A program made the translations under genes and the position numbers. Positions 1 to 64,000 of a DNA stretch of 64,000 nt are shown piece by piece (position 1 is the first letter of the stretch; the number at the start of each line of letters is the position of its first letter). Source of the DNA: Paramagnetospirillum marisnigri (lineage in GTDB: Bacteria; Pseudomonadota; Alphaproteobacteria; Rhodospirillales; Magnetospirillaceae); the NCBI RefSeq assembly GCF_001650715.1, contig NZ_LWQT01000066.1, positions 62,001 through 126,000 of the forward strand, written 5' to 3'. The notes beneath the pieces were generated by a model, which had not been told where the DNA came from, made no database searches, and saw nothing but the letters and a program-made list of their open reading frames with translations.

Positions 1-214
1 CCAGGATCTTGGCCGAGCGGTAGGCGGGCTTGTTCAGCACGAAGTCGGGGACCTCGGCGCCTTCGGGGGTATAGCGCATCTCGTCGAACAGATTCTTGCC
101 CAGGCCGGTGCGCTTGATGGTCTTCAGGAACTGCTTGGGGATGATCATGTCGGTGTCGACATTGATCATGGGCAGGGGCGCCGCGACGCCGGTCAGCGTG
201 GTGAACTTGTCCAT
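1..214 (-). CDS. leuD: 3-isopropylmalate dehydratase small subunit (partial, N-terminal part)
   Basis: This is the small subunit of isopropylmalate isomerase, which with LeuC converts 2-isopropylmalate to 3-isopropylmalate in leucine synthesis. Only about the first 71 residues are present because the gene runs off the left edge. The start ATG is at 214, preceded by a GGGGAAA-type ribosome binding site. The N-terminus reads [20 protein letters not shown], followed by [10 protein letters not shown], the typical LeuD opening with the conserved NVDTDxIIP motif. It lies 12 bases downstream of leuC on the same strand, so the two subunits are co-transcribed. Confidence 0.93.
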
Positions 215-226
215 GTCCGTTTCCCC

Positions 227-1630
227 TTACAGCGAGCGAACGTCGGTGAGCTTGCCGGTGATGGCGGCGGCGGCGGCCATGGCCGGGCTGACCAGATGGG
301 TGCGGCCGCCCCGGCCCTGACGGCCCTCGAAATTGCGGTTCGAGGTCGAGGCCGAGCGCTGGCCGGGCTTCAACTGGTCGGCGTTCATGGCCAGGCACAT
401 GGAACAGCCGGGCTCGCGCCATTCGGCGCCAGCCTCGATGAACACCTTGTCCAACCCTTCCGCCTCGGCCTGCTCCTTGACCAGGCCCGAGCCGGGAACG
501 ATCAGCGCCTGCACCGTGGGAGCGACCTTGCGGCCCTTGAAGATCTCGGCGGCGGCGCGGAAGTCCTCGATGCGGCCATTGGTGCACGAGCCGATGAACA
601 CCACGTCGACGGCGATGTCGGTGGCCTTCATGCCCGCGGTCAGACCCATATAGTCCAGCGAGCGCTGCACCGCCTTCTTCTTGGCCTCGTCCTTGATATC
701 GTCGGGGTTGGGCACGGTGCCTGTGATCGAGATCACATCTTCCGGGCTGGTGCCCCAGGTGATCTGCGGCTCCAGATGGGTGATGTCCAGCTCGATCTCG
801 GCGTCGAAATGGGCGCCCTCGTCGGTGAACAGGGTCTTCCAATAGGAGACGGCGGCCTCATAGGCGGCGCCCTTGGGAGCACGCGGCTTGCCCGCGATAT
901 AGGCGAAGGTCTTCTCGTCCGGGGCCACCAGACCGGCGCGCGCGCCCGCCTCGATGGTCATGTTGCAGACCGTCATGCGGCCTTCCATGGACAGATCGCG
1001 GATGGCCTCGCCCGCGAATTCCACCACATAGCCGGTGCCGCCCGCCGTGCCGATCTTGCCGATGATGGCCAGCACGATGTCCTTGGCGGTGATGCCCACG
1101 GGGGCCTTGCCCTTGACGGTGATGCGCATGTTCTTGGCGGGCTTTTGCACCAGGGTCTGGGTGGCCAGCACATGCTCGACCTCCGAGGTGCCGATGCCGA
1201 AGGCCAGCGCGCCGAAGGCGCCATGGGTGGCGGTGTGGGAATCGCCGCAGACGATGGTGGTGCCCGGCAGGGTGAAGCCCTGTTCCGGCCCGATGATGTG
1301 GACCACGCCCTGGCGGATGTCGTCCATGGCGAAGTACTCGACGCCGAACTTCCGGGCATTGGCTTCCAGGGTTTCCACCTGGATGCGGCTTTCCTCGTTC
1401 TCGATGCCCTTGGAGCGGTCGGTGGTGGGCACGTTGTGGTCGGCCACCGCCAGGGTCAGCTCGGGATGGCGGACCTTGCGCCCGGCCATTTCCAGCCCCT
1501 CGAAGGCCTGCGGGCTGGTGACCTCGTGGACCATGTGGCGGTCGATATAGATCAGGCAGGTTCCGTCATCCTGCACATCCACCAGATGCGCGTCCCAGAT
1601 CTTGTCGAACAACGTGCGGGGCTTGGCCAT
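227..1630 (-). CDS. leuC: 3-isopropylmalate dehydratase large subunit
   Basis: The gene encodes the 467-residue catalytic [4Fe-4S] subunit of isopropylmalate isomerase (aconitase superfamily), about the family's usual length. The three cluster ligands are visible: Cys349 in [13 protein letters not shown] and Cys409 and Cys412 in GCSMCLAMN. Other aconitase-family signatures are [12 protein letters not shown] near residue 35, DHNVPT near 64, and [13 protein letters not shown] near 128. It is followed by leuD and separated from rplS upstream by 180 bases of palindromic repeats, so it probably has its own transcription start. The assignment is secure. Confidence 0.97.
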
Positions 1631-1654
1631 GTGTCTTTCCTCAACAGCCTCGAC

Positions 1655-1785
1655 CCCCTGCCCCGGCCTCGCCGGGGGAGGGTCGGGGTGGGGGCCCCGG
1701 CCTGCGCCGGGGATTACGGGTAGTCAGCCATGCGACGAATGCCCCCTCCCCATCCCTCCCCCGGCGAGGCCGGGGGAGGGGGGAA
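1655..1785. repeat. Inverted pair of GC-rich palindromic repeats (family II)
   Basis: The leuC-rplS intergenic region carries two copies of a GC-rich palindrome in opposite orientation. One, at about 1658-1700, reads CCCCGGCCTCGCCGGGG followed by GAGGGTCGGGGTGGGGG. The other, at about 1741-1782, reads CCCCCTCCCC then CCCCCGGCGAGGCCGGGGG. Each folds as a hairpin and the two arms can also pair with each other. Related sequences occur at 51655-51725, 55312-55352, 60797-60898 and 62404-62450. The site lies downstream of rplS and could act as a transcription end or mRNA-stability element, but no T-run is seen. Confidence 0.7.
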
Positions 1786-1810
1786 GAAAGCGAGGGCGGC
1801 TAGGGTCGCC

Positions 1811-2254
1811 CTATTCCTTGGCGCCTTCGACCTTGGCGGCCTTGGCGGCGGCGGCGTCGGCACGCTCGGCGGCGGAGACCTTGCCGGAATGGCCGGTGGT
1901 CTGCTCGGCGATACGGGCGGACTTGCCGCGACGGTCACGCAGATAGTACAGCTTGGCGCGACGCACATCGCCGCGGCGGACCACGTCGATGGAGGCGATG
2001 TTGGGCGAATACAGCGGGAAGATACGCTCCACGCCCTCGCCGTAGCTGATCTTGCGCACCACGAAGGACGAATTCAGGCCGTCATTCTTGCGGGCGATGC
2101 AGACGCCTTCATAGGCCTGCACGCGTTCGCGATTGCCTTCGATCACCTTCACATTGACCTTCACCGTATCGCCCGGAGCGAAGCTGGGGACGCCGCGCTC
2201 GGCGGTCAGCTTCTCGATCTGCTCCTTTTCGAGCTGCTCAATGATGTTCACCAT
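1811..2254 (-). CDS. rplS: 50S ribosomal protein L19
   Basis: L19 sits at the 30S-50S interface of the ribosome. The 147-residue protein begins [16 protein letters not shown] and contains the L19 signatures [28 protein letters not shown] and the basic [23 protein letters not shown] stretch near residue 105 (split here for length). It is about 30 residues longer than typical L19. The extra part is an Ala/Glu-rich tail after [20 protein letters not shown]. It lies 3 bases downstream of trmD in the conserved rpsP-rimM-trmD-rplS order. Confidence 0.97.
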
Positions 2255-2257
2255 GGC

Positions 2258-3004
2258 TCAACCCTCGTTTCCTGTCTTGGCGGCTTGGTACCGATCCCAC
2301 AGATCGGGCCGGCGCCGCCGGGTTACGTCCTCTGCCTGACGCTTGCGCCAGGCGTTGATCTTCTCGTGGTGACCGGACAGCAACACGTCCGGCACCTCCC
2401 GCCCGTCCCAGACCTGGGGGCGGGTATAGTGGGGATATTCCAGCAATCCCCACTCGAAGCTCTCTTCCGCCAGCGATTCCTGCTTGCCGATCACTCCCGG
2501 CAGCAGCCGCACGATGGCGTCCAACATCACCAGCGCCGCCGGTTCTCCGCCCGACAGGACGAAATCGCCCACGCTGATCTCCAGCGCCTCGTGGGCTTCC
2601 AGCACCCGCTGGTCGACGCCCTCGAACCGCCCGCACAACACTCTGACGCCCGGTCCCTCGGCCAGTTGCCGCACCAGGGACTGGTCCAGCATCCGCCCGC
2701 GCGGCGTCATATACACCAACGGCCCCGGTGCCGGAGTTCCCCGGATGGCGGCGTCCAGCACATCGGGACGCATCACCATTCCGGCCCCTCCGCCGAAGGG
2801 GGAATCGTCCACGTTGCGGTGTCTGCCGGGTGCGAAGCCCCGGATGTCCACCGCGTCGATGGACCAAAGTCCCTCTTCCAACGCCCGGCCTGCCAGCGAC
2901 AGGCCCAACGGCCCCGGAAACATCTCGGGGAAGATGGACAGCAGGGTGGCCCGCCAGGGCTGCCTAACCGTCTCTTCCACCGCTTCAACCATCCTTTTCA
3001 CCAT
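2258..3004 (-). CDS. trmD: tRNA (guanine-N1)-methyltransferase TrmD
   Basis: TrmD makes m1G37 in tRNAs and prevents +1 frameshifting. With the ATG at 3004 the protein has 248 residues, matching the family. An ATG at 2992 is also possible. Reading further upstream to 3115 would translate the family I repeat, which I reject. Signatures are [20 protein letters not shown] near the N-terminus, [17 protein letters not shown], the SAM-binding trefoil-knot region [18 protein letters not shown], and [17 protein letters not shown] near the C-terminus. The start overlaps the 3' end of rimM, so translation is coupled. Confidence 0.95.
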
Positions 3005-3605
3005 CAGCCTCAGGCGCCGGCGCGAACTCCGTTCGCTTGGCTTCCCTCCGCTGCGCTCCGGCTCGCTCAACGCTCGCGCGCTCGGCTTTGCCTCGCTCGT
3101 CCTCGTCGGCGGCATAGACCGGCGGGATCACCACCAGCCTTGCGCCCGCCACATCCACCACCGGCACCTGCGCCTTGGTGAAGGGCACCATCAGGTTGCC
3201 CTTCGGCGCCAGCGCGATGTCCAGCACGTCCCCGGCGCCGAAATCATGCACCGCCGCGACGGTGCCCAGTCTTTCGCCGCCTTCATCCTCCACCGCCAGG
3301 CCGATCAGGTCGGAATAGAGGAACTCGTCCTCCGTCGACTTGGGCAGGCGCTCGCGGGCGACCCAGAAACGGGTGCCCTTCAGCGCCTCGGCGGCGTCGC
3401 GGTCGGAAATCCCCTCCAGCGTGGCGATGACCGAACCCTTGGCCTCGCCCGTCACCTTCAAGCGGAACTTCCGGCTTCCGGTCTCGTCCTCCACCGGGGA
3501 GTAGTAGCCGATATCCTTCGGCTCCTCGGTGAAGCTCTTGACCTTGACCGCGCCCCGGACCCCATGCACGCCAACGACGACGCCGACGCACACCCGGTCC
3601 GACAT
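2985..3605 (-). CDS. rimM: Ribosome maturation factor RimM
   Basis: RimM binds S19 and assists 30S head assembly. The protein starts [20 protein letters not shown] and has the N-terminal RimM fold, then a PRC-barrel containing [30 protein letters not shown] and [20 protein letters not shown]. The usual family length (about 170) is reached near [12 protein letters not shown]. The final roughly 35 residues are Arg/Glu/Ala-rich and are encoded by a family I repeat (about 3008-3095), so the tail is probably repeat-derived and unstructured. The gene overlaps trmD and follows rpsP by 6 bases. Confidence 0.95.
3008..3095 (+). repeat. Dispersed multi-hairpin repeat, family I, copy A
   Basis: This copy begins CCTCAGGCGCCGGC, then the hairpin GCGAAC-TCC-GTTCGC (3022-3036), then the connector TTGGCTT, a weakly paired segment, and GCTCAACGC. 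The first ~35 bases match copy C at 55223 almost exactly. The later stems are degenerate compared with copies B (23779-23866) and C. It lies inside the 3' end of rimM and encodes that protein's tail. Confidence 0.75.
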
Positions 3606-3611
3606 GGGATG

Positions 3612-3983
3612 TTACTCGGCGCTGGCGGTTTCGGCGGCCGCGGCGGCGGCACGATCGGCCTCGTCCTTGGCGCGCTGCTGGGCCTTGGCCTTGGGCTGCG
3701 GCTTCTTGGTCTGCTCGGGCTTGGCGGCCTTGGCCACCAGGCCCTTATCGGCGAAGAAGCGCACCAGGCGATCGGTGGGCTGGGCGCCGACGGACAGCCA
3801 ATGCTTTACCCGCTCCTCGTCCAGGGTCCAGCGCAGGCCGGATTCCACGGTGACCATGGGATTGTAGGTGCCGACCTTCTCGATGAAGCGGCCGTCGCGC
3901 GGGCTGCGGGCATCGGCCACCACGATCTTGTAGAAGGGGCGCTTCTTGGCGCCACCGCGGGAGAGACGAATCTTCAGAGCCAT
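3612..3983 (-). CDS. rpsP: 30S ribosomal protein S16
   Basis: S16 is an assembly-critical 30S protein. The sequence opens [20 protein letters not shown] and continues [20 protein letters not shown] and NPMV, the standard S16 core, with [15 protein letters not shown] near residue 70. At 123 residues it is about 35-40 longer than typical. The extension is a Lys/Gln/Ala-rich tail ([20 protein letters not shown] and an alanine run), a common feature of alphaproteobacterial S16. It is second in the ffh-rpsP-rimM-trmD-rplS operon. Confidence 0.97.
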
Positions 3984-4029
3984 TCTTCAGTCTTCCTCTT
4001 AGAGAAAATTTCCCAGGACGCCGGAACCC

Positions 4030-5394
<1,365 letters not shown>

Positions 5395-5497
5395 GCGAAT
5401 CCGTGACCCATAAGCAATGACACGCCGGTGCGCGTAAAGTCGCGGACCGACGGGCCTCCGTGGAGGCGGTGGTCTCCAGAAATCTGAAGAGGGTGGG

Positions 5498-5526
5498 GTT
5501 GTAGTCCGCTGAGCGGGGAGAGTCAA
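5498..5526 (-). promoter_or_regulatory. Sigma-70-type promoter for the ffh-rpsP-rimM-trmD-rplS operon
   Basis: Read on the minus strand there is TTGACT (5526-5521), a 17-base spacer, then TACAAC (5503-5498). This is a strong match to the housekeeping consensus with ideal spacing. It would start transcription near 5491, about 95 bases upstream of the ffh ATG. Confidence 0.65.
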
Positions 5527-5619
5527 CAATTTCCCCGCCGGTTTTGTTCAGAGGCCATTCATGTTGCACCGCATATGCTGGCCGCTCCAATCCAAGCCGC
5601 ACCTAGGGAGGATGCGCGC

Positions 5620-6912
5620 ATGACCCTTTCCATAGAACCCGCAGACCAGCCGTTTCCCATTCTTCGGCTGTTTCGCACCCGGTTGGTTCCGGGCCTCGCG
5701 CTTTCGGCCGTGCTCTTGCTTGGTGGCGGCTGGGTTTCCGTAACCTCCCTTGAAAAGAGGGTCTATCTGGAAACCACCCAGCGCCGGGTCGAAAACACGG
5801 TGCGACTGGTTGAGCGGGCCGAGCCCCAGACCTGGGAACGATTGCTCAGTGGGGAGAGCCCCGCCCTGGTCCTGGCCGATCCGGCCGGGGCTCGCGCCCG
5901 CTTCCTGCTGGAAGAAACGGCCAATGACGGTCATGTGCTGCAACTGAAAATCTTCAACGAGCGGGGAATCACTTTGTACGCCACAGACCCGGCAGACCTG
6001 GGCGTGAGGGAGGAAAACGCCCTGATGCGACAGGTGCTGCGGGACAAGAAGCCGCAGATTGAAACCACTCAGCGGGATAATCTTTCACTCTACGAGATCT
6101 ATGTTCCGATTAATACGAAAGAGCACACCATTGCCTTCGAGGTCTACGAGCCATCCAGCATACTGGACGAAGTCATCGTCGAGAGTTTCTCCCGCTTCGC
6201 GGTACTGCCCATCGTCATCCTGCTAGGCTTCGGGCTTTGGCTGCAGCGCGTTGTTACCAAGGCGCAGGCGGATATCGACGGACGTGTGGAGGTGCAACAG
6301 ACGCTGAGGCGGCAGTTGGAACGTTTCGTATCCCAAAGTGCCGGTCTTGCCGCCAGGCAATCTCCAGGCGGCCAGGTGCCGACAACCCGCGCCGGCATGA
6401 CTCTCTTTTATTCCGACGTTCGAGACTTCACCAGCCTGGCGGAATTTCATCCGCCCAAGGCCACGGTGGAGTTCCTCAACGAGTTGATGACCCGTCAGGT
6501 GGAGATCGTCACCACCCATGGTGGTGATGTCGACAAGATGATCGGCGATGCCCTTCTGGTGCGCTTCGAGGGCAGTGATCGTGAAGCCCGTGCCCTGGCC
6601 GCGGCCCAATCGATTCTGATCGACCTGGCGGCGCACCCCATGGCGCGAGCCATCGGAATCGGTATCTATGACGGTGAAGCCATCTTGGGGGCCATCGGCC
6701 CCAAGGAGCGCCAGGACTTCACCGTCATCGGCGACAGTGTCAACCTTGCCGCGCGTCTATGCTCCCTCGCGGAAGAAAACCAGCTTGTCATCGACGAACA
6801 AGCCCTGCGCCGCTCGGGATTGCCAGACGATGGCTTCTCTCCCGCCGAGGAAAACAAGGTCAAGGGCCGCAAGGGGCTGGTCAGCGTCCGGCGGTGGTCG
6901 CCATCCGTCTGA
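5620..6912 (+). CDS. Membrane-anchored class III adenylate cyclase with periplasmic sensor region
   Basis: The ATG at 5620 is preceded by AGGGAGG, giving 430 residues. There is an N-terminal transmembrane helix (about 24-42), an extracytoplasmic region of about 150 residues, a second helix (about 193-210), a short linker and a C-terminal class III nucleotide cyclase domain (about 255-390). Both metal aspartates are present, Asp266 in FYSDVRDFTS and Asp310 in KMIGDALLVRF. The transition-state residues lie in IGDSVNLAARL. Lys306 before MIGDALL fits ATP rather than GTP specificity. The expected product is cyclic AMP made in response to an unknown external signal. It converges on the MCP gene to its right. 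Confidence 0.88.
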   Translation: MTLSIEPADQPFPILRLFRTRLVPGLALSAVLLLGGGWVSVTSLEKRVYLETTQRRVENTVRLVERAEPQTWERLLSGESPALVLADPAGARARFLLEETANDGHVLQLKIFNERGITLYATDPADLGVREENALMRQVLRDKKPQIETTQRDNLSLYEIYVPINTKEHTIAFEVYEPSSILDEVIVESFSRFAVLPIVILLGFGLWLQRVVTKAQADIDGRVEVQQTLRRQLERFVSQSAGLAARQSPGGQVPTTRAGMTLFYSDVRDFTSLAEFHPPKATVEFLNELMTRQVEIVTTHGGDVDKMIGDALLVRFEGSDREARALAAAQSILIDLAAHPMARAIGIGIYDGEAILGAIGPKERQDFTVIGDSVNLAARLCSLAEENQLVIDEQALRRSGLPDDGFSPAEENKVKGRKGLVSVRRWSPSV

Positions 6913-6928
6913 ACCGTCAATCTCCGGC

Positions 6929-9889
6929 TCACAGCTTCAGGGCGTAGCGCAGGGCACCCCAATGGCGCGAGCCGACCATGATGGGGCAGTCGATTTCCTT
7001 CAGCAGCATGAACTGGCCACCGCCCATGTCGCGGACATAGGTTTGGGCCAGATAGGGCTGGGTATTGCGCGACGCCAGGATGCCGGTGCGGTCGTCGAAG
7101 ATGCGGCGGTTGCGCGAATGAGCCATGTTCCAGAGCTTGTCGCCGGGGCGCTGTGGCTCGGAATACTTCCGGTTATGAGTGGCGATATAGCCGTTGCGAT
7201 CCGAGGCGCAGCACAGCACCACCCGGGGATCCCGGGCCAGTTCGGTATCGATGATGTCGGGCAGCAACAGGTCGGTCAGGGCGGTGTGCTTGGCCAGCAG
7301 CTGCAACGGATCGGTATCGGGGATGGGGACATAGTCGTTGTCGAACAGGTCGCCCAGACTGATGCGGCCATCGGCCACGGCCTTTTCCAGGGCGGTGGCC
7401 ACCTTGGCGGCGGTCTGTTGCGCTGCCTGGATATAGGGAAGGTCGCGGGCCTTGGCCGCCTCGATGGCGTCGGTGATGGCCTGTTTCTGATCCTTGGACA
7501 CCTTGACGAACTGGCACTGGATGCCGAGTTGGCTGCCCAGGATGGCCTTGGACGGAATGGTGCCCACGCCGGGGAAGGTGATGGTGCCCATGGCGCCTTC
7601 CAGCTTGGGCGCGTTGCCCACCACCAGCAGGGCGCCCATCACCGAGATGTCGCCGGTCTGGCCCGAGAAGCGCTGGTCGCCGAATTCGGCCGAGAACTCC
7701 ACCGAGACCGGCACCCGTTCCACGGCGCGGCGGTTGCCGCCGTAGGAGGTGCGCAGGATGACATTGAGGCGGCGTTGAAGCGCGCCGATATCGTGGCTGA
7801 CCAGGGCGGACAGCTCGTTGACCTTGCGCGCCGTGGTGCCGGTCATCTCGGCCCCGTGCAGTACCGAGGCGGCGGTATGGGCCACTTCGCGGGTATGGTC
7901 GGCGGCCTGGACGGCGCTGGCCATGATTTCGGCGGTGGCGGCGCGCTGCTGCTCGGCGGATTCCGCCACCTGGCCCGCGATGGCATCAATGTCGCGGATG
8001 GTTTCGGCCACCGCTTCCACGGTGGTCACCGCCTCGCGGGTGGTGCGCTCGATGTCCTGGGCCTGGGCATTGACGCGGCCGATGGCGTCCTCGGTCTGGC
8101 CCGCCAGCCCCTTGACCTCGCTGGCCACTACGGCGAAGCCCTTGCCGGTCTCGCCGGCACGGGCGGCTTCGATGGTGGCGTTCAGCGCCAGCATGCGGGT
8201 CTGTCCGGCGATGGCCTGGATCAGCGAGGCCACATCGCCGATGCGGGCGGTGGCCTCGGTCAGGGTGCCGACGCTGGCGCTGGCGGCGTCGACCCTTTGG
8301 CGGGCCGCCTCGCTGTATTCCGAACTGTGCTGGATGCGCGCCGTGATCTCGCGCGACGAGGCTTCCAGTTCCTCGGTGGCTCCGGCCACGGTCTGGACAT
8401 TGCCGCTGGTGATCTCGATGGCGGTGGCCATGGATTGGGATTGGGCCTGCAATTCCTCGGCGGTGGCCAGCAGCTTGGCGGCACCTTCGCGCAGGCGGTC
8501 GGCCTGGGTGGAGATTTCGGCGACGGTGGTTTCCACCTCGCCCTCCAGCAGGACGGTCAGCTTCAGCATTTCCTTCTTGAGGTGGGCCTCGGCCTTGGCG
8601 GCATTTTCCTGCCGTTCCAGGGCGGCATAGCCCAGCTTGGCCTTCATGGCGCGCAACTGGGCATTGGGGCGCTGGAACTCGGCGACCGCCTCGATTTCGA
8701 TCTCATGGACGAAATCTCCGGCGGCGATGGCATTGAAATGCCGCTCCAGCCGCGCCAGCGGCTTGCGCAGGAAACGGACCAGCAGCACCGCCAGCAGCAC
8801 CGCCAGCAGGGTTCCCGACACCAGGAACGTGAAGCCCAGCCGCATGTGATGGCGGAAATCCGTCTTGGCGTCTTCGTAGAGTTCGCCCGCGACCCGGAGC
8901 TGGAGCAGAACCAGGCTCCGCGCCGCCTGATGCGCTTCTTCGAACAACTGGTGCAAGGTGTCGGCGGAATGCCCGCGCAGACCCTCGAGATCCTTGGCCT
9001 CGGCCAGGGATATGGCCACTTCCAGTCCATTGGACACATAGCTTTTGCGGGCCTGTTCGAACTCGTCGGCCAGTTCCTTCTCTTCCTCGGTGAGGGGATT
9101 GGACCGATAGGTCTGCCAGACCGCCCCGATATGGTCGCGATTGGCCCGGATGCGGGCGATCCGCTTTTGCACGCCCAGGCTGTTGGACGCCGCCAACTCG
9201 TCTTGCAGCAACTGGGCGTTCAGCAGGTTGTCGCGCATGCGGTCGACGACATCCGCCAACTGTCCGGCGGGAACCGTGCGGTGTTCGTAGACCGCGCGCA
9301 AGGCCTCGTTGGAATCGCCCATGCCATCCAGCACCGCGCCCATGCCCAGGATCATCACCATCACCAGCACCGCGATGATGACGGTCAGGCGGCCGGTGAT
9401 GCTGTTGGCCAGGCGGCCCAGCCGGGCGGCCAGGGTGGTGCCAAGCACCCTTCCTTCCGTGACCGTGATATTGCGGGCGGTGCCGTTGCGGATCTGCTCG
9501 TAGAGCTTTTCCGCCGCGTCGATCTGGGCGCGGCTCGGGGCCGAGCGGATGGAGATGAAGCCGGTGATCTCGCCATCGGTAATCTCGGGGGTGGCGTTGG
9601 CGCGCACCCAGTAATGATCACCGTTCTTGGCGCGGTTCTTGACGATACCTTCCCACGGCTTGCCCGATTTGATGGTCGCCCACAGATCGGCGAAGGCGGC
9701 GGGTGGCATATGGGGATGGCGGACCAGATTGTGGGGCGCGCCGATCAGCTCTTCCTCGGTATAGCCGCTGATGTCGATGAAGGCTTGGTTGACGAAGGTG
9801 ATACGGCCCTGGGGATCGGTCTTGGACACCAGGACTGTGCCCTCGGGCAACTCGATTTCGTGATTGGTAATCGGCTCGTTGACACGCAT
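6929..9889 (-). CDS. Large PAS-HAMP-methyl-accepting chemotaxis protein with PilZ and C-terminal sensor-like domain
   Basis: This is a chemoreceptor of about 986 residues. Order of parts: an Aer-type PAS domain (about 10-125: TDPQGRITFVNQAFIDISGY, NRAKNGDHYWVRANATP), a transmembrane helix (VIIAVLVMVMILGMGAVL), a roughly 140-residue ligand region, a second helix (FLVSGTLLAVLLAVLLVRFL), HAMP, and an MCP signalling domain ([20 protein letters not shown]). Next comes a PilZ domain with RAVER and DISVMG near residue 718, then about 185 residues ending MLLKEIDCPIMVGSRHWGAL. PAS suggests redox or oxygen sensing and PilZ suggests c-di-GMP input. I prefer the ATG at 9889; an in-frame ATG at 9922 lies just upstream. 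Confidence 0.9.
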   Translation of the reverse strand: MRVNEPITNHEIELPEGTVLVSKTDPQGRITFVNQAFIDISGYTEEELIGAPHNLVRHPHMPPAAFADLWATIKSGKPWEGIVKNRAKNGDHYWVRANATPEITDGEITGFISIRSAPSRAQIDAAEKLYEQIRNGTARNITVTEGRVLGTTLAARLGRLANSITGRLTVIIAVLVMVMILGMGAVLDGMGDSNEALRAVYEHRTVPAGQLADVVDRMRDNLLNAQLLQDELAASNSLGVQKRIARIRANRDHIGAVWQTYRSNPLTEEEKELADEFEQARKSYVSNGLEVAISLAEAKDLEGLRGHSADTLHQLFEEAHQAARSLVLLQLRVAGELYEDAKTDFRHHMRLGFTFLVSGTLLAVLLAVLLVRFLRKPLARLERHFNAIAAGDFVHEIEIEAVAEFQRPNAQLRAMKAKLGYAALERQENAAKAEAHLKKEMLKLTVLLEGEVETTVAEISTQADRLREGAAKLLATAEELQAQSQSMATAIEITSGNVQTVAGATEELEASSREITARIQHSSEYSEAARQRVDAASASVGTLTEATARIGDVASLIQAIAGQTRMLALNATIEAARAGETGKGFAVVASEVKGLAGQTEDAIGRVNAQAQDIERTTREAVTTVEAVAETIRDIDAIAGQVAESAEQQRAATAEIMASAVQAADHTREVAHTAASVLHGAEMTGTTARKVNELSALVSHDIGALQRRLNVILRTSYGGNRRAVERVPVSVEFSAEFGDQRFSGQTGDISVMGALLVVGNAPKLEGAMGTITFPGVGTIPSKAILGSQLGIQCQFVKVSKDQKQAITDAIEAAKARDLPYIQAAQQTAAKVATALEKAVADGRISLGDLFDNDYVPIPDTDPLQLLAKHTALTDLLLPDIIDTELARDPRVVLCCASDRNGYIATHNRKYSEPQRPGDKLWNMAHSRNRRIFDDRTGILASRNTQPYLAQTYVRDMGGGQFMLLKEIDCPIMVGSRHWGALRYALKL

Positions 9890-10140
9890 CTGGACACCCG
9901 GCTCCCAAACCTGAAACCCCATACATCCGCTGTATGCATATAAACGAATGGAGTGTCCAGCCCGGCTTTAGGTTGGAACAGAGACCGTGGCGAAATGCCG
10001 GGCACTTGCCTGCTTTTTAGGCGATTCGCCTCAGTTATTCGGCCCGTCGCCGCCGTCTCCGGAATAGGTACACCTCTTGCATCAATGGCGGGAGCAGTAA
10101 GGCTCAAACCGCGCCAAGGCGGAAGAATGGGATTCGGGAG

Positions 10141-10560
10141 ATGGCGGTCATCGTATTTTATGAAAAGCCAGGATGTGCCAACAACACCCGCCAGAAACAG
10201 GCGTTGATCCGGTCGGGGCACGACGTGGTGGCGCTGGATATCCGGGTTCAGGCCTGGACACCCGACACGTTGCGCCCATTCTTTATCGGCCGTCCGGTGG
10301 CGGACTGGTTCAACCGTGCCGCCCCCCGGGTGAAGTCGGGGGCGGTGGTGCCGGAACTGATGCAGGCCGACGAGGCCCTGGCGGCCATGTGCGTCGATCC
10401 CCTGCTGATTCGCCGCCCGCTGATGGAATCCGATGGCAGGCGCATGGTGGGATTCGACGAGGCGGCGGTGAATGCCTGGTTGGGGCTGGTGCCCGAAGGG
10501 CCGCCGCTGACCGAGGTCTGCCCCCGCAGCGACGGCGCCTGTCCTCCGCCGAAGGTGTGA
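10141..10560 (+). CDS. ArsC/Spx-family thioredoxin-fold protein, nitrogenase-associated type
   Basis: The 139-residue protein begins MAVIVFYEKPGCANNTRQKQ. The N-terminal beta strand, the single Cys in KPGCANN and the C-terminal DPLLIRRPLMESDGRRMVGF block are typical of the ArsC/Spx superfamily. The wording FYEKPGCxNNTRQK fits the subgroup found beside nitrogenase genes (often labelled nitrogenase-associated protein). No nif gene is in the window, so that role is an inference. The gene stands alone on the plus strand, with the ORF ending directly against the convergent enoyl-CoA hydratase. It may be a redox or glutathione-linked reductase; its substrate is unknown. Confidence 0.82.
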   Translation: MAVIVFYEKPGCANNTRQKQALIRSGHDVVALDIRVQAWTPDTLRPFFIGRPVADWFNRAAPRVKSGAVVPELMQADEALAAMCVDPLLIRRPLMESDGRRMVGFDEAAVNAWLGLVPEGPPLTEVCPRSDGACPPPKV

Positions 10561-11325
10561 TCAGCGGCACTTGGAGAAATCGGGCGGTCGCTTCTCGGCG
10601 AAGGCGGCCACCGCCTCCTTCAATTCCGGCCGCTTCAGGCAGGCGTCGAACACCAGCGCCTCGCGGGTCAGGCGGTCCATCACCGGCTCGGCCGGGGTCT
10701 TCATCAGTTGCTTGATCATCAGCAGGGTGGCGCGCGGCTTGGTCGCCAGCTTGGCCGCCTGGGCCAGGGCGAAGGCCTCCAGCTCCTCGCCGGGCACCAC
10801 CGCGTTGATCAGGCCGATGGCCAGCGCGGTCTCCACCCCGAAGGGCTCGCCCAGCAACAGCATCTCGGCCGCCTTGCGATGGCCGGCCAGGGCGGGCAGG
10901 GTCTGGCTCGACGCCGCTTCCGGCACGATGCCCAGATTGATGAACGGGGTCAGGAACTTGGTGCCCGGCGCGGCATAGACCAGATCGCAATGGGGCAGGA
11001 TGGTGGCGCCCACCCCCATGGCGGCGCCGCGCACCGCGGCGACCACCGGCTTTTTCGCCCCGGCCACGGCGCGGATGAAGCGATCCGCCACCGAGCCCGA
11101 CAGCTTGTCCCAGGTCAGGAAGTCGGGCAGGTCGTTGCCCGCGGTGAAGTCGGTCTCGCTGCCACGCAGCAGGAAGACGCCGGTCTCGGAATCGGCTTCT
11201 CCGCCCTCGAAGGCCTCGGCCAGGGCCTGGTACATCTCGCCTATCAGGGCATTCTTCTTGTCGGGGCGGTTGATGCGGATCACCCGCACACCGCTTTCCA
11301 CATGGGTCAGGATCAAGTCAGTCAT
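10561..11325 (-). CDS. Enoyl-CoA hydratase/isomerase family protein
   Basis: This 254-residue crotonase-fold protein starts MTDLILTHVESGVRVIRINR. Family marks are RPDKKNALIGEMYQALAEAF, the oxyanion-hole segment TAGNDLPDFL near residue 62, and AAVRGAAMGVGATILPHCDL near 95, then GIVPEAASSQTLPALAGHRK near 135. The second usual catalytic glutamate region is present in GIVPEA. It probably hydrates or isomerises an acyl-CoA in fatty-acid or amino-acid breakdown, but the substrate cannot be told from sequence. It is divergent from kdsB. Confidence 0.88.
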   Translation of the reverse strand: MTDLILTHVESGVRVIRINRPDKKNALIGEMYQALAEAFEGGEADSETGVFLLRGSETDFTAGNDLPDFLTWDKLSGSVADRFIRAVAGAKKPVVAAVRGAAMGVGATILPHCDLVYAAPGTKFLTPFINLGIVPEAASSQTLPALAGHRKAAEMLLLGEPFGVETALAIGLINAVVPGEELEAFALAQAAKLATKPRATLLMIKQLMKTPAEPVMDRLTREALVFDACLKRPELKEAVAAFAEKRPPDFSKCR

Positions 11326-11353
11326 GGACGCCTCCGGTTCGGATTTTGAGCGA

Positions 11354-11381
11354 AGTGTAGCTCAGCATCGGCGGCTGGCAA
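11354..11381 (-). promoter_or_regulatory. Putative promoter for the enoyl-CoA hydratase gene
   Basis: On the minus strand, TTGCCA (11381-11376), a 16-base spacer and TACACT (11359-11354) lie just upstream of the gene start at 11325. It is a reasonable but not perfect match to the housekeeping consensus. Confidence 0.4.
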
Positions 11382-11433
11382 GACGGGCCTGGGCGGGATA
11401 TGGTTGAGACCGCCTCTTACCTTGGATCAGGCC

Positions 11434-12189
11434 ATGACCGCTCTCAATCCCATCATCGTCATTCCCGCCCGCATGCAGGCCACAAGGCTGCCGGGCAAGC
11501 CGCTGGCCGATATCTGCGGCGAGCCCATGATCGTCCATGTCTGGCGCCGCGCCATGCAGGCGGGCATCGGGCCGGTGGTGGTGGCCTGTTCCGAGCCGCA
11601 GGTGTTCGACGCGGTCTATGCTCATGGTGGCAACGCGGTGATGACCGATCCCGATCATCCGTCGGGGTCGGACCGGGTGTGGGAGGCGGTGGAAAAGCTC
11701 GACCCCGACCGCGCCTATGACGCGGTGGTCAATGTCCAGGGCGACCTGCCCACCCTGGAGCCCTCGGTGATCCGCGCCGTGTTCGCGCCGCTGGAAACAC
11801 CCGGCGTCGACATCGCCACGCTTGTGACCGAGATCACAATTGATGAAGAGCGGACCAACCCCAACGTGGTCAAGGCGGTGGTGTCGCTGGCGCCGGGGCA
11901 GCGCGTTGGCCGCGCTCTGTATTTCTCGCGCGCCACCGTCCCCGCCAATGCCGGGCCACATTATCATCATATCGGACTCTATGCCTATCGCCGCGAGTCG
12001 CTGCGGCGTTTCGTCGACCTGCCCCAGGGCGTGCTGGAAACCCGCGAGAAGCTGGAACAGCTGCGCGCCCTGGAAAACGGCATGCGCATCGATTGCGCCT
12101 TGGTTGACACGGTTCCGCTGGGTGTCGATACTCCCGCCGACCTGGAGCGGGCGCGGGTGCTGCTGGCCGGGTATCAGGCGAAGCGATGA
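11434..12189 (+). CDS. kdsB: 3-deoxy-manno-octulosonate cytidylyltransferase (CMP-Kdo synthetase)
   Basis: KdsB activates Kdo with CTP for lipopolysaccharide inner-core synthesis. Starting at the ATG at 11434 it has 251 residues, the normal length. The sequence shows [20 protein letters not shown] (nucleotide-binding loop), [23 protein letters not shown] and [20 protein letters not shown]. It overlaps the pheA start by four bases. kdsD lies about 7 kb away, so two Kdo steps are in this window. Confidence 0.95.
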
Positions 12190-13073
12190 TGGGCGAAGAG
12201 ATGATGACCGACACACTCGATCCCAGCCGCGCCATCGCCTTCCAGGGTGAGCCCGGCGCCTATTCCCATCTGGCCTGCCGCAACGCCTATCCGGCCATGC
12301 AGCCGCTGCCCTGTCCCACCTTCGAGGACACCTTCGCCGCCGTGCGCGAGGGCCGCGCCCGCTATGCCATGATCCCCATCGACAATTCGGTGGCGGGCCG
12401 GGTCGCCGATGTGCACCACCTGATGCCCTATGCCGGGCTGCACATCATCGCCGAGCATTTCGAGCGCATCAGCCATCATCTGCTGGCGGTGCCCGGCGCC
12501 ACCATTGACGGCATCCGCACCGTGAAAAGCCATGTCCATGCCCTGGGCCAGTGCCGCAACCTGATCCGCGAACTGGGCCTGAAGGTGGTGGTGGGCGCCG
12601 ATACCGCGGGCGCGGCGGCCGAGATCGCCGAGCGTGGCGACTCCACCGTCGCCGCCATCGCCTCGGAACTGGCGGCCGAGGCCTATGGCCTGATCTCGCT
12701 CAAGGCCAATATCGAGGATGCCGCCCACAACACCACCCGCTTCGTGGTGCTGGCCCGCGACGCGGTGGAGCCCAATCCCAACCAGCCCTGTGTCACCACC
12801 TTCGTCTTCCGGGTGCGCAATGTGGCCGCCGCCCTGTACAAGGCGCTAGGCGGTTTCGCCACCAACGGCATCAACATGACCCGGCTGGAAAGCTACATGG
12901 TGGGCGGCGAGTTCGTGGCCACCCAGTTCTATGCCGATGTGGAAGGCCATCCCGCCAACCGGGCCCTGCGCCAGGCGCTGGAGGAACTGGACTTCTTCAG
13001 CCACGAGGTCCGCATCCTGGGCGTCTATCCGCTGCATCCCTTCCGTCTGCGCCAGCGTCCGCCGGGGGAATAA
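12186..13073 (+). CDS. pheA: Prephenate dehydratase
   Basis: This enzyme converts prephenate to phenylpyruvate in phenylalanine synthesis. It has 295 residues, a monofunctional prephenate dehydratase without a chorismate mutase domain. The catalytic domain has [38 protein letters not shown] and the [11 protein letters not shown] (Thr-Arg-Phe) motif near residue 182. The ACT regulatory domain follows with [20 protein letters not shown] and LESYMVGG, which would bind phenylalanine for feedback inhibition. ATG at 12186 overlaps the kdsB stop; a nearby ATG pair leaves the exact start slightly open. Confidence 0.95.
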
Positions 13074-13118
13074 GCCCCTCCGGCGTCGGTGTCGGGGCTG
13101 GCATCGCGGGCCTCGCGC

Positions 13119-13147
13119 TTGACGAGTCCTTAATTCCCCCCAAGATA
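13119..13147 (+). promoter_or_regulatory. Putative promoter of the Hsp20 gene
   Basis: CTTGACG (TTGACG at 13119-13124) is followed 17 bases later by AAGATA and by an overlapping GATATAC. The TTGACG could serve as a housekeeping -35, and CTTG with the downstream C-rich/AT segment also resembles a heat-shock sigma promoter. I cannot decide between the two. Confidence 0.35.
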
Positions 13148-13159
13148 TACTACAGGAAG

Positions 13160-13210
13160 GGTGCCGGTGGTCGGGCCCTTCGGCACCGTACTCGCTCAGA
13201 TGTGAGGAGG
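13160..13210 (+). ncRNA. ROSE-like RNA thermometer in the Hsp20 5' leader
   Basis: Two hairpins precede the Hsp20 start. The first pairs GGTGCCG (13160-13166) with CGGCACC (13181-13187). The second pairs CTCGCTC (13191-13197) with GAGGAG (13204-13209) across the loop AGATGT. This buries the Shine-Dalgarno GAGGAGG that lies 10 bases before the ATG at 13221. The anti-SD arm contains UCGCU, matching the U(U/C)GCU core of ROSE elements, and its G is bulged exactly as in that family. Such leaders melt at heat shock and expose the ribosome site. The structure is read by eye. Confidence 0.65.
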
Positions 13211-13220
13211 ACGAGGATCC

Positions 13221-13730
13221 ATGTCACGCATGTCCGCATTCAATAGCCCGCTATTGCTCGGCTTCGACCATTTCGAACGGGTCCTGGATCGTATTTCCAA
13301 GACCTCGGCCGAGGGCTACCCCCCCTATAATATCGAGCAGACCTCGGAAAACGGCCTGCGCATCTCGCTGGCCGTGGCGGGTTTCGCCATGGAGGACCTG
13401 TCGGTGTCGCTGGAAGACAATCAACTGGTCATCCGCGGTCGCCAGAACGAGGATGACGGCGGCCGTATCTTCATCCATCGCGGCATCGCGGCCCGCCAGT
13501 TCCAGCGCGCCTTCGTGCTGGCCGAGGGCATCGAGGTCAAGGGCGCCGCCCTGGACAACGGCCTGCTGCACGTGGATCTCATCCGCGAGGTGCCCGAACC
13601 CCGTATCCGCAGCATTCCCATCCAGGGAGCCGGAGCGGTCGATCCGGCGGCTCGCACCATCACGGTCGCCGCCGAACCCGACGAGTCGCATAAATCCCGG
13701 GCCAGAACCGGCCTTAAAAGGGAGGTCTGA
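13221..13730 (+). CDS. Small heat-shock protein, Hsp20/alpha-crystallin family
   Basis: The 169-residue holdase-type chaperone has an N-terminal arm (MSRMSAFNSPLLLGFDHFER), an alpha-crystallin domain from about 35 to 130 (GLRISLAVAGFAMEDLSVSL, NQLVIRGRQ, RQFQRAFVLAEGIEVKGAAL, NGLLHVDLIREVPE) and a longer than usual C-terminal tail. It should bind unfolding proteins during heat stress. The leader folds as a ROSE-like thermometer, which fits heat control. The DUF1150 gene begins one base after its stop codon. Confidence 0.93.
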   Translation: MSRMSAFNSPLLLGFDHFERVLDRISKTSAEGYPPYNIEQTSENGLRISLAVAGFAMEDLSVSLEDNQLVIRGRQNEDDGGRIFIHRGIAARQFQRAFVLAEGIEVKGAALDNGLLHVDLIREVPEPRIRSIPIQGAGAVDPAARTITVAAEPDESHKSRARTGLKREV

Positions 13731-13731
13731 C

Positions 13732-13977
13732 ATGAAAAACGCAGACGACAAGACCATCACCACCGCGTCCGCCGCGCCGCATGGCGTCATGAGCCCGGTA
13801 GACCTGGCCAATTGGGGTCTTCCCCTGGTCGCCTATGTCCGCCATGTGGGGGATGAAGGTGTCGGAGGCTGGGCCATCTGCGCCGCCGATGGCACCCGTA
13901 TCGGCGGTGCCCCCGACCGCGCCACCGCCTTCGCGGCGGTGCGTCAGCACGACCTGGAACCGCTCAGCGTTCACTGA
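13732..13977 (+). CDS. DUF1150 family protein
   Basis: This 81-residue protein begins at the ATG at 13732 behind the strong ribosome site GGGAGG. The core MSPVDLANWGLPLVAYVRHV followed by GGWAICAADGTRIGGAPDRA and TAFAAVRQHDLEPLSVH is that of DUF1150, a small alphaproteobacterial family usually found next to Hsp20 genes. Its function is unknown. Position suggests a partner of the chaperone under the same heat control. Confidence 0.88.
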   Translation: MKNADDKTITTASAAPHGVMSPVDLANWGLPLVAYVRHVGDEGVGGWAICAADGTRIGGAPDRATAFAAVRQHDLEPLSVH

Positions 13978-13984
13978 GCGGTTC
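13957..13984. terminator. Hairpin at the end of the Hsp20-DUF1150 operon
   Basis: GAACCGCTCAG (13957-13967) pairs perfectly with CTGAGCGGTTC (13974-13984) across a six-base loop. The hairpin straddles the DUF1150 stop codon and sits between two convergent genes. No T-run follows on either strand, so termination is inferred from position only. Confidence 0.45.
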
Positions 13985-13993
13985 GGGGAGGGG

Positions 13994-15268
13994 TTAACGG
14001 AGACCGCCACCGTGGAGGCCCTGGGAAAGCAAGGCCGCCCAGGTGGTGTAGTAGGAATTCAGCATCACTGCGCCCAGGGCTGCTCCGATCCCCAGGCGGG
14101 CCAGCCGCCACGGCGTGGCCGGCATGGCGCTGGCGGCCATGATCACCAGGAAGGGCAGCGCCATCATGGTGTAGCGGCTGGTGAAGCTGAGGGCGATCAC
14201 GCCGGGATGGATGGCGATTCCCAGGGCGGCCAGCCCCACCACCACGTCGAAGGCATCCCGGCGGCGGCGCCACAGCCACGACATCGTGGCGGCCGCGAAC
14301 AGCCAGGCCAGCACGGCGATCAGGCTGGAGGCCGCTACCGCCAGCAGGCCGATGACCGAATCAGGCAACAGGGACTGCAGCGCCGAGGTCATGGGAACCG
14401 CGTGGAGGAAGCCGGTGGTGGCATTGGCGGCGAATACCGCGACGGCCGCCATCAGGACAGCGCGGCCGGGCCGCATCAGGCCCGGCGCCATCAGCAGCAT
14501 GAAGGCGCCGCAATAGCCCAGCGACAGGGCCATGGAGCGCAGGTTGAAGGCATCGGCGCGGCGCTCGGCGGGCGGCGTGAAGCCGTCCCAGGTCAAGCCC
14601 TCGCCCGGGGGCATGAAGCCCTTCCAGATGGCCATCTCCATCACGGGCAGCGGCAGGCCACAGGCCAGGTGCAGTACCACTTGGCGCCATCCCCAACCGC
14701 CCAGCACCAGGAAGATTCCCGCCACCAGCGGCACCATGGCCACATAGGGTTGGCGTCCCAGCGCCGCCAGGCCGAAGGCCAATCCCGACAGGATGGCGGC
14801 GCGATCGCGGTTGGCCTCGTCTGTCAGCGCCGCCATGCCCAGGGCGACGAACAGCATGGCGGGAATCTCGGTCAGCGCCATGCCGGTGACCACCCAGACG
14901 GTGGGAACCGCCAGGGCCATGACCACGGCCAGCGGCGGCTGGTTCCGCCGCTTCAGGATATGGGCCAGCGCCAGCAGCATTAGTCCGGCGAGGAGGGGAT
15001 TGATCAGGCGCACCCCGGGTGCGGTTCCCGCCGTCAGCGGTAGCGCCGCCCAGTGGATCAGGGCGTAAAGCGGCCCCACGGCGGTGGGCAGCCGCCGCAG
15101 GAAATCCTCGCCGGGTCCCAGCGACTGGAACAGGGCGACGCCGGGAAAATGCAGGATTTCGTCGAAGATCAGGGCGGCGGGCGAGCCGAGAATCTGGGCC
15201 GCCATCAGGCCGGCCACCACGACGGCACCCGCCAGCAGCAGCCGGTCCGGTGAAAGCTTCGGCGTCAT
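13994..15268 (-). CDS. Polytopic membrane protein, GT-C glycosyltransferase-like
   Basis: The 424-residue protein has about ten hydrophobic segments. The first luminal loop holds IFDEILHFPGVALF, a DE pair in the position of the catalytic acidic residue of GT-C enzymes that use polyprenyl-phosphate sugars. Later loops are short and basic (WLWRRRRDAFD). It probably transfers a sugar from a lipid carrier in the envelope, but neither donor nor acceptor is known. It lies downstream of ptsN on the same strand, with 31 bases between. Confidence 0.6.
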   Translation of the reverse strand: MTPKLSPDRLLLAGAVVVAGLMAAQILGSPAALIFDEILHFPGVALFQSLGPGEDFLRRLPTAVGPLYALIHWAALPLTAGTAPGVRLINPLLAGLMLLALAHILKRRNQPPLAVVMALAVPTVWVVTGMALTEIPAMLFVALGMAALTDEANRDRAAILSGLAFGLAALGRQPYVAMVPLVAGIFLVLGGWGWRQVVLHLACGLPLPVMEMAIWKGFMPPGEGLTWDGFTPPAERRADAFNLRSMALSLGYCGAFMLLMAPGLMRPGRAVLMAAVAVFAANATTGFLHAVPMTSALQSLLPDSVIGLLAVAASSLIAVLAWLFAAATMSWLWRRRRDAFDVVVGLAALGIAIHPGVIALSFTSRYTMMALPFLVIMAASAMPATPWRLARLGIGAALGAVMLNSYYTTWAALLSQGLHGGGLR

Positions 15269-15299
15269 GACACCCTTGTCCTCTTCGGCCGGGGGCCGG

Positions 15300-15764
15300 T
15301 CAGGCCGCCCGCGAGGCCGGGGATTCGGTCAGCAGCGCGTAAAGGGCGTCGGCATTATCGGTGCCGCGCAGCTTTTCGCAGACGCCCTTGTCCCGCAGCA
15401 GCCGCGACACCCGGGCCAGGGCCTTCAGGTGATCGGCCCCGGCGCTTTCCGGCGCCAGCAGTAGGAAGATCAAATCCACCGGCTGTTCGTCGATGGATTC
15501 GAAATGGATGGGCTTTTCCAGCCGGGCGAACAGGCCGTAAAGCCGGTCCAGGGCGGCAAGCTTGCCGTGGGGAATGGCGATGCCGTTGCCGACGCCGGTG
15601 GTTCCCAGGCGCTCGCGTTCCAGCAGCACGTCGAAAATGGCCCGCTCGTGCAGGCCGGTGATCTCGGCCGCGCGGCGCGCCAAATCCTGCAGCGCGTGCT
15701 TCTTGGAGGTCGCGCGCAGATTGGGAATGACGGCGGCGGGGTTGATCAGGTCGGTGATTTCCAT
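15300..15764 (-). CDS. ptsN: Nitrogen regulatory PTS protein EIIA-Ntr
   Basis: PtsN is the terminal phosphoacceptor of the nitrogen PTS, which tunes potassium transport, envelope stress and carbon/nitrogen balance. The 154-residue protein starts MEITDLINPAAVIPNLRATS and carries the phosphorylated His in NGIAIPHGKLAALDRLYGLF and the C-terminal DLIFLLLAPESAGADHLKAL. It lies right after rpoN as in other Proteobacteria, but without the usual hpf gene between them. A separate promoter lies in the rpoN-ptsN gap. Confidence 0.95.
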   Translation of the reverse strand: MEITDLINPAAVIPNLRATSKKHALQDLARRAAEITGLHERAIFDVLLERERLGTTGVGNGIAIPHGKLAALDRLYGLFARLEKPIHFESIDEQPVDLIFLLLAPESAGADHLKALARVSRLLRDKGVCEKLRGTDNADALYALLTESPASRAA

Positions 15765-15832
15765 GAATCCACCCTATCATGCGGACTCTTGCCGGTCCGC
15801 GGAGTCTCCTGGCTCGGCCGGGAGCGGGGCGG

Positions 15833-15868
15833 AACATAGTTCCGGCCCCCGCCCGAGTCAAGCTTGAC
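15833..15868 (-). promoter_or_regulatory. Promoter for ptsN with an overlapping palindrome
   Basis: On the minus strand TTGACT (15861-15856), a 17-base spacer and TATGTT (15838-15833) form a good housekeeping promoter about 70 bases before the ptsN ATG. The -35 box is part of a perfect 12-base palindrome GTCAAGCTTGAC (15857-15868), a possible operator. Confidence 0.55.
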
Positions 15869-15873
15869 GCAAG

Positions 15874-17388
15874 TCACAGTCCCAGCGACTTCTCGCGACG
15901 CCGTTGTACCGACGACGCGATGTTCATGGCCTCGCGGTATTTTGCCACTGTTCGCCTGGCAATGTCGATGCCGTCGGCTTTGAGCGCCACCACGATCTGG
16001 TCGTCGGACAGCACCTGCTTGCCCTCGGCGTCGATCAGCGCCTTGATGCGGTGGCGCACCGCCTCGGCGGAATGGGCATCGCCGCCATCGGCGGAATTGA
16101 TGGACTGGGTGAAGAAATACTTCAGCTCGTAGATGCCGCGCGGCGTGGCGATATACTTGTTGGAGGTGACGCGGCTGACCGTGCTTTCGTGCATGGAAAT
16201 GGCGGTGGCGATGTCGCGCAGCACCAGCGGACGCAGATGCTGGACGCCGTGGCGGAAGAAGGCGTCTTGCTGGCGCACCAGTTCAGTGGCCACCTTCAAA
16301 ATTGTGGTGGCGCGCTGGTGCAGCGACTTCACCAGCCAGTTGGCCGACTGGTAGCGCTCGCTGATATAGGTCTTGTCGTCCTTGGAGCGGGCCGCGCCGG
16401 CGATCTTGGAATAGTAGCGGGTATTGACCAGCACCCGGGGCAGGGTATCGGAGTTCAGCTCCACCAGCCAGCCGCCGTCCTGGGCGCGGCGCATCAGCAC
16501 GTCGGGGGTGATGGGCTGGGCCACCACATGGTCGAAGCGCAACGCGGGCTTGGGGTCCAGCGCCTTGATCTCGCCGATCATCTCGGACATGTCCTCGGCG
16601 TCGACGCCGCAGATGCGCATCAGCCCGGCCAGGTCGCGCTTGGCCAGCAGTTCCAGATTGTCCAGCAGCGCCTGCATGGCGGGATCCAGGCGGTTGCGCT
16701 CGGCCAGTTGCAGGCCCAGGCATTCCTTCAGGGTGCGGGCGAACACCCCCACCGGGTCGAAGCCCTGGACCCGTTTCAGCACCCGCTCCACCCGCTTGGG
16801 CGGACAGCCCAGCCGCGCCGCCAGCTCGGCGAGGTCGCCGATCAGATAGCCCGCCTCATCCAGCATGGAGATGAGGTGGAGGCCGATGATGCGGTCGCCC
16901 GGATCGGGCACATCCATGTTGAGCTGGGCCACCAGATGGTCGCGCAGGCTGATCTCGCCCGCCACGGTGGCTTCCAGGCTGGATTCGCCGTCCTCGAAGC
17001 TGTGGCTGCCGCCATTGCGCGAGCTCCACTGGCCGAAGGCCTCGCCATCGGTGCCATCGGACGGGCTGTCATTGTTGAAGGTGTTGTCGTAGTCCACGTC
17101 CAGCCCCTCGCTGGCCGAGGTGGAGGTCATGTTATCCAGCAGCGGCGCCTCGGCGGCCGGAACGGAGTCCAGCAGCGGCAGATCATTGGCGTCGGCCTTG
17201 GGTTCGGTTCGTTCCAGGCCGCGCTCGGTGTCTTCCCGCTCCAGCAGCGGGTTACGCTCCATCTCCTGCTCGATGAAGGCGGACAGCTCGATATTGGACA
17301 GCTGCAGCAGCTTGATGGCTTGCTGCAGCTGTGGCGTCATCACCAGCGATTGGGTCTGACGGATATCCAGCCGGGGGGCGAGGACCAT
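15874..17388 (-). CDS. rpoN: RNA polymerase sigma-54 factor
   Basis: RpoN directs transcription from -24/-12 promoters with enhancer-binding activators (nitrogen, motility and other genes). The 504-residue protein has the Gln-rich region I (QSLVMTPQLQQAIKLLQLSN near residue 13), an acidic region II (about 55-130), a core-binding region, a helix-turn-helix (STVSRVTSNKYIATPRGIYE) and the RpoN box ARRTVAKYRE near residue 478. It lies 12 bases after lptB in the same operon. The assignment is secure. Confidence 0.97.
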   Translation of the reverse strand: MVLAPRLDIRQTQSLVMTPQLQQAIKLLQLSNIELSAFIEQEMERNPLLEREDTERGLERTEPKADANDLPLLDSVPAAEAPLLDNMTSTSASEGLDVDYDNTFNNDSPSDGTDGEAFGQWSSRNGGSHSFEDGESSLEATVAGEISLRDHLVAQLNMDVPDPGDRIIGLHLISMLDEAGYLIGDLAELAARLGCPPKRVERVLKRVQGFDPVGVFARTLKECLGLQLAERNRLDPAMQALLDNLELLAKRDLAGLMRICGVDAEDMSEMIGEIKALDPKPALRFDHVVAQPITPDVLMRRAQDGGWLVELNSDTLPRVLVNTRYYSKIAGAARSKDDKTYISERYQSANWLVKSLHQRATTILKVATELVRQQDAFFRHGVQHLRPLVLRDIATAISMHESTVSRVTSNKYIATPRGIYELKYFFTQSINSADGGDAHSAEAVRHRIKALIDAEGKQVLSDDQIVVALKADGIDIARRTVAKYREAMNIASSVQRRREKSLGL

Positions 17389-17400
17389 GACTGTTTCGGC

Positions 17401-18219
17401 CTACAGGCTGAACCGTTCGCCGAGATAGACCCGCCGCACCCCTTCATGGGCGACGATCTCGGCCGGGCGGCCCTCCATCAGGACGGCGCCGTCATGCAAG
17501 ATGTAGGCGCGGTCGATGATGTCCAGGGTTTCCCGCACATTGTGGTCGGTGATCAGCACGCCGATGCCGCGATGCTTCAGATGGCCGACCAGATCGCGGA
17601 TATCGGACACCGCGATGGGGTCGATACCGGCCAGCGGCTCGTCCAGCAGGATGAAATGCGGCCGCGACGCCAGGGCGCGGGCGATTTCGACGCGGCGGCG
17701 CTCGCCGCCCGACAGGGCCAGGGCCGGGGCGCGGCGCAAGTGGCTGATGGAGAATTCGGCCAGCAGGCTTTCCAGGTCGTGTTCCCGCCGCTCGCGGTCG
17801 GGCTCCACCACTTCGAGGACGGCCAGGATATTGCCCTCCACCGACAGGCCGCGGAAAATGGAGGCTTCCTGCGGCAGATAGCCGATGCCGAGGCGGGCAC
17901 GGCGATACATGGGCAAGGACGTGATGTCCTCGCCGTCCAGGGTGATGGAGCCGGTATCGGGTGCGATCAGGCCGGTGATACAGTAAAAGCAGGTGGTCTT
18001 GCCCGCGCCGTTGGGACCCAGCAGGCCCACCGCCTCGCCGCGCTGAACGGTGATGGAGACATCGCGAACCACCGGGCGTTTCTTGAAGCTTTTGCCCAGG
18101 CCGCGCGCCACTAGGCCGGGATTGTCGGCCACCAGGCGCGGCACGGTGGTCCGTTCCCTGTCATGGGCCTTGCCCTTGTCGGGCATGCCCAGCGGCGGAT
18201 GGGTGACCACAGGTTTCAT
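17401..18219 (-). CDS. lptB: LPS export ABC transporter ATP-binding protein LptB
   Basis: LptB powers extraction of lipopolysaccharide from the inner membrane with LptFG. The 272 residues include Walker [21 protein letters not shown], signature [20 protein letters not shown], Walker [14 protein letters not shown] and the H-loop [13 protein letters not shown]. The N-terminus is about 30 residues longer than E. coli LptB; a start nearer [18 protein letters not shown] is possible. It follows lptA by 8 bases and precedes rpoN. Confidence 0.95.
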
Positions 18220-18227
18220 CTGTCCCC

Positions 18228-19175
18228 TTACCTCCTGGCGCCGGGCACACTGCCCACGAAGCCGGGGGGGCCCTTGGTCCCCGCCTCTTCGGTGGCGTCC
18301 TTATCACCCTTCTTATGGGGAATGAAGACGCCTTGGACCCGCTTGCCGGACTCGGCGCCGCCCGGGGCCTCGGCGAACAGCTTGCTGACCCCGGAATTGA
18401 GATTGACGTGGGCGTAACCGCCTTGAAGCTGGTTGCCGCCTTCCCGGATGATCTTAACCGAACCCGAGACGGTGGCGATACCGCTTTCGGCGTTGTAGTC
18501 GCCGCGATCACCGGTGACGGTCTCGGTGCTGGTGGCCAACGCGACATGGCCATAGGCATCGGCGCGCTGCATCTCCAGCGATCCGCCATCGGATTTGGTG
18601 GCGCCGGGCTTGGCGGCGGCGGGCTTGGCCGCCTGGGTCTTGGCCCCCTTCTCCTTGAAGTGGGCGGTCAGGACATCGGCCTTCAGGGTCTTGCCGTCCT
18701 GGGTGGCCACGGCGTCGCCCCGCAGTACCGCCATACGCTTCAGTTCCCAGTATTCCAGCTGCTCGCTGGCCTGGAAGGTCTCGGTGGGCGTGACCAGCCG
18801 CGACGGCGCGCCCTTCAGCACGAACACCGCCTTGTCCAGGTCATAGACCGCCTTGGCCCCGGTGGCGGTCTCGTTGGGGGATTTGATGGTGACGTTGCCG
18901 TCGGCGTCCAGGCGCCAGATCTCGTCGCCCTTGGGTCCCTTGCGGTAGTGGGCGGTCAGGGTGTCGGCATTGACCGTCATGTCGCCGCGCACCGCGTGGG
19001 CGTTGCCCCGGGCGATGACGCGCATATCCTCGGAATGCCATTCGATGCCGTTGTCGGAATAGACCTGGATCTGCTGGTCGCCCGACTTGCCCATGTCGAA
19101 CCCCTGGGCATGGACGGTCCCGGCCAGGGACACGGACCCCAGCAGCATCAGCAAAAGACGGGCGGTCGGCGTCAT
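18228..19175 (-). CDS. lptA: LPS transport periplasmic protein LptA
   Basis: LptA forms the periplasmic bridge carrying lipopolysaccharide from LptC to LptD. The start is the ATG at 19175, giving 315 residues with a signal peptide ([18 protein letters not shown]). Two OstA/LptA beta-jellyroll stretches follow: [20 protein letters not shown] with [16 protein letters not shown], and [11 protein letters not shown] with the upstream [19 protein letters not shown]. At 315 residues it is much longer than E. coli LptA (185), because of Lys/Ala-rich inserts. It overlaps lptC by four bases. Confidence 0.92.
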
Positions 19176-19858
19176 CGGCGTTTGGCTCCCTTGCCCTGGC
19201 CCTGGGGCGAGGCTCCCCGCAAGGTCAGGGCGGCCTTGCCGGTGAAGGTGATGTCGCGTCCCTTGCCCGCCAGCTCGAAACCGGCGGACTGGATGCGGCC
19301 TTGTGGTCCGTGCCCTTCCACCGGTTCCAGCCCCCGGCCGGTATTGCGGGCCAGGTCGAAGACGGCAGTGGGCGTGTGCAGTTCGTAACCGGCATCGTGG
19401 TACAGGTTGACCCCGCCCGCAAGGTCCAGGGTCTTGGTGACCTGGTTGTAGACGCCGGTGGCGGCATCCACCACGATATTGGCCCCCGAGGTGGAGGTGA
19501 AATCGGCCTTGGGCGCGGTGAGATGGATCAGGTCGCGGCTGCCCGGCTGCTGCTTCGCCAGATCGGCGGTGACCGCGTAGGGGCGGTTGGATTCGTCCAG
19601 GCCGAAATAACGGGCGTTCTGCATGGCCAGGGATTCGACCTCCTTGGACGGCAGCTTGGCGAACCCCACCTGGAAACGCTTGTCCTCCAGCGCCAGCTTG
19701 GGCCACACCACCACCAGCCCCAGCAGCACGGCGGCCAAGGCGGGCAGCAGCACCTTCATGAAACCGACGAAGCGGGAATAGCTGGAGAACGGCCCGGTCT
19801 GGGGTCGACGCAGACGATGCCGCAAGGCGGCCAGTCGTTCGGTCGCGCTGGGCAGCAC
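19172..19858 (-). CDS. lptC: LPS export protein LptC
   Basis: LptC is the bitopic inner-membrane protein that hands lipopolysaccharide to LptA. The 228-residue protein has one N-terminal transmembrane helix (VLLPALAAVLLGLVVVWPKL) after a short cytoplasmic arm, then a periplasmic domain with YFGLDESNRPYAVTADLAKQ and INLY-like beta repeats such as LAGGVNLYHDAGYELHTP. It starts with GTG, adjacent to the kdsD stop codon, and overlaps lptA. Confidence 0.92.
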   Translation of the reverse strand: MLPSATERLAALRHRLRRPQTGPFSSYSRFVGFMKVLLPALAAVLLGLVVVWPKLALEDKRFQVGFAKLPSKEVESLAMQNARYFGLDESNRPYAVTADLAKQQPGSRDLIHLTAPKADFTSTSGANIVVDAATGVYNQVTKTLDLAGGVNLYHDAGYELHTPTAVFDLARNTGRGLEPVEGHGPQGRIQSAGFELAGKGRDITFTGKAALTLRGASPQGQGKGAKRR

Positions 19859-20824
19859 CTAGGCCACTCCCGCGCGCAGGCAGTCATGGACGTGCAGCAC
19901 GCCCACCGGGCACCCGGTTTCGTCGACCACGAACAGGCTGGTGATGGCCTTGGTGTTCATGATGCGCAGCGCTTCGGCCGCCAGCAGGTTGGGGGCCACC
20001 GTCTTAGGATCGCGGGTCATGACCTCGGCGGCGGCTAGGGTCGGCAGGTCGGGGCGCATATGGCGGCGCAGATCGCCATCGGTGACGATGCCGGCCAGCC
20101 GTCCGTTTCCGTCCGTCACCCCGGCGCAGCCCAGGCTCTTGGCGGTCATCACCAGCAGCACCTCGGCCATGGGGGTGGTGGGGGCCACCAGGGGCAGCCC
20201 CTCGCCGCCATGCATCAGGTCGCCCACCTTCAGCAGGCGCTGGCCCAGCTTGCCGCCGGGATGGAACAGCTTGAAATCGGCGGCGGTGAAGCCCTTGCGC
20301 TCCAGCAGGGTGACGGCCAGGGCATCGCCCAGGGCCAGCATCATGGTGGTCGAGGTGGTGGGCGCCAGCCCCATGGGACAGGCTTCCGGGATGGGAGGCA
20401 GCACCAGCGCCACATCGGCGGAGACGGCCAGGGTGCTCTTGGCGCCCGAGGTGATGCCGATCAGCGGAATCTCGAAGCGGCGGGAAAACGCCACCAGATC
20501 GCCCAGTTCGGGAGTTTCGCCCGAATTGGACAGGGCGACGACCGCATCCTCCGAGGTCACCATGCCGAGATCGCCATGGCTGGCCTCGGCCGGGTGGATG
20601 AAGAAGGATGGGCGGCCGGTGGAGGCCAGGGTGGCGGCGATCTTGCGCCCCACATGGCCGCTCTTGCCCATGCCGGTGACGATCACCCGGCCCTTGGCGG
20701 CTTCCAGCAGCCCCACCGCCTTGACGAAAGCCTCGCCCAGCCCGGCCGACAGCGCGCTCAGGGCCTCGGCCTCGGTGGCGAGCACCTTGCGGGCGGTGGC
20801 GATATCCTCGGCGGCAGAGGTCAT
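19859..20824 (-). CDS. kdsD: Arabinose-5-phosphate isomerase (KpsF/GutQ family)
   Basis: The enzyme interconverts ribulose-5-phosphate and arabinose-5-phosphate, the first step of Kdo synthesis. The 321-residue protein has an N-terminal SIS domain (VIVTGMGKSGHVGRKIAATL, STGRPSFFIHPAEASHGDLG, VVALSNSGETPEL) and two C-terminal CBS domains (about 200-320: DLMHGGEGLPLVAPTTPMAE and VMTRDPKTVAPNLLAAEALR). It leads the kdsD-lptC-lptA-lptB-rpoN block, tying Kdo supply to LPS export. Confidence 0.95.
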   Translation of the reverse strand: MTSAAEDIATARKVLATEAEALSALSAGLGEAFVKAVGLLEAAKGRVIVTGMGKSGHVGRKIAATLASTGRPSFFIHPAEASHGDLGMVTSEDAVVALSNSGETPELGDLVAFSRRFEIPLIGITSGAKSTLAVSADVALVLPPIPEACPMGLAPTTSTTMMLALGDALAVTLLERKGFTAADFKLFHPGGKLGQRLLKVGDLMHGGEGLPLVAPTTPMAEVLLVMTAKSLGCAGVTDGNGRLAGIVTDGDLRRHMRPDLPTLAAAEVMTRDPKTVAPNLLAAEALRIMNTKAITSLFVVDETGCPVGVLHVHDCLRAGVA

Positions 20825-20865
20825 GGCGAATCCCTTGTCCCGGCTCCCAATGACCGGAGGCCCTA

Positions 20866-20893
20866 ACTATACGAATCCGGGTTTGGACGGAAA
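20866..20893 (-). promoter_or_regulatory. Putative promoter for the kdsD-lpt-rpoN operon
   Basis: On the minus strand TTTCCG (20893-20888), a 16-base spacer and TATAGT (20871-20866) lie about 45 bases before the kdsD ATG. The -10 is good and the -35 is weak. Confidence 0.4.
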
Positions 20894-20944
20894 GCCAAAA
20901 GCAGGGGATGTGGTCCGTTTCCTGCATTAAAATCGCCAGCTTTA

Positions 20945-20970
20945 AAAACTGAACCGCTTGGTTTAGTTTT
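20945..20970. promoter_or_regulatory. Palindromic operator in front of the TetR regulator
   Basis: AAAACTGAACC (20945-20955) and GGTTTAGTTTT (20960-20970) form an inverted repeat with 11-base arms, one mismatch and a four-base centre. It ends 25 bases before the TetR start at 20996, in the position and form expected for autorepression by a TetR dimer. Confidence 0.7.
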
Positions 20971-20995
20971 GCCGGAAGCAGTTTCCGGAGCCACC

Positions 20996-21610
20996 ATGTC
21001 CAAGCCTTTATCCGGCCGCAAACCCTCGGCCAAGCGGGAAGCCATCCTGGATGCCGCCCAGGTGGTGTTCCTGGATGTGGGCTATGCCGCCGCCAGCATG
21101 GACGGGGTCGCCGCCCGGGCCGGGGTGTCCAAGGCCACCATCTATGCCCATTTCACCAGCAAGGATCAGTTGTTCTCGGCGGTGATCCAACGGCGTTGCG
21201 AACGCAGCGAGGCCTTTCAGAGCATCGACAGCCAGGGGGATGTCCGAGCCGTGCTGACCGGAGTGGCGCGGCGCCTGATGACTCTGTTGCTGTCGCCCGA
21301 GGCGCTGGCCATGTATCGCCTGGTGGTGGCGGAATCCCTGCGCCAGCCCGATCTGGCCCGCGCCTTCTATGACTCCGGACCGGCGGCCGGCAAGGCGCAG
21401 ATTGCGGCGATCATGGCCGATCTGGCCGACAGGGGTGAACTGGTGCTCGACGATCCCTGGGTCGCCGCCGACCAGTTCATCGGCTTGCTGCGCACCGATC
21501 TGTTCATGCGGACCCTGCTGGGGCTGCCGCTTCGCGACGGCCAGACCCTGGACGGCGTGACCGTCGGCGCCGTCGACGTGATTTTGCGGGCCTTCGGTCC
21601 GAAACGCTGA
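20996..21610 (+). CDS. TetR/AcrR family transcriptional regulator
   Basis: The 204-residue protein has an N-terminal TetR DNA-binding domain (KREAILDAAQVVFLDVGYAA, then GVAARAGVSKATIYAHFTSK and DQLFSAVI), with the recognition helix in VSKATIYAHF. The C-terminal half (LLSPEALAMYRLVVAESLRQ, FMRTLLGLPL) resembles the ligand domain of AefR-type regulators. The ATG at 20996 follows GGAG; an upstream TTG at 20969 lies inside the operator and is rejected. A near-perfect palindrome just upstream suggests autorepression. No efflux pump or other obvious target lies next to it. Confidence 0.9.
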   Translation: MSKPLSGRKPSAKREAILDAAQVVFLDVGYAAASMDGVAARAGVSKATIYAHFTSKDQLFSAVIQRRCERSEAFQSIDSQGDVRAVLTGVARRLMTLLLSPEALAMYRLVVAESLRQPDLARAFYDSGPAAGKAQIAAIMADLADRGELVLDDPWVAADQFIGLLRTDLFMRTLLGLPLRDGQTLDGVTVGAVDVILRAFGPKR

Positions 21611-21772
21611 AACCAGCTATTGATCGCCAGGTTATTGTGACTTTCCGTGGCGAATTGTTGGATTTGGCTTAACTTTCGTATAGGCGATATCGTATTTGTA
21701 CGGCATCCAGAATCGCCGCCGGAAGAACGGCGATCTGGGGACAAGCTCGCGGTGAACAGGCAGGGCAAGGCC

Positions 21773-22297
21773 ATGGACAGGTCGCTTAGCAATGTGGAAC
21801 GGACGTTTCAGTGGGATGAGGTGATCGTCTCCAAGACCGATCTCACCGGCAAGATCACCTATGCCAATGATGTTTTCATCGGCATCAGCGGCTATACCGA
21901 GGACGAGCTGCTGGGCGCGCCCCATTCGATCCTGCGCCATCCCGCCATGCCGCGCTGTGTCTTCAAATTCCTGTGGGACCGTATCGCCCAGGGGCACGAG
22001 GTCTTCGCCTATGTGGTCAACCGGGCCAGGAATGGCGACCATTACTGGGTCTTCGCCCATGTGACGCCCTGCTACGACAAGGCCGGGCAGTTGATCGGCT
22101 ACCATTCCAACCGGCGGGTGCCCAAGCCGGAAGCGGTGGCGACGGTCAAGCCGCTTTACGAAACCCTGCTGGGGATCGAGAACGGCGCCAGCGACCGCAA
22201 GCAGGGGCTGGAGCAGTCCTTCGCCGCCCTGGTGAAAACCATCGGCGATCTGGGTTTCGACAGCTATGACCGCCTGGTCATGACCATCAGCCGGTAG
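21773..22297 (+). CDS. Stand-alone PAS domain protein (Aer-like sensor module)
   Basis: The 174-residue protein is mostly one PAS domain: [60 protein letters not shown]. It closely resembles the PAS part of the large receptor at 6929-9889 and the FAD-binding PAS of Aer. There is no transmembrane or signalling domain. The ATG at 21773 is chosen because an extension to the GTG at 21647 would translate an AT-rich, promoter-like stretch. It precedes an MCP gene by 11 bases, so the two probably work together as a split redox receptor. Confidence 0.85.
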
Positions 22298-22308
22298 GAG
22301 ACATCCCC

Positions 22309-23718
22309 ATGTCCGCCCCCTCGCTCCGCCGGACGGTCGCCGCCTCGACCACCATGACCCTGATCGCCCTGCTGGCCACCGGCCTGGTGGCTTATGCCGC
22401 CATCGGCTACGGCCTGATGATGGACGCCTCGGTGACCGCCGCCCTAGCCGATGCCGCCAAGGGTGGCGATGGCTGGCGCGCCTCGCTGGAAGCCGCCGTC
22501 GCGTCCCATCGCGGTTTTGGCTGGACCATGGTGGTGCTGGCGGTGGTGGCGGGCGGCGCCTTGTTTTTCCTGGCTCTGCGCTCCAACGCCCAAATCCGCG
22601 CCATCATCGCCCTGGTGGAACGGGGCGAAGCGGTGGCGGCCCAGGCCGCCCAGGGCGACTTCAACGCCCGGGTCCTGCGCATCGGGCGCACCGACGAGCT
22701 GGGTCGCATGATGACCGGCTTCAACCGGGTGCTGGACCTGACCGAGGAATTCGCCAAGGACGCGGGCGCCGCCATGAAGATGGCGGGGCAAAAGCAGTAT
22801 TTCCGCTATATCCCGCTGCAGGGTCTGCGCGGCGACTATCTCGGCTATGCCGAGGGCATCAACAAGGTGCTGGCGGACATGGACGCCCGCGACCAGGAGA
22901 CCCGCAGATTCGAGCAGTCGGTTCAGGCCATGGTCGCCGACGTCTCCAAGGCCACCAATGCCATCGGCCAGACCGCCGGAATCATGGCGGCGCGCTCGGA
23001 AAGCGCGGGCGGCAGCTCGCTCACCGTGGGCGAGGCGGCCGAGGTCACCACCCAGCGGGCGGCGTCGGTGTCCGAGTCCATCCACCAGTTGGCCGGGGCC
23101 ATCAACGAGATCGCCCAGCAGGTCACCCGTTCGGCCACCGTGGCGCAGAACGCCGTCGCCGATATCGGGACGACGGTGGAACGCATGAACGGGCTGGCCG
23201 ATTCCGTCAGCCAGATCGGCGAGGTGGTCAGCCTGATCAACGACATCGCGTCCCAGACCAACCTGCTGGCGCTCAACGCCACCATCGAGGCCGCGCGGGC
23301 GGGCGAGGCCGGCAAGGGATTCGCCGTGGTGGCCAACGAGGTCAAGACCCTGGCCAGCCAGACCGCCCGGGCCACCGAGGACATTACCAATCAGGTGAAC
23401 GCGGTGCAGGAAGCGGCACGTTCGGCGGCGTCGGGTATCGGCGATGTGGTGGAGACCATCCGCAGCATCGACCGCATTTCGGCCACCATCGCGGGCGCGG
23501 TGCAGGAACAGGAGGCGGTGACCCGCGAGATTTCCGAACATATCGACGAGGTGGCGGCACAGGCCGCCGATGTCTCGGAGAACGTCGCCCACCTGTCCCA
23601 GGCCTCGGCCCAGGCCTGCGGCGGCACCGTCCGGGTGATCTGGAGCGCCCGCATGCTGGGCAAGGTGGTTGAATCGCTGACCAGTCAGGTCAATGAGTAT
23701 GTCAGCAAGGTGAAGTAG
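22309..23718 (+). CDS. Methyl-accepting chemotaxis protein
   Basis: This 469-residue receptor has two transmembrane helices close together (about 15-40 and 72-92, the second reading [16 protein letters not shown]). Only a ~35-residue loop lies between them, so there is no real periplasmic ligand domain. A HAMP-like segment follows ([20 protein letters not shown]) and then the MCP signalling hairpin with [20 protein letters not shown] and [20 protein letters not shown]. Lack of an outside sensor fits an energy-taxis role with the PAS protein encoded just upstream. Confidence 0.93.
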
Positions 23719-23754
23719 GGCGGGCGAGGCGCCCGCGCTCCGGGGTCATCGCAC

Positions 23755-23870
23755 GCCCGGCGCTTGAGGGACAAGAACGGAGCGAAGCGACTGGGCCGTT
23801 GAGGCCCCGCGCCCGCGTGGGCGCGAAAGCCAAGCATTCCGGAGGAATGCGCCCGGCGCTTGAGGGACAA
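23755..23870 (-). repeat. Dispersed multi-hairpin repeat, family I, copy B plus a partial copy
   Basis: Read on the minus strand, the full copy (23866-23779) gives CCTCAAGCGCCGGGC, hairpin GCATTCC-TCC-GGAATGC, connector TTGGCTTTC, hairpin GCGCCC-ACGC-GGGCGC, hairpin GGGCC-TCAAC-GGCCC and the tail CAGTCGCTTCGCTCC. Copy C has the same loops and connectors with different but still paired stems. A 20-base piece GCCCGGCGCTTGAGGGACAA occurs twice on the plus strand, at 23755-23774 and 23851-23870, so the array is partly duplicated. It lies between the MCP gene and the GmhA-like gene. Confidence 0.8.
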
Positions 23871-23877
23871 AAAAGAC

Positions 23878-24498
23878 TCAGAACTTCCTTGCCGCCACCA
23901 GATCGCGGGGCATGCGGTTCATGCGGATGAACTGGGCCAGCACATGCATCAGCGACTGGTGCACATCCTCGATGATGCCGTAATTGTCGGCGCTGACATG
24001 CAGATTGGCATCGGCCAGCTTGGCGGTGCGCCCACCGGTGAAACCGGTCAGCGCGATGGTGCCGACGCCGTTGGCCTTGGCCCATTGGATGGCGCGGACC
24101 ACGTTTTCCGAATCCCCCGACGAACTGATGGTGATCAGCACGTCGCCCGGCCGGGCGAAGGTCCTCAGCTGGTAGGCGAAGACCTCGGCATAGTCCAGGT
24201 CATTGGCGATGGCGGTGATCATCTCAATGGTGGCCGACAGGGAATGGACCCGGGGCTTCAGGCTGGTATCGGTCTGGATGCCCTTCACATGGTCGCAGAC
24301 CAGATGATTGGAGATGGCCGCCGAACCGCCATTGCCGCAGACATAGACATGGGCATCGGCTTCCATGGCGCCCGACAGCAGGATTTCCGCCGCCGCCAGG
24401 GCGCTTTTCGGCACCGAGGCCAGCGCCTGGGCGATTTTCTCGCTATAGGCCTCGTAGAAGGCGGCGATGCTGGAATGGGGCTTTTCGGGGAAGTACAT
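23878..24498 (-). CDS. SIS-domain phosphosugar isomerase, GmhA-like
   Basis: The 206-residue protein (ATG at 24498, MYFPEKPHSSIAAFYEAYSE) is one SIS domain with the GmhA-type signatures VYVCGNGGSAAISNHLVCDH near residue 55, ITISSSGDSENVVRAIQWAK near 125 and GIIEDVHQSLMHVLAQFI near the end. GmhA converts sedoheptulose-7-phosphate to glycero-manno-heptose-7-phosphate. A GmhB-like phosphatase lies at 34055, supporting a heptose role, but another ketose phosphate is possible. An upstream in-frame extension to 24558 has no ribosome site. Confidence 0.82.
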   Translation of the reverse strand: MYFPEKPHSSIAAFYEAYSEKIAQALASVPKSALAAAEILLSGAMEADAHVYVCGNGGSAAISNHLVCDHVKGIQTDTSLKPRVHSLSATIEMITAIANDLDYAEVFAYQLRTFARPGDVLITISSSGDSENVVRAIQWAKANGVGTIALTGFTGGRTAKLADANLHVSADNYGIIEDVHQSLMHVLAQFIRMNRMPRDLVAARKF

Positions 24499-24557
24499 GG
24501 CGGTCCTCGGTTTCGGCAACGGGCAATGAGGCGGAAACGCCCACCTAATCCTCGTCA

Positions 24558-24606
24558 CCCCCGGACCTGATCCGGGGGTCCATGGATGCCCGGATCAAGT
24601 CCGGGC
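24558..24606. repeat. Twin palindromes between the wecB and GmhA-like genes
   Basis: Two perfect hairpins follow each other: CCCCCGGA (24558-24565) with TCCGGGGG (24571-24578), and GCCCGGA (24588-24594) with TCCGGGC (24600-24606). The form resembles the CCCGGA..TCCGGG intergenic palindromes common in alphaproteobacteria. It could end wecB transcription. Confidence 0.6.
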
Positions 24607-24635
24607 ATGACGGTGATGGATGAGTGGGATCCATA

Positions 24636-25745
24636 TCAAAAAACACTGTCCAGCACGGCCTTGATGCGCAGGGCCGCTTTTCCGTCCCAGAATTCAGGAA
24701 CGCGTCCGGCCTTGCCGCCGTTGTCCAGAATCTCGCGGGTGGCGGCCAGGATGCGGCCGGTGTCGCGCCCCACCACCGTATTGGTGCCGAACTCCACCGT
24801 GGCTGGACGTTCGGTATTGTCGCGCAGCGTCAGGCAGGGAATGCCCAGCGCCGTGGTCTCTTCCTGGATGCCGCCGGAATCGGTCAGCACCAGCCGGGCG
24901 TGCTTCATCAGACCCAGCATGGCGAGATAGCCCTGCGGCCCCAGCGGCAGGATGGTCCTGCCGTCCAGCTTGTGGGCCAGACCGGCGGCCTCGATGCGCC
25001 CACGGGTGCGCGGATGCAGCGGCATCACCACCGGCAGCTCGCGGCCGATCTCGGCCAGGCAGTCCAGCAGCCGGGCCAGCACCTCGGGCTCGTCCACATT
25101 GGAGGGCCGGTGCAAGGTGGACAGGGCGAAGCTCTCCGGCACCGCCAGCCCGGCCGCGGCCAGGGTCTCGGCCGGGGCGGTGGCGCGCGGCAGATTGGCC
25201 ACCAATGTGTCGATCATGACGTTGCCGACGAAATGGACACGCTCGGGCGTTATGCCTTCCGCCGTCAGATTGGCCGCCGCCGAACGCTCGGTGGTGAACA
25301 GCAGGTCGGAAATCTGGTCGGTCAGCACCCGGTTGATCTCTTCGGGCATGGCGCGGTCGCGCGAGCGCAGGCCCGCTTCCACATGCACCACCGGCACGCC
25401 CTTCTTGGCGGCGACCAGGGCGCAGGCGATGGTGGAATTGACGTCGCCCACCACCAGCACGATGGGATCATGGGCGGCGTCGAGCACCGGCTCGAAGCGG
25501 ATCATCACCTGGGCGGTCTGCACTGCATGGCTGCCCGATCCCACTTCCAGATTGGCGTCGGGGGCGGGCATGCCCAACTCGGCGAAGAAGGTGTCGTTCA
25601 TGTCGGGATCGTAGTGCTGGCCGGTATGGACCAGCAGCGGACGGAAGCGGGCGGAGTCCTTCAACGCGGCGACGATGGGGGCCGCCTTCATGTAGTTGGG
25701 TCTGGCGCCGACGACGCAGACCACGGTTCTCGGCCTTTGGCTCAT
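24636..25745 (-). CDS. wecB: UDP-N-acetylglucosamine 2-epimerase (non-hydrolysing)
   Basis: The enzyme makes UDP-ManNAc from UDP-GlcNAc for surface polysaccharides. The 369 residues show [80 protein letters not shown] and [20 protein letters not shown], the standard GT-B-like epimerase marks. No UDP-ManNAc dehydrogenase (WecC) lies next to it. It is divergent from purH and probably feeds the polysaccharide region to the right. Confidence 0.93.
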
Positions 25746-25883
25746 GAAAATCCCGTCCGGATGACGGCTCTGTATATAGCGGCAGGCTTCCAGGGGCAGA
25801 AGCGGAAAATTCCGACCTGTCCTCGGGCGCGGGCTGTGCTATATCCCCCGACAAATCCCGTCCGTGCCGGAGAGTGCCGTCCC

Positions 25884-27464
25884 ATGTCCGATTTGATGCC
25901 CGTTCGCCGCGCCCTGATCTCGGTCTCCGACAAGACCGGCCTGATCGATTTCGCCCGTTTCCTGGAAAGCCGGGGCGTCGAGATCCTGTCTACCGGCGGT
26001 TCGGCCAAGGCCATCCGCGACGCGGGCATCAAGGTGGTGGAAGTGGCCGACCATACCGGTTTCCCGGAAATGCTGGACGGCCGGGTCAAAACCCTGCACC
26101 CCAAGGTCCATGGCGGCCTGCTGGGCATTCGCGGCAATGCCGAGCACGAGGCGGCCATGGCCGAGCACGGCATCGCTCCCATCGACCTGCTGGTGGTCAA
26201 TCTCTATCCGTTCGAATCCACCGTGGCCAAGGGCGCCGGTTACGACGAATGCGTCGAGAATATCGATATCGGCGGCCCCGCCATGATCCGTGCCGCTTCC
26301 AAGAACCACGCCGCCGTGGCGGTGGTGGTGGATGTGGAGGATTACGGCGTGGTCAAGGCCGAGCTGGAGGCCAATAATGGCGCCACCACCCTTGCCCTGC
26401 GCAAGAAGCTGGCGGCCACGGCCTATGCCCGTACCGGCGCCTATGACGCCGCCATCTCCCAGTGGTTTGCCAAGCAGCTGGGCGACACCTTCCCCCGCCG
26501 GGTGGTGGTGGCGGGCGAGCTGAAGCAGTCGCTGCGCTACGGCGAGAATCCGCACCAGGCCGCCGCCTTCTACGTCACCGGCCATCAGCGTCCCGGCGTG
26601 GCCACGGCGAAGCAGCTCCAGGGCAAGGAACTGTCCTACAACAACCTCAACGATACCGACGCGGCCTATGAGCTGGTGGCGGAATTCGACAAGCCCGCCG
26701 TGGCCATCATCAAGCACGCCAATCCCTGCGGCGTGGCGGTGGGCTCCGACATCGTGTCGGCCTACAAGGCGGCGCTGGCCACCGATCCGGTCTCGGCCTT
26801 CGGCGGCATCGTCGCCATCAACCGCAAGCTGGACGGCGCCACGGCGGAAGAGATCGCCAAGCTGTTCACCGAAGTGGTGATCGCCCCCGATGCCGACGAG
26901 GCTGCCGTGGCCGCCTTTGCCGCCAAGAAGAATTTGCGCCTGCTGGTCACCGGCGGCATGCCCGACCCCAACGAGCCCGGCATGACGCTCCGCCCGGTGG
27001 CGGGCGGCTATCTGTTCCAGACCAAGGACAATGGCCGCGTCGCGCTGCAGGAGCTGAAGGTGGTGACCAAGCGGGCGCCGAGCCAGCAGGAACTGGAAGA
27101 CCTGCTGTTCGCCTTCCGTGTCTGCAAGCACGTCAAATCCAATGCCATCATCTATGTGAAGAACGGCACCACGGTCGGTATCGGCGCCGGGCAGATGAGC
27201 CGGGTCGACTCCTCGCGCATCGCCGCCTGGAAGAGCCAGGAAGCCGCCACCGCGGCCGGTCTGGCCCAGCCGGGCACCATCGGTTCGGTGGTGGCGTCGG
27301 ACGCCTTCTTCCCCTTCGCCGACGGCTTGCTGGCGGCGGCGGCGGCGGGGGCCACGGCGGTGATCCAGCCCGGCGGCTCCATGCGCGACGCCGAGGTGAT
27401 CGCGGCCGCCGACGAGAAGGGGCTTGCCATGGTGTTCACCGGCATGCGTCACTTCCGGCACTGA
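25884..27464 (+). CDS. purH: Bifunctional AICAR formyltransferase/IMP cyclohydrolase
   Basis: PurH does the last two steps of IMP synthesis. From the ATG at 25884 it has 526 residues. The N-terminal IMP cyclohydrolase (MGS-like) domain shows [33 protein letters not shown] and [20 protein letters not shown]. The transformylase domain has [33 protein letters not shown] and the catalytic Lys-His in [14 protein letters not shown], ending FTGMRHFRH. The longer open frame to 24624 is antisense to wecB and is not used. Confidence 0.97.
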
Positions 27465-27481
27465 TTTCCAGGAGCGATCCC

Positions 27482-28195
27482 ATGTCCCTCACAAAGCTCA
27501 CCATCGTCATTCCTTGCTACAACGAGGAAAAGACCCTGGAAGCCATCGTTGATCGGGTCCTGGCGGCGGATCGTTGCGGCCTGGACCTGGAGATGGTGAT
27601 CGTCGATGACGGCTCGCGCGACAAGTCGGTGGAGGTGATGAAGGCCCTGGCCGCCAAGCATCCCCAGATCATCACCGCCGAGCACGGCATCAACCAGGGC
27701 AAGGGCGCCGCGTTGCGCACCGGCTTCCAGAAGGCCACCGGTGACATCGTGCTGGTGCAGGACGCCGACCTGGAATACAGCCCCGCCGATTACCCCAAGC
27801 TGCTGAAGCCCTTCCTGGACGGCCGCGCCGACGTGGTGTTCGGCTCGCGCTTCAAGGGCGGCGACGAAAGCCGGGTGCTGTATTTCTGGCACTCCATCGG
27901 CAACCGGGTGCTGACGCTGGCGTCCAACATGTTCACCGACCTCAACCTCACCGACATGGAGACCTGCTACAAGGCCTTCAAGCGCGAGATCATCCAGGGC
28001 GTGACCATCGAGGAAAACCGCTTCGGCTTCGAGCCCGAGATCACCGCCAAGGTGGCGCGGCTGCGGCCCCGCCCCCGCATCTACGAGGTGGGGATCAGCT
28101 ATTCCGGTCGCACCTACGAGGAAGGCAAGAAGATCGGCTGGCGCGACGGTGTCCGGGCGCTCTACTGCATCATCCGCTACAATCTGCTGGACTGA
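27482..28195 (+). CDS. Family 2 glycosyltransferase, dolichol-phosphate-mannose-synthase-like
   Basis: The 237-residue cytoplasmic enzyme has a GT-A fold: LTIVIPCYNEEKTLEAIVDR, VIVDDGSRDKSVEVMKALAA, the metal-binding DAD in IVLVQDADLEYSPADYPKLL, and ETCYKAFKREIIQ in the acceptor region. It has no transmembrane helices, unlike GtrB-type enzymes. It probably loads a sugar onto polyprenyl phosphate for the GT-C-like enzymes encoded just downstream. It lies 17 bases after purH and 7 bases before a small membrane-protein gene. Confidence 0.9.
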   Translation: MSLTKLTIVIPCYNEEKTLEAIVDRVLAADRCGLDLEMVIVDDGSRDKSVEVMKALAAKHPQIITAEHGINQGKGAALRTGFQKATGDIVLVQDADLEYSPADYPKLLKPFLDGRADVVFGSRFKGGDESRVLYFWHSIGNRVLTLASNMFTDLNLTDMETCYKAFKREIIQGVTIEENRFGFEPEITAKVARLRPRPRIYEVGISYSGRTYEEGKKIGWRDGVRALYCIIRYNLLD

Positions 28196-28202
28196 CCGGA
28201 CC

Positions 28203-28319
28203 ATGAGACGCCGGGTCGCGCCGCTGCTGGCCTGGGCCTGGGTGGCGGTGGTGCTGGCCGCCTATCTGGCCCAGTTCCGTGGCCTGCTGCCCGCCGTGGC
28301 GGGGGCTTGGCTGAAATGA
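28203..28319 (+). CDS. Small single-span membrane protein (38 residues)
   Basis: An ATG at 28203 opens a 38-codon frame, MRRRVAPLLAWAWVAVVLAA then YLAQFRGLLPAVAGAWLK. It has a basic N-terminus and one hydrophobic helix (about residues 7-23). It lies between a GT2 gene and a polytopic membrane protein and its stop overlaps the next gene's start (ATGA), which argues for real translation. I do not recognise a family. It may be a helper subunit of the membrane glycosyltransferase or simply a translational coupler. Confidence 0.5.
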   Translation: MRRRVAPLLAWAWVAVVLAAYLAQFRGLLPAVAGAWLK

Positions 28320-30217
28320 GCCTGCTCGTCCCCCTGGTCATGGCAGCCTCGGTGCTGGGATGGGGCGCCCTGGCGCTTCGGGCCTGCGGCGTGTCGGAGT
28401 CCCTGGCCTGGCGCGAGCGGGTCGCCTGGTCCTTCGCCCTGGGCATCGGCATTCTCGGCTGGCTGGCCTTCTTCCCGCCGCTGCTGGGCCGGGTCGATGC
28501 CGCCGCCTTCACCGTCTTGTGCCTGCCGGGGCTGTTCGGCCTGTGGTGGCTGCGCGGCGGCGAGGCCGAGTCCGAGCGCCCTACCCTCTGGACCTGGGCC
28601 TTGCTGGCGGTGCTGCTGCTGCTGGCCCTGGGCGATCTGGCGGAAGGCCTGGCGCCGCCCACCGACGCCGATTCCCTGGCCTATCACTTCGCCATTCCCC
28701 GCCAGATCCTGCTGCACGGCCAGCTGATCTTCGTGCCGCGCGCCGCCGATGGCGCCATTCCGCTGTTGCAGCAGATGACCTCTCTCGCCGCCCTCGCCCT
28801 GGGCGGTGAACCCGCTATGACCCTGTGGTGCGGGCTGTCGGGCTGGGCGGCGGTATTCCTGACCTATGCGGTGGCGCGGCGTCACCTGTCGCGCGACTGG
28901 TCGCTGGCGGCCGCCGTGGCCATGGCCGGGGTGCCCGCCTTCCTCTACGGCGCCGGATCGGGCCAGGTGGAGGCGCGGCTGGCCGCCTTTGCCACCATGG
29001 CGGTGTTGGCGAGTATGGAAAGCCGCCGCCGCTCCGGCCTGGGCTGGGCGGTGCTGGCTGGACTGGCCGCAGGTCTGTGCATGGCGTCCAAATATCCCGG
29101 CCTGCTGGTGGCCTTCCTCTGCGGTCTGGCGGTGCTGCTCCAGCGCGGCGGCGTGGTCAAGGCCAGTGTCTTTTCCGCCGCCGCCTTGGGCCTGGGGGCG
29201 CAGTGGTATGGCTGGAACTGGTGGAATACCGGCGACCCGGTGTTTCCCATGTTGTTCGGGCTGGTGCCCTATCACGCGGGCGTGCCCTGGAACGAGGCCC
29301 AGAACGCTGCCTTCAAGCTGTGGGGCGCTACCATCGAGGCACCGCTGCCGCGCGGGGTCCTGGACATCCTGGCCTATCCCCTGCGGGTGACCTTCTTCCC
29401 CCCCGATGCCCTGGATGCCGGTCGCACCGGCCTCGGCGTGCTGCCGATCCTGCTGGCGCCCTTCGCCGCCCTGGGCGCCTGGCGTTACCGAGCCCATCCC
29501 ATCGTGCGGGCCTGGGCGGTGGCGGCGCTGATCGGATTGGGATTCTACCTGCTGTGGTCGGTGTTCGGCGCCTCGCAGCGGGTGCGCCACTACCTGCCCT
29601 TCATGCCGCTGGTTTTGGTGGGATTGCTGGTGGCGGCGGTACGGGTCGGGCCGAGGCTGCCGCTGGCGGCAGGGCTGGCGGCGGTGATCATGCTGCAACT
29701 GGCGGGACAGGCGGTGTTCGCCCGCACCTTCGTCCACCGCCTGGTCGCGGACGAGGACCGCACCGCCTTCATCGAGCGCAACGTGGCCTGGGCCTATGGC
29801 GTGACCTGGGCCAATGCCCATCTGCCCGCCGATGCCCGGGTGGTGACCAATGTGCGCCAATGGATTTATCTGCTGGAGCGGCCGGTGCTGTTCGTCACGC
29901 CGGTGCAGCAGGCCGAGGTCCAACTGTTAGACGATCGTCTGGATGTGACAGTATTCTGGACTCAGATGCGGGCTCGGGGAATCACTCATGTCATCCTGCC
30001 GTTTCCGCTGAAAGACATATTCGACCCCCCTCCGGAGGGAGATCGCCTGGCGATGATGATGGCCCGGCTGGAGCGAATCGGCTGCGCGTCGGTTGAGCGG
30101 GTGCTGACGGGCCCGGCCCCGGCCATGTCACGCACCCTGGCGAGCAATGGCCAGGGCAATTCCAGCGTCACGGTGCTGGCGCTGACGCCCGCGACCTGTC
30201 GGTTGGAAACACGCTGA
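28316..30217 (+). CDS. Polytopic membrane protein, GT-C glycosyltransferase-like
   Basis: The 633-residue protein has at least ten hydrophobic segments and a C-terminal soluble part (about 500-633). The first large loop carries EGLAPPTDADSLAYHFAIPR, whose acidic DAD stretch sits where GT-C enzymes hold their catalytic residues. It resembles ArnT/PMT-type proteins in layout only. It should move a sugar from a lipid carrier outside the membrane, working with the GT2 enzyme encoded upstream. Its last 50 bases overlap the convergent GT2 gene. Confidence 0.65.
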   Translation: MSLLVPLVMAASVLGWGALALRACGVSESLAWRERVAWSFALGIGILGWLAFFPPLLGRVDAAAFTVLCLPGLFGLWWLRGGEAESERPTLWTWALLAVLLLLALGDLAEGLAPPTDADSLAYHFAIPRQILLHGQLIFVPRAADGAIPLLQQMTSLAALALGGEPAMTLWCGLSGWAAVFLTYAVARRHLSRDWSLAAAVAMAGVPAFLYGAGSGQVEARLAAFATMAVLASMESRRRSGLGWAVLAGLAAGLCMASKYPGLLVAFLCGLAVLLQRGGVVKASVFSAAALGLGAQWYGWNWWNTGDPVFPMLFGLVPYHAGVPWNEAQNAAFKLWGATIEAPLPRGVLDILAYPLRVTFFPPDALDAGRTGLGVLPILLAPFAALGAWRYRAHPIVRAWAVAALIGLGFYLLWSVFGASQRVRHYLPFMPLVLVGLLVAAVRVGPRLPLAAGLAAVIMLQLAGQAVFARTFVHRLVADEDRTAFIERNVAWAYGVTWANAHLPADARVVTNVRQWIYLLERPVLFVTPVQQAEVQLLDDRLDVTVFWTQMRARGITHVILPFPLKDIFDPPPEGDRLAMMMARLERIGCASVERVLTGPAPAMSRTLASNGQGNSSVTVLALTPATCRLETR

Positions 30218-31166
30218 CCGTATCGATGAAATCGGGGTGGTCGTTGAGCGGGATCACCGGCCTTTGCATGCGGGCGTTGAGGGTCGAGAACAGCAGCAAC
30301 AGCCCCAGCATCACCGTCTGGACCAGAAAGCCCAGGAAGGTGGAGACGATCAGCGAGGTCCAGCCGATGATGGGAATGTCGGTGAAGAACTTCTCGAACA
30401 GAACCTTGGCCAAATAGATCATCACCAGGAAAGACGAGGCCAGGGTAGCCAGGATGAAGCGGGTCGCCACCATTTCTCCATGCACCGCCAACCCGGAAAA
30501 GCCGTGGATCACCAGGCTGTAGAGATTCATGTTGGTGCGTCCAAATAATCTCGAACCGCGCGCCGCACCGATACTGGCATAGGGCAGGCGCGCCTTCATG
30601 ATCCCGGCGGGGAAGTGCAGGCCGATCTCCCAGACTCCGGCCAGTTTGCGCACCAGCCGCCCCGGCACAACGCTGAAATTGCCGATGGAGATGGGCATGC
30701 CGGTGAGAGTCTTGTACAGGCGTTTGTAGGCGGCGTAGAAGGCCTTGAACAGCCAGGACTCTGACCGCTCCGTCCGGGCGGCGAAGACGATCTTGGCCCC
30801 GCCCTCGGCCCGGGCGGCGGCCAATAGCTCGGGGATCACCTCGGGCCGGTCCTCGTGGTCGCAATCCATCACCACCAGCCAGTCGCAGGTGACGTGGCGG
30901 GCAACCCAGCCCATGCCGATGGACAGCGCCCGCTGATTGCCGAGATTGCGGAGCAAATGCACAATCTCGACCCTGTCGATTACCTTGAACTCGTGGCCGT
31001 CCAGAAGGTCGCCGGGCAGGGCCAAGCTGGAACCGTCATCCATGCAGACCACCCGCACCGAGGCGGCATGCTCGGCCAGGGCGGCGTCCAGCAGCGGCAG
31101 CAGCGCCTTCAGCGACGGCCAGTCGTTGAGCGACGCGGTCAGGACGGTGATGGCGGGTTTTTCCAA
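30168..31166 (-). CDS. Family 2 glycosyltransferase with C-terminal membrane helices (GtrB/DPM-like)
   Basis: The 332-residue protein has an N-terminal GT-A domain (ITVLTASLNDWPSLKALLPL, VVCMDDGSSLALPGDLL, WLVVMDCDHEDRPEVIPELL) and two C-terminal helices (LVMIYLAKVLFEKFF, LIVSTFLGFLVQTVMLGLLL), the layout of polyprenyl-phosphate glycosyltransferases. It starts with TTG at 31166 behind AAGG, directly after the stop of the gene at 31168. The ATG at 31173 is in another frame. It probably makes the lipid-linked donor for the neighbouring GT-C-like enzyme. Confidence 0.82.
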   Translation of the reverse strand: MEKPAITVLTASLNDWPSLKALLPLLDAALAEHAASVRVVCMDDGSSLALPGDLLDGHEFKVIDRVEIVHLLRNLGNQRALSIGMGWVARHVTCDWLVVMDCDHEDRPEVIPELLAAARAEGGAKIVFAARTERSESWLFKAFYAAYKRLYKTLTGMPISIGNFSVVPGRLVRKLAGVWEIGLHFPAGIMKARLPYASIGAARGSRLFGRTNMNLYSLVIHGFSGLAVHGEMVATRFILATLASSFLVMIYLAKVLFEKFFTDIPIIGWTSLIVSTFLGFLVQTVMLGLLLLFSTLNARMQRPVIPLNDHPDFIDTVSVFPTDRSRASAPAP

Positions 31167-31167
31167 G

Positions 31168-32667
31168 TCATCCTTCCTTGCGATGGTGGATCACCATGCC
31201 GTTGCAAATCTTGCCCGCAGTGTAGCGCAAGCCGATCGGCGTCCCAAACACCGCGTCCTCGCCCTGGTTCAGCACCAATGTGGCGAAATAGCCCGAAGCC
31301 ACCAGCCCTTCGACGCCGCCGCCTTCCATCACCACCCCGGCCTTGTGGTCCAGGGGATAGTTCCAATGCAGGACGAAGGCGGGGTCGGACGGCACCAGCC
31401 AAGGCAGGGCCAGGGCGGCGCTGGCCACATAGACCGGACCGGGCTGGGGGCCGATGCAGCGCGCGGTCGAGACCTGGGCATGATGCATTTGCCGCACGGT
31501 CGGCGTGCCGCTGATGCCGAGGAAGGGCGCGGTCAGCGCCAGACCGGTGAGCAGCCAGCCCAGGGCGAGGGCGGCGCGGACCGGACGGGTAACCGTACCC
31601 GCACGCGCCATGGCCGCCAGCCCGGCGGCCAGGAACAGCGCCAGATGGAAGGACAGGGTGAAGAAGTAGTTCTCGGCGGCGCCCAGCTTGGCGCTGGCCG
31701 TCCCCGCCAATACGGCGGCGACCAGGCCGCCCAGCAGCGGCACCGCCAGCACCGGGCGTTCCAACACTTCGCGCCAGCCCTGCCGCAACAACAGTGCCGC
31801 CACGGCCAGGGCGCCCAGGATCAGCGGCGCGCTCTTGACCGCGAAATTGGCGGCGTTGCGCAGGAACTGGGCCGGGACCAGTTGAATCTGCGAGCCGCCG
31901 AAGAACACCATGCGGGCGAAGTCGGGGCTGCCCAGGCCTAAGGTGGCGGCCCACAGGGCGGGCATGCCGAGCGCCAGCAAGGCGGCGCCCAGCCAGTCGC
32001 GCCGCAGCAGCAGATACAGGCCGACGCCGCCCATGGAATAGACGAAGACCTGCTTGAAGCTCCAGGCCAGATAGGCCAGGGCGATGAACAGCAGCACGGC
32101 GCGGCGGGGCGAGCGGTCATACAGCGCGATGAAACCCAGGACCGAGGCGGCGTCCAGGGTCAGGGCCCAAATGTCCGGCGCGGTGGACATGGCCCAGAAA
32201 CCCATCAGCGGCCCCAGGAACACCAGCAGCCATAGCGAAGCCACGGTCAAGTCCAGGCCGCGCGGCAGCGGCCCCACCAGCCGACGGCCCAAACTCAGGC
32301 ACAAGCCCAGCCCGGTGGCGACGCCGGTGATGGTGACCAGCTTGCAGATCAGGGGAATCCAGAAATCACTCAGGCCGAACAGGGCGATGGCGGCCTTGGC
32401 GATACCGCCATAGAGCGCGTAATAGGCCCAGTTGTAATAGGTCCCGGCGAAGGGGATGCGGGTCTGATCGGCATAGGCGGGCAGGCCGTGCACCACCTTC
32501 CACACCACGTAAAGCGATTCGAACTCGGCGCCCGAGGTCAGGACCTGGGTCGGCTCGGGGGTGAACAAGGTGGTGGCGAGACGGATGGCCATCAGGGCCA
32601 GGGCCAGACCGATGGCGGCGAGGCCGAGACGCTCGGTTGCCTTCAGACCGGGAAAGGGACTCGCCAT
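31168..32667 (-). CDS. Polytopic membrane protein, GT-C-like
   Basis: The 499-residue protein has about ten transmembrane segments, beginning LGLAAIGLALALMAIRLATT. The loop after the first helix (ASLYVVWKVVHGLPAYADQT is close to the local sequence, the exact start being SLYVVWKVV) and the following RIPFAGTYYNWAYYALYGGI are polar and aromatic as in ArnT/PMT-like enzymes. The C-terminal 120 residues are soluble and probably periplasmic. It is translationally joined to the GtrB-like gene downstream, suggesting a donor-maker plus transferase pair. Substrate unknown. Confidence 0.6.
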   Translation of the reverse strand: MASPFPGLKATERLGLAAIGLALALMAIRLATTLFTPEPTQVLTSGAEFESLYVVWKVVHGLPAYADQTRIPFAGTYYNWAYYALYGGIAKAAIALFGLSDFWIPLICKLVTITGVATGLGLCLSLGRRLVGPLPRGLDLTVASLWLLVFLGPLMGFWAMSTAPDIWALTLDAASVLGFIALYDRSPRRAVLLFIALAYLAWSFKQVFVYSMGGVGLYLLLRRDWLGAALLALGMPALWAATLGLGSPDFARMVFFGGSQIQLVPAQFLRNAANFAVKSAPLILGALAVAALLLRQGWREVLERPVLAVPLLGGLVAAVLAGTASAKLGAAENYFFTLSFHLALFLAAGLAAMARAGTVTRPVRAALALGWLLTGLALTAPFLGISGTPTVRQMHHAQVSTARCIGPQPGPVYVASAALALPWLVPSDPAFVLHWNYPLDHKAGVVMEGGGVEGLVASGYFATLVLNQGEDAVFGTPIGLRYTAGKICNGMVIHHRKEG

Positions 32668-32763
32668 GGCTTCCGTTCGCTGCTACCAGGACCGACGTCT
32701 TAGCACAGGCCCGGCGGGCGTGCCACGGTGACAGGGACGGAAAACCGGAGTAGGTTGCGCCCC

Positions 32764-34053
32764 GTGAAAAAACGAACCGCCTCGCCCCGCTCCATCGCCC
32801 TCGACCTGCTGGCCGCCGTGCTCGACCGCGACCGCCTGCTCGACGAGGTATTGGAAGACACCCGCCTCAAGACCCTGGACGAGCGCGACCGGGGGCTGGT
32901 GCGCATGCTGCTGGCCACCACGCTGCGCCGTCTCGGCCAGATCGACGCCCTGATCGACGCCTGCGTGGAAAAGCCGCTGGCCGCCAAGTCGGCGCCGGTG
33001 CAACACGCGCTCCGCCTGGGCATTGCCCAGTTGCTGTTCCTCGACGTCGCCCCCCATGCCGCCATTTCCACCAGCGTCGACCTGATCAAGGGCACCCAGC
33101 TGGCCGGGTTCGCCAAGCTGGTCAACGCGGTGCTGCGCCGCCTGGACCGCGACGGCAAGAATCTGCTGGCCGCCCAGGATGTCGGCATGCTCAATACGCC
33201 GGACTGGCTGTGGCGCTCCTGGTGCCGCGCCTATGGCGAGGAGACCGCCCGCGCCATCGCCCTGGCCCATCTGACCGAGGCGCCCATGGACATCACCGTG
33301 GCGACGGATGCCCAGGGCTGGGCCGAGCGGCTGGAGGCCACGATCCTGCCCACCGGTACCCTGCGCCGCTCCGGCGGCGGTGCCGTCGCCGCCTTGCCGG
33401 GATTCGACTCGGGCGGCTGGTGGGTGCAGGACGCCGCCGCCGCCCTGCCCGCCCGCCTGCTGGGGGAGGTGGCGGGAAAGAACGTGGCCGATCTATGCGC
33501 CGCGCCGGGCGGCAAGGCCCTGCAATTGGCGGTGGCCGGGGCTCGGGTGACGGCGGTGGACCGTTCCGCCAAGCGGCTGGTGCGTTTCCGCGACAATCTG
33601 GCCCGGCTGGGACTGGCGGCCGAGGTGGTGGAGGCCGATGCCGGGGCCTGGACCCCGCCGGAACCGTTCGACGCCATCTTGCTGGACGCGCCGTGCTCGG
33701 CCACCGGCACGCTGCGGCGCCATCCCGACGTGGCCCGGCACAAGAGCCCGGGCGAGGTCACCAAGCTGGCCATGGTGCAGGAACGACTGCTCAGGGCCGC
33801 CATACCCATGCTGAAGCCCGGCGGGCTTCTGGTCTATTGCGTCTGCTCGCTGGAGCCCGAGGAAGGCGAGGAGCAGATCGAGCGCCTGCTGGCCTCGGGG
33901 GTGCCGCTGGCCCGCATGCCGATAACACCCGACGAGGTCGGCGGCCTGGCCGGGCTGATCACCCCCAAGGGCGAACTGCGCAGCCTGCCCTGCCATCTTG
34001 CCGAGATGGGCGGCATGGATGCATTCTTCGCGGTGCGACTGCAAAGGACCTGA
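32764..34053 (+). CDS. rsmB: 16S rRNA (cytosine-967-C5)-methyltransferase
   Basis: RsmB methylates C967 of 16S rRNA. The protein (429 residues from the GTG at 32764) has an N-terminal NusB-like RNA-binding domain (about 10-140: ALDLLAAVLDRDRLLDEVLE, HAAISTSVDLIKGTQLAGFA) and a C-terminal Rossmann methyltransferase. SAM loop: DLCAAPGGKALQLAVAG. Both catalytic cysteines are seen, in LLDAPCSATGTLRRHPDV and LVYCVCSLEPEEGEEQIE. A GTG at 32728 is an alternative start. The gene is read opposite to the membrane protein to its left. Confidence 0.93.
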   Translation: MKKRTASPRSIALDLLAAVLDRDRLLDEVLEDTRLKTLDERDRGLVRMLLATTLRRLGQIDALIDACVEKPLAAKSAPVQHALRLGIAQLLFLDVAPHAAISTSVDLIKGTQLAGFAKLVNAVLRRLDRDGKNLLAAQDVGMLNTPDWLWRSWCRAYGEETARAIALAHLTEAPMDITVATDAQGWAERLEATILPTGTLRRSGGGAVAALPGFDSGGWWVQDAAAALPARLLGEVAGKNVADLCAAPGGKALQLAVAGARVTAVDRSAKRLVRFRDNLARLGLAAEVVEADAGAWTPPEPFDAILLDAPCSATGTLRRHPDVARHKSPGEVTKLAMVQERLLRAAIPMLKPGGLLVYCVCSLEPEEGEEQIERLLASGVPLARMPITPDEVGGLAGLITPKGELRSLPCHLAEMGGMDAFFAVRLQRT

Positions 34054-34054
34054 C

Positions 34055-34609
34055 ATGAGCCAACGGCGTTTCGTGCTGATCGACCGCGACGGCACCATCA
34101 ATGTGGAAAAGCATTACCTGTCCGATCCCGACCAGTTGGAGCTTTATCCCGGCGTCGGCGCCGCCATCCGGCGGCTGAACAGCCTGGACCTGGGGGTGGC
34201 GGTGGTGACCAACCAGTCGGGCATCGCGCGCGGCTATTTCGACATGGTGCGGTTGGAGGAAATCCACACCCGCCTGCTGGCGCTGCTGGAAGCCGAGGGC
34301 GCCGCCATCGACGGCATCTATATCTGCCCCCACGGCCCCGACCAGGAGTGCGACTGCCGCAAGCCCCTGCCCGGCATGGTGGCCCAGGCGGTGGCCGAGC
34401 ATCATTTCGACCCGGCGCGGTCCTTCATGATCGGCGACAAGGAAGTGGACGTGGAACTGGGTCTCGCCGTGGGCGCCACCACCTTCCTGGTGCGCACCGG
34501 CCACGGGCACAAGCATGTGGAGGGCACCAAGGCCGACCATGTGGTCGCCGACCTGCCCGAGGCGGTGCGCCTGATCGAGACCATGCTGGCGGCGGAGGCG
34601 GTGTCATGA
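34055..34609 (+). CDS. gmhB: D-glycero-D-manno-heptose 1,7-bisphosphate phosphatase family (HAD)
   Basis: The 184-residue HAD phosphatase begins MSQRRFVLIDRDGTINVEKH with nucleophile Asp in IDRDGTIN. It has the GmhB-specific zinc site CPHGPDQECDCRKP (Cys-x-His plus Cys-x-Cys) and the metal-binding FMIGDKEVDVELG. GmhB removes the C7 phosphate in ADP- or GDP-heptose synthesis. With the GmhA-like isomerase at 23878 this supports heptose supply, though no heptose kinase or nucleotidyltransferase is in the window. It overlaps the next gene by four bases. Confidence 0.9.
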   Translation: MSQRRFVLIDRDGTINVEKHYLSDPDQLELYPGVGAAIRRLNSLDLGVAVVTNQSGIARGYFDMVRLEEIHTRLLALLEAEGAAIDGIYICPHGPDQECDCRKPLPGMVAQAVAEHHFDPARSFMIGDKEVDVELGLAVGATTFLVRTGHGHKHVEGTKADHVVADLPEAVRLIETMLAAEAVS

Positions 34610-35547
34610 CATTCGACCTGACCGGGAAAAAAGTCTGGGTGGCGGGCCATCGCGGCATGGCGGGCTCGGCCATCTGCCGTCGCCTGGAAAGCGAGGGCTG
34701 CGAGATCCTGACGGTGGGTCGCGAGGACCTGGATTTGCGCCGTCAGGCCGAGGTGGAAGCCTGGATGGCGGCCAACAAGCCCGACGCGGTGTTCTTGTGC
34801 GCCGCCACGGTGGGCGGCATCATCGCCAACAGCACCCGGCCGGCCGAATTCCTTTACGACAACATGATCATCGAGGCCAATGTCATCCACGCCGCCCATC
34901 TGGCCGGGGTGTCCAAGCTGCTGTTCCTGGGCTCCAACTGCATCTATCCCCGGGCGGCGGCCCAGCCCCTGGGCGAGGAACTGCTGCTGACCGGCCCGCT
35001 GGAGCCCACCAATGAGTGGTATGCCGTGGCCAAGATCGCGGGCGTCAAGATGTGCGCCGCCTATCGCCGCCAATACGGCAGCGACTTCATCTCGGTGCTG
35101 CCCGCCAGCCTGTTCGGCCTGGGCGACCATTACGACCCCACCCAAAGCCATGTGGCCGCCGCGCTGACCATGCGCATCCACGACGCCAAGCTTCAGGGGC
35201 TGGAGAGCGTGACCCTGTGGGGCACCGGCACGCCCCTGCGCGAATTCCTCTATACCGAGGACATGGCCGACGGGGTGGTGTTCCTGATGAAGACCTATTC
35301 CGGCGAGGAGATGCTCAATCTTGGCAGCGGGCTGGAATATTCCATCCGCCAACTGGCCGAAGCCATCGCCAAGGCGGTGGGCTGGACCGGCCGCTTCGAA
35401 TTCGATACCTCCAAGCCCGACGGCATGCCGCGTAAATTCCTGGATTCCGCCAAGGTCCACGAACTGGGCTGGCGGGCCTCCACTTCCCTGGATGACGGTC
35501 TCGCGGCGGCCTATGCGGATTATCTGGCGCGCCTCACAACCCCATGA
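34606..35547 (+). CDS. fcl: GDP-L-fucose synthase-like epimerase/reductase
   Basis: The 313-residue short-chain-dehydrogenase protein has the NADP site VWVAGHRGMAGSAICRRL, the Fcl-type CAATVGGIIANSTRPAEFLY and FLGSNCIYPRAAAQP segments, and the catalytic Tyr-x3-Lys in EWYAVAKIAGVKMC. These match GDP-4-keto-6-deoxymannose 3,5-epimerase/4-reductase (WcaG). No GDP-mannose dehydratase (gmd) is in the window, so another GDP-sugar, such as a heptose, is possible given the coupled gmhB. Its 3' end overlaps the convergent GNAT gene by 14 bases. Confidence 0.85.
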   Translation: MTFDLTGKKVWVAGHRGMAGSAICRRLESEGCEILTVGREDLDLRRQAEVEAWMAANKPDAVFLCAATVGGIIANSTRPAEFLYDNMIIEANVIHAAHLAGVSKLLFLGSNCIYPRAAAQPLGEELLLTGPLEPTNEWYAVAKIAGVKMCAAYRRQYGSDFISVLPASLFGLGDHYDPTQSHVAAALTMRIHDAKLQGLESVTLWGTGTPLREFLYTEDMADGVVFLMKTYSGEEMLNLGSGLEYSIRQLAEAIAKAVGWTGRFEFDTSKPDGMPRKFLDSAKVHELGWRASTSLDDGLAAAYADYLARLTTP

Positions 35548-36457
35548 ACTCCCCGGCCAGGCGGTATTCCTCGCCATTCATGCCGCGCTTGAAGGCGGCG
35601 ATGCCGGGCGTCAGCCGCTCGTCGATGCCGCCGAGGTCGAGGGCCTTGACGCCGCGCTTCGGCAGCTCCACCACCGCCTCCCACAGCAGGCGGTTATTGG
35701 CCTTGAGCTTGCGGCCCTCGTCGCCGTTCCAGCCGATCAGATAGGTGGCGCAGTCGCCGTGCCGGGCCAACAGGATGCCCGCCACCGCGTCATGGCCGTG
35801 GCTGGCCTTCAGCACCAGCAGGTCGTCGGGCCGGAAGGCGTTGGCGGCCAGGGCCTCCACCAGGGCGGGAGGCGTGGCGCCGAAGCCCTTTTCCGCCAGT
35901 AGCTCGCAATAGCGGCTCAGCATCCAGGCCAGGAAATCGGGCGAGGCCTCCACCAGCAGCGAGGCCTTTTCCGAGGCGTTGAGCATATTGCGCCACTTGC
36001 CGTCCAGGCGCTTGCGCAAGAGTTCGGGCGGCTGGGTCAGGTCAAGCCAGGCCGAGCACCAGGGATCGAGGCCGCGACGGCGAAAGCCCGGCACCAGCGT
36101 ACCCTCGGGCAATTCGGGGGCCAGGGACAGGGCGCCCAGATTGGTCCAGCGCCAGCGTTGCCGCAGCACCCGGATGACTTCCAGCCGGTCGGCGGGGGAA
36201 ACCTCGCGCAGCCAGACCGGGCCGCGATTGAGTCGCCCCACCCGGATCAGGCCGCCCAGACGCTTTTCCAGCACCTGGGCCAGGGCCACCGGCTGGCCCA
36301 GCCAGCTGACCACGGCGCGGCGCGGCCGCCATCCCCCGGCATGGCGCTTGGCCTCGCCATAGGCCCAGCTCTGCACCAGCGAGGAGCGCGGCGCGCCCGC
36401 GAACAGCGCTTCCCATTCGGCCCGGTCGGCCAGGTCCCAATCCACCCGCAGGCTCAT
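35534..36457 (-). CDS. GNAT/FemAB-like acyl- or aminoacyl-transferase
   Basis: The 307-residue protein has the double-GNAT layout of FemAB/BioF2-like proteins: LVQSWAYGEAKRHAGGWRPR near residue 27, LRKRLDGKWRNMLNASEKAS near 147 and the acceptor-region TYLIGWNGDEGRKLKANNRL, with LWEAVVELPKRGVKALDLGG following. This family often adds amino-acid or acyl groups to cell-wall or exopolysaccharide precursors. It is the last gene of a five-gene block (42269 to 35534) in which every junction overlaps. Confidence 0.78.
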   Translation of the reverse strand: MSLRVDWDLADRAEWEALFAGAPRSSLVQSWAYGEAKRHAGGWRPRRAVVSWLGQPVALAQVLEKRLGGLIRVGRLNRGPVWLREVSPADRLEVIRVLRQRWRWTNLGALSLAPELPEGTLVPGFRRRGLDPWCSAWLDLTQPPELLRKRLDGKWRNMLNASEKASLLVEASPDFLAWMLSRYCELLAEKGFGATPPALVEALAANAFRPDDLLVLKASHGHDAVAGILLARHGDCATYLIGWNGDEGRKLKANNRLLWEAVVELPKRGVKALDLGGIDERLTPGIAAFKRGMNGEEYRLAGEFMGL

Positions 36458-37563
36458 CTCAGCACCTTGCCATAGGCGCTAGCCAGTCGCTTGGGGTCCA
36501 GGGCGCCATGCACCGGCAGCAACAGCACGGAGGAACGCAGGGCTACCGCCCCCGCGCCGTGGCAAGGATCGGCCGTCACCTCGGGGGCCATATCGGGCCA
36601 GGTCTCCACCGGCAGACGGGCGGCGCGCAGGGCGCGGTAGCGTTCGGCCGCCGCTTTCGGCGAGGCGGCGCGCAAAGCCATGCGATAGGGAATCCAGTCC
36701 CCGGCGGGGAACAGCGGCCGCAAATCGGCCAGCGGCGCCACCAGTTCCCGCAGCGCGGTCTCGTTATCGCGCCGTCGCGTGGCCTCGGCCTCCAGGTCGC
36801 GGGCGTCCAGCAGCCGCTGGGCCAGACGTGACGGCGCCAGTGGCGGCTCCATGGCGATTGTGGGCGGATCGCTGGCGAAGTCGGCCTGTCCGCCCTGGGG
36901 CAGCAGCGGGCGCAGGGCGTCGGGGATCAGCGTTTGAGCCAGCCTCCGCGCCAGCCAGCGCCATTCATTGGCGGCCTCGGGCGGCGACATCGTCATATCC
37001 CCCAGTTCCTCGGCGATGGCGTCGGCCCAGGCCTCGGCGCGGGGGCGGATGGCGATGACGCCGCCAGCGGGAGTCGCCACCAGCTTGTGGGGGGAATACA
37101 GCACCACATCGCCGGATTCGTGGATGCCGGGGCCGGGCATCAGGCAATGGGCGGCGTCCTCCACCAGCAGGGCGCCGCGCCGGTTGGCGAAGTCGCGGGC
37201 GGCGTCCAGGCGAGCGGGACAACCGAAGGGATGAACCACCACCACCATGTCGAGACTGCCCAGCGCCTCGGCCGTCTCCCATTCCATGGCGCCGTCGGGC
37301 CGCACCGGCAGGAACAGCAGCTCCGCCCCCATCCGGCGTAACGGCCAGAGCGACTGGTTGCAGATCCAGCCCGGCAGCAGCACCCGGGGCGGCAGACCTT
37401 GGCGCCTGGAGATGGCCGAGGCGATGGCGGCCAGCGACCACGCGCTGCGGGGGCTGAGCAGCCCGCTATCCCAGGGCTTCAGCCAGGGGGAGATCCCGGC
37501 GGTGGCGCCGCCCAGGGCACGGCCGAGATCAGCGTAAAGCGGCAGCGGCGCGGTGGTGATCAT
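36454..37563 (-). CDS. DegT/DnrJ-type PLP-dependent protein
   Basis: The 369-residue protein has the PLP fold-type I order of sugar aminotransferases: LLPGWICNQSLWPLRRMGAE, VVVVHPFGCPARLDAARDFA, the PLP-ring Asp in GALLVEDAAHCLMP and the internal aldimine Lys in VVLYSPHKLVATPAGG. It is shorter and more divergent than standard DegT enzymes, so transamination of a nucleotide sugar is likely but the substrate is unknown. The ATG at 37563 overlaps the asnB stop, and its own stop overlaps the GNAT start. Confidence 0.75.
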   Translation of the reverse strand: MITTAPLPLYADLGRALGGATAGISPWLKPWDSGLLSPRSAWSLAAIASAISRRQGLPPRVLLPGWICNQSLWPLRRMGAELLFLPVRPDGAMEWETAEALGSLDMVVVVHPFGCPARLDAARDFANRRGALLVEDAAHCLMPGPGIHESGDVVLYSPHKLVATPAGGVIAIRPRAEAWADAIAEELGDMTMSPPEAANEWRWLARRLAQTLIPDALRPLLPQGGQADFASDPPTIAMEPPLAPSRLAQRLLDARDLEAEATRRRDNETALRELVAPLADLRPLFPAGDWIPYRMALRAASPKAAAERYRALRAARLPVETWPDMAPEVTADPCHGAGAVALRSSVLLLPVHGALDPKRLASAYGKVLR

Positions 37564-39407
37564 GGGGACGACTTCCAACGTTCGAGCACCAGCAGCGCCC
37601 AGACCGGCAGCGACAGGTCGCGGCGCCCGGCGCGGTGCTCGGCCAGCAGCTTTTCCACCGCCTTCCACTCCAGGCCGAGATCGGCCATGCGGGACGGCGT
37701 CAGGCGCTCGGCCACCATACCGGCCAGCTCGGTCCGCAGCCACAGGCCCATGGGCGGATTGAAGCCCAGCTTGGGCCGGTCGACGATGTCGGCGGGCAGC
37801 AGGCGCCGGGCGGCGGCCTTCAACAGGGTCTTCTTGCCCGCGGCGAAACGGGTGGCGGCCGAAATATCCTGCACCAGTTCGATCAGGCGGTGGTCCAGCA
37901 GTGGCAGCCGCAATTCCAGGGCATGCATCATGCTCATAGCGTCGCCATAGGCCATCAGATTGCCGGGCAGGAACGAGAGCAGGTCGGTTTCCTGCATGGC
38001 GTCCAGCGGATCGATGCGGCTGGTGGCGCGATAGAGTTCGGCGATGGGGCGCGGGGGCAGGGCGCCGCCCAGCAGGGCCTGGCGTTCGGCCGGGCTGAAA
38101 TATTCCACCCAGGAGGCATACATCTCGGCATCGGCTAGACCTGCGCCCGCGACGAATTCGCGGATGCGGCGAAGCGTATGGTTGCCGGACGAGCTTTCCG
38201 GAAGCCACCGCGCGGCGGGCTCGATCAGTCCCTTGCGCAGCAAGGCCGGGATGCGCCGCCATTGGGCCGCCAGCAGGCCGCCGTGATAGCGGGGATAACC
38301 GGCGAAGACCTCGTCGCCGCCATCGCCCACCAGCGCCACGGTGACATGCTGGCGGGCGCTATGGGACAGATCGCCGATCAGCAGGGCGGTGGGATTGCCG
38401 AAGGGCTCGCCGAAGGCCTCGATCATGCGGTCCAGACCGCCGACCAGCCCGGCCGAGGCGGGTAACTCGGTATGAATGGTGCCCACATGGGCGGAGACGG
38501 CGCGGGCGGCGTCGCGCTCGTCATAGGCGGCTTCCTCGAAGGTCATGGTGAAGCTGGCGACCCGGTCGCGGCCGCGTTCCTCCGCCATCAGGGCGGCGAT
38601 CACCGAGGAGTCGATTCCCCCCGACAGGAAGCAGCCCACCGGCACATCGGCCACCATGCAAGACCGCACGGCGGCGCGAAGGGCGGGCATCAGCTCCTCG
38701 ACGCCTTCCTCCACCGACAGCGCGCGCCGCCCGGTGAAGGCGGGTTTCCACCAGCACGCGATCTCGGGCGACCGACCGGGGGTGAAGCGCAACAAATGGC
38801 CGGGGGGAAGCTTCCTGATCCCGGCATGCATGGTGCGGGGCGCCGGAACATAGAGGCAGGCGAGGAACTCGCTTAAGCCTGCGCGGTCCAGGGACAGGTC
38901 GATGCCGGGCACCAGGGACAAGGCGCGGATTTCCGAGGCGAAGGCGAGACCGCCGCCGGGCAGGGCCGCCCAGACCAGCGGCTTGATGCCGACCCGGTCG
39001 CGGGCCAGCAGCACGCTTCCCGACTGGCGGTCCAGCAGGGCCAGGGCGAACATGCCCACCAGCCGCCCCAGCGCCGCCTCGCCCTCCTCCGCCAGCAGGG
39101 CCAGCAGCACCTCGGTATCGCTAGAGCTGCGGAAGCAATGGCCGCGCGCCTCCAACCCGGCGCGCAATTCGGCGTGATTGTAGATCTCGCCGTTGAAGGC
39201 GATCACCCAGCGGCCGCAGGGCGAGTGCATGGGCTGGCGCCCGCCCTCGGACAGGTCGATCACCGCCAGACGGGCATGGGCAAGGCCAAAGCCGGTGCGG
39301 TCGCAGACGAAATCGCCGCGTCCGTCGGGGCCGCGATGGGACAGCCGGTCCAGCATCCCGGCCAGCAGCGCGGGCGTGGCGGCGCTGGTTCCGGCTATGC
39401 CGCACAT
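37560..39407 (-). CDS. asnB: Asparagine synthetase-like glutamine amidotransferase (first copy)
   Basis: The 615-residue protein starts MCGIAGTSAATPALLAGMLD, with Cys2 as the N-terminal nucleophile of the glutaminase domain. RGDFVCDRTGFGLAHARLAV and FNGEIYNHAELR follow. The synthetase domain has the ATP PP-loop FLSGGIDSSVIAALMAEERG and GDGGDEVFAGYPRYHGG. Paralogues like this in polysaccharide loci amidate sugar acids or other carboxylates rather than making free asparagine. It overlaps the GT2 gene upstream by 13 bases and the PLP gene downstream by 4. Confidence 0.88.
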   Translation of the reverse strand: MCGIAGTSAATPALLAGMLDRLSHRGPDGRGDFVCDRTGFGLAHARLAVIDLSEGGRQPMHSPCGRWVIAFNGEIYNHAELRAGLEARGHCFRSSSDTEVLLALLAEEGEAALGRLVGMFALALLDRQSGSVLLARDRVGIKPLVWAALPGGGLAFASEIRALSLVPGIDLSLDRAGLSEFLACLYVPAPRTMHAGIRKLPPGHLLRFTPGRSPEIACWWKPAFTGRRALSVEEGVEELMPALRAAVRSCMVADVPVGCFLSGGIDSSVIAALMAEERGRDRVASFTMTFEEAAYDERDAARAVSAHVGTIHTELPASAGLVGGLDRMIEAFGEPFGNPTALLIGDLSHSARQHVTVALVGDGGDEVFAGYPRYHGGLLAAQWRRIPALLRKGLIEPAARWLPESSSGNHTLRRIREFVAGAGLADAEMYASWVEYFSPAERQALLGGALPPRPIAELYRATSRIDPLDAMQETDLLSFLPGNLMAYGDAMSMMHALELRLPLLDHRLIELVQDISAATRFAAGKKTLLKAAARRLLPADIVDRPKLGFNPPMGLWLRTELAGMVAERLTPSRMADLGLEWKAVEKLLAEHRAGRRDLSLPVWALLVLERWKSSP

Positions 39408-40381
39408 GGCAGGACCTCCTCGGCCGGGGGCAGCCGTGTCAGGAAATCGGGTCGGGCACCGCTGGCGAAGGGCAGGCGGGCCAGCATTTCCACCAGGCGT
39501 AGCGGGCACAGGAGCAACTGGAGCAGTGCCCGCGCCCAGTCGCCCCGGGCGCGGTGGCCCTGCACCGCCTCGTAATGGATGATCAGGCCGCGCAGCAGCA
39601 CCGGCCCGATCACCGGGCCGGGCAGGCGCTTGATCACCCCCATATGGCGACGCAGGATGGCCAGCGAGCAGGCGACCTTGCGGTCCACCCGGCTGGTGAT
39701 GCCCTCGGGCGCCAGGGTATAGCGCAGCAGCGGCTCGGCGAAGGTCTCGAAGCGGGGGCCGATGCGGGCCAGCAGCGCCAGCCACAGCTCGTAATCCTGG
39801 GCCGAGCGCAGACCGGAATCGAAGCCGCCCACCGCCACCACCAGATCGCGGCGCACCAGCACGGTGGACGACGAGATGAAGCCGCGCAGGAACAAGGTGC
39901 GATAGGGATCACGGGGATCGCGCAGGTAACGGGCGCGGCTGTCGTTGAAGCTCTCGCTGCCGTCGGGCGCCACATTGAACAGGTTGTGCGAACTCATCAG
40001 CAGATCGCCGTCCCGGGTGACCTCCAGGCTGCGTTGCAGTTTGGTCGGCAGCCATTCATCGTCGGCGTCGAGAAAGGCCAGCCATTGGCCGCTGGCGGCG
40101 GCGACGGCGCGGTTGCGGGCGGCTCCGGCGCCGGAATTGGCCTGGGCGAAGGCCCGCAAGCTTATGCCTTCCATCCGCCCGGCCATGGCGCGGATGCGCT
40201 CCACGGTGTCGTCGGTGGAACCGTCGTCGACCACGATGACTTCCCTGGGCTTCACCGTCTGGGCGGCGATGGAGGCCAGGGCGCGGGTGATTGTGGCGGC
40301 TGAGTTATAGGCGGGCATGACCACCGAGACGTCGGCGAAGTCGATGGGGGCGAAGTTGATGGGGGCGAAGGTCTCAGCCAT
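39395..40381 (-). CDS. Family 2 glycosyltransferase
   Basis: The 328-residue enzyme (ATG at 40381) has a GT-A domain: VSVVMPAYNSAATITRALAS, EVIVVDDGSTDDTVERIRAM, the DXD-type WLAFLDADDEWLPTKLQRSL and GGFDSGLRSAQDYELWLALL with its ED/DY acceptor motif. There are no clear transmembrane helices. It probably adds one sugar of the repeat unit. It lies between two asnB-like genes and overlaps both. Confidence 0.88.
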   Translation of the reverse strand: MAETFAPINFAPIDFADVSVVMPAYNSAATITRALASIAAQTVKPREVIVVDDGSTDDTVERIRAMAGRMEGISLRAFAQANSGAGAARNRAVAAASGQWLAFLDADDEWLPTKLQRSLEVTRDGDLLMSSHNLFNVAPDGSESFNDSRARYLRDPRDPYRTLFLRGFISSSTVLVRRDLVVAVGGFDSGLRSAQDYELWLALLARIGPRFETFAEPLLRYTLAPEGITSRVDRKVACSLAILRRHMGVIKRLPGPVIGPVLLRGLIIHYEAVQGHRARGDWARALLQLLLCPLRLVEMLARLPFASGARPDFLTRLPPAEEVLPCAA

Positions 40382-42269
40382 CGGCCATCTCCGCCAGGCC
40401 GAAGCCGGGCGCTTCGGTGTAACTGCCTTCCACATGCAGCCGCACCGTCAGTTCCAGCGCCATCAGGGCGTAGAGGCGGAAGGCGTGGCGGCCGGGCTGG
40501 GCCAGCAGGTGCTCGACGCCGCCCCGGCTCCACCAGCCGCGATCCAGGCTTTCCTTCCGCGTCAGCAGGCGCCGGGCCAGATCGCCCAGCCCGCCGCTCT
40601 CGAACCAGGCCGGAACCGGCGAGGCGAAGCCCTGCTTGGGGGCATTCAACAGCGAGTCCGGTAGGAACGGCGCCGCCATGGCCCGCTCCAGTGCCTTCTG
40701 CCGCCCATGGGGGGTGCGGATGGCGGGCGGAACCGCCAAGGCGGCCTCCACCAGCCGGTGATCCAGCAGCGGCACCCGGCCCTCCACCGAATGGGCCATG
40801 GTGGTGCGGTCCAACAGGCAGAGCAGGTCCTCGGGCAGATAGGTGTTCAGTTCGGCATAGAGCCCGCCCGACTGGGCCGGGCCGTCATACTCGGTGAAGA
40901 AACGCCCCTGGGCCGACAGGCCGGGGGGCGCAAGGCCGCTTTCCAGCACATCCAGGATGGGCGGCGGGAACAAGGTGGAGTGGTCGAACAGATAGTCGCC
41001 GCGATTGGCGTCGAATTTTTCCGCCCGCGCCAATTGCCAGGCCAGGAAGGGCTTGGCGCCCCGCAGCCCCGCCTCCACCAGTTTGCGCAAGGCCCGGGGC
41101 AGCCGCAGATAGCGCGCCTCCACCGGCAGCTGGAAATAGCGGCCGTATCCGGCGAACAGCTCGTCGCCGCCGGTGCCGTTCAGCACCACCCGGGTCTCGG
41201 CACCGATCACCTGGTTGATCAGGTGATTGGGCAGCAAGCTGGCATCGGCCAGGGGCTCGTCGGCATGCCAGCAAAGACGGGGCAGGAGTTGCGCCGCGCT
41301 GTCGGTGGACAGCTCGAACACGGTGTGGTCGGTGCCGTAACGCTCGGCCACCTGGGCGGCCAGGGGCGTCTCGTCCACGGTCGAGCCCAGGAAGCGCACG
41401 GTATAGGTCTTCAGCGGCCGGTCCAGCCGACGCGCCGCCAGGGCGGTGATCAGGCCGGAATCGATGCCACCCGACAGCATGGACCCCACCGGCACGTCGG
41501 AACGCAATTGCAGCCCCACCGCCTCGTCCAGCAGTTCCGTCAGATGCTGGCGGATGCCGTCTTCGTCACCGGGCAGATCGGCGGCGGGGGCGGGGCGCCA
41601 ATAGCGCTCGATGCCGATCTCGCCATCGGCGGCCACCGACATTAGCGAGGCCGGGGGCAGCTTGGACACCCCCGCATACAAGGTGGCGGGGGCCGGGACA
41701 TAGCCATGGGCCAGGAAGGCGGCGACGCTGGCCTCGTCCACCTGGGGCCGGACCAGGCCACTGGCGAACAGCGCCTTGATCTCCGAGGCGAAGACCACGC
41801 CGCCGCCCTGCGTCCTGGCCCAATAGAGCGGCTTGACGCCGAGGCGGTCGCGCAGCAGCAGCAGCCGGTGGTCCTGGCGCTGGTAGAGCGCGATGGCATA
41901 CATGCCGTTGAGGTCGTGAACGAAGTCGCGTCCCCTGGCCCGGAAGCATTCCAGCGCCGATTCCATGTCGCCCTGGGTCTGGAAGGCATGGCCGCGCCCG
42001 CTCAATTCGGCGCGCAGCTCGCGGTAATTATAGACCTCGCCATTGCCCAGCAGCACGGTCTCGCCGCCGCCCCGCACCAGGGGCTGGTCGCCGGTGGCGA
42101 GGTCGATGATGGCGAGCCGGGTGAAGCCGGCCTGAAAGCGGCGGTCGTCGGAGACATGGATGCCGGTGCCGTCGGGGCCGCGATGCTTCATCACCGCCAG
42201 CATGGCGGCGATATCGGCCTCGACCATCGTTGCCGAGTGGGGCAGGAACAGACCGGCAAGGCCGCACAT
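40374..42269 (-). CDS. asnB: Asparagine synthetase-like glutamine amidotransferase (second copy)
   Basis: The 631-residue protein starts MCGLAGLFLPHSATMVEADI with the glutaminase Cys2, then KHRGPDGTGIHVSDDRRFQA and LGNGEVYNYRELRAEL. The synthetase half shows MLSGGIDSGLITALAARRLD, NGTGGDELFAGYGRYFQLP and TMAHSVEGRVPLLDHRLVEA. It is only distantly similar to the neighbouring copy at 37560, so this is not a recent duplication. It heads the five-gene overlapping block. Confidence 0.88.
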   Translation of the reverse strand: MCGLAGLFLPHSATMVEADIAAMLAVMKHRGPDGTGIHVSDDRRFQAGFTRLAIIDLATGDQPLVRGGGETVLLGNGEVYNYRELRAELSGRGHAFQTQGDMESALECFRARGRDFVHDLNGMYAIALYQRQDHRLLLLRDRLGVKPLYWARTQGGGVVFASEIKALFASGLVRPQVDEASVAAFLAHGYVPAPATLYAGVSKLPPASLMSVAADGEIGIERYWRPAPAADLPGDEDGIRQHLTELLDEAVGLQLRSDVPVGSMLSGGIDSGLITALAARRLDRPLKTYTVRFLGSTVDETPLAAQVAERYGTDHTVFELSTDSAAQLLPRLCWHADEPLADASLLPNHLINQVIGAETRVVLNGTGGDELFAGYGRYFQLPVEARYLRLPRALRKLVEAGLRGAKPFLAWQLARAEKFDANRGDYLFDHSTLFPPPILDVLESGLAPPGLSAQGRFFTEYDGPAQSGGLYAELNTYLPEDLLCLLDRTTMAHSVEGRVPLLDHRLVEAALAVPPAIRTPHGRQKALERAMAAPFLPDSLLNAPKQGFASPVPAWFESGGLGDLARRLLTRKESLDRGWWSRGGVEHLLAQPGRHAFRLYALMALELTVRLHVEGSYTEAPGFGLAEMADG

Positions 42270-42454
42270 GTCAGGGAAAATCCGACGGTTTCACCATGAT
42301 GCTGCTTGTACCCCGCCCGGGGCGGAGCGGGCAAGGGTGGGCAGGGTCTGGTAAAGCTGCGCCGATTTCCCACTTATGAAATGCTCTCGGGCCTTGCATT
42401 GGCGAAAGCCGTCCAAGTAGGGTGCCGCAACGTCATTGAACCCCGAGGACCCCC

Positions 42455-42886
42455 GTGATCGCCAGCCTTCGCCCCGAGCAGATCGAGACCGGCGCTTCCG
42501 TCAGCATCGAGCACCGGATCACCGAGGTCGATATCGACGCCTTCGCGGCGCTGACCGGCGATGTCTCGCCGCTGCACATGGATGCCGACTTCGCACGCTC
42601 GCGCGGCTTTCGCGGCCGGGTGGCCCATGGCGTGCTGCTGTCGGGCTTCGTCTCGCGCCTGTTCGGGGTGCATCTGCCGGGCCGCGACTGCCTGTTGCAG
42701 TCCATGACCATGAAATGGGCGGCGCCCGCCTGCGCCGGTGATCTGCTGCGCTTCTCCGCCACGGTCAGCCAGATTTCGCCGGCCGCCGGGGCCATGTTGG
42801 CCGAAGTCAATGTGGAGAACGTCGAAACCGGCCAGCTTCTGGCCAAGGGCAAGGTTCAAGCGGGTTTCACCGGAGACGTGACGTGA
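42455..42886 (+). CDS. MaoC-like (R)-hydratase/dehydratase
   Basis: The 143-residue hot-dog-fold protein starts with GTG behind GAGGA. It contains the hydratase-2 motif in AALTGDVSPLHMDADFARSR (catalytic Asp and His) and RVAHGVLLSGFVSRLFGVHL, the usual MaoC core. It would add or remove water on an acyl thioester. It is the first of three coupled genes with a radical SAM protein and an FkbH-like protein, so the thioester is probably a small acyl group for polysaccharide decoration. Confidence 0.87.
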   Translation: MIASLRPEQIETGASVSIEHRITEVDIDAFAALTGDVSPLHMDADFARSRGFRGRVAHGVLLSGFVSRLFGVHLPGRDCLLQSMTMKWAAPACAGDLLRFSATVSQISPAAGAMLAEVNVENVETGQLLAKGKVQAGFTGDVT

Positions 42887-44490
42887 GCGATGTCGATCTG
42901 ATCCTGGTCTGCCAGTCCAATGTGGTGGATTACGACGCCTATTCCAGCTTTCCGCTGGATCGCCTCGATCTCTACCAGACCCTGGTCTATCCCCGCATGG
43001 TCCGGGACGGTGACCGGTTTCTCGGGCATCTCGACCTGCTCAACACCCTGAAATCGGGCCAGACCTATTTCGAGGCCGGGTTCCCCCAGCGCCGCGACCT
43101 GCTCAACATCTGGAACCTGCCCTCGGCCAGCGGCATGCATCTGGCCAATGTGCTGATGGCGTCGGGGCTGCGCACCAAGATCATCAACAACATCGATTCC
43201 GAATGGGACTGGTTCGAGCAGGCCTATACCGCCAATACCAAGCCGCCGCTGGTGGGGATTTCCTCGACCTTCTACCTGACCTTCAAGGAGGTGGGCAAGC
43301 TGGCCAAGCGGTTGCGCAAGCTCGACCCCGACATGGAAATCGTGCTGGGCGGCGCCTTCGCCAATGGCCAGGTGAGCGGCGGCGGCGGGGTCGCCGGGCT
43401 AGAAAAGCCCATGCGCCGCTATGGCATCGACTATGCCCTGCATGCCTTCAATTCCGACCGCGACCTGCGCGACCTGCTGCTGGTGCGCAAGGAGGGCGGC
43501 GATATCGGCACGGTGCGCAATCTGTGTTATTTCGACAAGGACAGGTTCACCGCCACCGCCTCGGAATGGAACACGCCGCTGCTCGACGAGGTCCCGGCCA
43601 ATTGGGACAAGGTGGACGCGCCCTTCCTCAACCGCACCATCCAGATCAGGACCGCCTCGGGCTGTCCGTTCTCGTGCTCGTTCTGCTCGTATCCCACCAC
43701 GGCGGGCGGCTGGAAGACCATCGAGGCGGAGCGGGTCCGCGCCCATCTGGAAAGCGTCAAGCGCATTCCCGGCATCGACCGCATCATCTTCATCGACGAC
43801 ACCTTCAACGTGCCGCCGCACCGCTTCAAGCAGCTGCTGGAAATCTTCAAGGACTACGACTTCGAGTGGTTCTCCTTCCTGCGGGTCCAGTATGTGGACG
43901 AGGACATCGTGCGCAACATGCGGGATTCGGGCTGCCGGGGAGTCTATCTCGGCGTCGAATCCGCCAATGACCGGGTATTGAAGAACATGAACAAGAAGGC
44001 GACCCGGGCCGATTTCGCCCGGGGCGTCAACCTGCTGAACAAATACGGCATCTCGTCGCTGTCGGCCTTCGTGCTGGGCTTCCCCGGCGAGAACGACGAG
44101 TCCATTCGCGACAATATCGACTTCATCGAGAATTGCGGCGTGGATTTCTACTCGCTGAAGGAGTTCTTCTACATGGAGAACACCGAAATCCATAAGCAGC
44201 GCGACAAGTTCGGCCTGACCGGCATGGGCATCAACTGGAGCCATGACACCATGAGCTATGAAGGTGCCAGCCAGTTGAAGCTCGACATGTTCCGCTCCAT
44301 CAAGAACGCCACCTCCATCGATCCCGACACCAGCCTCTGGTACCTTGCCTATCTTTACGACCGTGGCTACGGTTTCGACGAGATCAAGCAGCTGCAGCAG
44401 GGGATGAACCGGATCATGATGGATCAATTGGACGGGACGATGTCCAACGACACCGAGGCCTTCCGGGCGCTTCGGGGCATGGTCGCCTAG
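42883..44490 (+). CDS. B12-binding-type radical SAM protein
   Basis: The 535-residue protein begins with GTG overlapping the MaoC stop. The N-terminal ~180 residues have a Rossmann-like fold as in cobalamin-binding domains (PPLVGISSTFYLTFKEVGKL, DPDMEIVLGGAFANGQVSGG) but no DxHxxG, so cobalamin may be bound base-off or not at all. The [4Fe-4S] motif is in SGCPFSCSFCSYPTTAGGW near residue 261, followed by IIFIDDTFNVPPHRFKQLLE and GVYLGVESANDRVLKNMNKK. Chemistry (methylation, epimerisation or rearrangement) cannot be assigned. Confidence 0.85.
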   Translation: MSDVDLILVCQSNVVDYDAYSSFPLDRLDLYQTLVYPRMVRDGDRFLGHLDLLNTLKSGQTYFEAGFPQRRDLLNIWNLPSASGMHLANVLMASGLRTKIINNIDSEWDWFEQAYTANTKPPLVGISSTFYLTFKEVGKLAKRLRKLDPDMEIVLGGAFANGQVSGGGGVAGLEKPMRRYGIDYALHAFNSDRDLRDLLLVRKEGGDIGTVRNLCYFDKDRFTATASEWNTPLLDEVPANWDKVDAPFLNRTIQIRTASGCPFSCSFCSYPTTAGGWKTIEAERVRAHLESVKRIPGIDRIIFIDDTFNVPPHRFKQLLEIFKDYDFEWFSFLRVQYVDEDIVRNMRDSGCRGVYLGVESANDRVLKNMNKKATRADFARGVNLLNKYGISSLSAFVLGFPGENDESIRDNIDFIENCGVDFYSLKEFFYMENTEIHKQRDKFGLTGMGINWSHDTMSYEGASQLKLDMFRSIKNATSIDPDTSLWYLAYLYDRGYGFDEIKQLQQGMNRIMMDQLDGTMSNDTEAFRALRGMVA

Positions 44491-44491
44491 C

Positions 44492-46324
44492 ATGAACTGG
44501 GCCGATGTGAAGGTCAGGGCCGCCCAAGGCGATGCCAGGGGCGCGTTCGAGGCGCTGAAATCCATCGCCCGGCCGGGCGATGATTTCGTCACCCAGCGCA
44601 AATACGCCAAGCTGCTGGACAAGCTGCCCAAGGACGGGCTGGAGCTGCGGCCGCTGAAGCTGGCCCTACTGGCCACATCCACCACCGACCACCTCGCCGA
44701 TATCCTGCGGCTGTGGCTGGCGTTGGAAGGCTTCGACGCCGAGATTCACCAGCCGCCCTTCGGCCAGGCGGCGCAGAGCGTGCTGGACCCCGACAGCGAA
44801 CTCTACCGCTTCCAGCCCGACATGGTGTGGTTCTTCACCTCGTGGCGCGATGTGCGCCTCGACGCCATGCCCGGCGCCGACAAGGCGGCCGTCGAGGCGG
44901 CGGTGGCGGGGGCGGTGGCCGAGACCGCCGGGCTGTGGCGGGCGCTGCAGCAGCGGCTGTCCTGCCTGATCGTCCAGAACAACGCCGATATCCCTTCCAT
45001 GGACGTGTTCGGCCATTTCGAGGCCAATGTGGCCTGGAGCCGCCGCTCGCTGCTGCGTCGCTACAATCTGGCCCTGGCCGAGGCGCTGCCCAACGCCGTG
45101 ACCCTGTTCGACCTGGAGCATGTCTCGGGCTGCTGGGGCAAGGATGCCTGGGCCGAGCATCGCTACTGGTATCATTCCAAGCACGCCTTCGCCTTCGACG
45201 CCATCGGCCAGGTGGCGTTCCAGTTCGCCCGGCTGGCGGGCGCCGCCAAGGGCCTGGCCAAGAAATGCCTGGTGCTCGATCTCGACAACACCCTGTGGGG
45301 CGGCGTCATCGGCGATGACGGGGTCGAGGGCATCCGGCTTGGCAATGGCGCCGATGGCGAGGCCTTCGCCGATTTCCAGGACTATGTGCGCGCGCTGAAG
45401 GCGCGCGGCATCATCCTCACCGTCTGTTCCAAGAACGAGGAGGCCAACGCCCGCGAGCCGTTCGAGCGCCACCCCGACATGCGCCTGTCCCTGGACGACG
45501 TGGCGGTGTTCCGCGCCAACTGGGACAACAAGGCCGACAATATCCGCCTGATCGCCGAGACCCTGAATATCGGCCTCGATTCCATGGTCTTCGTCGACGA
45601 CAACCCGGCGGAACGCTCGCTGGTGCGCGATTTCCTGCCCATGGTGACCATTCCGGAGCTGCCCGAGGACCCGACGCTCTATGCCGCCACCTTGCATGCC
45701 GAGCGGCTGTTCGAGACCCTGGCCTTCTCGGACGAGGACGCGGTGCGCAACGACTATTACCGCGCCAATGCCTCGCGCCAAGAACTGCGCAGCCAATACG
45801 CCGATCTGGGCGAGTTCCAGCGCGGGTTGGAGATGACGTCCGAGGTGGCGGAGATCGACGAGTTCCGCCTGCCGCGCTCGGCCCAGTTGATCAACAAGAG
45901 CAACCAGTTCCACCTGACCGGCACCCGTCACGGCGAGGCCGAGATCCTCGACATGCTGGCCGAAACGGACTGGATCGGCCGCTGCTTCGGGTTGAAGGAC
46001 CGTTTCGGCGACAACGGCCTGATCTCGGTGGTGCTGCTGCGCCGCGATGGCGATTCCGCCCATGTGGATACCTGGGTGATGAGCTGCCGGGTGCTGGGCC
46101 GCGGCATGGAGGAATTCATCGTCAACGAGATGGCGATGGCCGCCCGCGCCGCCGGATGCACCCATCTGCTGGGCCGCTATGTGCCCAGCAAGAAGAACAA
46201 GCTGGTGGCGGGGCTTTACCAGCGCATGGGGTTCATCAAGCTGTCGGACGCGGGTGGCGAGACCCTGTGGCGGCTGGACCTGGACGGCTTCCTGCCGCTG
46301 AAGACCTTCATCGCGCGGGAATAA
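44492..46324 (+). CDS. FkbH-like HAD-IIIC phosphatase/acyltransferase
   Basis: The 610-residue protein has an N-terminal SGNH-like part (LKLALLATSTTDHLADILRL), a HAD domain with nucleophile in KCLVLDLDNTLWGGVIGDDG near residue 262, SKNEEANAREPFERHP and MVFVDDNPAERSLVRDFLP. A C-terminal GNAT domain (about 470-600: CRVLGRGMEEFIVNEMAMAA) follows. FkbH proteins load a glyceryl unit from 1,3-bisphosphoglycerate onto an acyl carrier protein. No carrier protein gene is visible here. It is one base after the radical SAM gene and converges on the SGNH gene with a 17-base overlap. Confidence 0.88.
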   Translation: MNWADVKVRAAQGDARGAFEALKSIARPGDDFVTQRKYAKLLDKLPKDGLELRPLKLALLATSTTDHLADILRLWLALEGFDAEIHQPPFGQAAQSVLDPDSELYRFQPDMVWFFTSWRDVRLDAMPGADKAAVEAAVAGAVAETAGLWRALQQRLSCLIVQNNADIPSMDVFGHFEANVAWSRRSLLRRYNLALAEALPNAVTLFDLEHVSGCWGKDAWAEHRYWYHSKHAFAFDAIGQVAFQFARLAGAAKGLAKKCLVLDLDNTLWGGVIGDDGVEGIRLGNGADGEAFADFQDYVRALKARGIILTVCSKNEEANAREPFERHPDMRLSLDDVAVFRANWDNKADNIRLIAETLNIGLDSMVFVDDNPAERSLVRDFLPMVTIPELPEDPTLYAATLHAERLFETLAFSDEDAVRNDYYRANASRQELRSQYADLGEFQRGLEMTSEVAEIDEFRLPRSAQLINKSNQFHLTGTRHGEAEILDMLAETDWIGRCFGLKDRFGDNGLISVVLLRRDGDSAHVDTWVMSCRVLGRGMEEFIVNEMAMAARAAGCTHLLGRYVPSKKNKLVAGLYQRMGFIKLSDAGGETLWRLDLDGFLPLKTFIARE

Positions 46325-47297
46325 CCCCGTTTGCCTTCAGTTCCGCCGCCAGCCGTTCCGCCCATTTGTGGGTCGCGTGGGGCAGCGGGTGGGTGGCGCC
46401 GTCCAGATCCTCCTCGGCATTCATGTCCTGCATGTCGACATAGACCGCGCCCTTGGCCCTGGCCGCCGCGAGCCATGGTCCCTTGGCGGCCTGATAGCGG
46501 TGCCACATGGGATCGGGGCCACTGAAGCTTACCGGCAAGGGCAGGTCCACCAGCACCAGCCGCCCCCCCTGTCGCGCCACCTTGTCGGCTACGGCCACCA
46601 GGGTCTCGAACTGGGCGGTGGGCAGCTCGAAATCACGCGCGGGCGGTCGCTGGGCCGGGGCCTGATCCTCGGTCCGGGCGGCGAGGCGCCGGGCCAGCGG
46701 GCTTTGCGAGCCGATCAGGATCTGCAGGGCGAAAATGGGACGCAGCAGGGTGGTCGCCATCTGGAAGCCGCCCGCGCCGACCTGAAGGGTGAAGCCGTCG
46801 GGTCCATGCTGGAAGATACCGAAGCGCTGCATCTGGCGACCCAGCTGGGTGGTGGCCGGAATGCTTTCGTTATGCAGGAACTCGCCATTCCACAGGCCGA
46901 AGACGAGGACCAGACCGTCGCGGCTTTCCGGCGGCCGCTGGCCGTAGACCAGATCCACCGCCGCCGCCATGGCGTCGATATTGCTGCCGCTGACCGCCAT
47001 GTTGTGTACTGCCACCCCGGGCAGCAGCGGCGCCAGCTCGGCGGGGCGAAACCCCGCCTTGACGTTGGACGGCCCGATCAGCATCACCGCCGGATCCCGG
47101 CCCGCCAGCAGTTTGGAGGCGAACATCACATAGGCGGGTTCGGTGGCCAGGATCGAGCGCTCGGCGTCGGCGCTGTCGAGACGGGTGGCGGAATCGGCGG
47201 GAAAGTCCATGCCCGCCGCCAGCCACAACAGCGCCAGATAGGCCGCCAGGGTGGGGGCCAGCAGCTTGGCGGTCTGAATCAGGATCGGCCGCAGCAT
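46308..47297 (-). CDS. SGNH-hydrolase-like exported protein paired with MBOAT
   Basis: The 329-residue protein has an N-terminal membrane anchor (LLAPTLAAYLALLWLAAGM) and a periplasmic domain with VMLIGPSNVKAGFRPAELAP as a GDS-like block (Ser in GPSN), AVHNMAVSGSNIDAMAAAVD and the C-terminal THPLPHATHKWAERLAAELK holding the candidate catalytic His. This fits the SGNH-fold partners that complete MBOAT-driven acyl transfer outside the cell. The MBOAT gene ends 3 bases upstream. Confidence 0.7.
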   Translation of the reverse strand: MLRPILIQTAKLLAPTLAAYLALLWLAAGMDFPADSATRLDSADAERSILATEPAYVMFASKLLAGRDPAVMLIGPSNVKAGFRPAELAPLLPGVAVHNMAVSGSNIDAMAAAVDLVYGQRPPESRDGLVLVFGLWNGEFLHNESIPATTQLGRQMQRFGIFQHGPDGFTLQVGAGGFQMATTLLRPIFALQILIGSQSPLARRLAARTEDQAPAQRPPARDFELPTAQFETLVAVADKVARQGGRLVLVDLPLPVSFSGPDPMWHRYQAAKGPWLAAARAKGAVYVDMQDMNAEEDLDGATHPLPHATHKWAERLAAELKANGVIPAR

Positions 47298-47300
47298 CTC

Positions 47301-48968
47301 TCAAAAGCCCTTGTAGACGAAATCGGGCACCGCCCCGGCATGGGACAGGGCGGCCAGCACCAGCAGCAGCAGCTTGACCGACAGCACCGCCGTCCCCGGC
47401 TTGGGCCGCTCCGCCGCCCAGTCGCGCAGAGACCATGCCGCCAGCAGCAGCAAGCCACCCAGCCCCGCCTTCATGGCGTCGTGCAGGCCGAAGCCCACCA
47501 GGCGCTCGATGGCCGAGGTGATGCCCAGCAGATTGCCCCAGACCAGCGCCAGCCACAGCAGGCCGAGATATTCGGCGGCGCTGGCCAGCGGCTCGGGCCA
47601 GCGCGCCAGGGCGCGGACAGCCGCATCCCAACTCCACAGGGCGAAGGCGGCGGCCAGCGAGGCCACCAGCATCAGCCGCGCGAGGCCAGAGCCGCCATAC
47701 AGGCGGATCAGGGCCTCCATCTGGCGGGCATCCAGCCACAGGCAGCACAGCATCAGGGTGAAGAAGGCCAGGGTCACCCCGCGTGCCAGGGCGGCGTAAA
47801 GGGGATGGGCGGCCAGCCGGGCATAGCCCTTCTTGCCCAGCCGTCCCTGCAACAGCAGCTGGAACAGCTTGTTGGCGGCGACGCCGAGGCCGAGGATCAG
47901 GCCGTACCAGCGGAATTCCTCGGTGGTGCCGTGCCACACGCCCATGACCATGAAGGTGACCATGAAGGCGGGCACCGCCAGATAGGCCGAGGCCTTGCCG
48001 CGCCCCACATGCTGGGCCAAGGCCATCAGCAGCGGCTGGAACAGATAGGTCTTGAACCAGTCCGACAGGGTGATGTGCCAGCGGGTCCAGAATTCCAGCA
48101 GGCTGCGCGACCGCATGGGGCGATCGAAATTCTCGGGCAGGGAAAAGCCGAACAGCCGCGCCGCACCCAGGACGATATCCATGTAGCCCGAGAAATTGAC
48201 GTAGAGATAGGCCAGGAAGGCGGCCCCGTGCAGCAGCAGCCGCGCCGACAGCCGCACCAGGGTATCGCCGTTGGAATTGGAGAACACCCAGGCGATGGGA
48301 CCGCCCATGCCGTGGAAGATGGACAGGCCAAAATCCTTGTCCGGGCCGATGGCCAGCGGCAGGTTGGCGGCGATGTCGCTGGCCACCACGGCGGTGGCCA
48401 CCACCTTGACGAAGCCGTCCAGCATGCGGGCCAGGGCGGCCTGGATCTGGCCTGGCCCCAACTGCTCCGTCGATCGCGCCACCCGGTCGCGGTGGTCCTC
48501 GTAGCGCTGGATCGGCCCGGCGACGAAGGTCAGGAAACAGAACAGATAGTTGAGGTAGTCCACCGGGTCGGGGACCCGCTCCAGGGCCTCTTGGCGCACA
48601 TCGATCAGCAGGTGCAGCACCCGGAACAGCAGATAGGACAGACCCACGGCGGCATAGGGGAAGTCCAGCAACAGGGCGTCGGGCAGCAGGGAATAGCGCT
48701 TCAGCACCACGAACCAGCCCAGCAGGCCGAGAATGGCCAGGGGCAGGGCCGCTTCGCTCCGCGCCCGTACCATGACATGCAGCAGCAGCCAGCCGATCAC
48801 GGCGAAGGACGCCACCGGCACGAAGGCCAGGGGCGTCTGGAAGAAGCTGGCGACGAAGACGGCGTTGATGGCGGCCATCCGCCAGCGCGACGGCAGGCGG
48901 GGCAGGCCGTGGAAGGCCAGCAGGGCGCCCAGCAGGAAGGCGAGGAAGGTGGGTGATCCGATATTCAC
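47301..48968 (-). CDS. MBOAT family O-acyltransferase (AlgI/DltB-like)
   Basis: The 555-residue membrane protein (GTG at 48968) has about a dozen helices. Family marks are FVAGPIQRYEDHRDRVARST, LYVNFSGYMDIVLGAARLFG, FDRPMRSRSLLEFWTRWHIT, LSDWFKTYLFQPLL and the catalytic His in VMGVWHGTTEEFRWYGLILG. MBOAT proteins pass acyl (often acetyl) groups across the membrane to polysaccharides. Start and stop junctions with the heparinase-like and SGNH genes show one operon. Confidence 0.92.
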   Translation of the reverse strand: MNIGSPTFLAFLLGALLAFHGLPRLPSRWRMAAINAVFVASFFQTPLAFVPVASFAVIGWLLLHVMVRARSEAALPLAILGLLGWFVVLKRYSLLPDALLLDFPYAAVGLSYLLFRVLHLLIDVRQEALERVPDPVDYLNYLFCFLTFVAGPIQRYEDHRDRVARSTEQLGPGQIQAALARMLDGFVKVVATAVVASDIAANLPLAIGPDKDFGLSIFHGMGGPIAWVFSNSNGDTLVRLSARLLLHGAAFLAYLYVNFSGYMDIVLGAARLFGFSLPENFDRPMRSRSLLEFWTRWHITLSDWFKTYLFQPLLMALAQHVGRGKASAYLAVPAFMVTFMVMGVWHGTTEEFRWYGLILGLGVAANKLFQLLLQGRLGKKGYARLAAHPLYAALARGVTLAFFTLMLCCLWLDARQMEALIRLYGGSGLARLMLVASLAAAFALWSWDAAVRALARWPEPLASAAEYLGLLWLALVWGNLLGITSAIERLVGFGLHDAMKAGLGGLLLLAAWSLRDWAAERPKPGTAVLSVKLLLLVLAALSHAGAVPDFVYKGF

Positions 48969-50686
48969 GCCGCCTCCACCCGGATCAGGCCGGACCAGGG
49001 CAGCGGCGCGGCGGCGATGGTGATCTCGATGCGGCTGGCGGGCACGCCCTCGCCATAGGCGGTCCACAGGGTGGTCGGGCTAACCGTGATCTCGGCATCC
49101 GGGGCGGTGATGGTGAAGCGGCGCCCGCCGGGGGCATGAAGATGCAGCCCGCCCGCCACCGCCTCGACCCGGCAGGTGGTATGCAGGCGGCGGATCAGGA
49201 GATGGGGGCCGCTGCCCGCCACCGTGTCGGTGATGTCCAGCCTGCGGCCCTCGAATCGCCAGCGCCGGGTGACGGCACCGACGCCTTTGAGGCGGCGAAA
49301 ACCGTTGATGTTCAGGTCGATGCCGTCGGGATCGCGGACCAGCCGGGGCGGCGCGCCGCCGAGCGTGCGGCGGAAGGACTCGGCGTAATAGGGCTTGTTG
49401 GCGGCGTAGGGATCGAAGCCGTCCACCGACAGGCCGTTATGGGCCTGGGCCGACACCATCTCGTCGGCCTCGCCCGCCACGGCATAGCTGCCGCGCCCCA
49501 GGTCGACGAACACCGCTTCCTTCTCGAAATGCAGTTCGAAGCCGCCGCAATCCTGGTGGCCGTGGCCGGGCATCTGGCTCCACCCCTCGGGATCGGCGTG
49601 CCACAGTCCCATCCAGTCGCCGAAGGAGGCCTTCAGCCAGCCGTCCTCGGCCAGGGGCTCGCTGGGCGCCACCTCGTCCAGCAGGGCGGCCAGGGGGGCG
49701 CGCTGGTCGGGGGGCAGCACGTCCAGCCAGCCCGAGCGGCGATCGCCGCCGGGAAGCAGGCCGAACAGATGCTCGGGCGGGCAGTCGGGCGAGATGTCGC
49801 CCACCAGGGGGAAGCGACCGGGCAGGCAGAGATGGGGCAGCACCGCCACGGCGCGGCGCAGCGCTTTCTCGAAGACCTCGGCCTCGGGGCGGTGATGCTC
49901 GCGCGCCGCCAGCCAGACGCTGGACAGCGACCGGGTCAGCAGCAGGTGGTAATGGCTGGAACCCTCGCGCAGCAGCCCCGACACCCGGAAGATGCGGCCC
50001 AGTTCCGAAGTCAGGATGGCGGCGCCGGCCGCGGTGGCGCGGGGCAGGCCGAGGGCTAGGCCCAGCAGGTAAAGGCCGCGGCCGTTGTTGAACAGGTGGT
50101 TCGAGGTGTGGTGCTCGCCGAAATATTCCAGCCGCGCCGCCATGGCGGGGGCATGGGCCGCCAGCACGGCCAGGGTATCCTCGGCCGGACCGGGCAGGCC
50201 GTGGCGGCGGATGAAGGTGATCAGGTTGATGGCGCGTTCGGCGGCGGTATAGGGATGCCAGGCCCAGGAGGAATCCGGGGTGCCGAAGCGAGCCCTCCAG
50301 GCGGCCCAGATGGTCGCCACCCAGCGGGCGTCGTCGCCCGGCTTCATCATGGGCACCCAGGCGAAGCGGTGCAGACCCAGCTGGGTCTCGGGATCGTCCA
50401 GCGGGGCGGCCACCAGTGTCGCCTCGCCGCCGGGCTCCACCTCCAGCACCCGACCGGGCAGCCGCAGGGTCAGGCGGCCCCGGGGGCTACCTTCGGGCAA
50501 GGCGGGGAACACCGCCTGGGGCGTCTCCGGCTCCAGCCCGGCCCAGCCCGGCCCCAGGCAAGGCGGGCGATGGGGGGTGAAGGCGGGCTCGCCCGGGGTC
50601 AGCCGCAGGGCGCGCAGGATCAGCCAGCGCCGCAGCACGGGGTCGTCGGAGAGTTGCCGCAGTTTGCGCTTCAGGCCGTCCAGCAT
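48965..50686 (-). CDS. Heparinase II/III family polysaccharide lyase-like protein
   Basis: The 573-residue protein has an alpha/alpha-toroid N-terminal half (WHPYTAAERAINLITFIRRH, YFGEHHTSNHLFNNGRGLYL) and a C-terminal beta-sandwich. Family residues appear in MPGHGHQDCGGFELHFEKEA and VSAQAHNGLSVDG, the usual His-rich lyase centre. No signal peptide is obvious. In synthesis loci such proteins trim or edit acidic polysaccharide. It is the first gene of the operon with MBOAT and SGNH. Confidence 0.85.
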   Translation of the reverse strand: MLDGLKRKLRQLSDDPVLRRWLILRALRLTPGEPAFTPHRPPCLGPGWAGLEPETPQAVFPALPEGSPRGRLTLRLPGRVLEVEPGGEATLVAAPLDDPETQLGLHRFAWVPMMKPGDDARWVATIWAAWRARFGTPDSSWAWHPYTAAERAINLITFIRRHGLPGPAEDTLAVLAAHAPAMAARLEYFGEHHTSNHLFNNGRGLYLLGLALGLPRATAAGAAILTSELGRIFRVSGLLREGSSHYHLLLTRSLSSVWLAAREHHRPEAEVFEKALRRAVAVLPHLCLPGRFPLVGDISPDCPPEHLFGLLPGGDRRSGWLDVLPPDQRAPLAALLDEVAPSEPLAEDGWLKASFGDWMGLWHADPEGWSQMPGHGHQDCGGFELHFEKEAVFVDLGRGSYAVAGEADEMVSAQAHNGLSVDGFDPYAANKPYYAESFRRTLGGAPPRLVRDPDGIDLNINGFRRLKGVGAVTRRWRFEGRRLDITDTVAGSGPHLLIRRLHTTCRVEAVAGGLHLHAPGGRRFTITAPDAEITVSPTTLWTAYGEGVPASRIEITIAAAPLPWSGLIRVEAA

Positions 50687-50736
50687 GAAAATGCTTGTAG
50701 CGGAGTGAAAGGCCGGAAGCTATAGAGGATCGCACC

Positions 50737-51660
50737 ATGACCGCTCCCGCCAAATCCGACATCCAAGCCTTCTGGAAGGCGCTGTACAACTCGCTCTACG
50801 AGGATGTGGACGCGCATCTGACCCGTGACGCCCTGTTCAAGTCGCTGGACGACCTGGAAGACATGTTCCGCCTGCGCCGTCACATGGCGGTGGTGGAAAT
50901 GCCGCTGGCCGAGCTGGCGGGCAAGCGGGTGCTGGAAGTGGGGCCGGGTGCCGGCGGCCATTCCGCCCTGTTCGCCAAGCATGGCGCCATCATGACCAGC
51001 CTGGACATCACCCCGGCCAGGGCGCGGGCCACCGAGGCCAAATTCCGCCTGATGGGCGAGGCGGCGGCGGACTGCCACGCGGTCAATGGCGATTCGGAAA
51101 ACCTGCCCTTCGCCGATGCCAGTTTCGATATCGTCTATTCCAACGGGGTGCTGCACCACACCCTGGACACCGAAAGGGCCATCGCCGAGGTGTTCAGGGT
51201 GCTCAAGCCCGGCGGACGGGCGGTGATCATGCTCTATTGCAAGAGCTCGTGGCACTACTGGATCAACATGTTCCTGCCCATCGGCCTGCTGATGGGCAAG
51301 GCGTTCCGCGACCCCAACTGGCTGGGCAAGGCCACCGAATGGGGCGGCAAGGACCGCCAGACCGTGGCCAATCCCATCACCCGTTGCTATACCGGCGCCG
51401 AAATCGGGCGGCTGTTCGCCGCCTTCAAGGACGTGACCTGGCGCAAGGGCGAGTTCTACTGGTATCTGGTGCCCAAGCTGGGGCGGCTGTACCGCAAATA
51501 CCAGATCAAGCGCTACGGCACCCATCCCGGCGGCGTGCTGGTCTATGGCGAGCCCTGGCCGATCCAGTCGCCGCTGGAGCTGAAGCTGGGCGAGATCATG
51601 GGCTTTTCCTGGTTCATAGCGGCGAGGAAGCCGAAGAACACCCCCCTCCCCCCGCCATAG
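50737..51660 (+). CDS. Class I SAM-dependent methyltransferase
   Basis: The 307-residue protein has SAM motif I VLEVGPGAGGHSALFAKHGA near residue 68, motif II DSENLPFADASFDIVYSNGV near 122 and motif III FRVLKPGGRAVIMLYCKSSW, a UbiE/type-11 layout. A C-terminal part (YKKY-like basic LYRKYQIKRYGTHPGG) may bind the acceptor. The last residues (NTPLPPP) are encoded by the family II palindromic repeat that begins inside the gene. It probably methylates a sugar or lipid of this locus. Confidence 0.85.
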   Translation: MTAPAKSDIQAFWKALYNSLYEDVDAHLTRDALFKSLDDLEDMFRLRRHMAVVEMPLAELAGKRVLEVGPGAGGHSALFAKHGAIMTSLDITPARARATEAKFRLMGEAAADCHAVNGDSENLPFADASFDIVYSNGVLHHTLDTERAIAEVFRVLKPGGRAVIMLYCKSSWHYWINMFLPIGLLMGKAFRDPNWLGKATEWGGKDRQTVANPITRCYTGAEIGRLFAAFKDVTWRKGEFYWYLVPKLGRLYRKYQIKRYGTHPGGVLVYGEPWPIQSPLELKLGEIMGFSWFIAARKPKNTPLPPP

Positions 51661-51725
51661 GTAGGGGGAGGCCGGGAGGGGGGCCCCCACCCCGACCCTC
51701 CCCCGGCAAAGCCGAGGGAGGGGGA
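51640..51725. repeat. Family II GC-rich palindromic repeat
   Basis: GGGGGAGGCCGGGAGGGGGG, CCCCCACCCCGACC and CTCCCCCGGCAAAGCCGAGG follow each other between two convergent genes. The inner CCCCCGGC...GCCGAGGGAGGGGG hairpin matches the copies at 1655-1785. The left edge supplies the last codons of the methyltransferase gene. Confidence 0.65.
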
Positions 51726-51732
51726 TATGTCC

Positions 51733-52758
51733 TCACGGCACCACGAACTGCCAGCCGAACCAGCGCCAGCGCCCTTCCAGGGTGGCGACGGTGCAGTTGA
51801 GGCGCACCCGGCCCTGGGGCAGCGGCTTGCTCATGCGCACCTCCACCCGTGGCCCCAGGCGTTCCACCCGCACCTGTCCCTGATGCGAGGCGAAGCAGGC
51901 CAGCCCATCGATACCGGGGATCTCCTCGGCCAGGGTGAAGCCGAAGGCCGGGGGATTGGCCCTGACCAGGGGATCGGCGGGGGTGATATCGGTGACCGGC
52001 AGCGGCAGCGCGCGTAGGGCTAGGCGGATGCGATCGGGCTCGCCATAGGCGGCGGTGGCGGCGAAACGGGGCAGATAGGTGGGATCGGCCTTGGCCCAGG
52101 CGGCGCCGGAATGCTGGCCGAAGGCGACTTTGTAGCCCGCCTGACGCACCAGCCGCATGGAGTCGGCGCTGGCCTCGCCCCAGGGCCAGACGAAAATCTC
52201 GGGCACCCGGCCCAATTCCTGCAGGAAGCGCTCCCGTGCCTTGGCCAGGTCGGCGGCGACGGCGTCGGGGCTGGCCTTGGCCATGCGCAGCCGGGCGGCG
52301 CCTTGGCTGGCGATGGCGACGCCCGCCTGGGCCAGATCGCGCAACTGGTTCCAGCTCAGCCCATCGGGGCCGCCGCGATCCACCTCGTCGGTGGCCACCG
52401 CCAGGGTTACCGGCACGCCCGCCTTGCGCAGCAGCGGCCAGGCGCGGCGAACGAAGGTGGCGCTGTCCTCGTCCACGGTCAGGGAGACTGCCTTGTCGGG
52501 CAGGGCACGGCCCTGCGCCATGGCCTCGACCACTTCGGCCAGGGGTAGCACCGTGTGACCACCGGACTTGAACTCGGCCAGATGGGCGGCCAGTTGCTCG
52601 GTAGTGGTGTTGAGCGCCGGAATGCGGTCGTCGTCAAAGCGGTGATAGAGCAGCACCACGGCGGACTCGGCAGCCAGGGCCGATGGGGCCCCGCCCGCCA
52701 GCAGCCCCACCAGCAGCCCCATCGGCACCAAGGCCCAGGCGCGACATCGACCCGCCAT
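51733..52758 (-). CDS. Polysaccharide-deacetylase-fold protein lacking the zinc histidines
   Basis: The 341-residue protein has a signal peptide (LVPMGLLVGLLAGGAPSALA) and the NodB/PgaB fold order: VVLLYHRFDDDRIPALNTTT, motif 1 SLTVDEDSATFVRRAWPLLR, and the late EIFVWPWGEASADSMRLVRQ. In motif 1 the usual TFDDG reads TVDED. In motif 2 the usual SHTxxH reads IASQGAARLRM, so both zinc histidines are missing. Metal-dependent deacetylation is therefore unlikely. It may bind polysaccharide or catalyse something else. It is the last gene of the operon that starts at 58345. Confidence 0.75.
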   Translation of the reverse strand: MAGRCRAWALVPMGLLVGLLAGGAPSALAAESAVVLLYHRFDDDRIPALNTTTEQLAAHLAEFKSGGHTVLPLAEVVEAMAQGRALPDKAVSLTVDEDSATFVRRAWPLLRKAGVPVTLAVATDEVDRGGPDGLSWNQLRDLAQAGVAIASQGAARLRMAKASPDAVAADLAKARERFLQELGRVPEIFVWPWGEASADSMRLVRQAGYKVAFGQHSGAAWAKADPTYLPRFAATAAYGEPDRIRLALRALPLPVTDITPADPLVRANPPAFGFTLAEEIPGIDGLACFASHQGQVRVERLGPRVEVRMSKPLPQGRVRLNCTVATLEGRWRWFGWQFVVP

Positions 52759-52766
52759 GGCTCTCG

Positions 52767-54272
52767 CTAGGCCTCGTCCACCAGCTTGCGCTTGAGCCGC
52801 GTCGTCGACATGGCTTCCACATGGCGCCGCGTCTCCCAGCCGAAGCGCTGCGCCACCATGCCGAGATAGCGCTCGTTCTCGAAATATTCGTGGAAGGCAT
52901 CATCGCGGAACTTCAGCACCTGGGCCGCCGTGCAATGCTCCGTTGGCAGCGGCTGGCAGTCGTAGGAATGCTGCGAGAAGCCCGACCAGCTTTGCGGCAG
53001 TGCCCAGCCCTGGGCCACCGCCTGGTGGTAGAGCTGCGAGCCGGGATAGGCCATGGCGGAATAGAAATTGGCGAATTCGCAGTTGAGTTCCTTGGACAGG
53101 TCCAGGGTCTCGCGCATGGTCTCCAGCGTATCGTCGGGCAGGCCGAAGATGTAGTTGCCGATGACGCAGATGCCCGCTTTCTGGATGTCGCGGACGATGC
53201 CGATGATGTCTTCCTGCTTCAGGGCCTTGTCGGCGCCGTCGCGCACATGCTTTGAGCCCGATTCGATGCCCAGCGCCAGCCAGCGGATGCCCGCCTTGCG
53301 CAGCTTGGCCAGCATGGCGGGCTTCACCGTGTCGACCCGGGCATAGGCCCAGAAGTTCAGCTCGTCGGAATAACCCAGCTCGATCAATCCGTCGCAGATG
53401 GCGTTCACGTGCCGGTCGTTGAGCACGAACATCTCGTCGATGATCTTGAAGGTCTTGACGCCATGGGTGCGGTAAAGCCGGTCCACCTCGGCCACCACCT
53501 GAACGGGGGAGCGCATGCGGTAGCGGTTGGCGTCGAACGGGGCGTTGATGCAGCAGAAGCTGCACTTATAGGGGCAGCCCAACGAGGTATAGATGCTGGC
53601 ATAGGGCTTGCGCGATCCCAGATCGCCAAAGCATTGCCAGTTATGGGCGCGGTACTTGTCCATGGGCAACAGGTGCCAGACATTGCCGTGCAGGTCGGCG
53701 TCCAGGTCATGGGTCAGGGCGGCGGGCTTGTTGACGCGGATCACGTCCTCGCCGTCGCGCCAGACCAGACCGGCCACGTCGGCGGGCTCTTCCGCCGCGC
53801 CCGATTGCAGCCAGTCGAGCAGTTGCACCACGGTGGCGGGACCTTCGCCCTTGCAGGCGAAATCCACCTTCTCCTCGGCCAGGGTCTTTTCCGGCAGCGC
53901 CGAGACATGGCCGCCGACGATCAGGATCGGCAGTTCCGGGGCGGTATCCTTCAGGGCCTCGCAGGCATGGGCGGCGCCCACCATCTGCTGGGTCGAGGCC
54001 GAGGGCTGGTGTCCGAACACCACCATCACCACCAGGGTGGGGTTCAGGGCCTTGACCCGGGCGGCGACCTCGTCCGGGCCGATTTCCTCGGCCTCGGAAT
54101 CGATGATGGTGACGGTCTTGCCCCGGTCCAGGGCGTAACCGGCGATCAGGCGGCACCACAGCGGCGGCTCGATGGCGGTCAGCTCGCCACCCAGCTCCTG
54201 GTACACCGCCTCGCGACCGCCGGGATTGACCAGGACCAGATCGACGCGCTCGGACTCCATGGGCTCAGACAT
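52767..54272 (-). CDS. B12-binding domain radical SAM protein
   Basis: The 501-residue protein has an N-terminal cobalamin-binding-like domain (about 8-150: VDLVLVNPGGREAVYQELGG, LVVMVVFGHQPSASTQQMVG, ELPILIVGGHVSALPEKTLA) and a radical SAM core with the cluster Cys in LGCPYKCSFCCINAPFDANR near residue 233. KTFKIIDEMFVLNDRHVNAI, LALGIESGSKHVRDGADKAL and GNYIFGLPDDTLETMRETLD complete the barrel. It resembles class B methylases of sugars and natural products, but the reaction is unassigned. It overlaps the epimerase gene upstream by 8 bases. Confidence 0.88.
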   Translation of the reverse strand: MSEPMESERVDLVLVNPGGREAVYQELGGELTAIEPPLWCRLIAGYALDRGKTVTIIDSEAEEIGPDEVAARVKALNPTLVVMVVFGHQPSASTQQMVGAAHACEALKDTAPELPILIVGGHVSALPEKTLAEEKVDFACKGEGPATVVQLLDWLQSGAAEEPADVAGLVWRDGEDVIRVNKPAALTHDLDADLHGNVWHLLPMDKYRAHNWQCFGDLGSRKPYASIYTSLGCPYKCSFCCINAPFDANRYRMRSPVQVVAEVDRLYRTHGVKTFKIIDEMFVLNDRHVNAICDGLIELGYSDELNFWAYARVDTVKPAMLAKLRKAGIRWLALGIESGSKHVRDGADKALKQEDIIGIVRDIQKAGICVIGNYIFGLPDDTLETMRETLDLSKELNCEFANFYSAMAYPGSQLYHQAVAQGWALPQSWSGFSQHSYDCQPLPTEHCTAAQVLKFRDDAFHEYFENERYLGMVAQRFGWETRRHVEAMSTTRLKRKLVDEA

Positions 54273-55203
54273 TGCCGTAGATCGAATTCTTGATCATGGT
54301 GAAGCCCTTCATCAGATCGGCGATGCCGAGATCCAGCGAATGGGCGGGCTTGAAGCCGGTCTTCTCGATCTTCTCGTTGGAGACGATGTAGTCGCGCTTG
54401 TCGGGGTCCTCGCCAATGGGCGCTTCCACGAAGACGAATTTGGGAATGTGCTTCTGGATCACCTGGCACAGTTCCCACTTGGACAGATTGGCATCCGACA
54501 GACCCACATTGTAGGGCTGGTTCTTCATGGACTCGAAATTGTTCAAGCCGTGCATGAAGGCGCGGGTGACGTCGCGCACATGGATGTAGTTGCGCTTGAA
54601 ATGGGGCTCGAACAGCACCACGGCGCGGTCGGTGACGGCGCGGTAGACGAAGTCGTTGACCAGCAGGTCGATACGCATGCGCGGCGCCATGCCGAACACG
54701 GTGGCGAGGCGGAAGCTGATGGCGTTGCCGCGTTCCAGCAGAGCCTGCTCGACCTCGACCTTATGGACGCCGTAGAGCGAGATGGGGCGCAGCGGAGTTT
54801 CCTCGGTGCAGAACTTGCCCTTCTCGCCGACGCCATAGCCGGAATTGGTGATGGGCATCAAGACGCGCTGGTTGGGCGACAGCATCTTGAACAGCATCTT
54901 CTGGGCGTCGAGATTCGTGGTGGTGGCGCCGATGGGGTCCATGGCGCAGAGCGGCGCGCCGACCAGGGCGGCCAGCGGGATCACCACGTCCTTGTCCTTG
55001 ATCAGTCCGGCCATCAGCTTCTCGTCGCGGCAGTCGCCCTTGACCACCGAGAAGTTGGGATCGGCGCAGACGCTGCCCAGCGAGTGCTGCTTGAACATGA
55101 AATTGTCCAGCACCGTGACCTTGTGGCCCGCCGCCAGCAGTTCGGGAACCATGATGGAGCCGAGATAGCCCGCGCCGCCGGTTACCAGGATGTTGTAGGT
55201 CAT
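54265..55203 (-). CDS. NAD-dependent sugar epimerase/dehydratase family protein
   Basis: The 312-residue extended SDR has NILVTGGAGYLGSIMVPELL at the N-terminus, a downstream VVIPLAALVGAPLCAMDPIG, an active-site SGYG and Tyr-x3-Lys in PISLYGVHKVEVEQALLERG. Substrate is unknown. It is the gene after the ColD-like dehydratase, separated by a family I repeat, and could reduce or epimerise the keto-sugar made there. Confidence 0.88.
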   Translation of the reverse strand: MTYNILVTGGAGYLGSIMVPELLAAGHKVTVLDNFMFKQHSLGSVCADPNFSVVKGDCRDEKLMAGLIKDKDVVIPLAALVGAPLCAMDPIGATTTNLDAQKMLFKMLSPNQRVLMPITNSGYGVGEKGKFCTEETPLRPISLYGVHKVEVEQALLERGNAISFRLATVFGMAPRMRIDLLVNDFVYRAVTDRAVVLFEPHFKRNYIHVRDVTRAFMHGLNNFESMKNQPYNVGLSDANLSKWELCQVIQKHIPKFVFVEAPIGEDPDKRDYIVSNEKIEKTGFKPAHSLDLGIADLMKGFTMIKNSIYGNV

Positions 55204-55222
55204 TGAGTCTTCCTTTCTTTTG

Positions 55223-55304
55223 CCTCAAGCGCCGGCGCGAACTCCGTTCGCTTGGCTTTCGCCGCATGAGCGGCGGGCGCTCAACGCGCCAGTCGCTTCG
55301 CTCC
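55223..55304 (+). repeat. Dispersed multi-hairpin repeat, family I, copy C
   Basis: CCTCAAGCGCCGGC, hairpin GCGAAC-TCC-GTTCGC (55237-55251), connector TTGGCTTTC, hairpin GCCGC-ATGA-GCGGC, hairpin GGCGC-TCAAC-GCGCC and the tail CAGTCGCTTCGCTCC. Loops 1 and 3 and the tail are identical to copy B at 23779-23866, whose stems differ but still pair. It is intergenic, between the dehydratase and epimerase genes. Confidence 0.8.
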
Positions 55305-55311
55305 CTTTCCC

Positions 55312-55352
55312 TCCCTCTCCCGCTTGCGGGGGAGGGCCGGGGTGGGGGCCTT
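55312..55352. repeat. Family II GC-rich palindromic repeat
   Basis: CCTCTCCCGCTTGCGGGGG, then AGGGCCGGGGTGGGGGCC, follows copy C of the family I repeat directly. The hairpin CTCCCGC-TT-GCGGGGG matches the form at 60874-60897. It lies just after the stop of the ColD-like gene. Confidence 0.6.
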
Positions 55353-55357
55353 TTATC

Positions 55358-56530
55358 CTACCGGCAGGCCTGATCCAGCACTTCGCGCAGACGGGTGATC
55401 TGGGCGGTGAGGTCGAAGGGATGGTTGCCGACGAAGAAACCGTGGTCATGGGCGGTATCGGCATTGGGAACCGCGCCACCCACCACATCGTAGTCATAGT
55501 GCTTGATCACGTCATGGCGCAGGAAATTGCCGCCGGTGATGATGCGATAGCCGATATCGGCGTCCTTGAGCGCGGCGAAGACCTTGTTGCGGTCGATCTT
55601 CTTGGCCGGGTTCAGGATGATGGTGAAGGAGAAGGCGCTGCTCTTGCCGTTTTCCTTCTGGATGATGAAGCGGTCATCGGCGCCGAACAACTGCTGGAAC
55701 AGAGCCAGGTTCTTGCGCCGCTGCGCGGTGAAGCCCGGCAGCTTCTTGATCTGCTCGCGGCCGATGGCGGCCTCGATCTCCAGCGGCCGGACATTGTAGC
55801 CGGGCAGCACGAAGCGGTAGGCCTCGAAGAAGTCGTTGCCCTTCTTCTGGAACACCGGGCTGTCGGCGGGCAGGTCGCGGGTCCAGCCATGGGCGCGCAA
55901 GCTCCGGCACAGATGGGCCAACTCGGTGTCATCGGTGAGGATGATGCCGCCTTCCATGGTGGAGATATGGTGCGAGAAGAAGAAGCTGAAGGTGTTGAGA
56001 TGGCCGAAAGTGCCGGCCTTCTTGCCGTTCAACTCGGCATCCATGCTCTCGCAATTGTCTTCCAGCAGGTAGAGGCCGTGCCGGTCGGCGAATTCCCGCA
56101 TCACGTCCAGCGCCGCCGGATTGCCCAGGATCGACACCGCCACGATGGCGCGGGTCTTCGGCGTCAGCGCCTTTTCCAACTGGGCGACATCGATATTGAG
56201 GGTCTGGAGGTCCACATCGACGAAGCGAAGCTTCAGCCCGTATTGCTGCAGCGGGTGATAGGTGGTGGCCCAGGAAATCACCGGCACGATGACCTCGTCG
56301 CCGCGCTGCAAGGGCTTGTCGGCCTTGTAGGCCAGGGCGGCCACCGCGATCAGATTGGCCGACGAGCCGGAATTGACCATGATGCCGTGCTTCATGCCGT
56401 GATAGGCGGCGAATTCCTCCTCGAAGGCCTTCACATGGGCGCCCATGGTGTAGAAGCCGGAATCGATGACGGATTTGGCGGCGGCTTCTTCTTCCGGACC
56501 CCAGGTCGGGGCGGCGAGTTCATAGAACAT
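55358..56530 (-). CDS. ColD/RfbH-like PLP-dependent 3-dehydratase (Lys replaced by His)
   Basis: The 390-residue protein has the DegT/DnrJ fold: FYTMGAHVKAFEEEFAAYHG, MVNSGSSANLIAVAALAYKA, VSWATTYHPLQQ-like region and the PLP Asp in LYLLEDNCESMDAELNGKKA. Where aminotransferases have the aldimine lysine, it reads SFFFSHHISTMEGGIILTDD, with His. That swap is the mark of sugar 3-dehydratases such as ColD (GDP-4-keto-6-deoxymannose) and RfbH/E1. Length and absence of a C-terminal [2Fe-2S] cysteine motif favour the ColD type. Expected product: a 3-deoxy-4-keto nucleotide sugar. Confidence 0.85.
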   Translation of the reverse strand: MFYELAAPTWGPEEEAAAKSVIDSGFYTMGAHVKAFEEEFAAYHGMKHGIMVNSGSSANLIAVAALAYKADKPLQRGDEVIVPVISWATTYHPLQQYGLKLRFVDVDLQTLNIDVAQLEKALTPKTRAIVAVSILGNPAALDVMREFADRHGLYLLEDNCESMDAELNGKKAGTFGHLNTFSFFFSHHISTMEGGIILTDDTELAHLCRSLRAHGWTRDLPADSPVFQKKGNDFFEAYRFVLPGYNVRPLEIEAAIGREQIKKLPGFTAQRRKNLALFQQLFGADDRFIIQKENGKSSAFSFTIILNPAKKIDRNKVFAALKDADIGYRIITGGNFLRHDVIKHYDYDVVGGAVPNADTAHDHGFFVGNHPFDLTAQITRLREVLDQACR

Positions 56531-56558
56531 GGTCCAAGCAATCCTGTATCTAGGGTCG

Positions 56559-57521
56559 TTATTGCCGCTTGAGGAAGGCGCGCACTCTCGTCTCGGCCAC
56601 CAAGGGGCCGATCCCCACCTGCTCGTGCAAGGTGGCGCGGTCGCCCAGCTCGAAACGATAGGCTGGTTCCACCCCGATGCCCAGGGTCGGGCGCTCCAGC
56701 CCCTTCCGGCTCAGCAGATCGCGCAGCAGCGAATCCACGCCGCCCCGGCCGCTGAAGCCCTCTTCCATGCTGATCAGCCTCGGCCGGGCGGCCAGCGCTC
56801 CGGCCAGGGCATCGGCGTCGAAGCCCGACAGATCGAACAGATCGACCACGGCCAGCTTGATCCCGTCCTTCGCGACGCTTTCCGCCACTTTCAGCGCGGT
56901 ATGCACCATATAGCCGGTGGCCACCACGGTGGCGTCGGTGCCGTCCTGCAGCAGGGTGAAGCCCTTGTCCAGGTCGGGGGCGGCCTCGCCATAGAGGACC
57001 GGCAGGTTCTGGGCGTCGAAGCGCAGGTATTTCAGCCCCGGCCGACCGGCGCAGCGGTCAAACAGATGACCGGCGGTGATATGGTCGGCGGGCGACAGCA
57101 CCGAGAACCCGGGCAGGGTCCGCATCAGGGTGATGTCCTCGTAGCACTGGTGGGTCGGACCCGACACCACATAGCTATAGCCCGCGCCGACGCCCACCAG
57201 GGTGACATTCATGGGCCGCACCGTGGACAGCAGGGCCAGATTGGTGCGGCACTGTTCATAGCAGCGCATGGTGATGAAGGGGGCGATGGCATAGGCGAAG
57301 ACCTTGAAGCCTTCCAGCGCCAGCCCGGCGGAGACATTGATCAGATTCTGCTCGGCGATGCCCACATTGATGAATCGCTTGGGGAAATCACCCCGGATGC
57401 GGTCCAGGGTGGGGGCGCCGAAATCGGCGGCGACGAAGAACAGGCGTTCGTCATCGGCCATGTTCTGCCAGACGCGCTCCAGCAGGGCGTCGCGCATGGC
57501 CCGGGGCTTGAGCTCGGTCAT
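56559..57521 (-). CDS. Transketolase-like protein, C-terminal subunit
   Basis: The 320-residue protein (ATG at 57521) corresponds to the C-terminal half of transketolase. It has the pyrimidine-binding domain with the catalytic Glu in INVGIAEQNLINVSAGLALE and AYAIAPFITMRCYEQCRTNL, then the C-terminal domain (VVATGYMVHTALKVAESVAK). It pairs with the N-terminal subunit gene upstream through an ATGA overlap. The complex should transfer two-carbon ketol units using thiamine diphosphate. Context suggests a nucleotide-sugar acceptor rather than the pentose phosphate pathway. Confidence 0.88.
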   Translation of the reverse strand: MTELKPRAMRDALLERVWQNMADDERLFFVAADFGAPTLDRIRGDFPKRFINVGIAEQNLINVSAGLALEGFKVFAYAIAPFITMRCYEQCRTNLALLSTVRPMNVTLVGVGAGYSYVVSGPTHQCYEDITLMRTLPGFSVLSPADHITAGHLFDRCAGRPGLKYLRFDAQNLPVLYGEAAPDLDKGFTLLQDGTDATVVATGYMVHTALKVAESVAKDGIKLAVVDLFDLSGFDADALAGALAARPRLISMEEGFSGRGGVDSLLRDLLSRKGLERPTLGIGVEPAYRFELGDRATLHEQVGIGPLVAETRVRAFLKRQ

Positions 57522-58345
57522 GGCCGGGACTCCTGCAGCAGCGAGTCGATGAGGTCGATCTTCGGCGACATCACATGCGACAGGGGGGCGTTCTCCAGGC
57601 CGGGGACGCCGCGGCCCTTGATGGTGCGGGCCACCAGCGCCTTGGGCCGCCCGTCGCGGGTCTTCTTCAAGGTGGTCAGCGCCGCGTGAACCGCCATGAC
57701 ATCGTGGCCGTCCACCTCCAGGCAATTCCAGCCGAACCCGCCCAGGCGGTCGGCGAGCACGCCCAGCGAGTTGATCTCATCGGTGAAGCCCAGCATGCAG
57801 ATGCGGTTGTCGTCCACCACCAGGGTCAGGTTGTCCAGCTTGTTCTGGGCGGCGAACATGATGGCCTCCCAATTGGCGCCCTCGTGCAACTCGCCGTCGC
57901 CGGTGACCACGAAGACGTCCTGGGCTCCGCCCTTGACCTTGAGGCCCAGCGCCATGCCGCTGGCCACGCCCAGACCGTGGCCCAGCGAGCCGTTGACCGT
58001 TTCATAGCCGGGGATCACCGGATCGGGGATGCCGCCCAGGAAGCTGCCCGCCTGGCACACCCGCTCCAGCTCCTCGGCCGGGAAGTAGCCGAGATCGGCC
58101 AGGATCGGATACATGCAGATGGAGCCATGGCCCTTGCTGATGATGCAGCGGTCGCGCTCTTCCCAATTGGTGCGCTGGGGATCGAAGCGCAGCAGGCCGC
58201 CGTAATAGAGCGAAACGAAAATCTCGATGGGCGACAGCGACGACGCCAGACGGACTTCCGGTGCCCGGCGATAGACTTCCAGGGTCTGGCGCCAGACCCA
58301 CTCCGCCTTGGCCCGTAAATCCACGTTGACCCCTGAAGCTTCCAC
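57518..58345 (-). CDS. Transketolase-like protein, N-terminal subunit
   Basis: This gene encodes the thiamine-diphosphate-binding half of a split transketolase, about 275 residues. The diphosphate motif is VTGDGELHEGANWEAIMFAA ending near VVDDN. SKGHGSICMYPILADLGYFP and ETVNGSLGHGLGVASGMALG are typical transketolase sequence. The start is open: GTG at 58345 and GTG at 58324 both follow an AGGGG ribosome site. The longest frame uses a TTG at 58414. It is the first gene of the operon running to 51733. Confidence 0.88.
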   Translation of the reverse strand: MEASGVNVDLRAKAEWVWRQTLEVYRRAPEVRLASSLSPIEIFVSLYYGGLLRFDPQRTNWEERDRCIISKGHGSICMYPILADLGYFPAEELERVCQAGSFLGGIPDPVIPGYETVNGSLGHGLGVASGMALGLKVKGGAQDVFVVTGDGELHEGANWEAIMFAAQNKLDNLTLVVDDNRICMLGFTDEINSLGVLADRLGGFGWNCLEVDGHDVMAVHAALTTLKKTRDGRPKALVARTIKGRGVPGLENAPLSHVMSPKIDLIDSLLQESRP

Positions 58346-58410
58346 GCCTTGGACCCCTATCTTTTGATTCGAGCGCACACTAGCAAATCGTGTCTGCCGC
58401 TCCAAGCATC

Positions 58411-58602
58411 TCAATCCATGAAACCGTCATCGGGAATCCGCGCCACGCCGTCGCCGAACGGGGCGGCCTGGGCGAAGGACTCCTCGCAGTCGGTGACGAA
58501 GGTCCGGATGGCGGCGAGCGCGCAGTCGTCGGGGCTGCGCTTCAGTCGCCGCGCCACCCGATAGAGCCGTTCGGCCAGGTCAGGGGAAAGGGTGATCTGC
58601 AT
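58411..58602 (-). CDS. Small ribbon-helix-helix (CopG/Arc-like) protein
   Basis: The 63-residue protein begins MQITLSPDLAERLYRVARRL, a beta strand then helix as in ribbon-helix-helix DNA-binding proteins, and ends with an acidic tail (IPDDGFMD) like antitoxins. The start follows GGAG. It is divergent from the toxin-antitoxin-like pair at 58678-59168 and has no toxin partner of its own on its strand. Confidence 0.65.
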   Translation of the reverse strand: MQITLSPDLAERLYRVARRLKRSPDDCALAAIRTFVTDCEESFAQAAPFGDGVARIPDDGFMD

Positions 58603-58677
58603 GCCGTGATCTCCACCATAGGAGTTCGCAATCCCACAATGCTAAACTGAAGCCATCGTAACCGGGAACTGTCACAG

Positions 58678-58884
58678 ATGCGCGTCAACCGTGAATTCCA
58701 GGATGCCGATCTGGCGGGATTTCTTCAGACGGCGGATGAATCCATCATCGCCGCCGCGCTGGCTGGGGCGGAGGCATCCCGGATCGACGCCCTGAGGGCC
58801 GCGCTTGAAGCCGGTACGGCCAGTGGCGCGGCGGTGGATGCCGCCCCCATTTTCCAAAGGCTACTGTCCAAGTATGGTGGCTGA
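58678..58884 (+). CDS. Antitoxin-like protein (ParD-type C-terminus)
   Basis: The 68-residue protein is read from the ATG at 58678. Its second half (RIDALRAALEAGTASGAAVD followed by APIFQRLLSKYGG) looks like the toxin-binding tail of ParD-family antitoxins. The first half is acidic and shows no clear ribbon-helix-helix. It overlaps the toxin-like gene by one base (TGATG), the usual coupling in such modules. Without its own DNA-binding part, regulation may depend on another protein. Confidence 0.65.
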   Translation: MRVNREFQDADLAGFLQTADESIIAAALAGAEASRIDALRAALEAGTASGAAVDAAPIFQRLLSKYGG

Positions 58885-59168
58885 TGCGGGGCGCGCGCCT
58901 GCGACCGGCAGCGGGGGCGGATCTTGAGGAAATCGGCGACTATATCGCCCTCGACAATCCCATGGCTGCCTGCCAGTTGATCCAGGACGTCATGGCGGCC
59001 TGCGGCTTGTTGGCCATCTCGCTCATGTTGGGGCGCGGCCGGTCGGGACTCGCTTCCGGCGTCAGGAGCTTTCCGGTCGGCCGCTACATCGTTTTCTATA
59101 CCGCCACGCCGGATGGCATTGACGTGATCCGCATCCTGCACGGCGCCCGCGACGTCCGCAGCCTTTAA
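58884..59168 (+). CDS. ParE/RelE-family toxin
   Basis: The 94-residue protein begins MRGARLRPAAGADLEEIGDY and has the ParE/RelE fold marks: the N-terminal strand-helix with ADLEEIGDYIA, GRGRSGLASGVRSFPVGRYI, and FYTATPDGIDVIRILHGARD near the C-terminus (RILHGARD is typical of ParE). ParE toxins poison gyrase and RelE toxins cut mRNA; sequence alone favours ParE. The partner is the gene just upstream. Confidence 0.83.
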   Translation: MRGARLRPAAGADLEEIGDYIALDNPMAACQLIQDVMAACGLLAISLMLGRGRSGLASGVRSFPVGRYIVFYTATPDGIDVIRILHGARDVRSL

Positions 59169-59208
59169 CGCTTGATTCTTGCGCCACTTCCGGTGAAAAC
59201 CCAGGCCC

Positions 59209-60795
59209 ATGAGCACTCTCGACGACGCCATCTCGCTGCGGCGCACCTTCGCCATCATCTCGCATCCCGACGCGGGCAAGACCACGCTGACCGAAAAGCT
59301 GCTGCTGTTCGGCGGCGCCATCCAGCTAGCGGGCGCGGTGCGGGCGCGCGGCGAGCAGCGTCGCACCCGTTCCGACTGGATGGCCATCGAGAAGGAGCGC
59401 GGCATCTCGGTCTCGGCCTCGGTGATGACCTTCGAGCATGAGGGGCTGACCTTCAATCTGCTGGACACCCCCGGCCACGAGGACTTTTCCGAGGACACCT
59501 ACCGCACCCTGACGGCGGTGGACTCGGCGGTGATGGTGCTGGACGCCGCCAAGGGCATCGAGACCCAGACGCTCAAGCTGTTCGAGGTCTGTCGCCTGCG
59601 CGACGTGCCCATCATCACCTTCGTCAACAAGGTTGACCGCGAGGGCCGCGACACTTTCGACCTGCTGCACGAGGTGGAAAAGACCCTGGCCCTGGACGTC
59701 TGTCCGGTGACCTGGCCCATCGGCATGGGCCGCGATCTCAAGGGCGTGTTCGATCTGGTGCGCGACCGCGTCATCCTGTTCGATCCCGGCCGGGGCGACC
59801 ATATCGCCGAAATCGCCGTGGACGCCCCCCTGGACAGCCCCAAGCTGGACGAGGCGGTGGGCAAGGCGGCGGCGGCCAAGCTGCGCGAGGAAGTGGAACT
59901 GGTGCGCGGCGGCTATCCCGAATTCGACCTGGACTCCTTCCGCGCCGGTCACCTGACGCCGGTCTTCTTCGGCTCGGCCTTGAAGACCTTCGGCGTCGCC
60001 GAGCTGCTGCGCGGCATCGGCCGCCTGGCGCCTCCGCCCCTGGCCCGCAAGTCGGACAAGCGGGTGGTGGAGCCGAACGAGGCCAAGGTCTCGGGTTTCG
60101 TCTTCAAGGTCCAGGCCAATATGGACCCCAACCACCGCGACCGTATCGCCTTCTTCCGCATCTGCTCGGGCCGCTTCAAGCGCGGCATGAAGGTGAAGCA
60201 TGTGCGGTCCGGCAAGCTGATGGCCTTGGTCAATCCGGTATTCTTCCTGGCGCGGGACCGCGAACTGGCGGAAGAGGCCTTCCCCGGCGACATCATGGGC
60301 ATTCCCAATCACGGCCAGTTGCGTATCGGCGACACCTTGTCGGAAACCGAGGACCTCAACTTTCTCGGCATTCCCACCTTCGCCCCGGAAGTGCTGCGCC
60401 GGGTGCGGCTCGACGACCCCATGAAGGCCAAGCAGTTGAAGAAGGCGCTGGAGGATCTGGCCGAGGAAGGCGTCAGTCAGGTGTTCAAGCCCATCGACGG
60501 CTCCACCTGGATCGTCGGCGTGGTCGGCGCGCTGCAGTTCGATGTGCTGACCACCCGCATCGAGTCCGAATACAATATCAAGGCCGGGTTCGAGGAAGCC
60601 CCCTTCGTCACCGCCCGCTGGGTCGCCTGCGACGAGGAGGCCGAGATGAAGCGCTTCATGGATGCCAACAAGTCCAACATGGCCGAGGACCGCGACGGCG
60701 GCATCGTCTATCTGGCCCGCAACACCTGGCAGATGAACCGCGCCCAGCAGGATTTCGAGAAGGTCCGCTTCACCGCCACTCGCGAACAGCATTGA
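59209..60795 (+). CDS. prfC: Peptide chain release factor 3
   Basis: RF3 is the GTPase that recycles RF1/RF2 from the ribosome. The 528-residue protein shows G1 IISHPDAGKTTLTEKLLLFG, switch I KERGISVSASVMTFE, G3 LLDTPGHEDFSEDTYRTLTA and G4 TFVNKVDREGRD. The RF3-specific segments are FFGSALKTFGVAELLRGIGR and GALQFDVLTTRIESEYNIKA. It is the normal length and stands alone on the plus strand. Confidence 0.96.
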   Translation: MSTLDDAISLRRTFAIISHPDAGKTTLTEKLLLFGGAIQLAGAVRARGEQRRTRSDWMAIEKERGISVSASVMTFEHEGLTFNLLDTPGHEDFSEDTYRTLTAVDSAVMVLDAAKGIETQTLKLFEVCRLRDVPIITFVNKVDREGRDTFDLLHEVEKTLALDVCPVTWPIGMGRDLKGVFDLVRDRVILFDPGRGDHIAEIAVDAPLDSPKLDEAVGKAAAAKLREEVELVRGGYPEFDLDSFRAGHLTPVFFGSALKTFGVAELLRGIGRLAPPPLARKSDKRVVEPNEAKVSGFVFKVQANMDPNHRDRIAFFRICSGRFKRGMKVKHVRSGKLMALVNPVFFLARDRELAEEAFPGDIMGIPNHGQLRIGDTLSETEDLNFLGIPTFAPEVLRRVRLDDPMKAKQLKKALEDLAEEGVSQVFKPIDGSTWIVGVVGALQFDVLTTRIESEYNIKAGFEEAPFVTARWVACDEEAEMKRFMDANKSNMAEDRDGGIVYLARNTWQMNRAQQDFEKVRFTATREQH

Positions 60796-60796
60796 G

Positions 60797-60898
60797 TTTC
60801 CCTCGCCCGCTTGTGGGAGGGTGAGGGCCTTTAGCCTGGGTCCTTGCCCTCACCCGGCTCGCGATGCTCGCCACCCTCTCCCGCGAGCGGGAGAGGGT
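60797..60898. repeat. Family II palindromic repeats between prfC and cbiO
   Basis: TGTGGGAGGGTGAGGGC and GCCCTCACCC can pair across 60812-60855. A perfect hairpin CCCTCTCCCGC (60874-60884) with GCGGGAGAGGG (60887-60897) follows. The right half lies inside cbiO and encodes its last residues. The element sits between two convergent genes and could stop transcription. Confidence 0.7.
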
Positions 60899-61670
60899 TT
60901 AGCCTGCCCAGCGCCTCTTCCCGGGTCCGAAATCCCAGTTCCAGCAGCAGCGGCGGCTCCAGCCCCGCCTGGGCCAATGCGTCGCGGTCGCCCAGAACCT
61001 CGGCGGCATCGCCATGGAGGATCACCCGGCCCCGGTCGAACAGGGCCACCCGCTCGGCGAAGGCCCAGGCCAGATCCACGTCGTGGGTGGTGAAGACCAG
61101 GGTGGTGCCCGAGGCTGCCAGCCGCTCCAGCGCCTGCAGCAGCAGCCGGGCGCCCCGGTGGTCCAGCCCCGCTACCGGCTCGTCCAGCAACAGCACTTCG
61201 GGCCGCATGGCCAGGGCTCCGGCGATGGCCACCCGCTTCTTCTGGCCGAAGGACAGCATATGGGTGGCCCGTTCGGCCAGGTCGGCGATGCCCAGGGCGT
61301 CCAGCGCTTCCGTCACCCGGTCGCGGGCCTCGGCCTCGGTCAGGCCGAGATTGAGCGGCCCGAACGAGACGTCTTCTTCCACCGTGGCGGCGAACAACTG
61401 GTTGTCGGGGTCCTGCAGCACCAGCCCCACCCGCCTGCGCCACGCCGCCAATTCGGCCCGGGAATAGCCCTGGGCGACGCCGTCCAGCCGCACCTCTCCG
61501 GCCGAGGGGCGCAGGGTGCCGTTGAGATGCAGCAGCAGCGTGGTCTTGCCCGCGCCGTTGGGGCCGAGCACCGCCAGGCGGCGGCCGCGCTCCACCGTCA
61601 GGCTCAGCCCCTCCAGGGCGATGACGCCGCCGGGATAGACATGGTGAAGGTCGAGGGCTTCCAGGATCAT
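60831..61670 (-). CDS. cbiO: Cobalt ECF transporter ATP-binding protein CbiO
   Basis: The 279-residue ATPase has Walker [22 protein letters not shown]-loop LVLQDPDNQLFAATVEEDVS, signature MLSFGQKKRVAIAGALAMRP, Walker B LLLDEPVAGLD and switch His in FTTHDVDLAWAFAER. It powers cobalt uptake with CbiMNQ. The last ~20 residues (NPLPLAGEGGEHREPGEG and on) are encoded by a family II repeat and are not part of the normal fold. It overlaps cbiQ by four bases. Confidence 0.94.
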   Translation of the reverse strand: MILEALDLHHVYPGGVIALEGLSLTVERGRRLAVLGPNGAGKTTLLLHLNGTLRPSAGEVRLDGVAQGYSRAELAAWRRRVGLVLQDPDNQLFAATVEEDVSFGPLNLGLTEAEARDRVTEALDALGIADLAERATHMLSFGQKKRVAIAGALAMRPEVLLLDEPVAGLDHRGARLLLQALERLAASGTTLVFTTHDVDLAWAFAERVALFDRGRVILHGDAAEVLGDRDALAQAGLEPPLLLELGFRTREEALGRLNPLPLAGEGGEHREPGEGKDPG

Positions 61671-62401
61671 GCCAGCCACAGACACGTCCCCGCCAGCACA
61701 AGATGCAGTGATATGATCGAAATCATAGAGATGGCCGAGACCCTCCGATGGGGCCGCGCCAGGCGCAGCGTGCCGTCGAATCCGCGCGCCGCCATGCCCA
61801 TTTCCAGGCGTCTGGCCCGCTCCATGGCCTGCGGCAGCAGTTGGGCGATCAGCAGGCCGAGGGATCGGAGCGAGCGGCCCCGGCCGTGCCAGCCCAGCCG
61901 GGCCTCCTGGGCGTTGCGGATGGATGCGGCGGCGTCTTGCAGCAGGAAGATGAAACGCCAGGTCAGCAGCATGATCTCGATCAGTTCCACCGGCAGGCCC
62001 AGGCGGCGCAGGCCCTGAACCAGATCGGGGGTGGGGGTGGTGGCGGCCAGCAGCAACAGGCAGGATGCGGCGGCACTGGCCCTCAGCACGATGGCCAGTG
62101 CCGCCCGGCCGTGATCGGCGGCCAGGGTGATGCCGTCGGGGCCGATCTCCACCGCCACCGCCGCCGCGCCGGTCAGGACGAAACCCAACGGCGCGGCGTT
62201 GAGCCGCAGCCAATCACCCCAGGGAATACGGGCAGCCGCCAGGGCACTGGTCCAGGCGGCGACCAGCACCAGGGCAGCGCCCGGCCAGGGCGGCAGGACC
62301 AAAGCAAGCCCCAGCAGGCCGAGGGCGAGCACGGCCTTCTCGGCCAGCGCCCGCTGCCGCCAGGGGCCGCCTTGGGCAAGGCGGTCCATGTGCAGGGTCA
62401 T
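61667..62401 (-). CDS. cbiQ: Cobalt ECF transporter transmembrane protein CbiQ
   Basis: The 244-residue protein (ATG at 62401) has several membrane helices, starting VLALGLLGLALVLPPWPGAA, and the ECF T-component coupling motif region ARRLEMGMAARGFDG (the A-R-G signature) plus GRGRSLRSLGLLIAQLLPQA. It links the ATPase CbiO to CbiM. Its stop overlaps the cbiO start. Confidence 0.92.
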   Translation of the reverse strand: MTLHMDRLAQGGPWRQRALAEKAVLALGLLGLALVLPPWPGAALVLVAAWTSALAAARIPWGDWLRLNAAPLGFVLTGAAAVAVEIGPDGITLAADHGRAALAIVLRASAAASCLLLLAATTPTPDLVQGLRRLGLPVELIEIMLLTWRFIFLLQDAAASIRNAQEARLGWHGRGRSLRSLGLLIAQLLPQAMERARRLEMGMAARGFDGTLRLARPHRRVSAISMISIISLHLVLAGTCLWLA

Positions 62402-62403
62402 GG

Positions 62404-62450
62404 CCCCCCTCCCGACCTCCCCCCATGCGTCGCACGGGGGGAGGGGTTCG
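62404..62450. repeat. Family II GC-rich palindrome between cbiN and cbiQ
   Basis: CCCCCCTCCCGACCTCCCCC and GGGGGGAGGGG flank ATGCGTCGCAC, making a hairpin of the family II type within the 65-base gap of an otherwise overlapping operon. It may tune the amount of downstream cbiQO mRNA. Confidence 0.5.
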
Positions 62451-62466
62451 TGGGGAAGCGCGTCAT

Positions 62467-62739
62467 CTATTTGTCCCGGCGGCCGTGGCGGCGGCCCAGG
62501 ACATAGCCCAGCAGCCCGGCCCCGAAGGCGGCCTGGAGCGCGAACAGGGTGCTCTCCACTTCCTTGCTGGGGGTCCAGAACGGCGCCGTCCACTTCTCGT
62601 AGCCGGGATGGGAGGCGGCGACCGCCTCCGACGCGGCGTCGTCGGTGCCGCCAAAGGGGGCGTCGGGCCGCAGGGCCAGGGGCGCGGCGACGATCAGCAC
62701 CGCCAGACCCAGCAGCAGGGCATTGCTCCGGGCGGTCAT
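62467..62739 (-). CDS. cbiN: Cobalt transport protein CbiN
   Basis: The 90-residue protein has two helices ([17 protein letters not shown] and [18 protein letters not shown]) joined by a periplasmic loop with [20 protein letters not shown] and PFWTP, the CbiN pattern. CbiN helps CbiM load cobalt. It overlaps cbiM by four bases. Confidence 0.9.
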
Positions 62740-63389
62740 GCCTTTTCTCCCAAGCCATGCATCTGTCCACGGGCGGTCAGGGCATTGATCACCACCACGG
62801 TGACCAAGCCTTCCGCCACCGCCAGGGGGGCCTGGGTCACGGCGAAGATGGAGGCGAACTTGGCCAGGGCTCCGGCGAAGCCGGTCTCGGCATCGGGGAA
62901 GGCCAGGGCCAACTGGGTCGAGGTCACCACATAGGTGGCGAGGTCGCCCAGGAAGGCCGACAGGAAGACGCCGATGGCGGCGGGCAGGCCGAGGCGATCG
63001 GAAAGTTTCCAGACCCCATAGGCGACCCAGGGTCCGGCGATGGCCATGGAAAAGATGTTGGCGCCCAGCGTGGTGACGCCGCCATGGGCCAGCAGCAATC
63101 CCTGGAACAGCAGCACCACCGCGCCGAGCACCGCCATCACCGAGGGGCCAAACATCATGGCGCCCAGGCCGGTGCCGGTGGGATGCGAGCATGATCCGGT
63201 GACGCTGGGCAGCTTCAGCGCCGACAGGATGAAGGTGAAGCCGGCGGCGGCGGCCAGGGGCAGCCGGGCCTGGGGATTGTCGGCGAGAATGCGTTTCAGG
63301 CGGCGGACCCCCGCCACCACGAAAGGGGTGGAAATGGCGGTCCAGGCCAGGGCGTGCCCGGCTGGAAGAAAACCTTCCATGATATGCAT
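62736..63389 (-). CDS. cbiM: Cobalt ECF transporter substrate-binding protein CbiM
   Basis: CbiM binds cobalt(II) through its N-terminus. The ATG at 63389 gives [20 protein letters not shown], with Met1-His2 as required for metal binding after correct processing. The 217-residue protein has about seven helices and the internal [20 protein letters not shown] segment with a His/Met-rich neighbourhood (SCSHPTG). Upstream is a cobalamin riboswitch. A longer frame to 63443 would spoil the N-terminal metal site and is rejected. Confidence 0.95.
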
Positions 63390-63489
63390 GACAGACAGAC
63401 TCCGTTCGTCGAGACCAATCGTCGTCGCGAAACGGAACACCAACCCACCGACTCACCCCGGCCGAACGGGCTCGCAACGACTCTCGCGA

Positions 63490-63655
63490 TGGCAGGTCTC
63501 CTGACTTGCGGGTCATGAGGTCCGGCATAGCCTTCCCAGTCGCTTGGGCGACCAGTGGCGATCTCTAAGGGGCCGAACCCTCTCCGCTTACAGTTGCGGG
63601 GGCAGTCACGGAGTTGGTCCCCTTTTCGGGGGCCGCACCGTGTTCCCATTTTCAC
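63490..63655 (-). ncRNA. Cobalamin riboswitch controlling cbiMNQO
   Basis: On the minus strand the leader contains GGGAACACGGTGC (63647-63635), CCCCGCAACTGTAAGCGG, then GCCACTGG (63559-63552) and CGACTGGGAAGGC (63542-63530), and finally GCAAGTCAGGAGACCTGCC (63509-63491). These are the conserved blocks and B12-box-like elements of the adenosylcobalamin riboswitch, in the right order. The structure sits 100 bases before cbiM and should shut off cobalt uptake when cobalamin is plentiful. It fills the 379-base gap between cbiM and chvI. Confidence 0.93.
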
Positions 63656-63768
63656 CCGACGCCCTGGGAGCGGCGGGAACCATCGCGGCCACTATAATTT
63701 CGCCATGATCCCGATGCAAACCCTTCGCGAGGTGTTACCCTGGCCTTATGCCAAGAGGGAGAGGTTTC

Positions 63769-64000
63769 GTGTCCCATACCATTGCCCTGGTCGATGACGA
63801 CCGCAACATCCTGACCTCGGTGTCCATCGCCCTGGAGGCGGAGGGCTTCAAGGTCCGCACCTATACCGACGGCACCGAGGCGCTGCGCGCCTTGACCGCT
63901 CAGCCCGCCGACCTTGCCGTGCTCGACATCAAGATGCCGCGCATGGACGGCATGGAGCTGCTGCAACGCCTGCGCAAGCAATCGGCCATCCCGGTGATCT
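63769..64000 (+). CDS. chvI: ChvI-type response regulator (partial, receiver domain)
   Basis: The first 77 residues are present before the window ends. The GTG at 63769 follows GAGGGAGAGG. The sequence [20 protein letters not shown] with the acidic pocket DDD at 9-11, the phospho-acceptor Asp53 in [20 protein letters not shown], and the strongly conserved [20 protein letters not shown] point to ChvI/ExoR-ChvG-type envelope-stress regulators of alphaproteobacteria. The DNA-binding domain is beyond the edge. Confidence 0.88.

What the first reader, a model, noticed from the sequence alone, without database searches (positions are those of the whole stretch)
3008..55304. Dispersed multi-hairpin repeat whose stems covary while loops and tails stay fixed
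Copies at 23779-23866 (minus) and 55223-55304 (plus) share the order CCTCAAGCGCCGG, hairpin 1, TTGGCTTTC, hairpin 2, hairpin 3 with loop TCAAC, and CAGTCGCTTCGCTCC. Stem 1 is GCGAAC/GTTCGC in one and GCATTCC/GGAATGC in the other. Stem 2 is GCCGC/GCGGC versus GCGCCC/GGGCGC. Stem 3 is GGCGC/GCGCC versus GGGCC/GGCCC. A third, partly decayed copy is at 3008-3095. Compensating changes at three stems suggest selection for a folded RNA or a structure-recognised mobile element. I know of no named family with this form, though that was not searched.
Basis: partly seen in the sequence, partly recalled or inferred. Interest (0 to 1): 0.75.

Follow-up and report, generated by a model that had tools for sequence, protein, structure and literature searches.

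The report
Palindromic mobile repeats in Alphaproteobacteria
The repeat is a small, probably jumping piece of DNA built from hairpins that has spread through many Alphaproteobacteria, and copies that landed in overlapping gene junctions keep a tiny open reading frame between the two genes.

Summary
The three window copies belong to a dispersed family: 48 matches (E<1e-3) in the own genome, and 11-150 in each of 17 genomes of the genus, own included. The phylum sample matched only inside the window's class.

Stems covary almost perfectly, but without the G-U tolerance expected of RNA: G-T 17 and A-C 26 of 2985 pairs. Recent copies decay at broadly comparable rates in stems and loops.

Complete copies (53-172 bp) have TACC...GGTA inverted ends and TNA target duplications (24 of 27 modal-length copies). 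The window copies are a shorter core form. Copy 3 lies in-frame in the end of rimM and is absent in 8 of 8 relatives aligned.

I read it as a MITE-like, non-autonomous mobile element whose hairpins stay paired because paired copies spread, or are exchanged as modules. No transposase was found; Y1/RAYT is absent from the window's genome.

Unexpected: core copies at start codons with ATGA on both sides carry an in-frame mini-ORF in 17 of 17 cases (11 distinct junctions plus one doubtful), against 12 of 41 controls.

The parts
23779..23866 (-). copy A, core form, subtype I (read downwards on the minus strand)
   Evidence: (G000:C66:85807-85865)
23853..23865 (-). copy A conserved box CCTCAAGCGCCGG
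23834..23850 (-). copy A hairpin 1, GCATTCC-TCC-GGAATGC
   Evidence: by inspection
23826..23833 (-). copy A conserved linker TTGGCTTT
23808..23825 (-). copy A hairpin 2, CGCGCCC-ACGC-GGGCGCG
   Evidence: by inspection
23793..23807 (-). copy A hairpin 3, GGGCC-TCAAC-GGCCC
   Evidence: by inspection
23779..23792 (-). copy A subtype I tail AGTCGCTTCGCTCC
23757..23769 (-). second, solitary box as a direct repeat 96 bp from the first; relative G303 has a box but no body after the same gene
55223..55304 (+). copy B, core form, subtype I; box 55223-55235, hairpin 1 55237-55251, linker 55252-55259, hairpin 2 55260-55275, hairpin 3 55276-55290, tail 55291-55304
3008..3095 (+). copy C, core form, subtype III; box 3008-3020, hairpin 1 3022-3036; the exact ends of the insert are not resolved
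2985..3605 (-). rimM; copy C lies in-frame near its C-terminal end (relatives aligned lack the insert)
2258..3115 (-). trmD as the longest ORF, overlapping rimM through copy C; true start not determined
23878..24558 (-). SIS-domain gene whose TGA stop abuts the left end of copy A
22309..23718 (+). chemotaxis receptor-like gene, convergent with the SIS gene across copy A
54265..55203 (-). NAD-dependent epimerase gene; copy B lies just upstream of its start
55358..56530 (-). DegT/DnrJ/EryC1 aminotransferase gene upstream of copy B in the same direction

Best explanation
A family of small non-autonomous mobile DNA elements (MITE-like) built from modular palindromes. SHOWN: the complete form has up to five hairpins, ends TACC...GGTA and a 3-bp TNA target duplication, and occurs as many near-identical copies at unrelated sites in several genomes. 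SHOWN: a core form (box, hairpin 1, TTGGCTTTCGC, hairpin 2, hairpin 3, variable tail), which includes the three window copies, is dispersed, often at gene ends, and some copies are absent at the same site in relatives. SHOWN: stems are nearly perfect Watson-Crick palindromes whose sequence differs between copies, with no sign of RNA-strand selection. INFERRED: a transposase supplied in trans recognises the ends and tolerates or needs the palindromes, so only well-paired copies spread; after insertion copies decay nearly neutrally or exchange whole hairpins with other copies through the fixed box and linker. The transposase is unidentified.
For: Target duplications match in 24 of 27 modal-length complete copies of three families with both flanks readable: 10/12, 9/10, 5/5, all TAA, TTA or TCA. 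Five complete copies recognised by eye in the window's own genome also show equal TNA flanks (chosen because recognisable). In a strict pattern scan of the loci then held, 21 of 205 contexts had TACC-like and GGTA-like ends with equal TNA; the others are core form, altered or cut. G043 has 171+166 terminal-repeat hits against a control of 18 (up to 3 mismatches), sizes 53-172 bp, the shortest with altered ends. Near-identical copies sit at unrelated sites in G228 and G011. Copy C is absent in 8 of 8 aligned relatives. ATGA junctions without the element exist in L121 and L070. Mismatches: 17 G-T against 26 A-C of 2985 pairs; in recent families 11 G-T against 13 A-C; substitution rates stem/loop 0.017/0.018, 0.018/0.037 and 0.0115/0.004. 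Patchy distribution: 30 of 289 genomes of the class and 15 of 398 of the phylum sample, all 15 inside the class; both counts include the own genome.
Against: No autonomous partner was found: none of the ten DDE_Tnp_1 loci of G043, G000 and G228 has TACC/GGTA ends with equal TNA. The core form, to which all three window copies belong, shows only a weak target-duplication signal: 10 of 51 against 5.0 expected. At one occupied start codon (greA) the duplicated stretch is about 9 bp, not 3. The internal hairpins and their fixed loops are not explained by a need for ends alone. Some gene boundaries are occupied in several species, which could mean a function. G011 stems change at half the loop rate, which could be weak constraint.
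Confidence: 0.7

Rival explanations
1. A structured RNA (small RNA, mRNA-end stabiliser or leader) whose stems are kept paired by selection on the transcript of each resident copy.
For: Strong covariation with fixed loops and linkers. Many copies lie at gene ends, mostly between co-directional or convergent genes; 1 of 31 intergenic own copies lies between divergent genes (home-made gene finder, own loci of 2.5 kb or more only). Some boundaries are occupied in several species.
Against: G-T is not preferred over A-C. The set of 20 has no single-sided change. Stems of recent copies decay at rates broadly like loops, with G011 at half the loop rate. No Rfam match at threshold. Both orientations relative to neighbouring genes occur.
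Confidence: 0.1
2. A REP-type element moved as single-stranded hairpins by a Y1 (RAYT/IS200-like) transposase.
For: High-copy palindromes near gene ends; tandem copies in some relatives. One diverged Y1 transposase gene each in G043, G228 and G292.
Against: No Y1 transposase in the window's own genome, nor in G303, G300, G011 (77% complete) or G175, which carry many copies. Three-bp target duplications are not produced by Y1 transposition (established knowledge, recalled). Complete elements are 53-172 bp, not 20-40 bp.
Confidence: 0.08
3. The covariation is produced mainly by recombination: whole hairpins are swapped between copies, or a stem is rewritten by copying its opposite arm, so no selection for pairing is needed.
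For: At 12 gene boundaries occupied in two or more genomes with hairpin 1 readable on both sides, 10 hold a different hairpin 1 in at least one comparison, six of them with a different tail class (34 rows, 17 readable on both sides). The same hairpin-1 sequence occurs with several tail types. Two solo palindromes, L246 and L283, look like a hairpin copied outward.
Against: Mixing is incomplete: 2.06 tail types per shared hairpin 1 against 2.46 when shuffled, reached by 0.2% of shuffles. Recent copies carry uncorrected one-sided mismatches (20 in G011, 13 and 7 in the two G043 size classes, against 4, 2 and 0 double changes). The origin of 92 distinct hairpin-1 arms still has to be explained. 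Independent insertions at favoured sites could give the same picture.
Confidence: 0.3

Closest known systems
MITEs of bacteria (for example QMITE2 of Coxiella; review PMC10969869, passages seen)
   Same: Short, no transposase gene, inverted ends, target duplication, stable hairpins; in-frame fusions with genes are known for some.
   Different: The review calls MITEs typically AT-rich; this family is GC-rich, has a multi-hairpin interior with fixed loops and covarying stems, and also exists as a core form without the inverted ends. No parent IS found.
Rickettsia palindromic elements (RPE)
   Same: Alphaproteobacterial palindromic elements of about 150 bp, many in-frame inside protein genes (PMC10969869 passages); copy C is in-frame in rimM.
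   Different: No sequence relation was tested. Here most own copies examined lie between genes (31 of 37) and are GC-rich.
REP/BIME with RAYT, and the CGTC-tagged REPs of Alphaproteobacteria (PMC3733652: abstract, passages, section 6 seen)
   Same: High-copy palindromes near gene ends with units that vary in stem and loop; CGTC-REPs also lack a known transposase.
   Different: REPs are 20-40 bp; CGTC-REPs have 8-9 bp stems beginning with AT pairs and mostly a CCA tail. This family has several hairpins, other fixed motifs and target duplications.
Repetitive hairpin elements of sponge mitochondria (PMC2800124, search listing only); fungal double-hairpin elements (recalled)
   Same: Dispersed hairpin elements inferred to be mobile.
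   Different: Organelle genomes; no sequence relation tested.

Membership tests
MITE | terminal inverted repeats | tested here: met
   TACC...GGTA ends in complete copies; not in the window's core-form copies
MITE | target site duplication of fixed length | tested here: met
   24 of 27 modal-length complete copies, TNA; weak for core form, 10 of 51 against 5.0 expected
MITE | short and without a transposase gene | tested here: met
   53-172 bp
MITE | autonomous element with the same ends in the genome | tested here: inconclusive
   ten PF01609 loci of G043, G000 and G228 lack such ends; other DDE families not searched; only the first 100 of 337 end hits in G043 were listed
REP/RAYT (Y1) | Y1 transposase encoded in the genome | tested here: not met
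   0 in own genome; present in 3 of 7 other carriers
REP/RAYT (Y1) | single 20-40 bp palindrome | tested here: not met
   multi-hairpin element; size definition from PMC3733652 abstract
CGTC-tagged REP | 8-9 bp stem starting with AT pairs, 4-5 nt loop, CCA tail | tested here: not met
   description from PMC3733652 section 6 held against by eye; a recalled rhizobial motif is absent from 478 loci
Rickettsia palindromic element | in-frame insertion in protein genes | tested here: met
   copy C in rimM; not the usual case here
Rickettsia palindromic element | sequence relation to RPE families | not tested
   no RPE sequences were compared
Structured RNA family | match to an Rfam model | tested here: not met
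Structured RNA family | wobble pairs tolerated on the transcribed strand | tested here: not met
   17 G-T against 26 A-C of 2985 pairs; no known RNA was run as a positive control

The most novel reading that the evidence does not exclude
The core form is a translation-transparent mobile element. It enters the 4-nt ATGA overlap where one operon gene stops and the next starts, duplicates ATGA, and becomes a 34-47-codon relay gene: ribosomes leaving the upstream gene start on it, read through its hairpins, and stop on a second ATGA where the downstream gene starts, with a GAGGG-like motif carried by the element just before it. Frame-keeping is selected in spite of free variation in length and sequence.
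Probability: 0.4. Interest if true: 0.75.

Novelty: new variant of a known kind. Interest (0 to 1): 0.6.

Why it matters
Covariation is widely taken as a sign of a functional RNA. This family shows textbook covariation without the wobble signature, so it is a warning and a test case for covariation-based RNA discovery. It also gives a natural set of insertions into gene overlaps with which translational coupling can be tested, and points to an unassigned transposition system that has recently multiplied elements in several Alphaproteobacteria.

Tried and rejected
Rfam: nothing at threshold over a copy in the window or in six loci. The permissive scan gave three weak matches; one, Twister-sister at 24.6 bits against a cut-off of 34 (E 0.22), overlaps the copy in L118 on the opposite strand. 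Y1 transposase as the general mover: rejected. DDE_Tnp_1 loci as the parent: ends do not fit. Plasmid search with one complete element: no match. Eight viral contigs carry the core; not followed.

Literature: a search for the element's own motifs listed five papers, unrelated by title. Searches for Magnetospirillum or alphaproteobacterial palindromes, intergenic mosaic elements and MITEs listed no title that describes this family; most papers in those lists were not opened, and most subscription papers are not held.

I expected the relay reading frame to be specially open in all copies. It is not: 116 of 149 contexts are open in that reverse frame and 113 of 149 in another, so the frame effect is confined to copies at ATGA. 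A first version of that control had an indexing error and was repeated. The notebook entry '9 of 13' slots was recounted as 10 of 12. The pair listing was cut, so one search replaced it. The gene finder is home-made and rough. The 149 contexts include 23 without an exact linker (box-only, altered or chance matches) and two contexts of the window genome counted twice.
Full report
OBSERVATION. Searching the window's own genome with copy B gives further copies. A covariance model (R1) built from 58 core sequences finds 48 matches at E<1e-3 in the 4.62-Mb genome (some of the 58 come from this genome). The order of parts is: a T-rich stretch, box CCTCARNCGCCGG, hairpin 1 (mostly loop NTCC or TCC), TTGGCTTTCGC, hairpin 2 (loop often A-Y-N-N), hairpin 3 and a variable tail.

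DISTRIBUTION. The names that can be placed are Alphaproteobacteria (Magnetospirillum and relatives, Roseomonas and other Acetobacteraceae, Pleomorphomonas, Methylobacterium, Mesorhizobium, Sphingomonadales), except one Grimontia hit that does not look like the element; some are unplaced 'Proteobacteria'. Contig lengths of handle G292 equal those of Paramagnetospirillum kuznetsovii LBB-42, so the window is probably from a related species; this is inference.

THE COMPLETE ELEMENT. In G011, G228 and G043 many similar or near-identical copies at unrelated sites show the borders. In G043 the element runs from TACCAAATTGCAGTGATCG (first hairpin) through the core to a last hairpin with CGATGAGTCAAACTCATCG, ending CTTGGTA. 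Sizes seen are 53, 81, 127, 145 and 172 bp, the shorter ones with altered ends. G043 has 171+166 hits to the ends against 18 for the control pattern. Equal 3-bp flanks (TAA, TTA, TCA) are found in 24 of 27 modal-length copies with both flanks readable. In the window's own genome five complete copies are recognisable with equal TNA flanks (L179, L180, L181, L184, L191, read by eye; two have altered left ends). The three window copies lack the end hairpins (core form).

WHY NOT RNA. In 252 distinct copies, 1556 hairpin-1 pairs are 95.2% and 1429 hairpin-2 pairs 96.7% Watson-Crick; over both, G-T is 17 and A-C 26 (14 and 18 copies whose hairpin could not be called were left out). In the ungapped set of 20 there are 54 double changes and no single-sided one (hairpin 2 but not hairpin 1 was pre-selected to pair). 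In recent families, substitutions from the family consensus per site are: G043 (10 copies) stem 0.017, loop 0.018; G011 (15 copies) stem 0.018, loop 0.037; G043 long form (5 copies) stem 0.0115, loop 0.004. One-sided mismatches are 11 G-T and 13 A-C. G011 taken alone would allow some constraint on stems. An RNA under selection should accept G-T on its own strand and reject A-C; this is not seen. I ran no known RNA as a positive control. The pairing is therefore more likely maintained at DNA level when copies multiply, or by exchange.

EXCHANGE OF MODULES. At 12 gene boundaries occupied in two or more genomes with hairpin 1 readable on both sides, 10 carry a different hairpin 1 in at least one comparison, six of them with a different tail class. 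Copy B and its counterpart in G303 differ in all three stems. Against free mixing, hairpin-1 sequences are still associated with tail type. Independent insertion at favoured sites is not excluded.

MOBILITY OF THE WINDOW COPIES. Copy C lies in-frame in the C-terminal end of rimM; eight of eight relatives aligned have rimM without it. Copy A: five relatives were aligned at the end of the SIS gene; G292, G304, G302 and G300 have no copy there and G303 has only a box, but the right flank could not be aligned. In the window itself a second box lies 96 bp from the first; in the genus set 19 of 149 contexts have a second box downstream on the same strand and none on the opposite strand. Copy B: of seven relatives aligned on the left, G303 has a copy, G292, G304, G300 and G293 do not, and G297 and G298 are not informative because the right flank differs.

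GENE JUNCTIONS. A start codon on the reverse strand (TCAT) sits exactly 14 nt before the box in 8 of 49 own and 14 of 100 relatives' contexts; the mean at other positions is 0.4 and 0.7, the maximum 3. Of these 22, 17 have a second TCAT beyond the right end, against 41 of 127 others; five do not. In all 17 the stretch from the outer ATG to the TGA that overlaps the next ATG is a single open frame of 34-47 codons; among the 41 controls 12 are in frame and open (Fisher P 5e-7). L446 is doubtful because its ATG lies inside a hairpin; without it and with one orthologous group collapsed it is 14 of 14 (P 2e-6); collapsing all counterpart genes leaves 11 junctions (P 2e-5). In 15 of 17 the TGA of the first ATGA closes an upstream frame of at least 75 codons; for some short loci other frames are open too. 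The downstream genes look real, for example MSKAFTKE... (GreA by recall). Junctions without the element exist: L121 (...GTGAAGGCATGAGCAAAGC...) for the greA junction and L070 for that of L425. At greA the own genome and G292 carry different subtypes at the same place and share a duplicated ATGAGCAAG, longer than TNA. I read this as selection for uninterrupted translation across the insert; that ribosomes use it is not shown.

WHAT MOVES IT. Unknown. Y1 transposase is absent from the own genome and from four of seven other carriers. Ten DDE_Tnp_1 loci lack the ends. TNA duplications are known for the IS1031 group of IS5 (recalled, not tested).

LITERATURE. PMC10969869: passages seen. PMC3733652: abstract, passages and section 6 seen. 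PMC12306157: passages seen. Other papers: search listings only. None of the passages read describes this family.

Noticed in passing
window 63474-63699 (-): Cobalamin riboswitch, 117.3 bits.
   Followed up: no
L246 near 1501-1542; L283 near 1501: Solo palindromes made of one end hairpin only, TACC...GGTA, flanked by TAA on the left and TTA on the right; they look like a hairpin copied outward.
   Followed up: no
L322, L328, L384 (G290, G291); coordinates of G300 and G293: Tandem core copies with a period of roughly 80-105 bp.
   Followed up: partly
L479, L480, L481: Single diverged Y1 transposase genes in G228, G043 and G292; the two tested match the REP-associated model below its cut-off.
   Followed up: partly
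L471-L478: Eight viral contigs of IMG/VR carry the core pattern.
   Followed up: no
L110 4067-4109 (-) and 6365-6407 (+): Two copies in inverted orientation about 2.3 kb apart with similar upstream sequence of about 30 nt; a near-identical upstream sequence precedes a copy with a different hairpin 1 in L118.
   Followed up: partly
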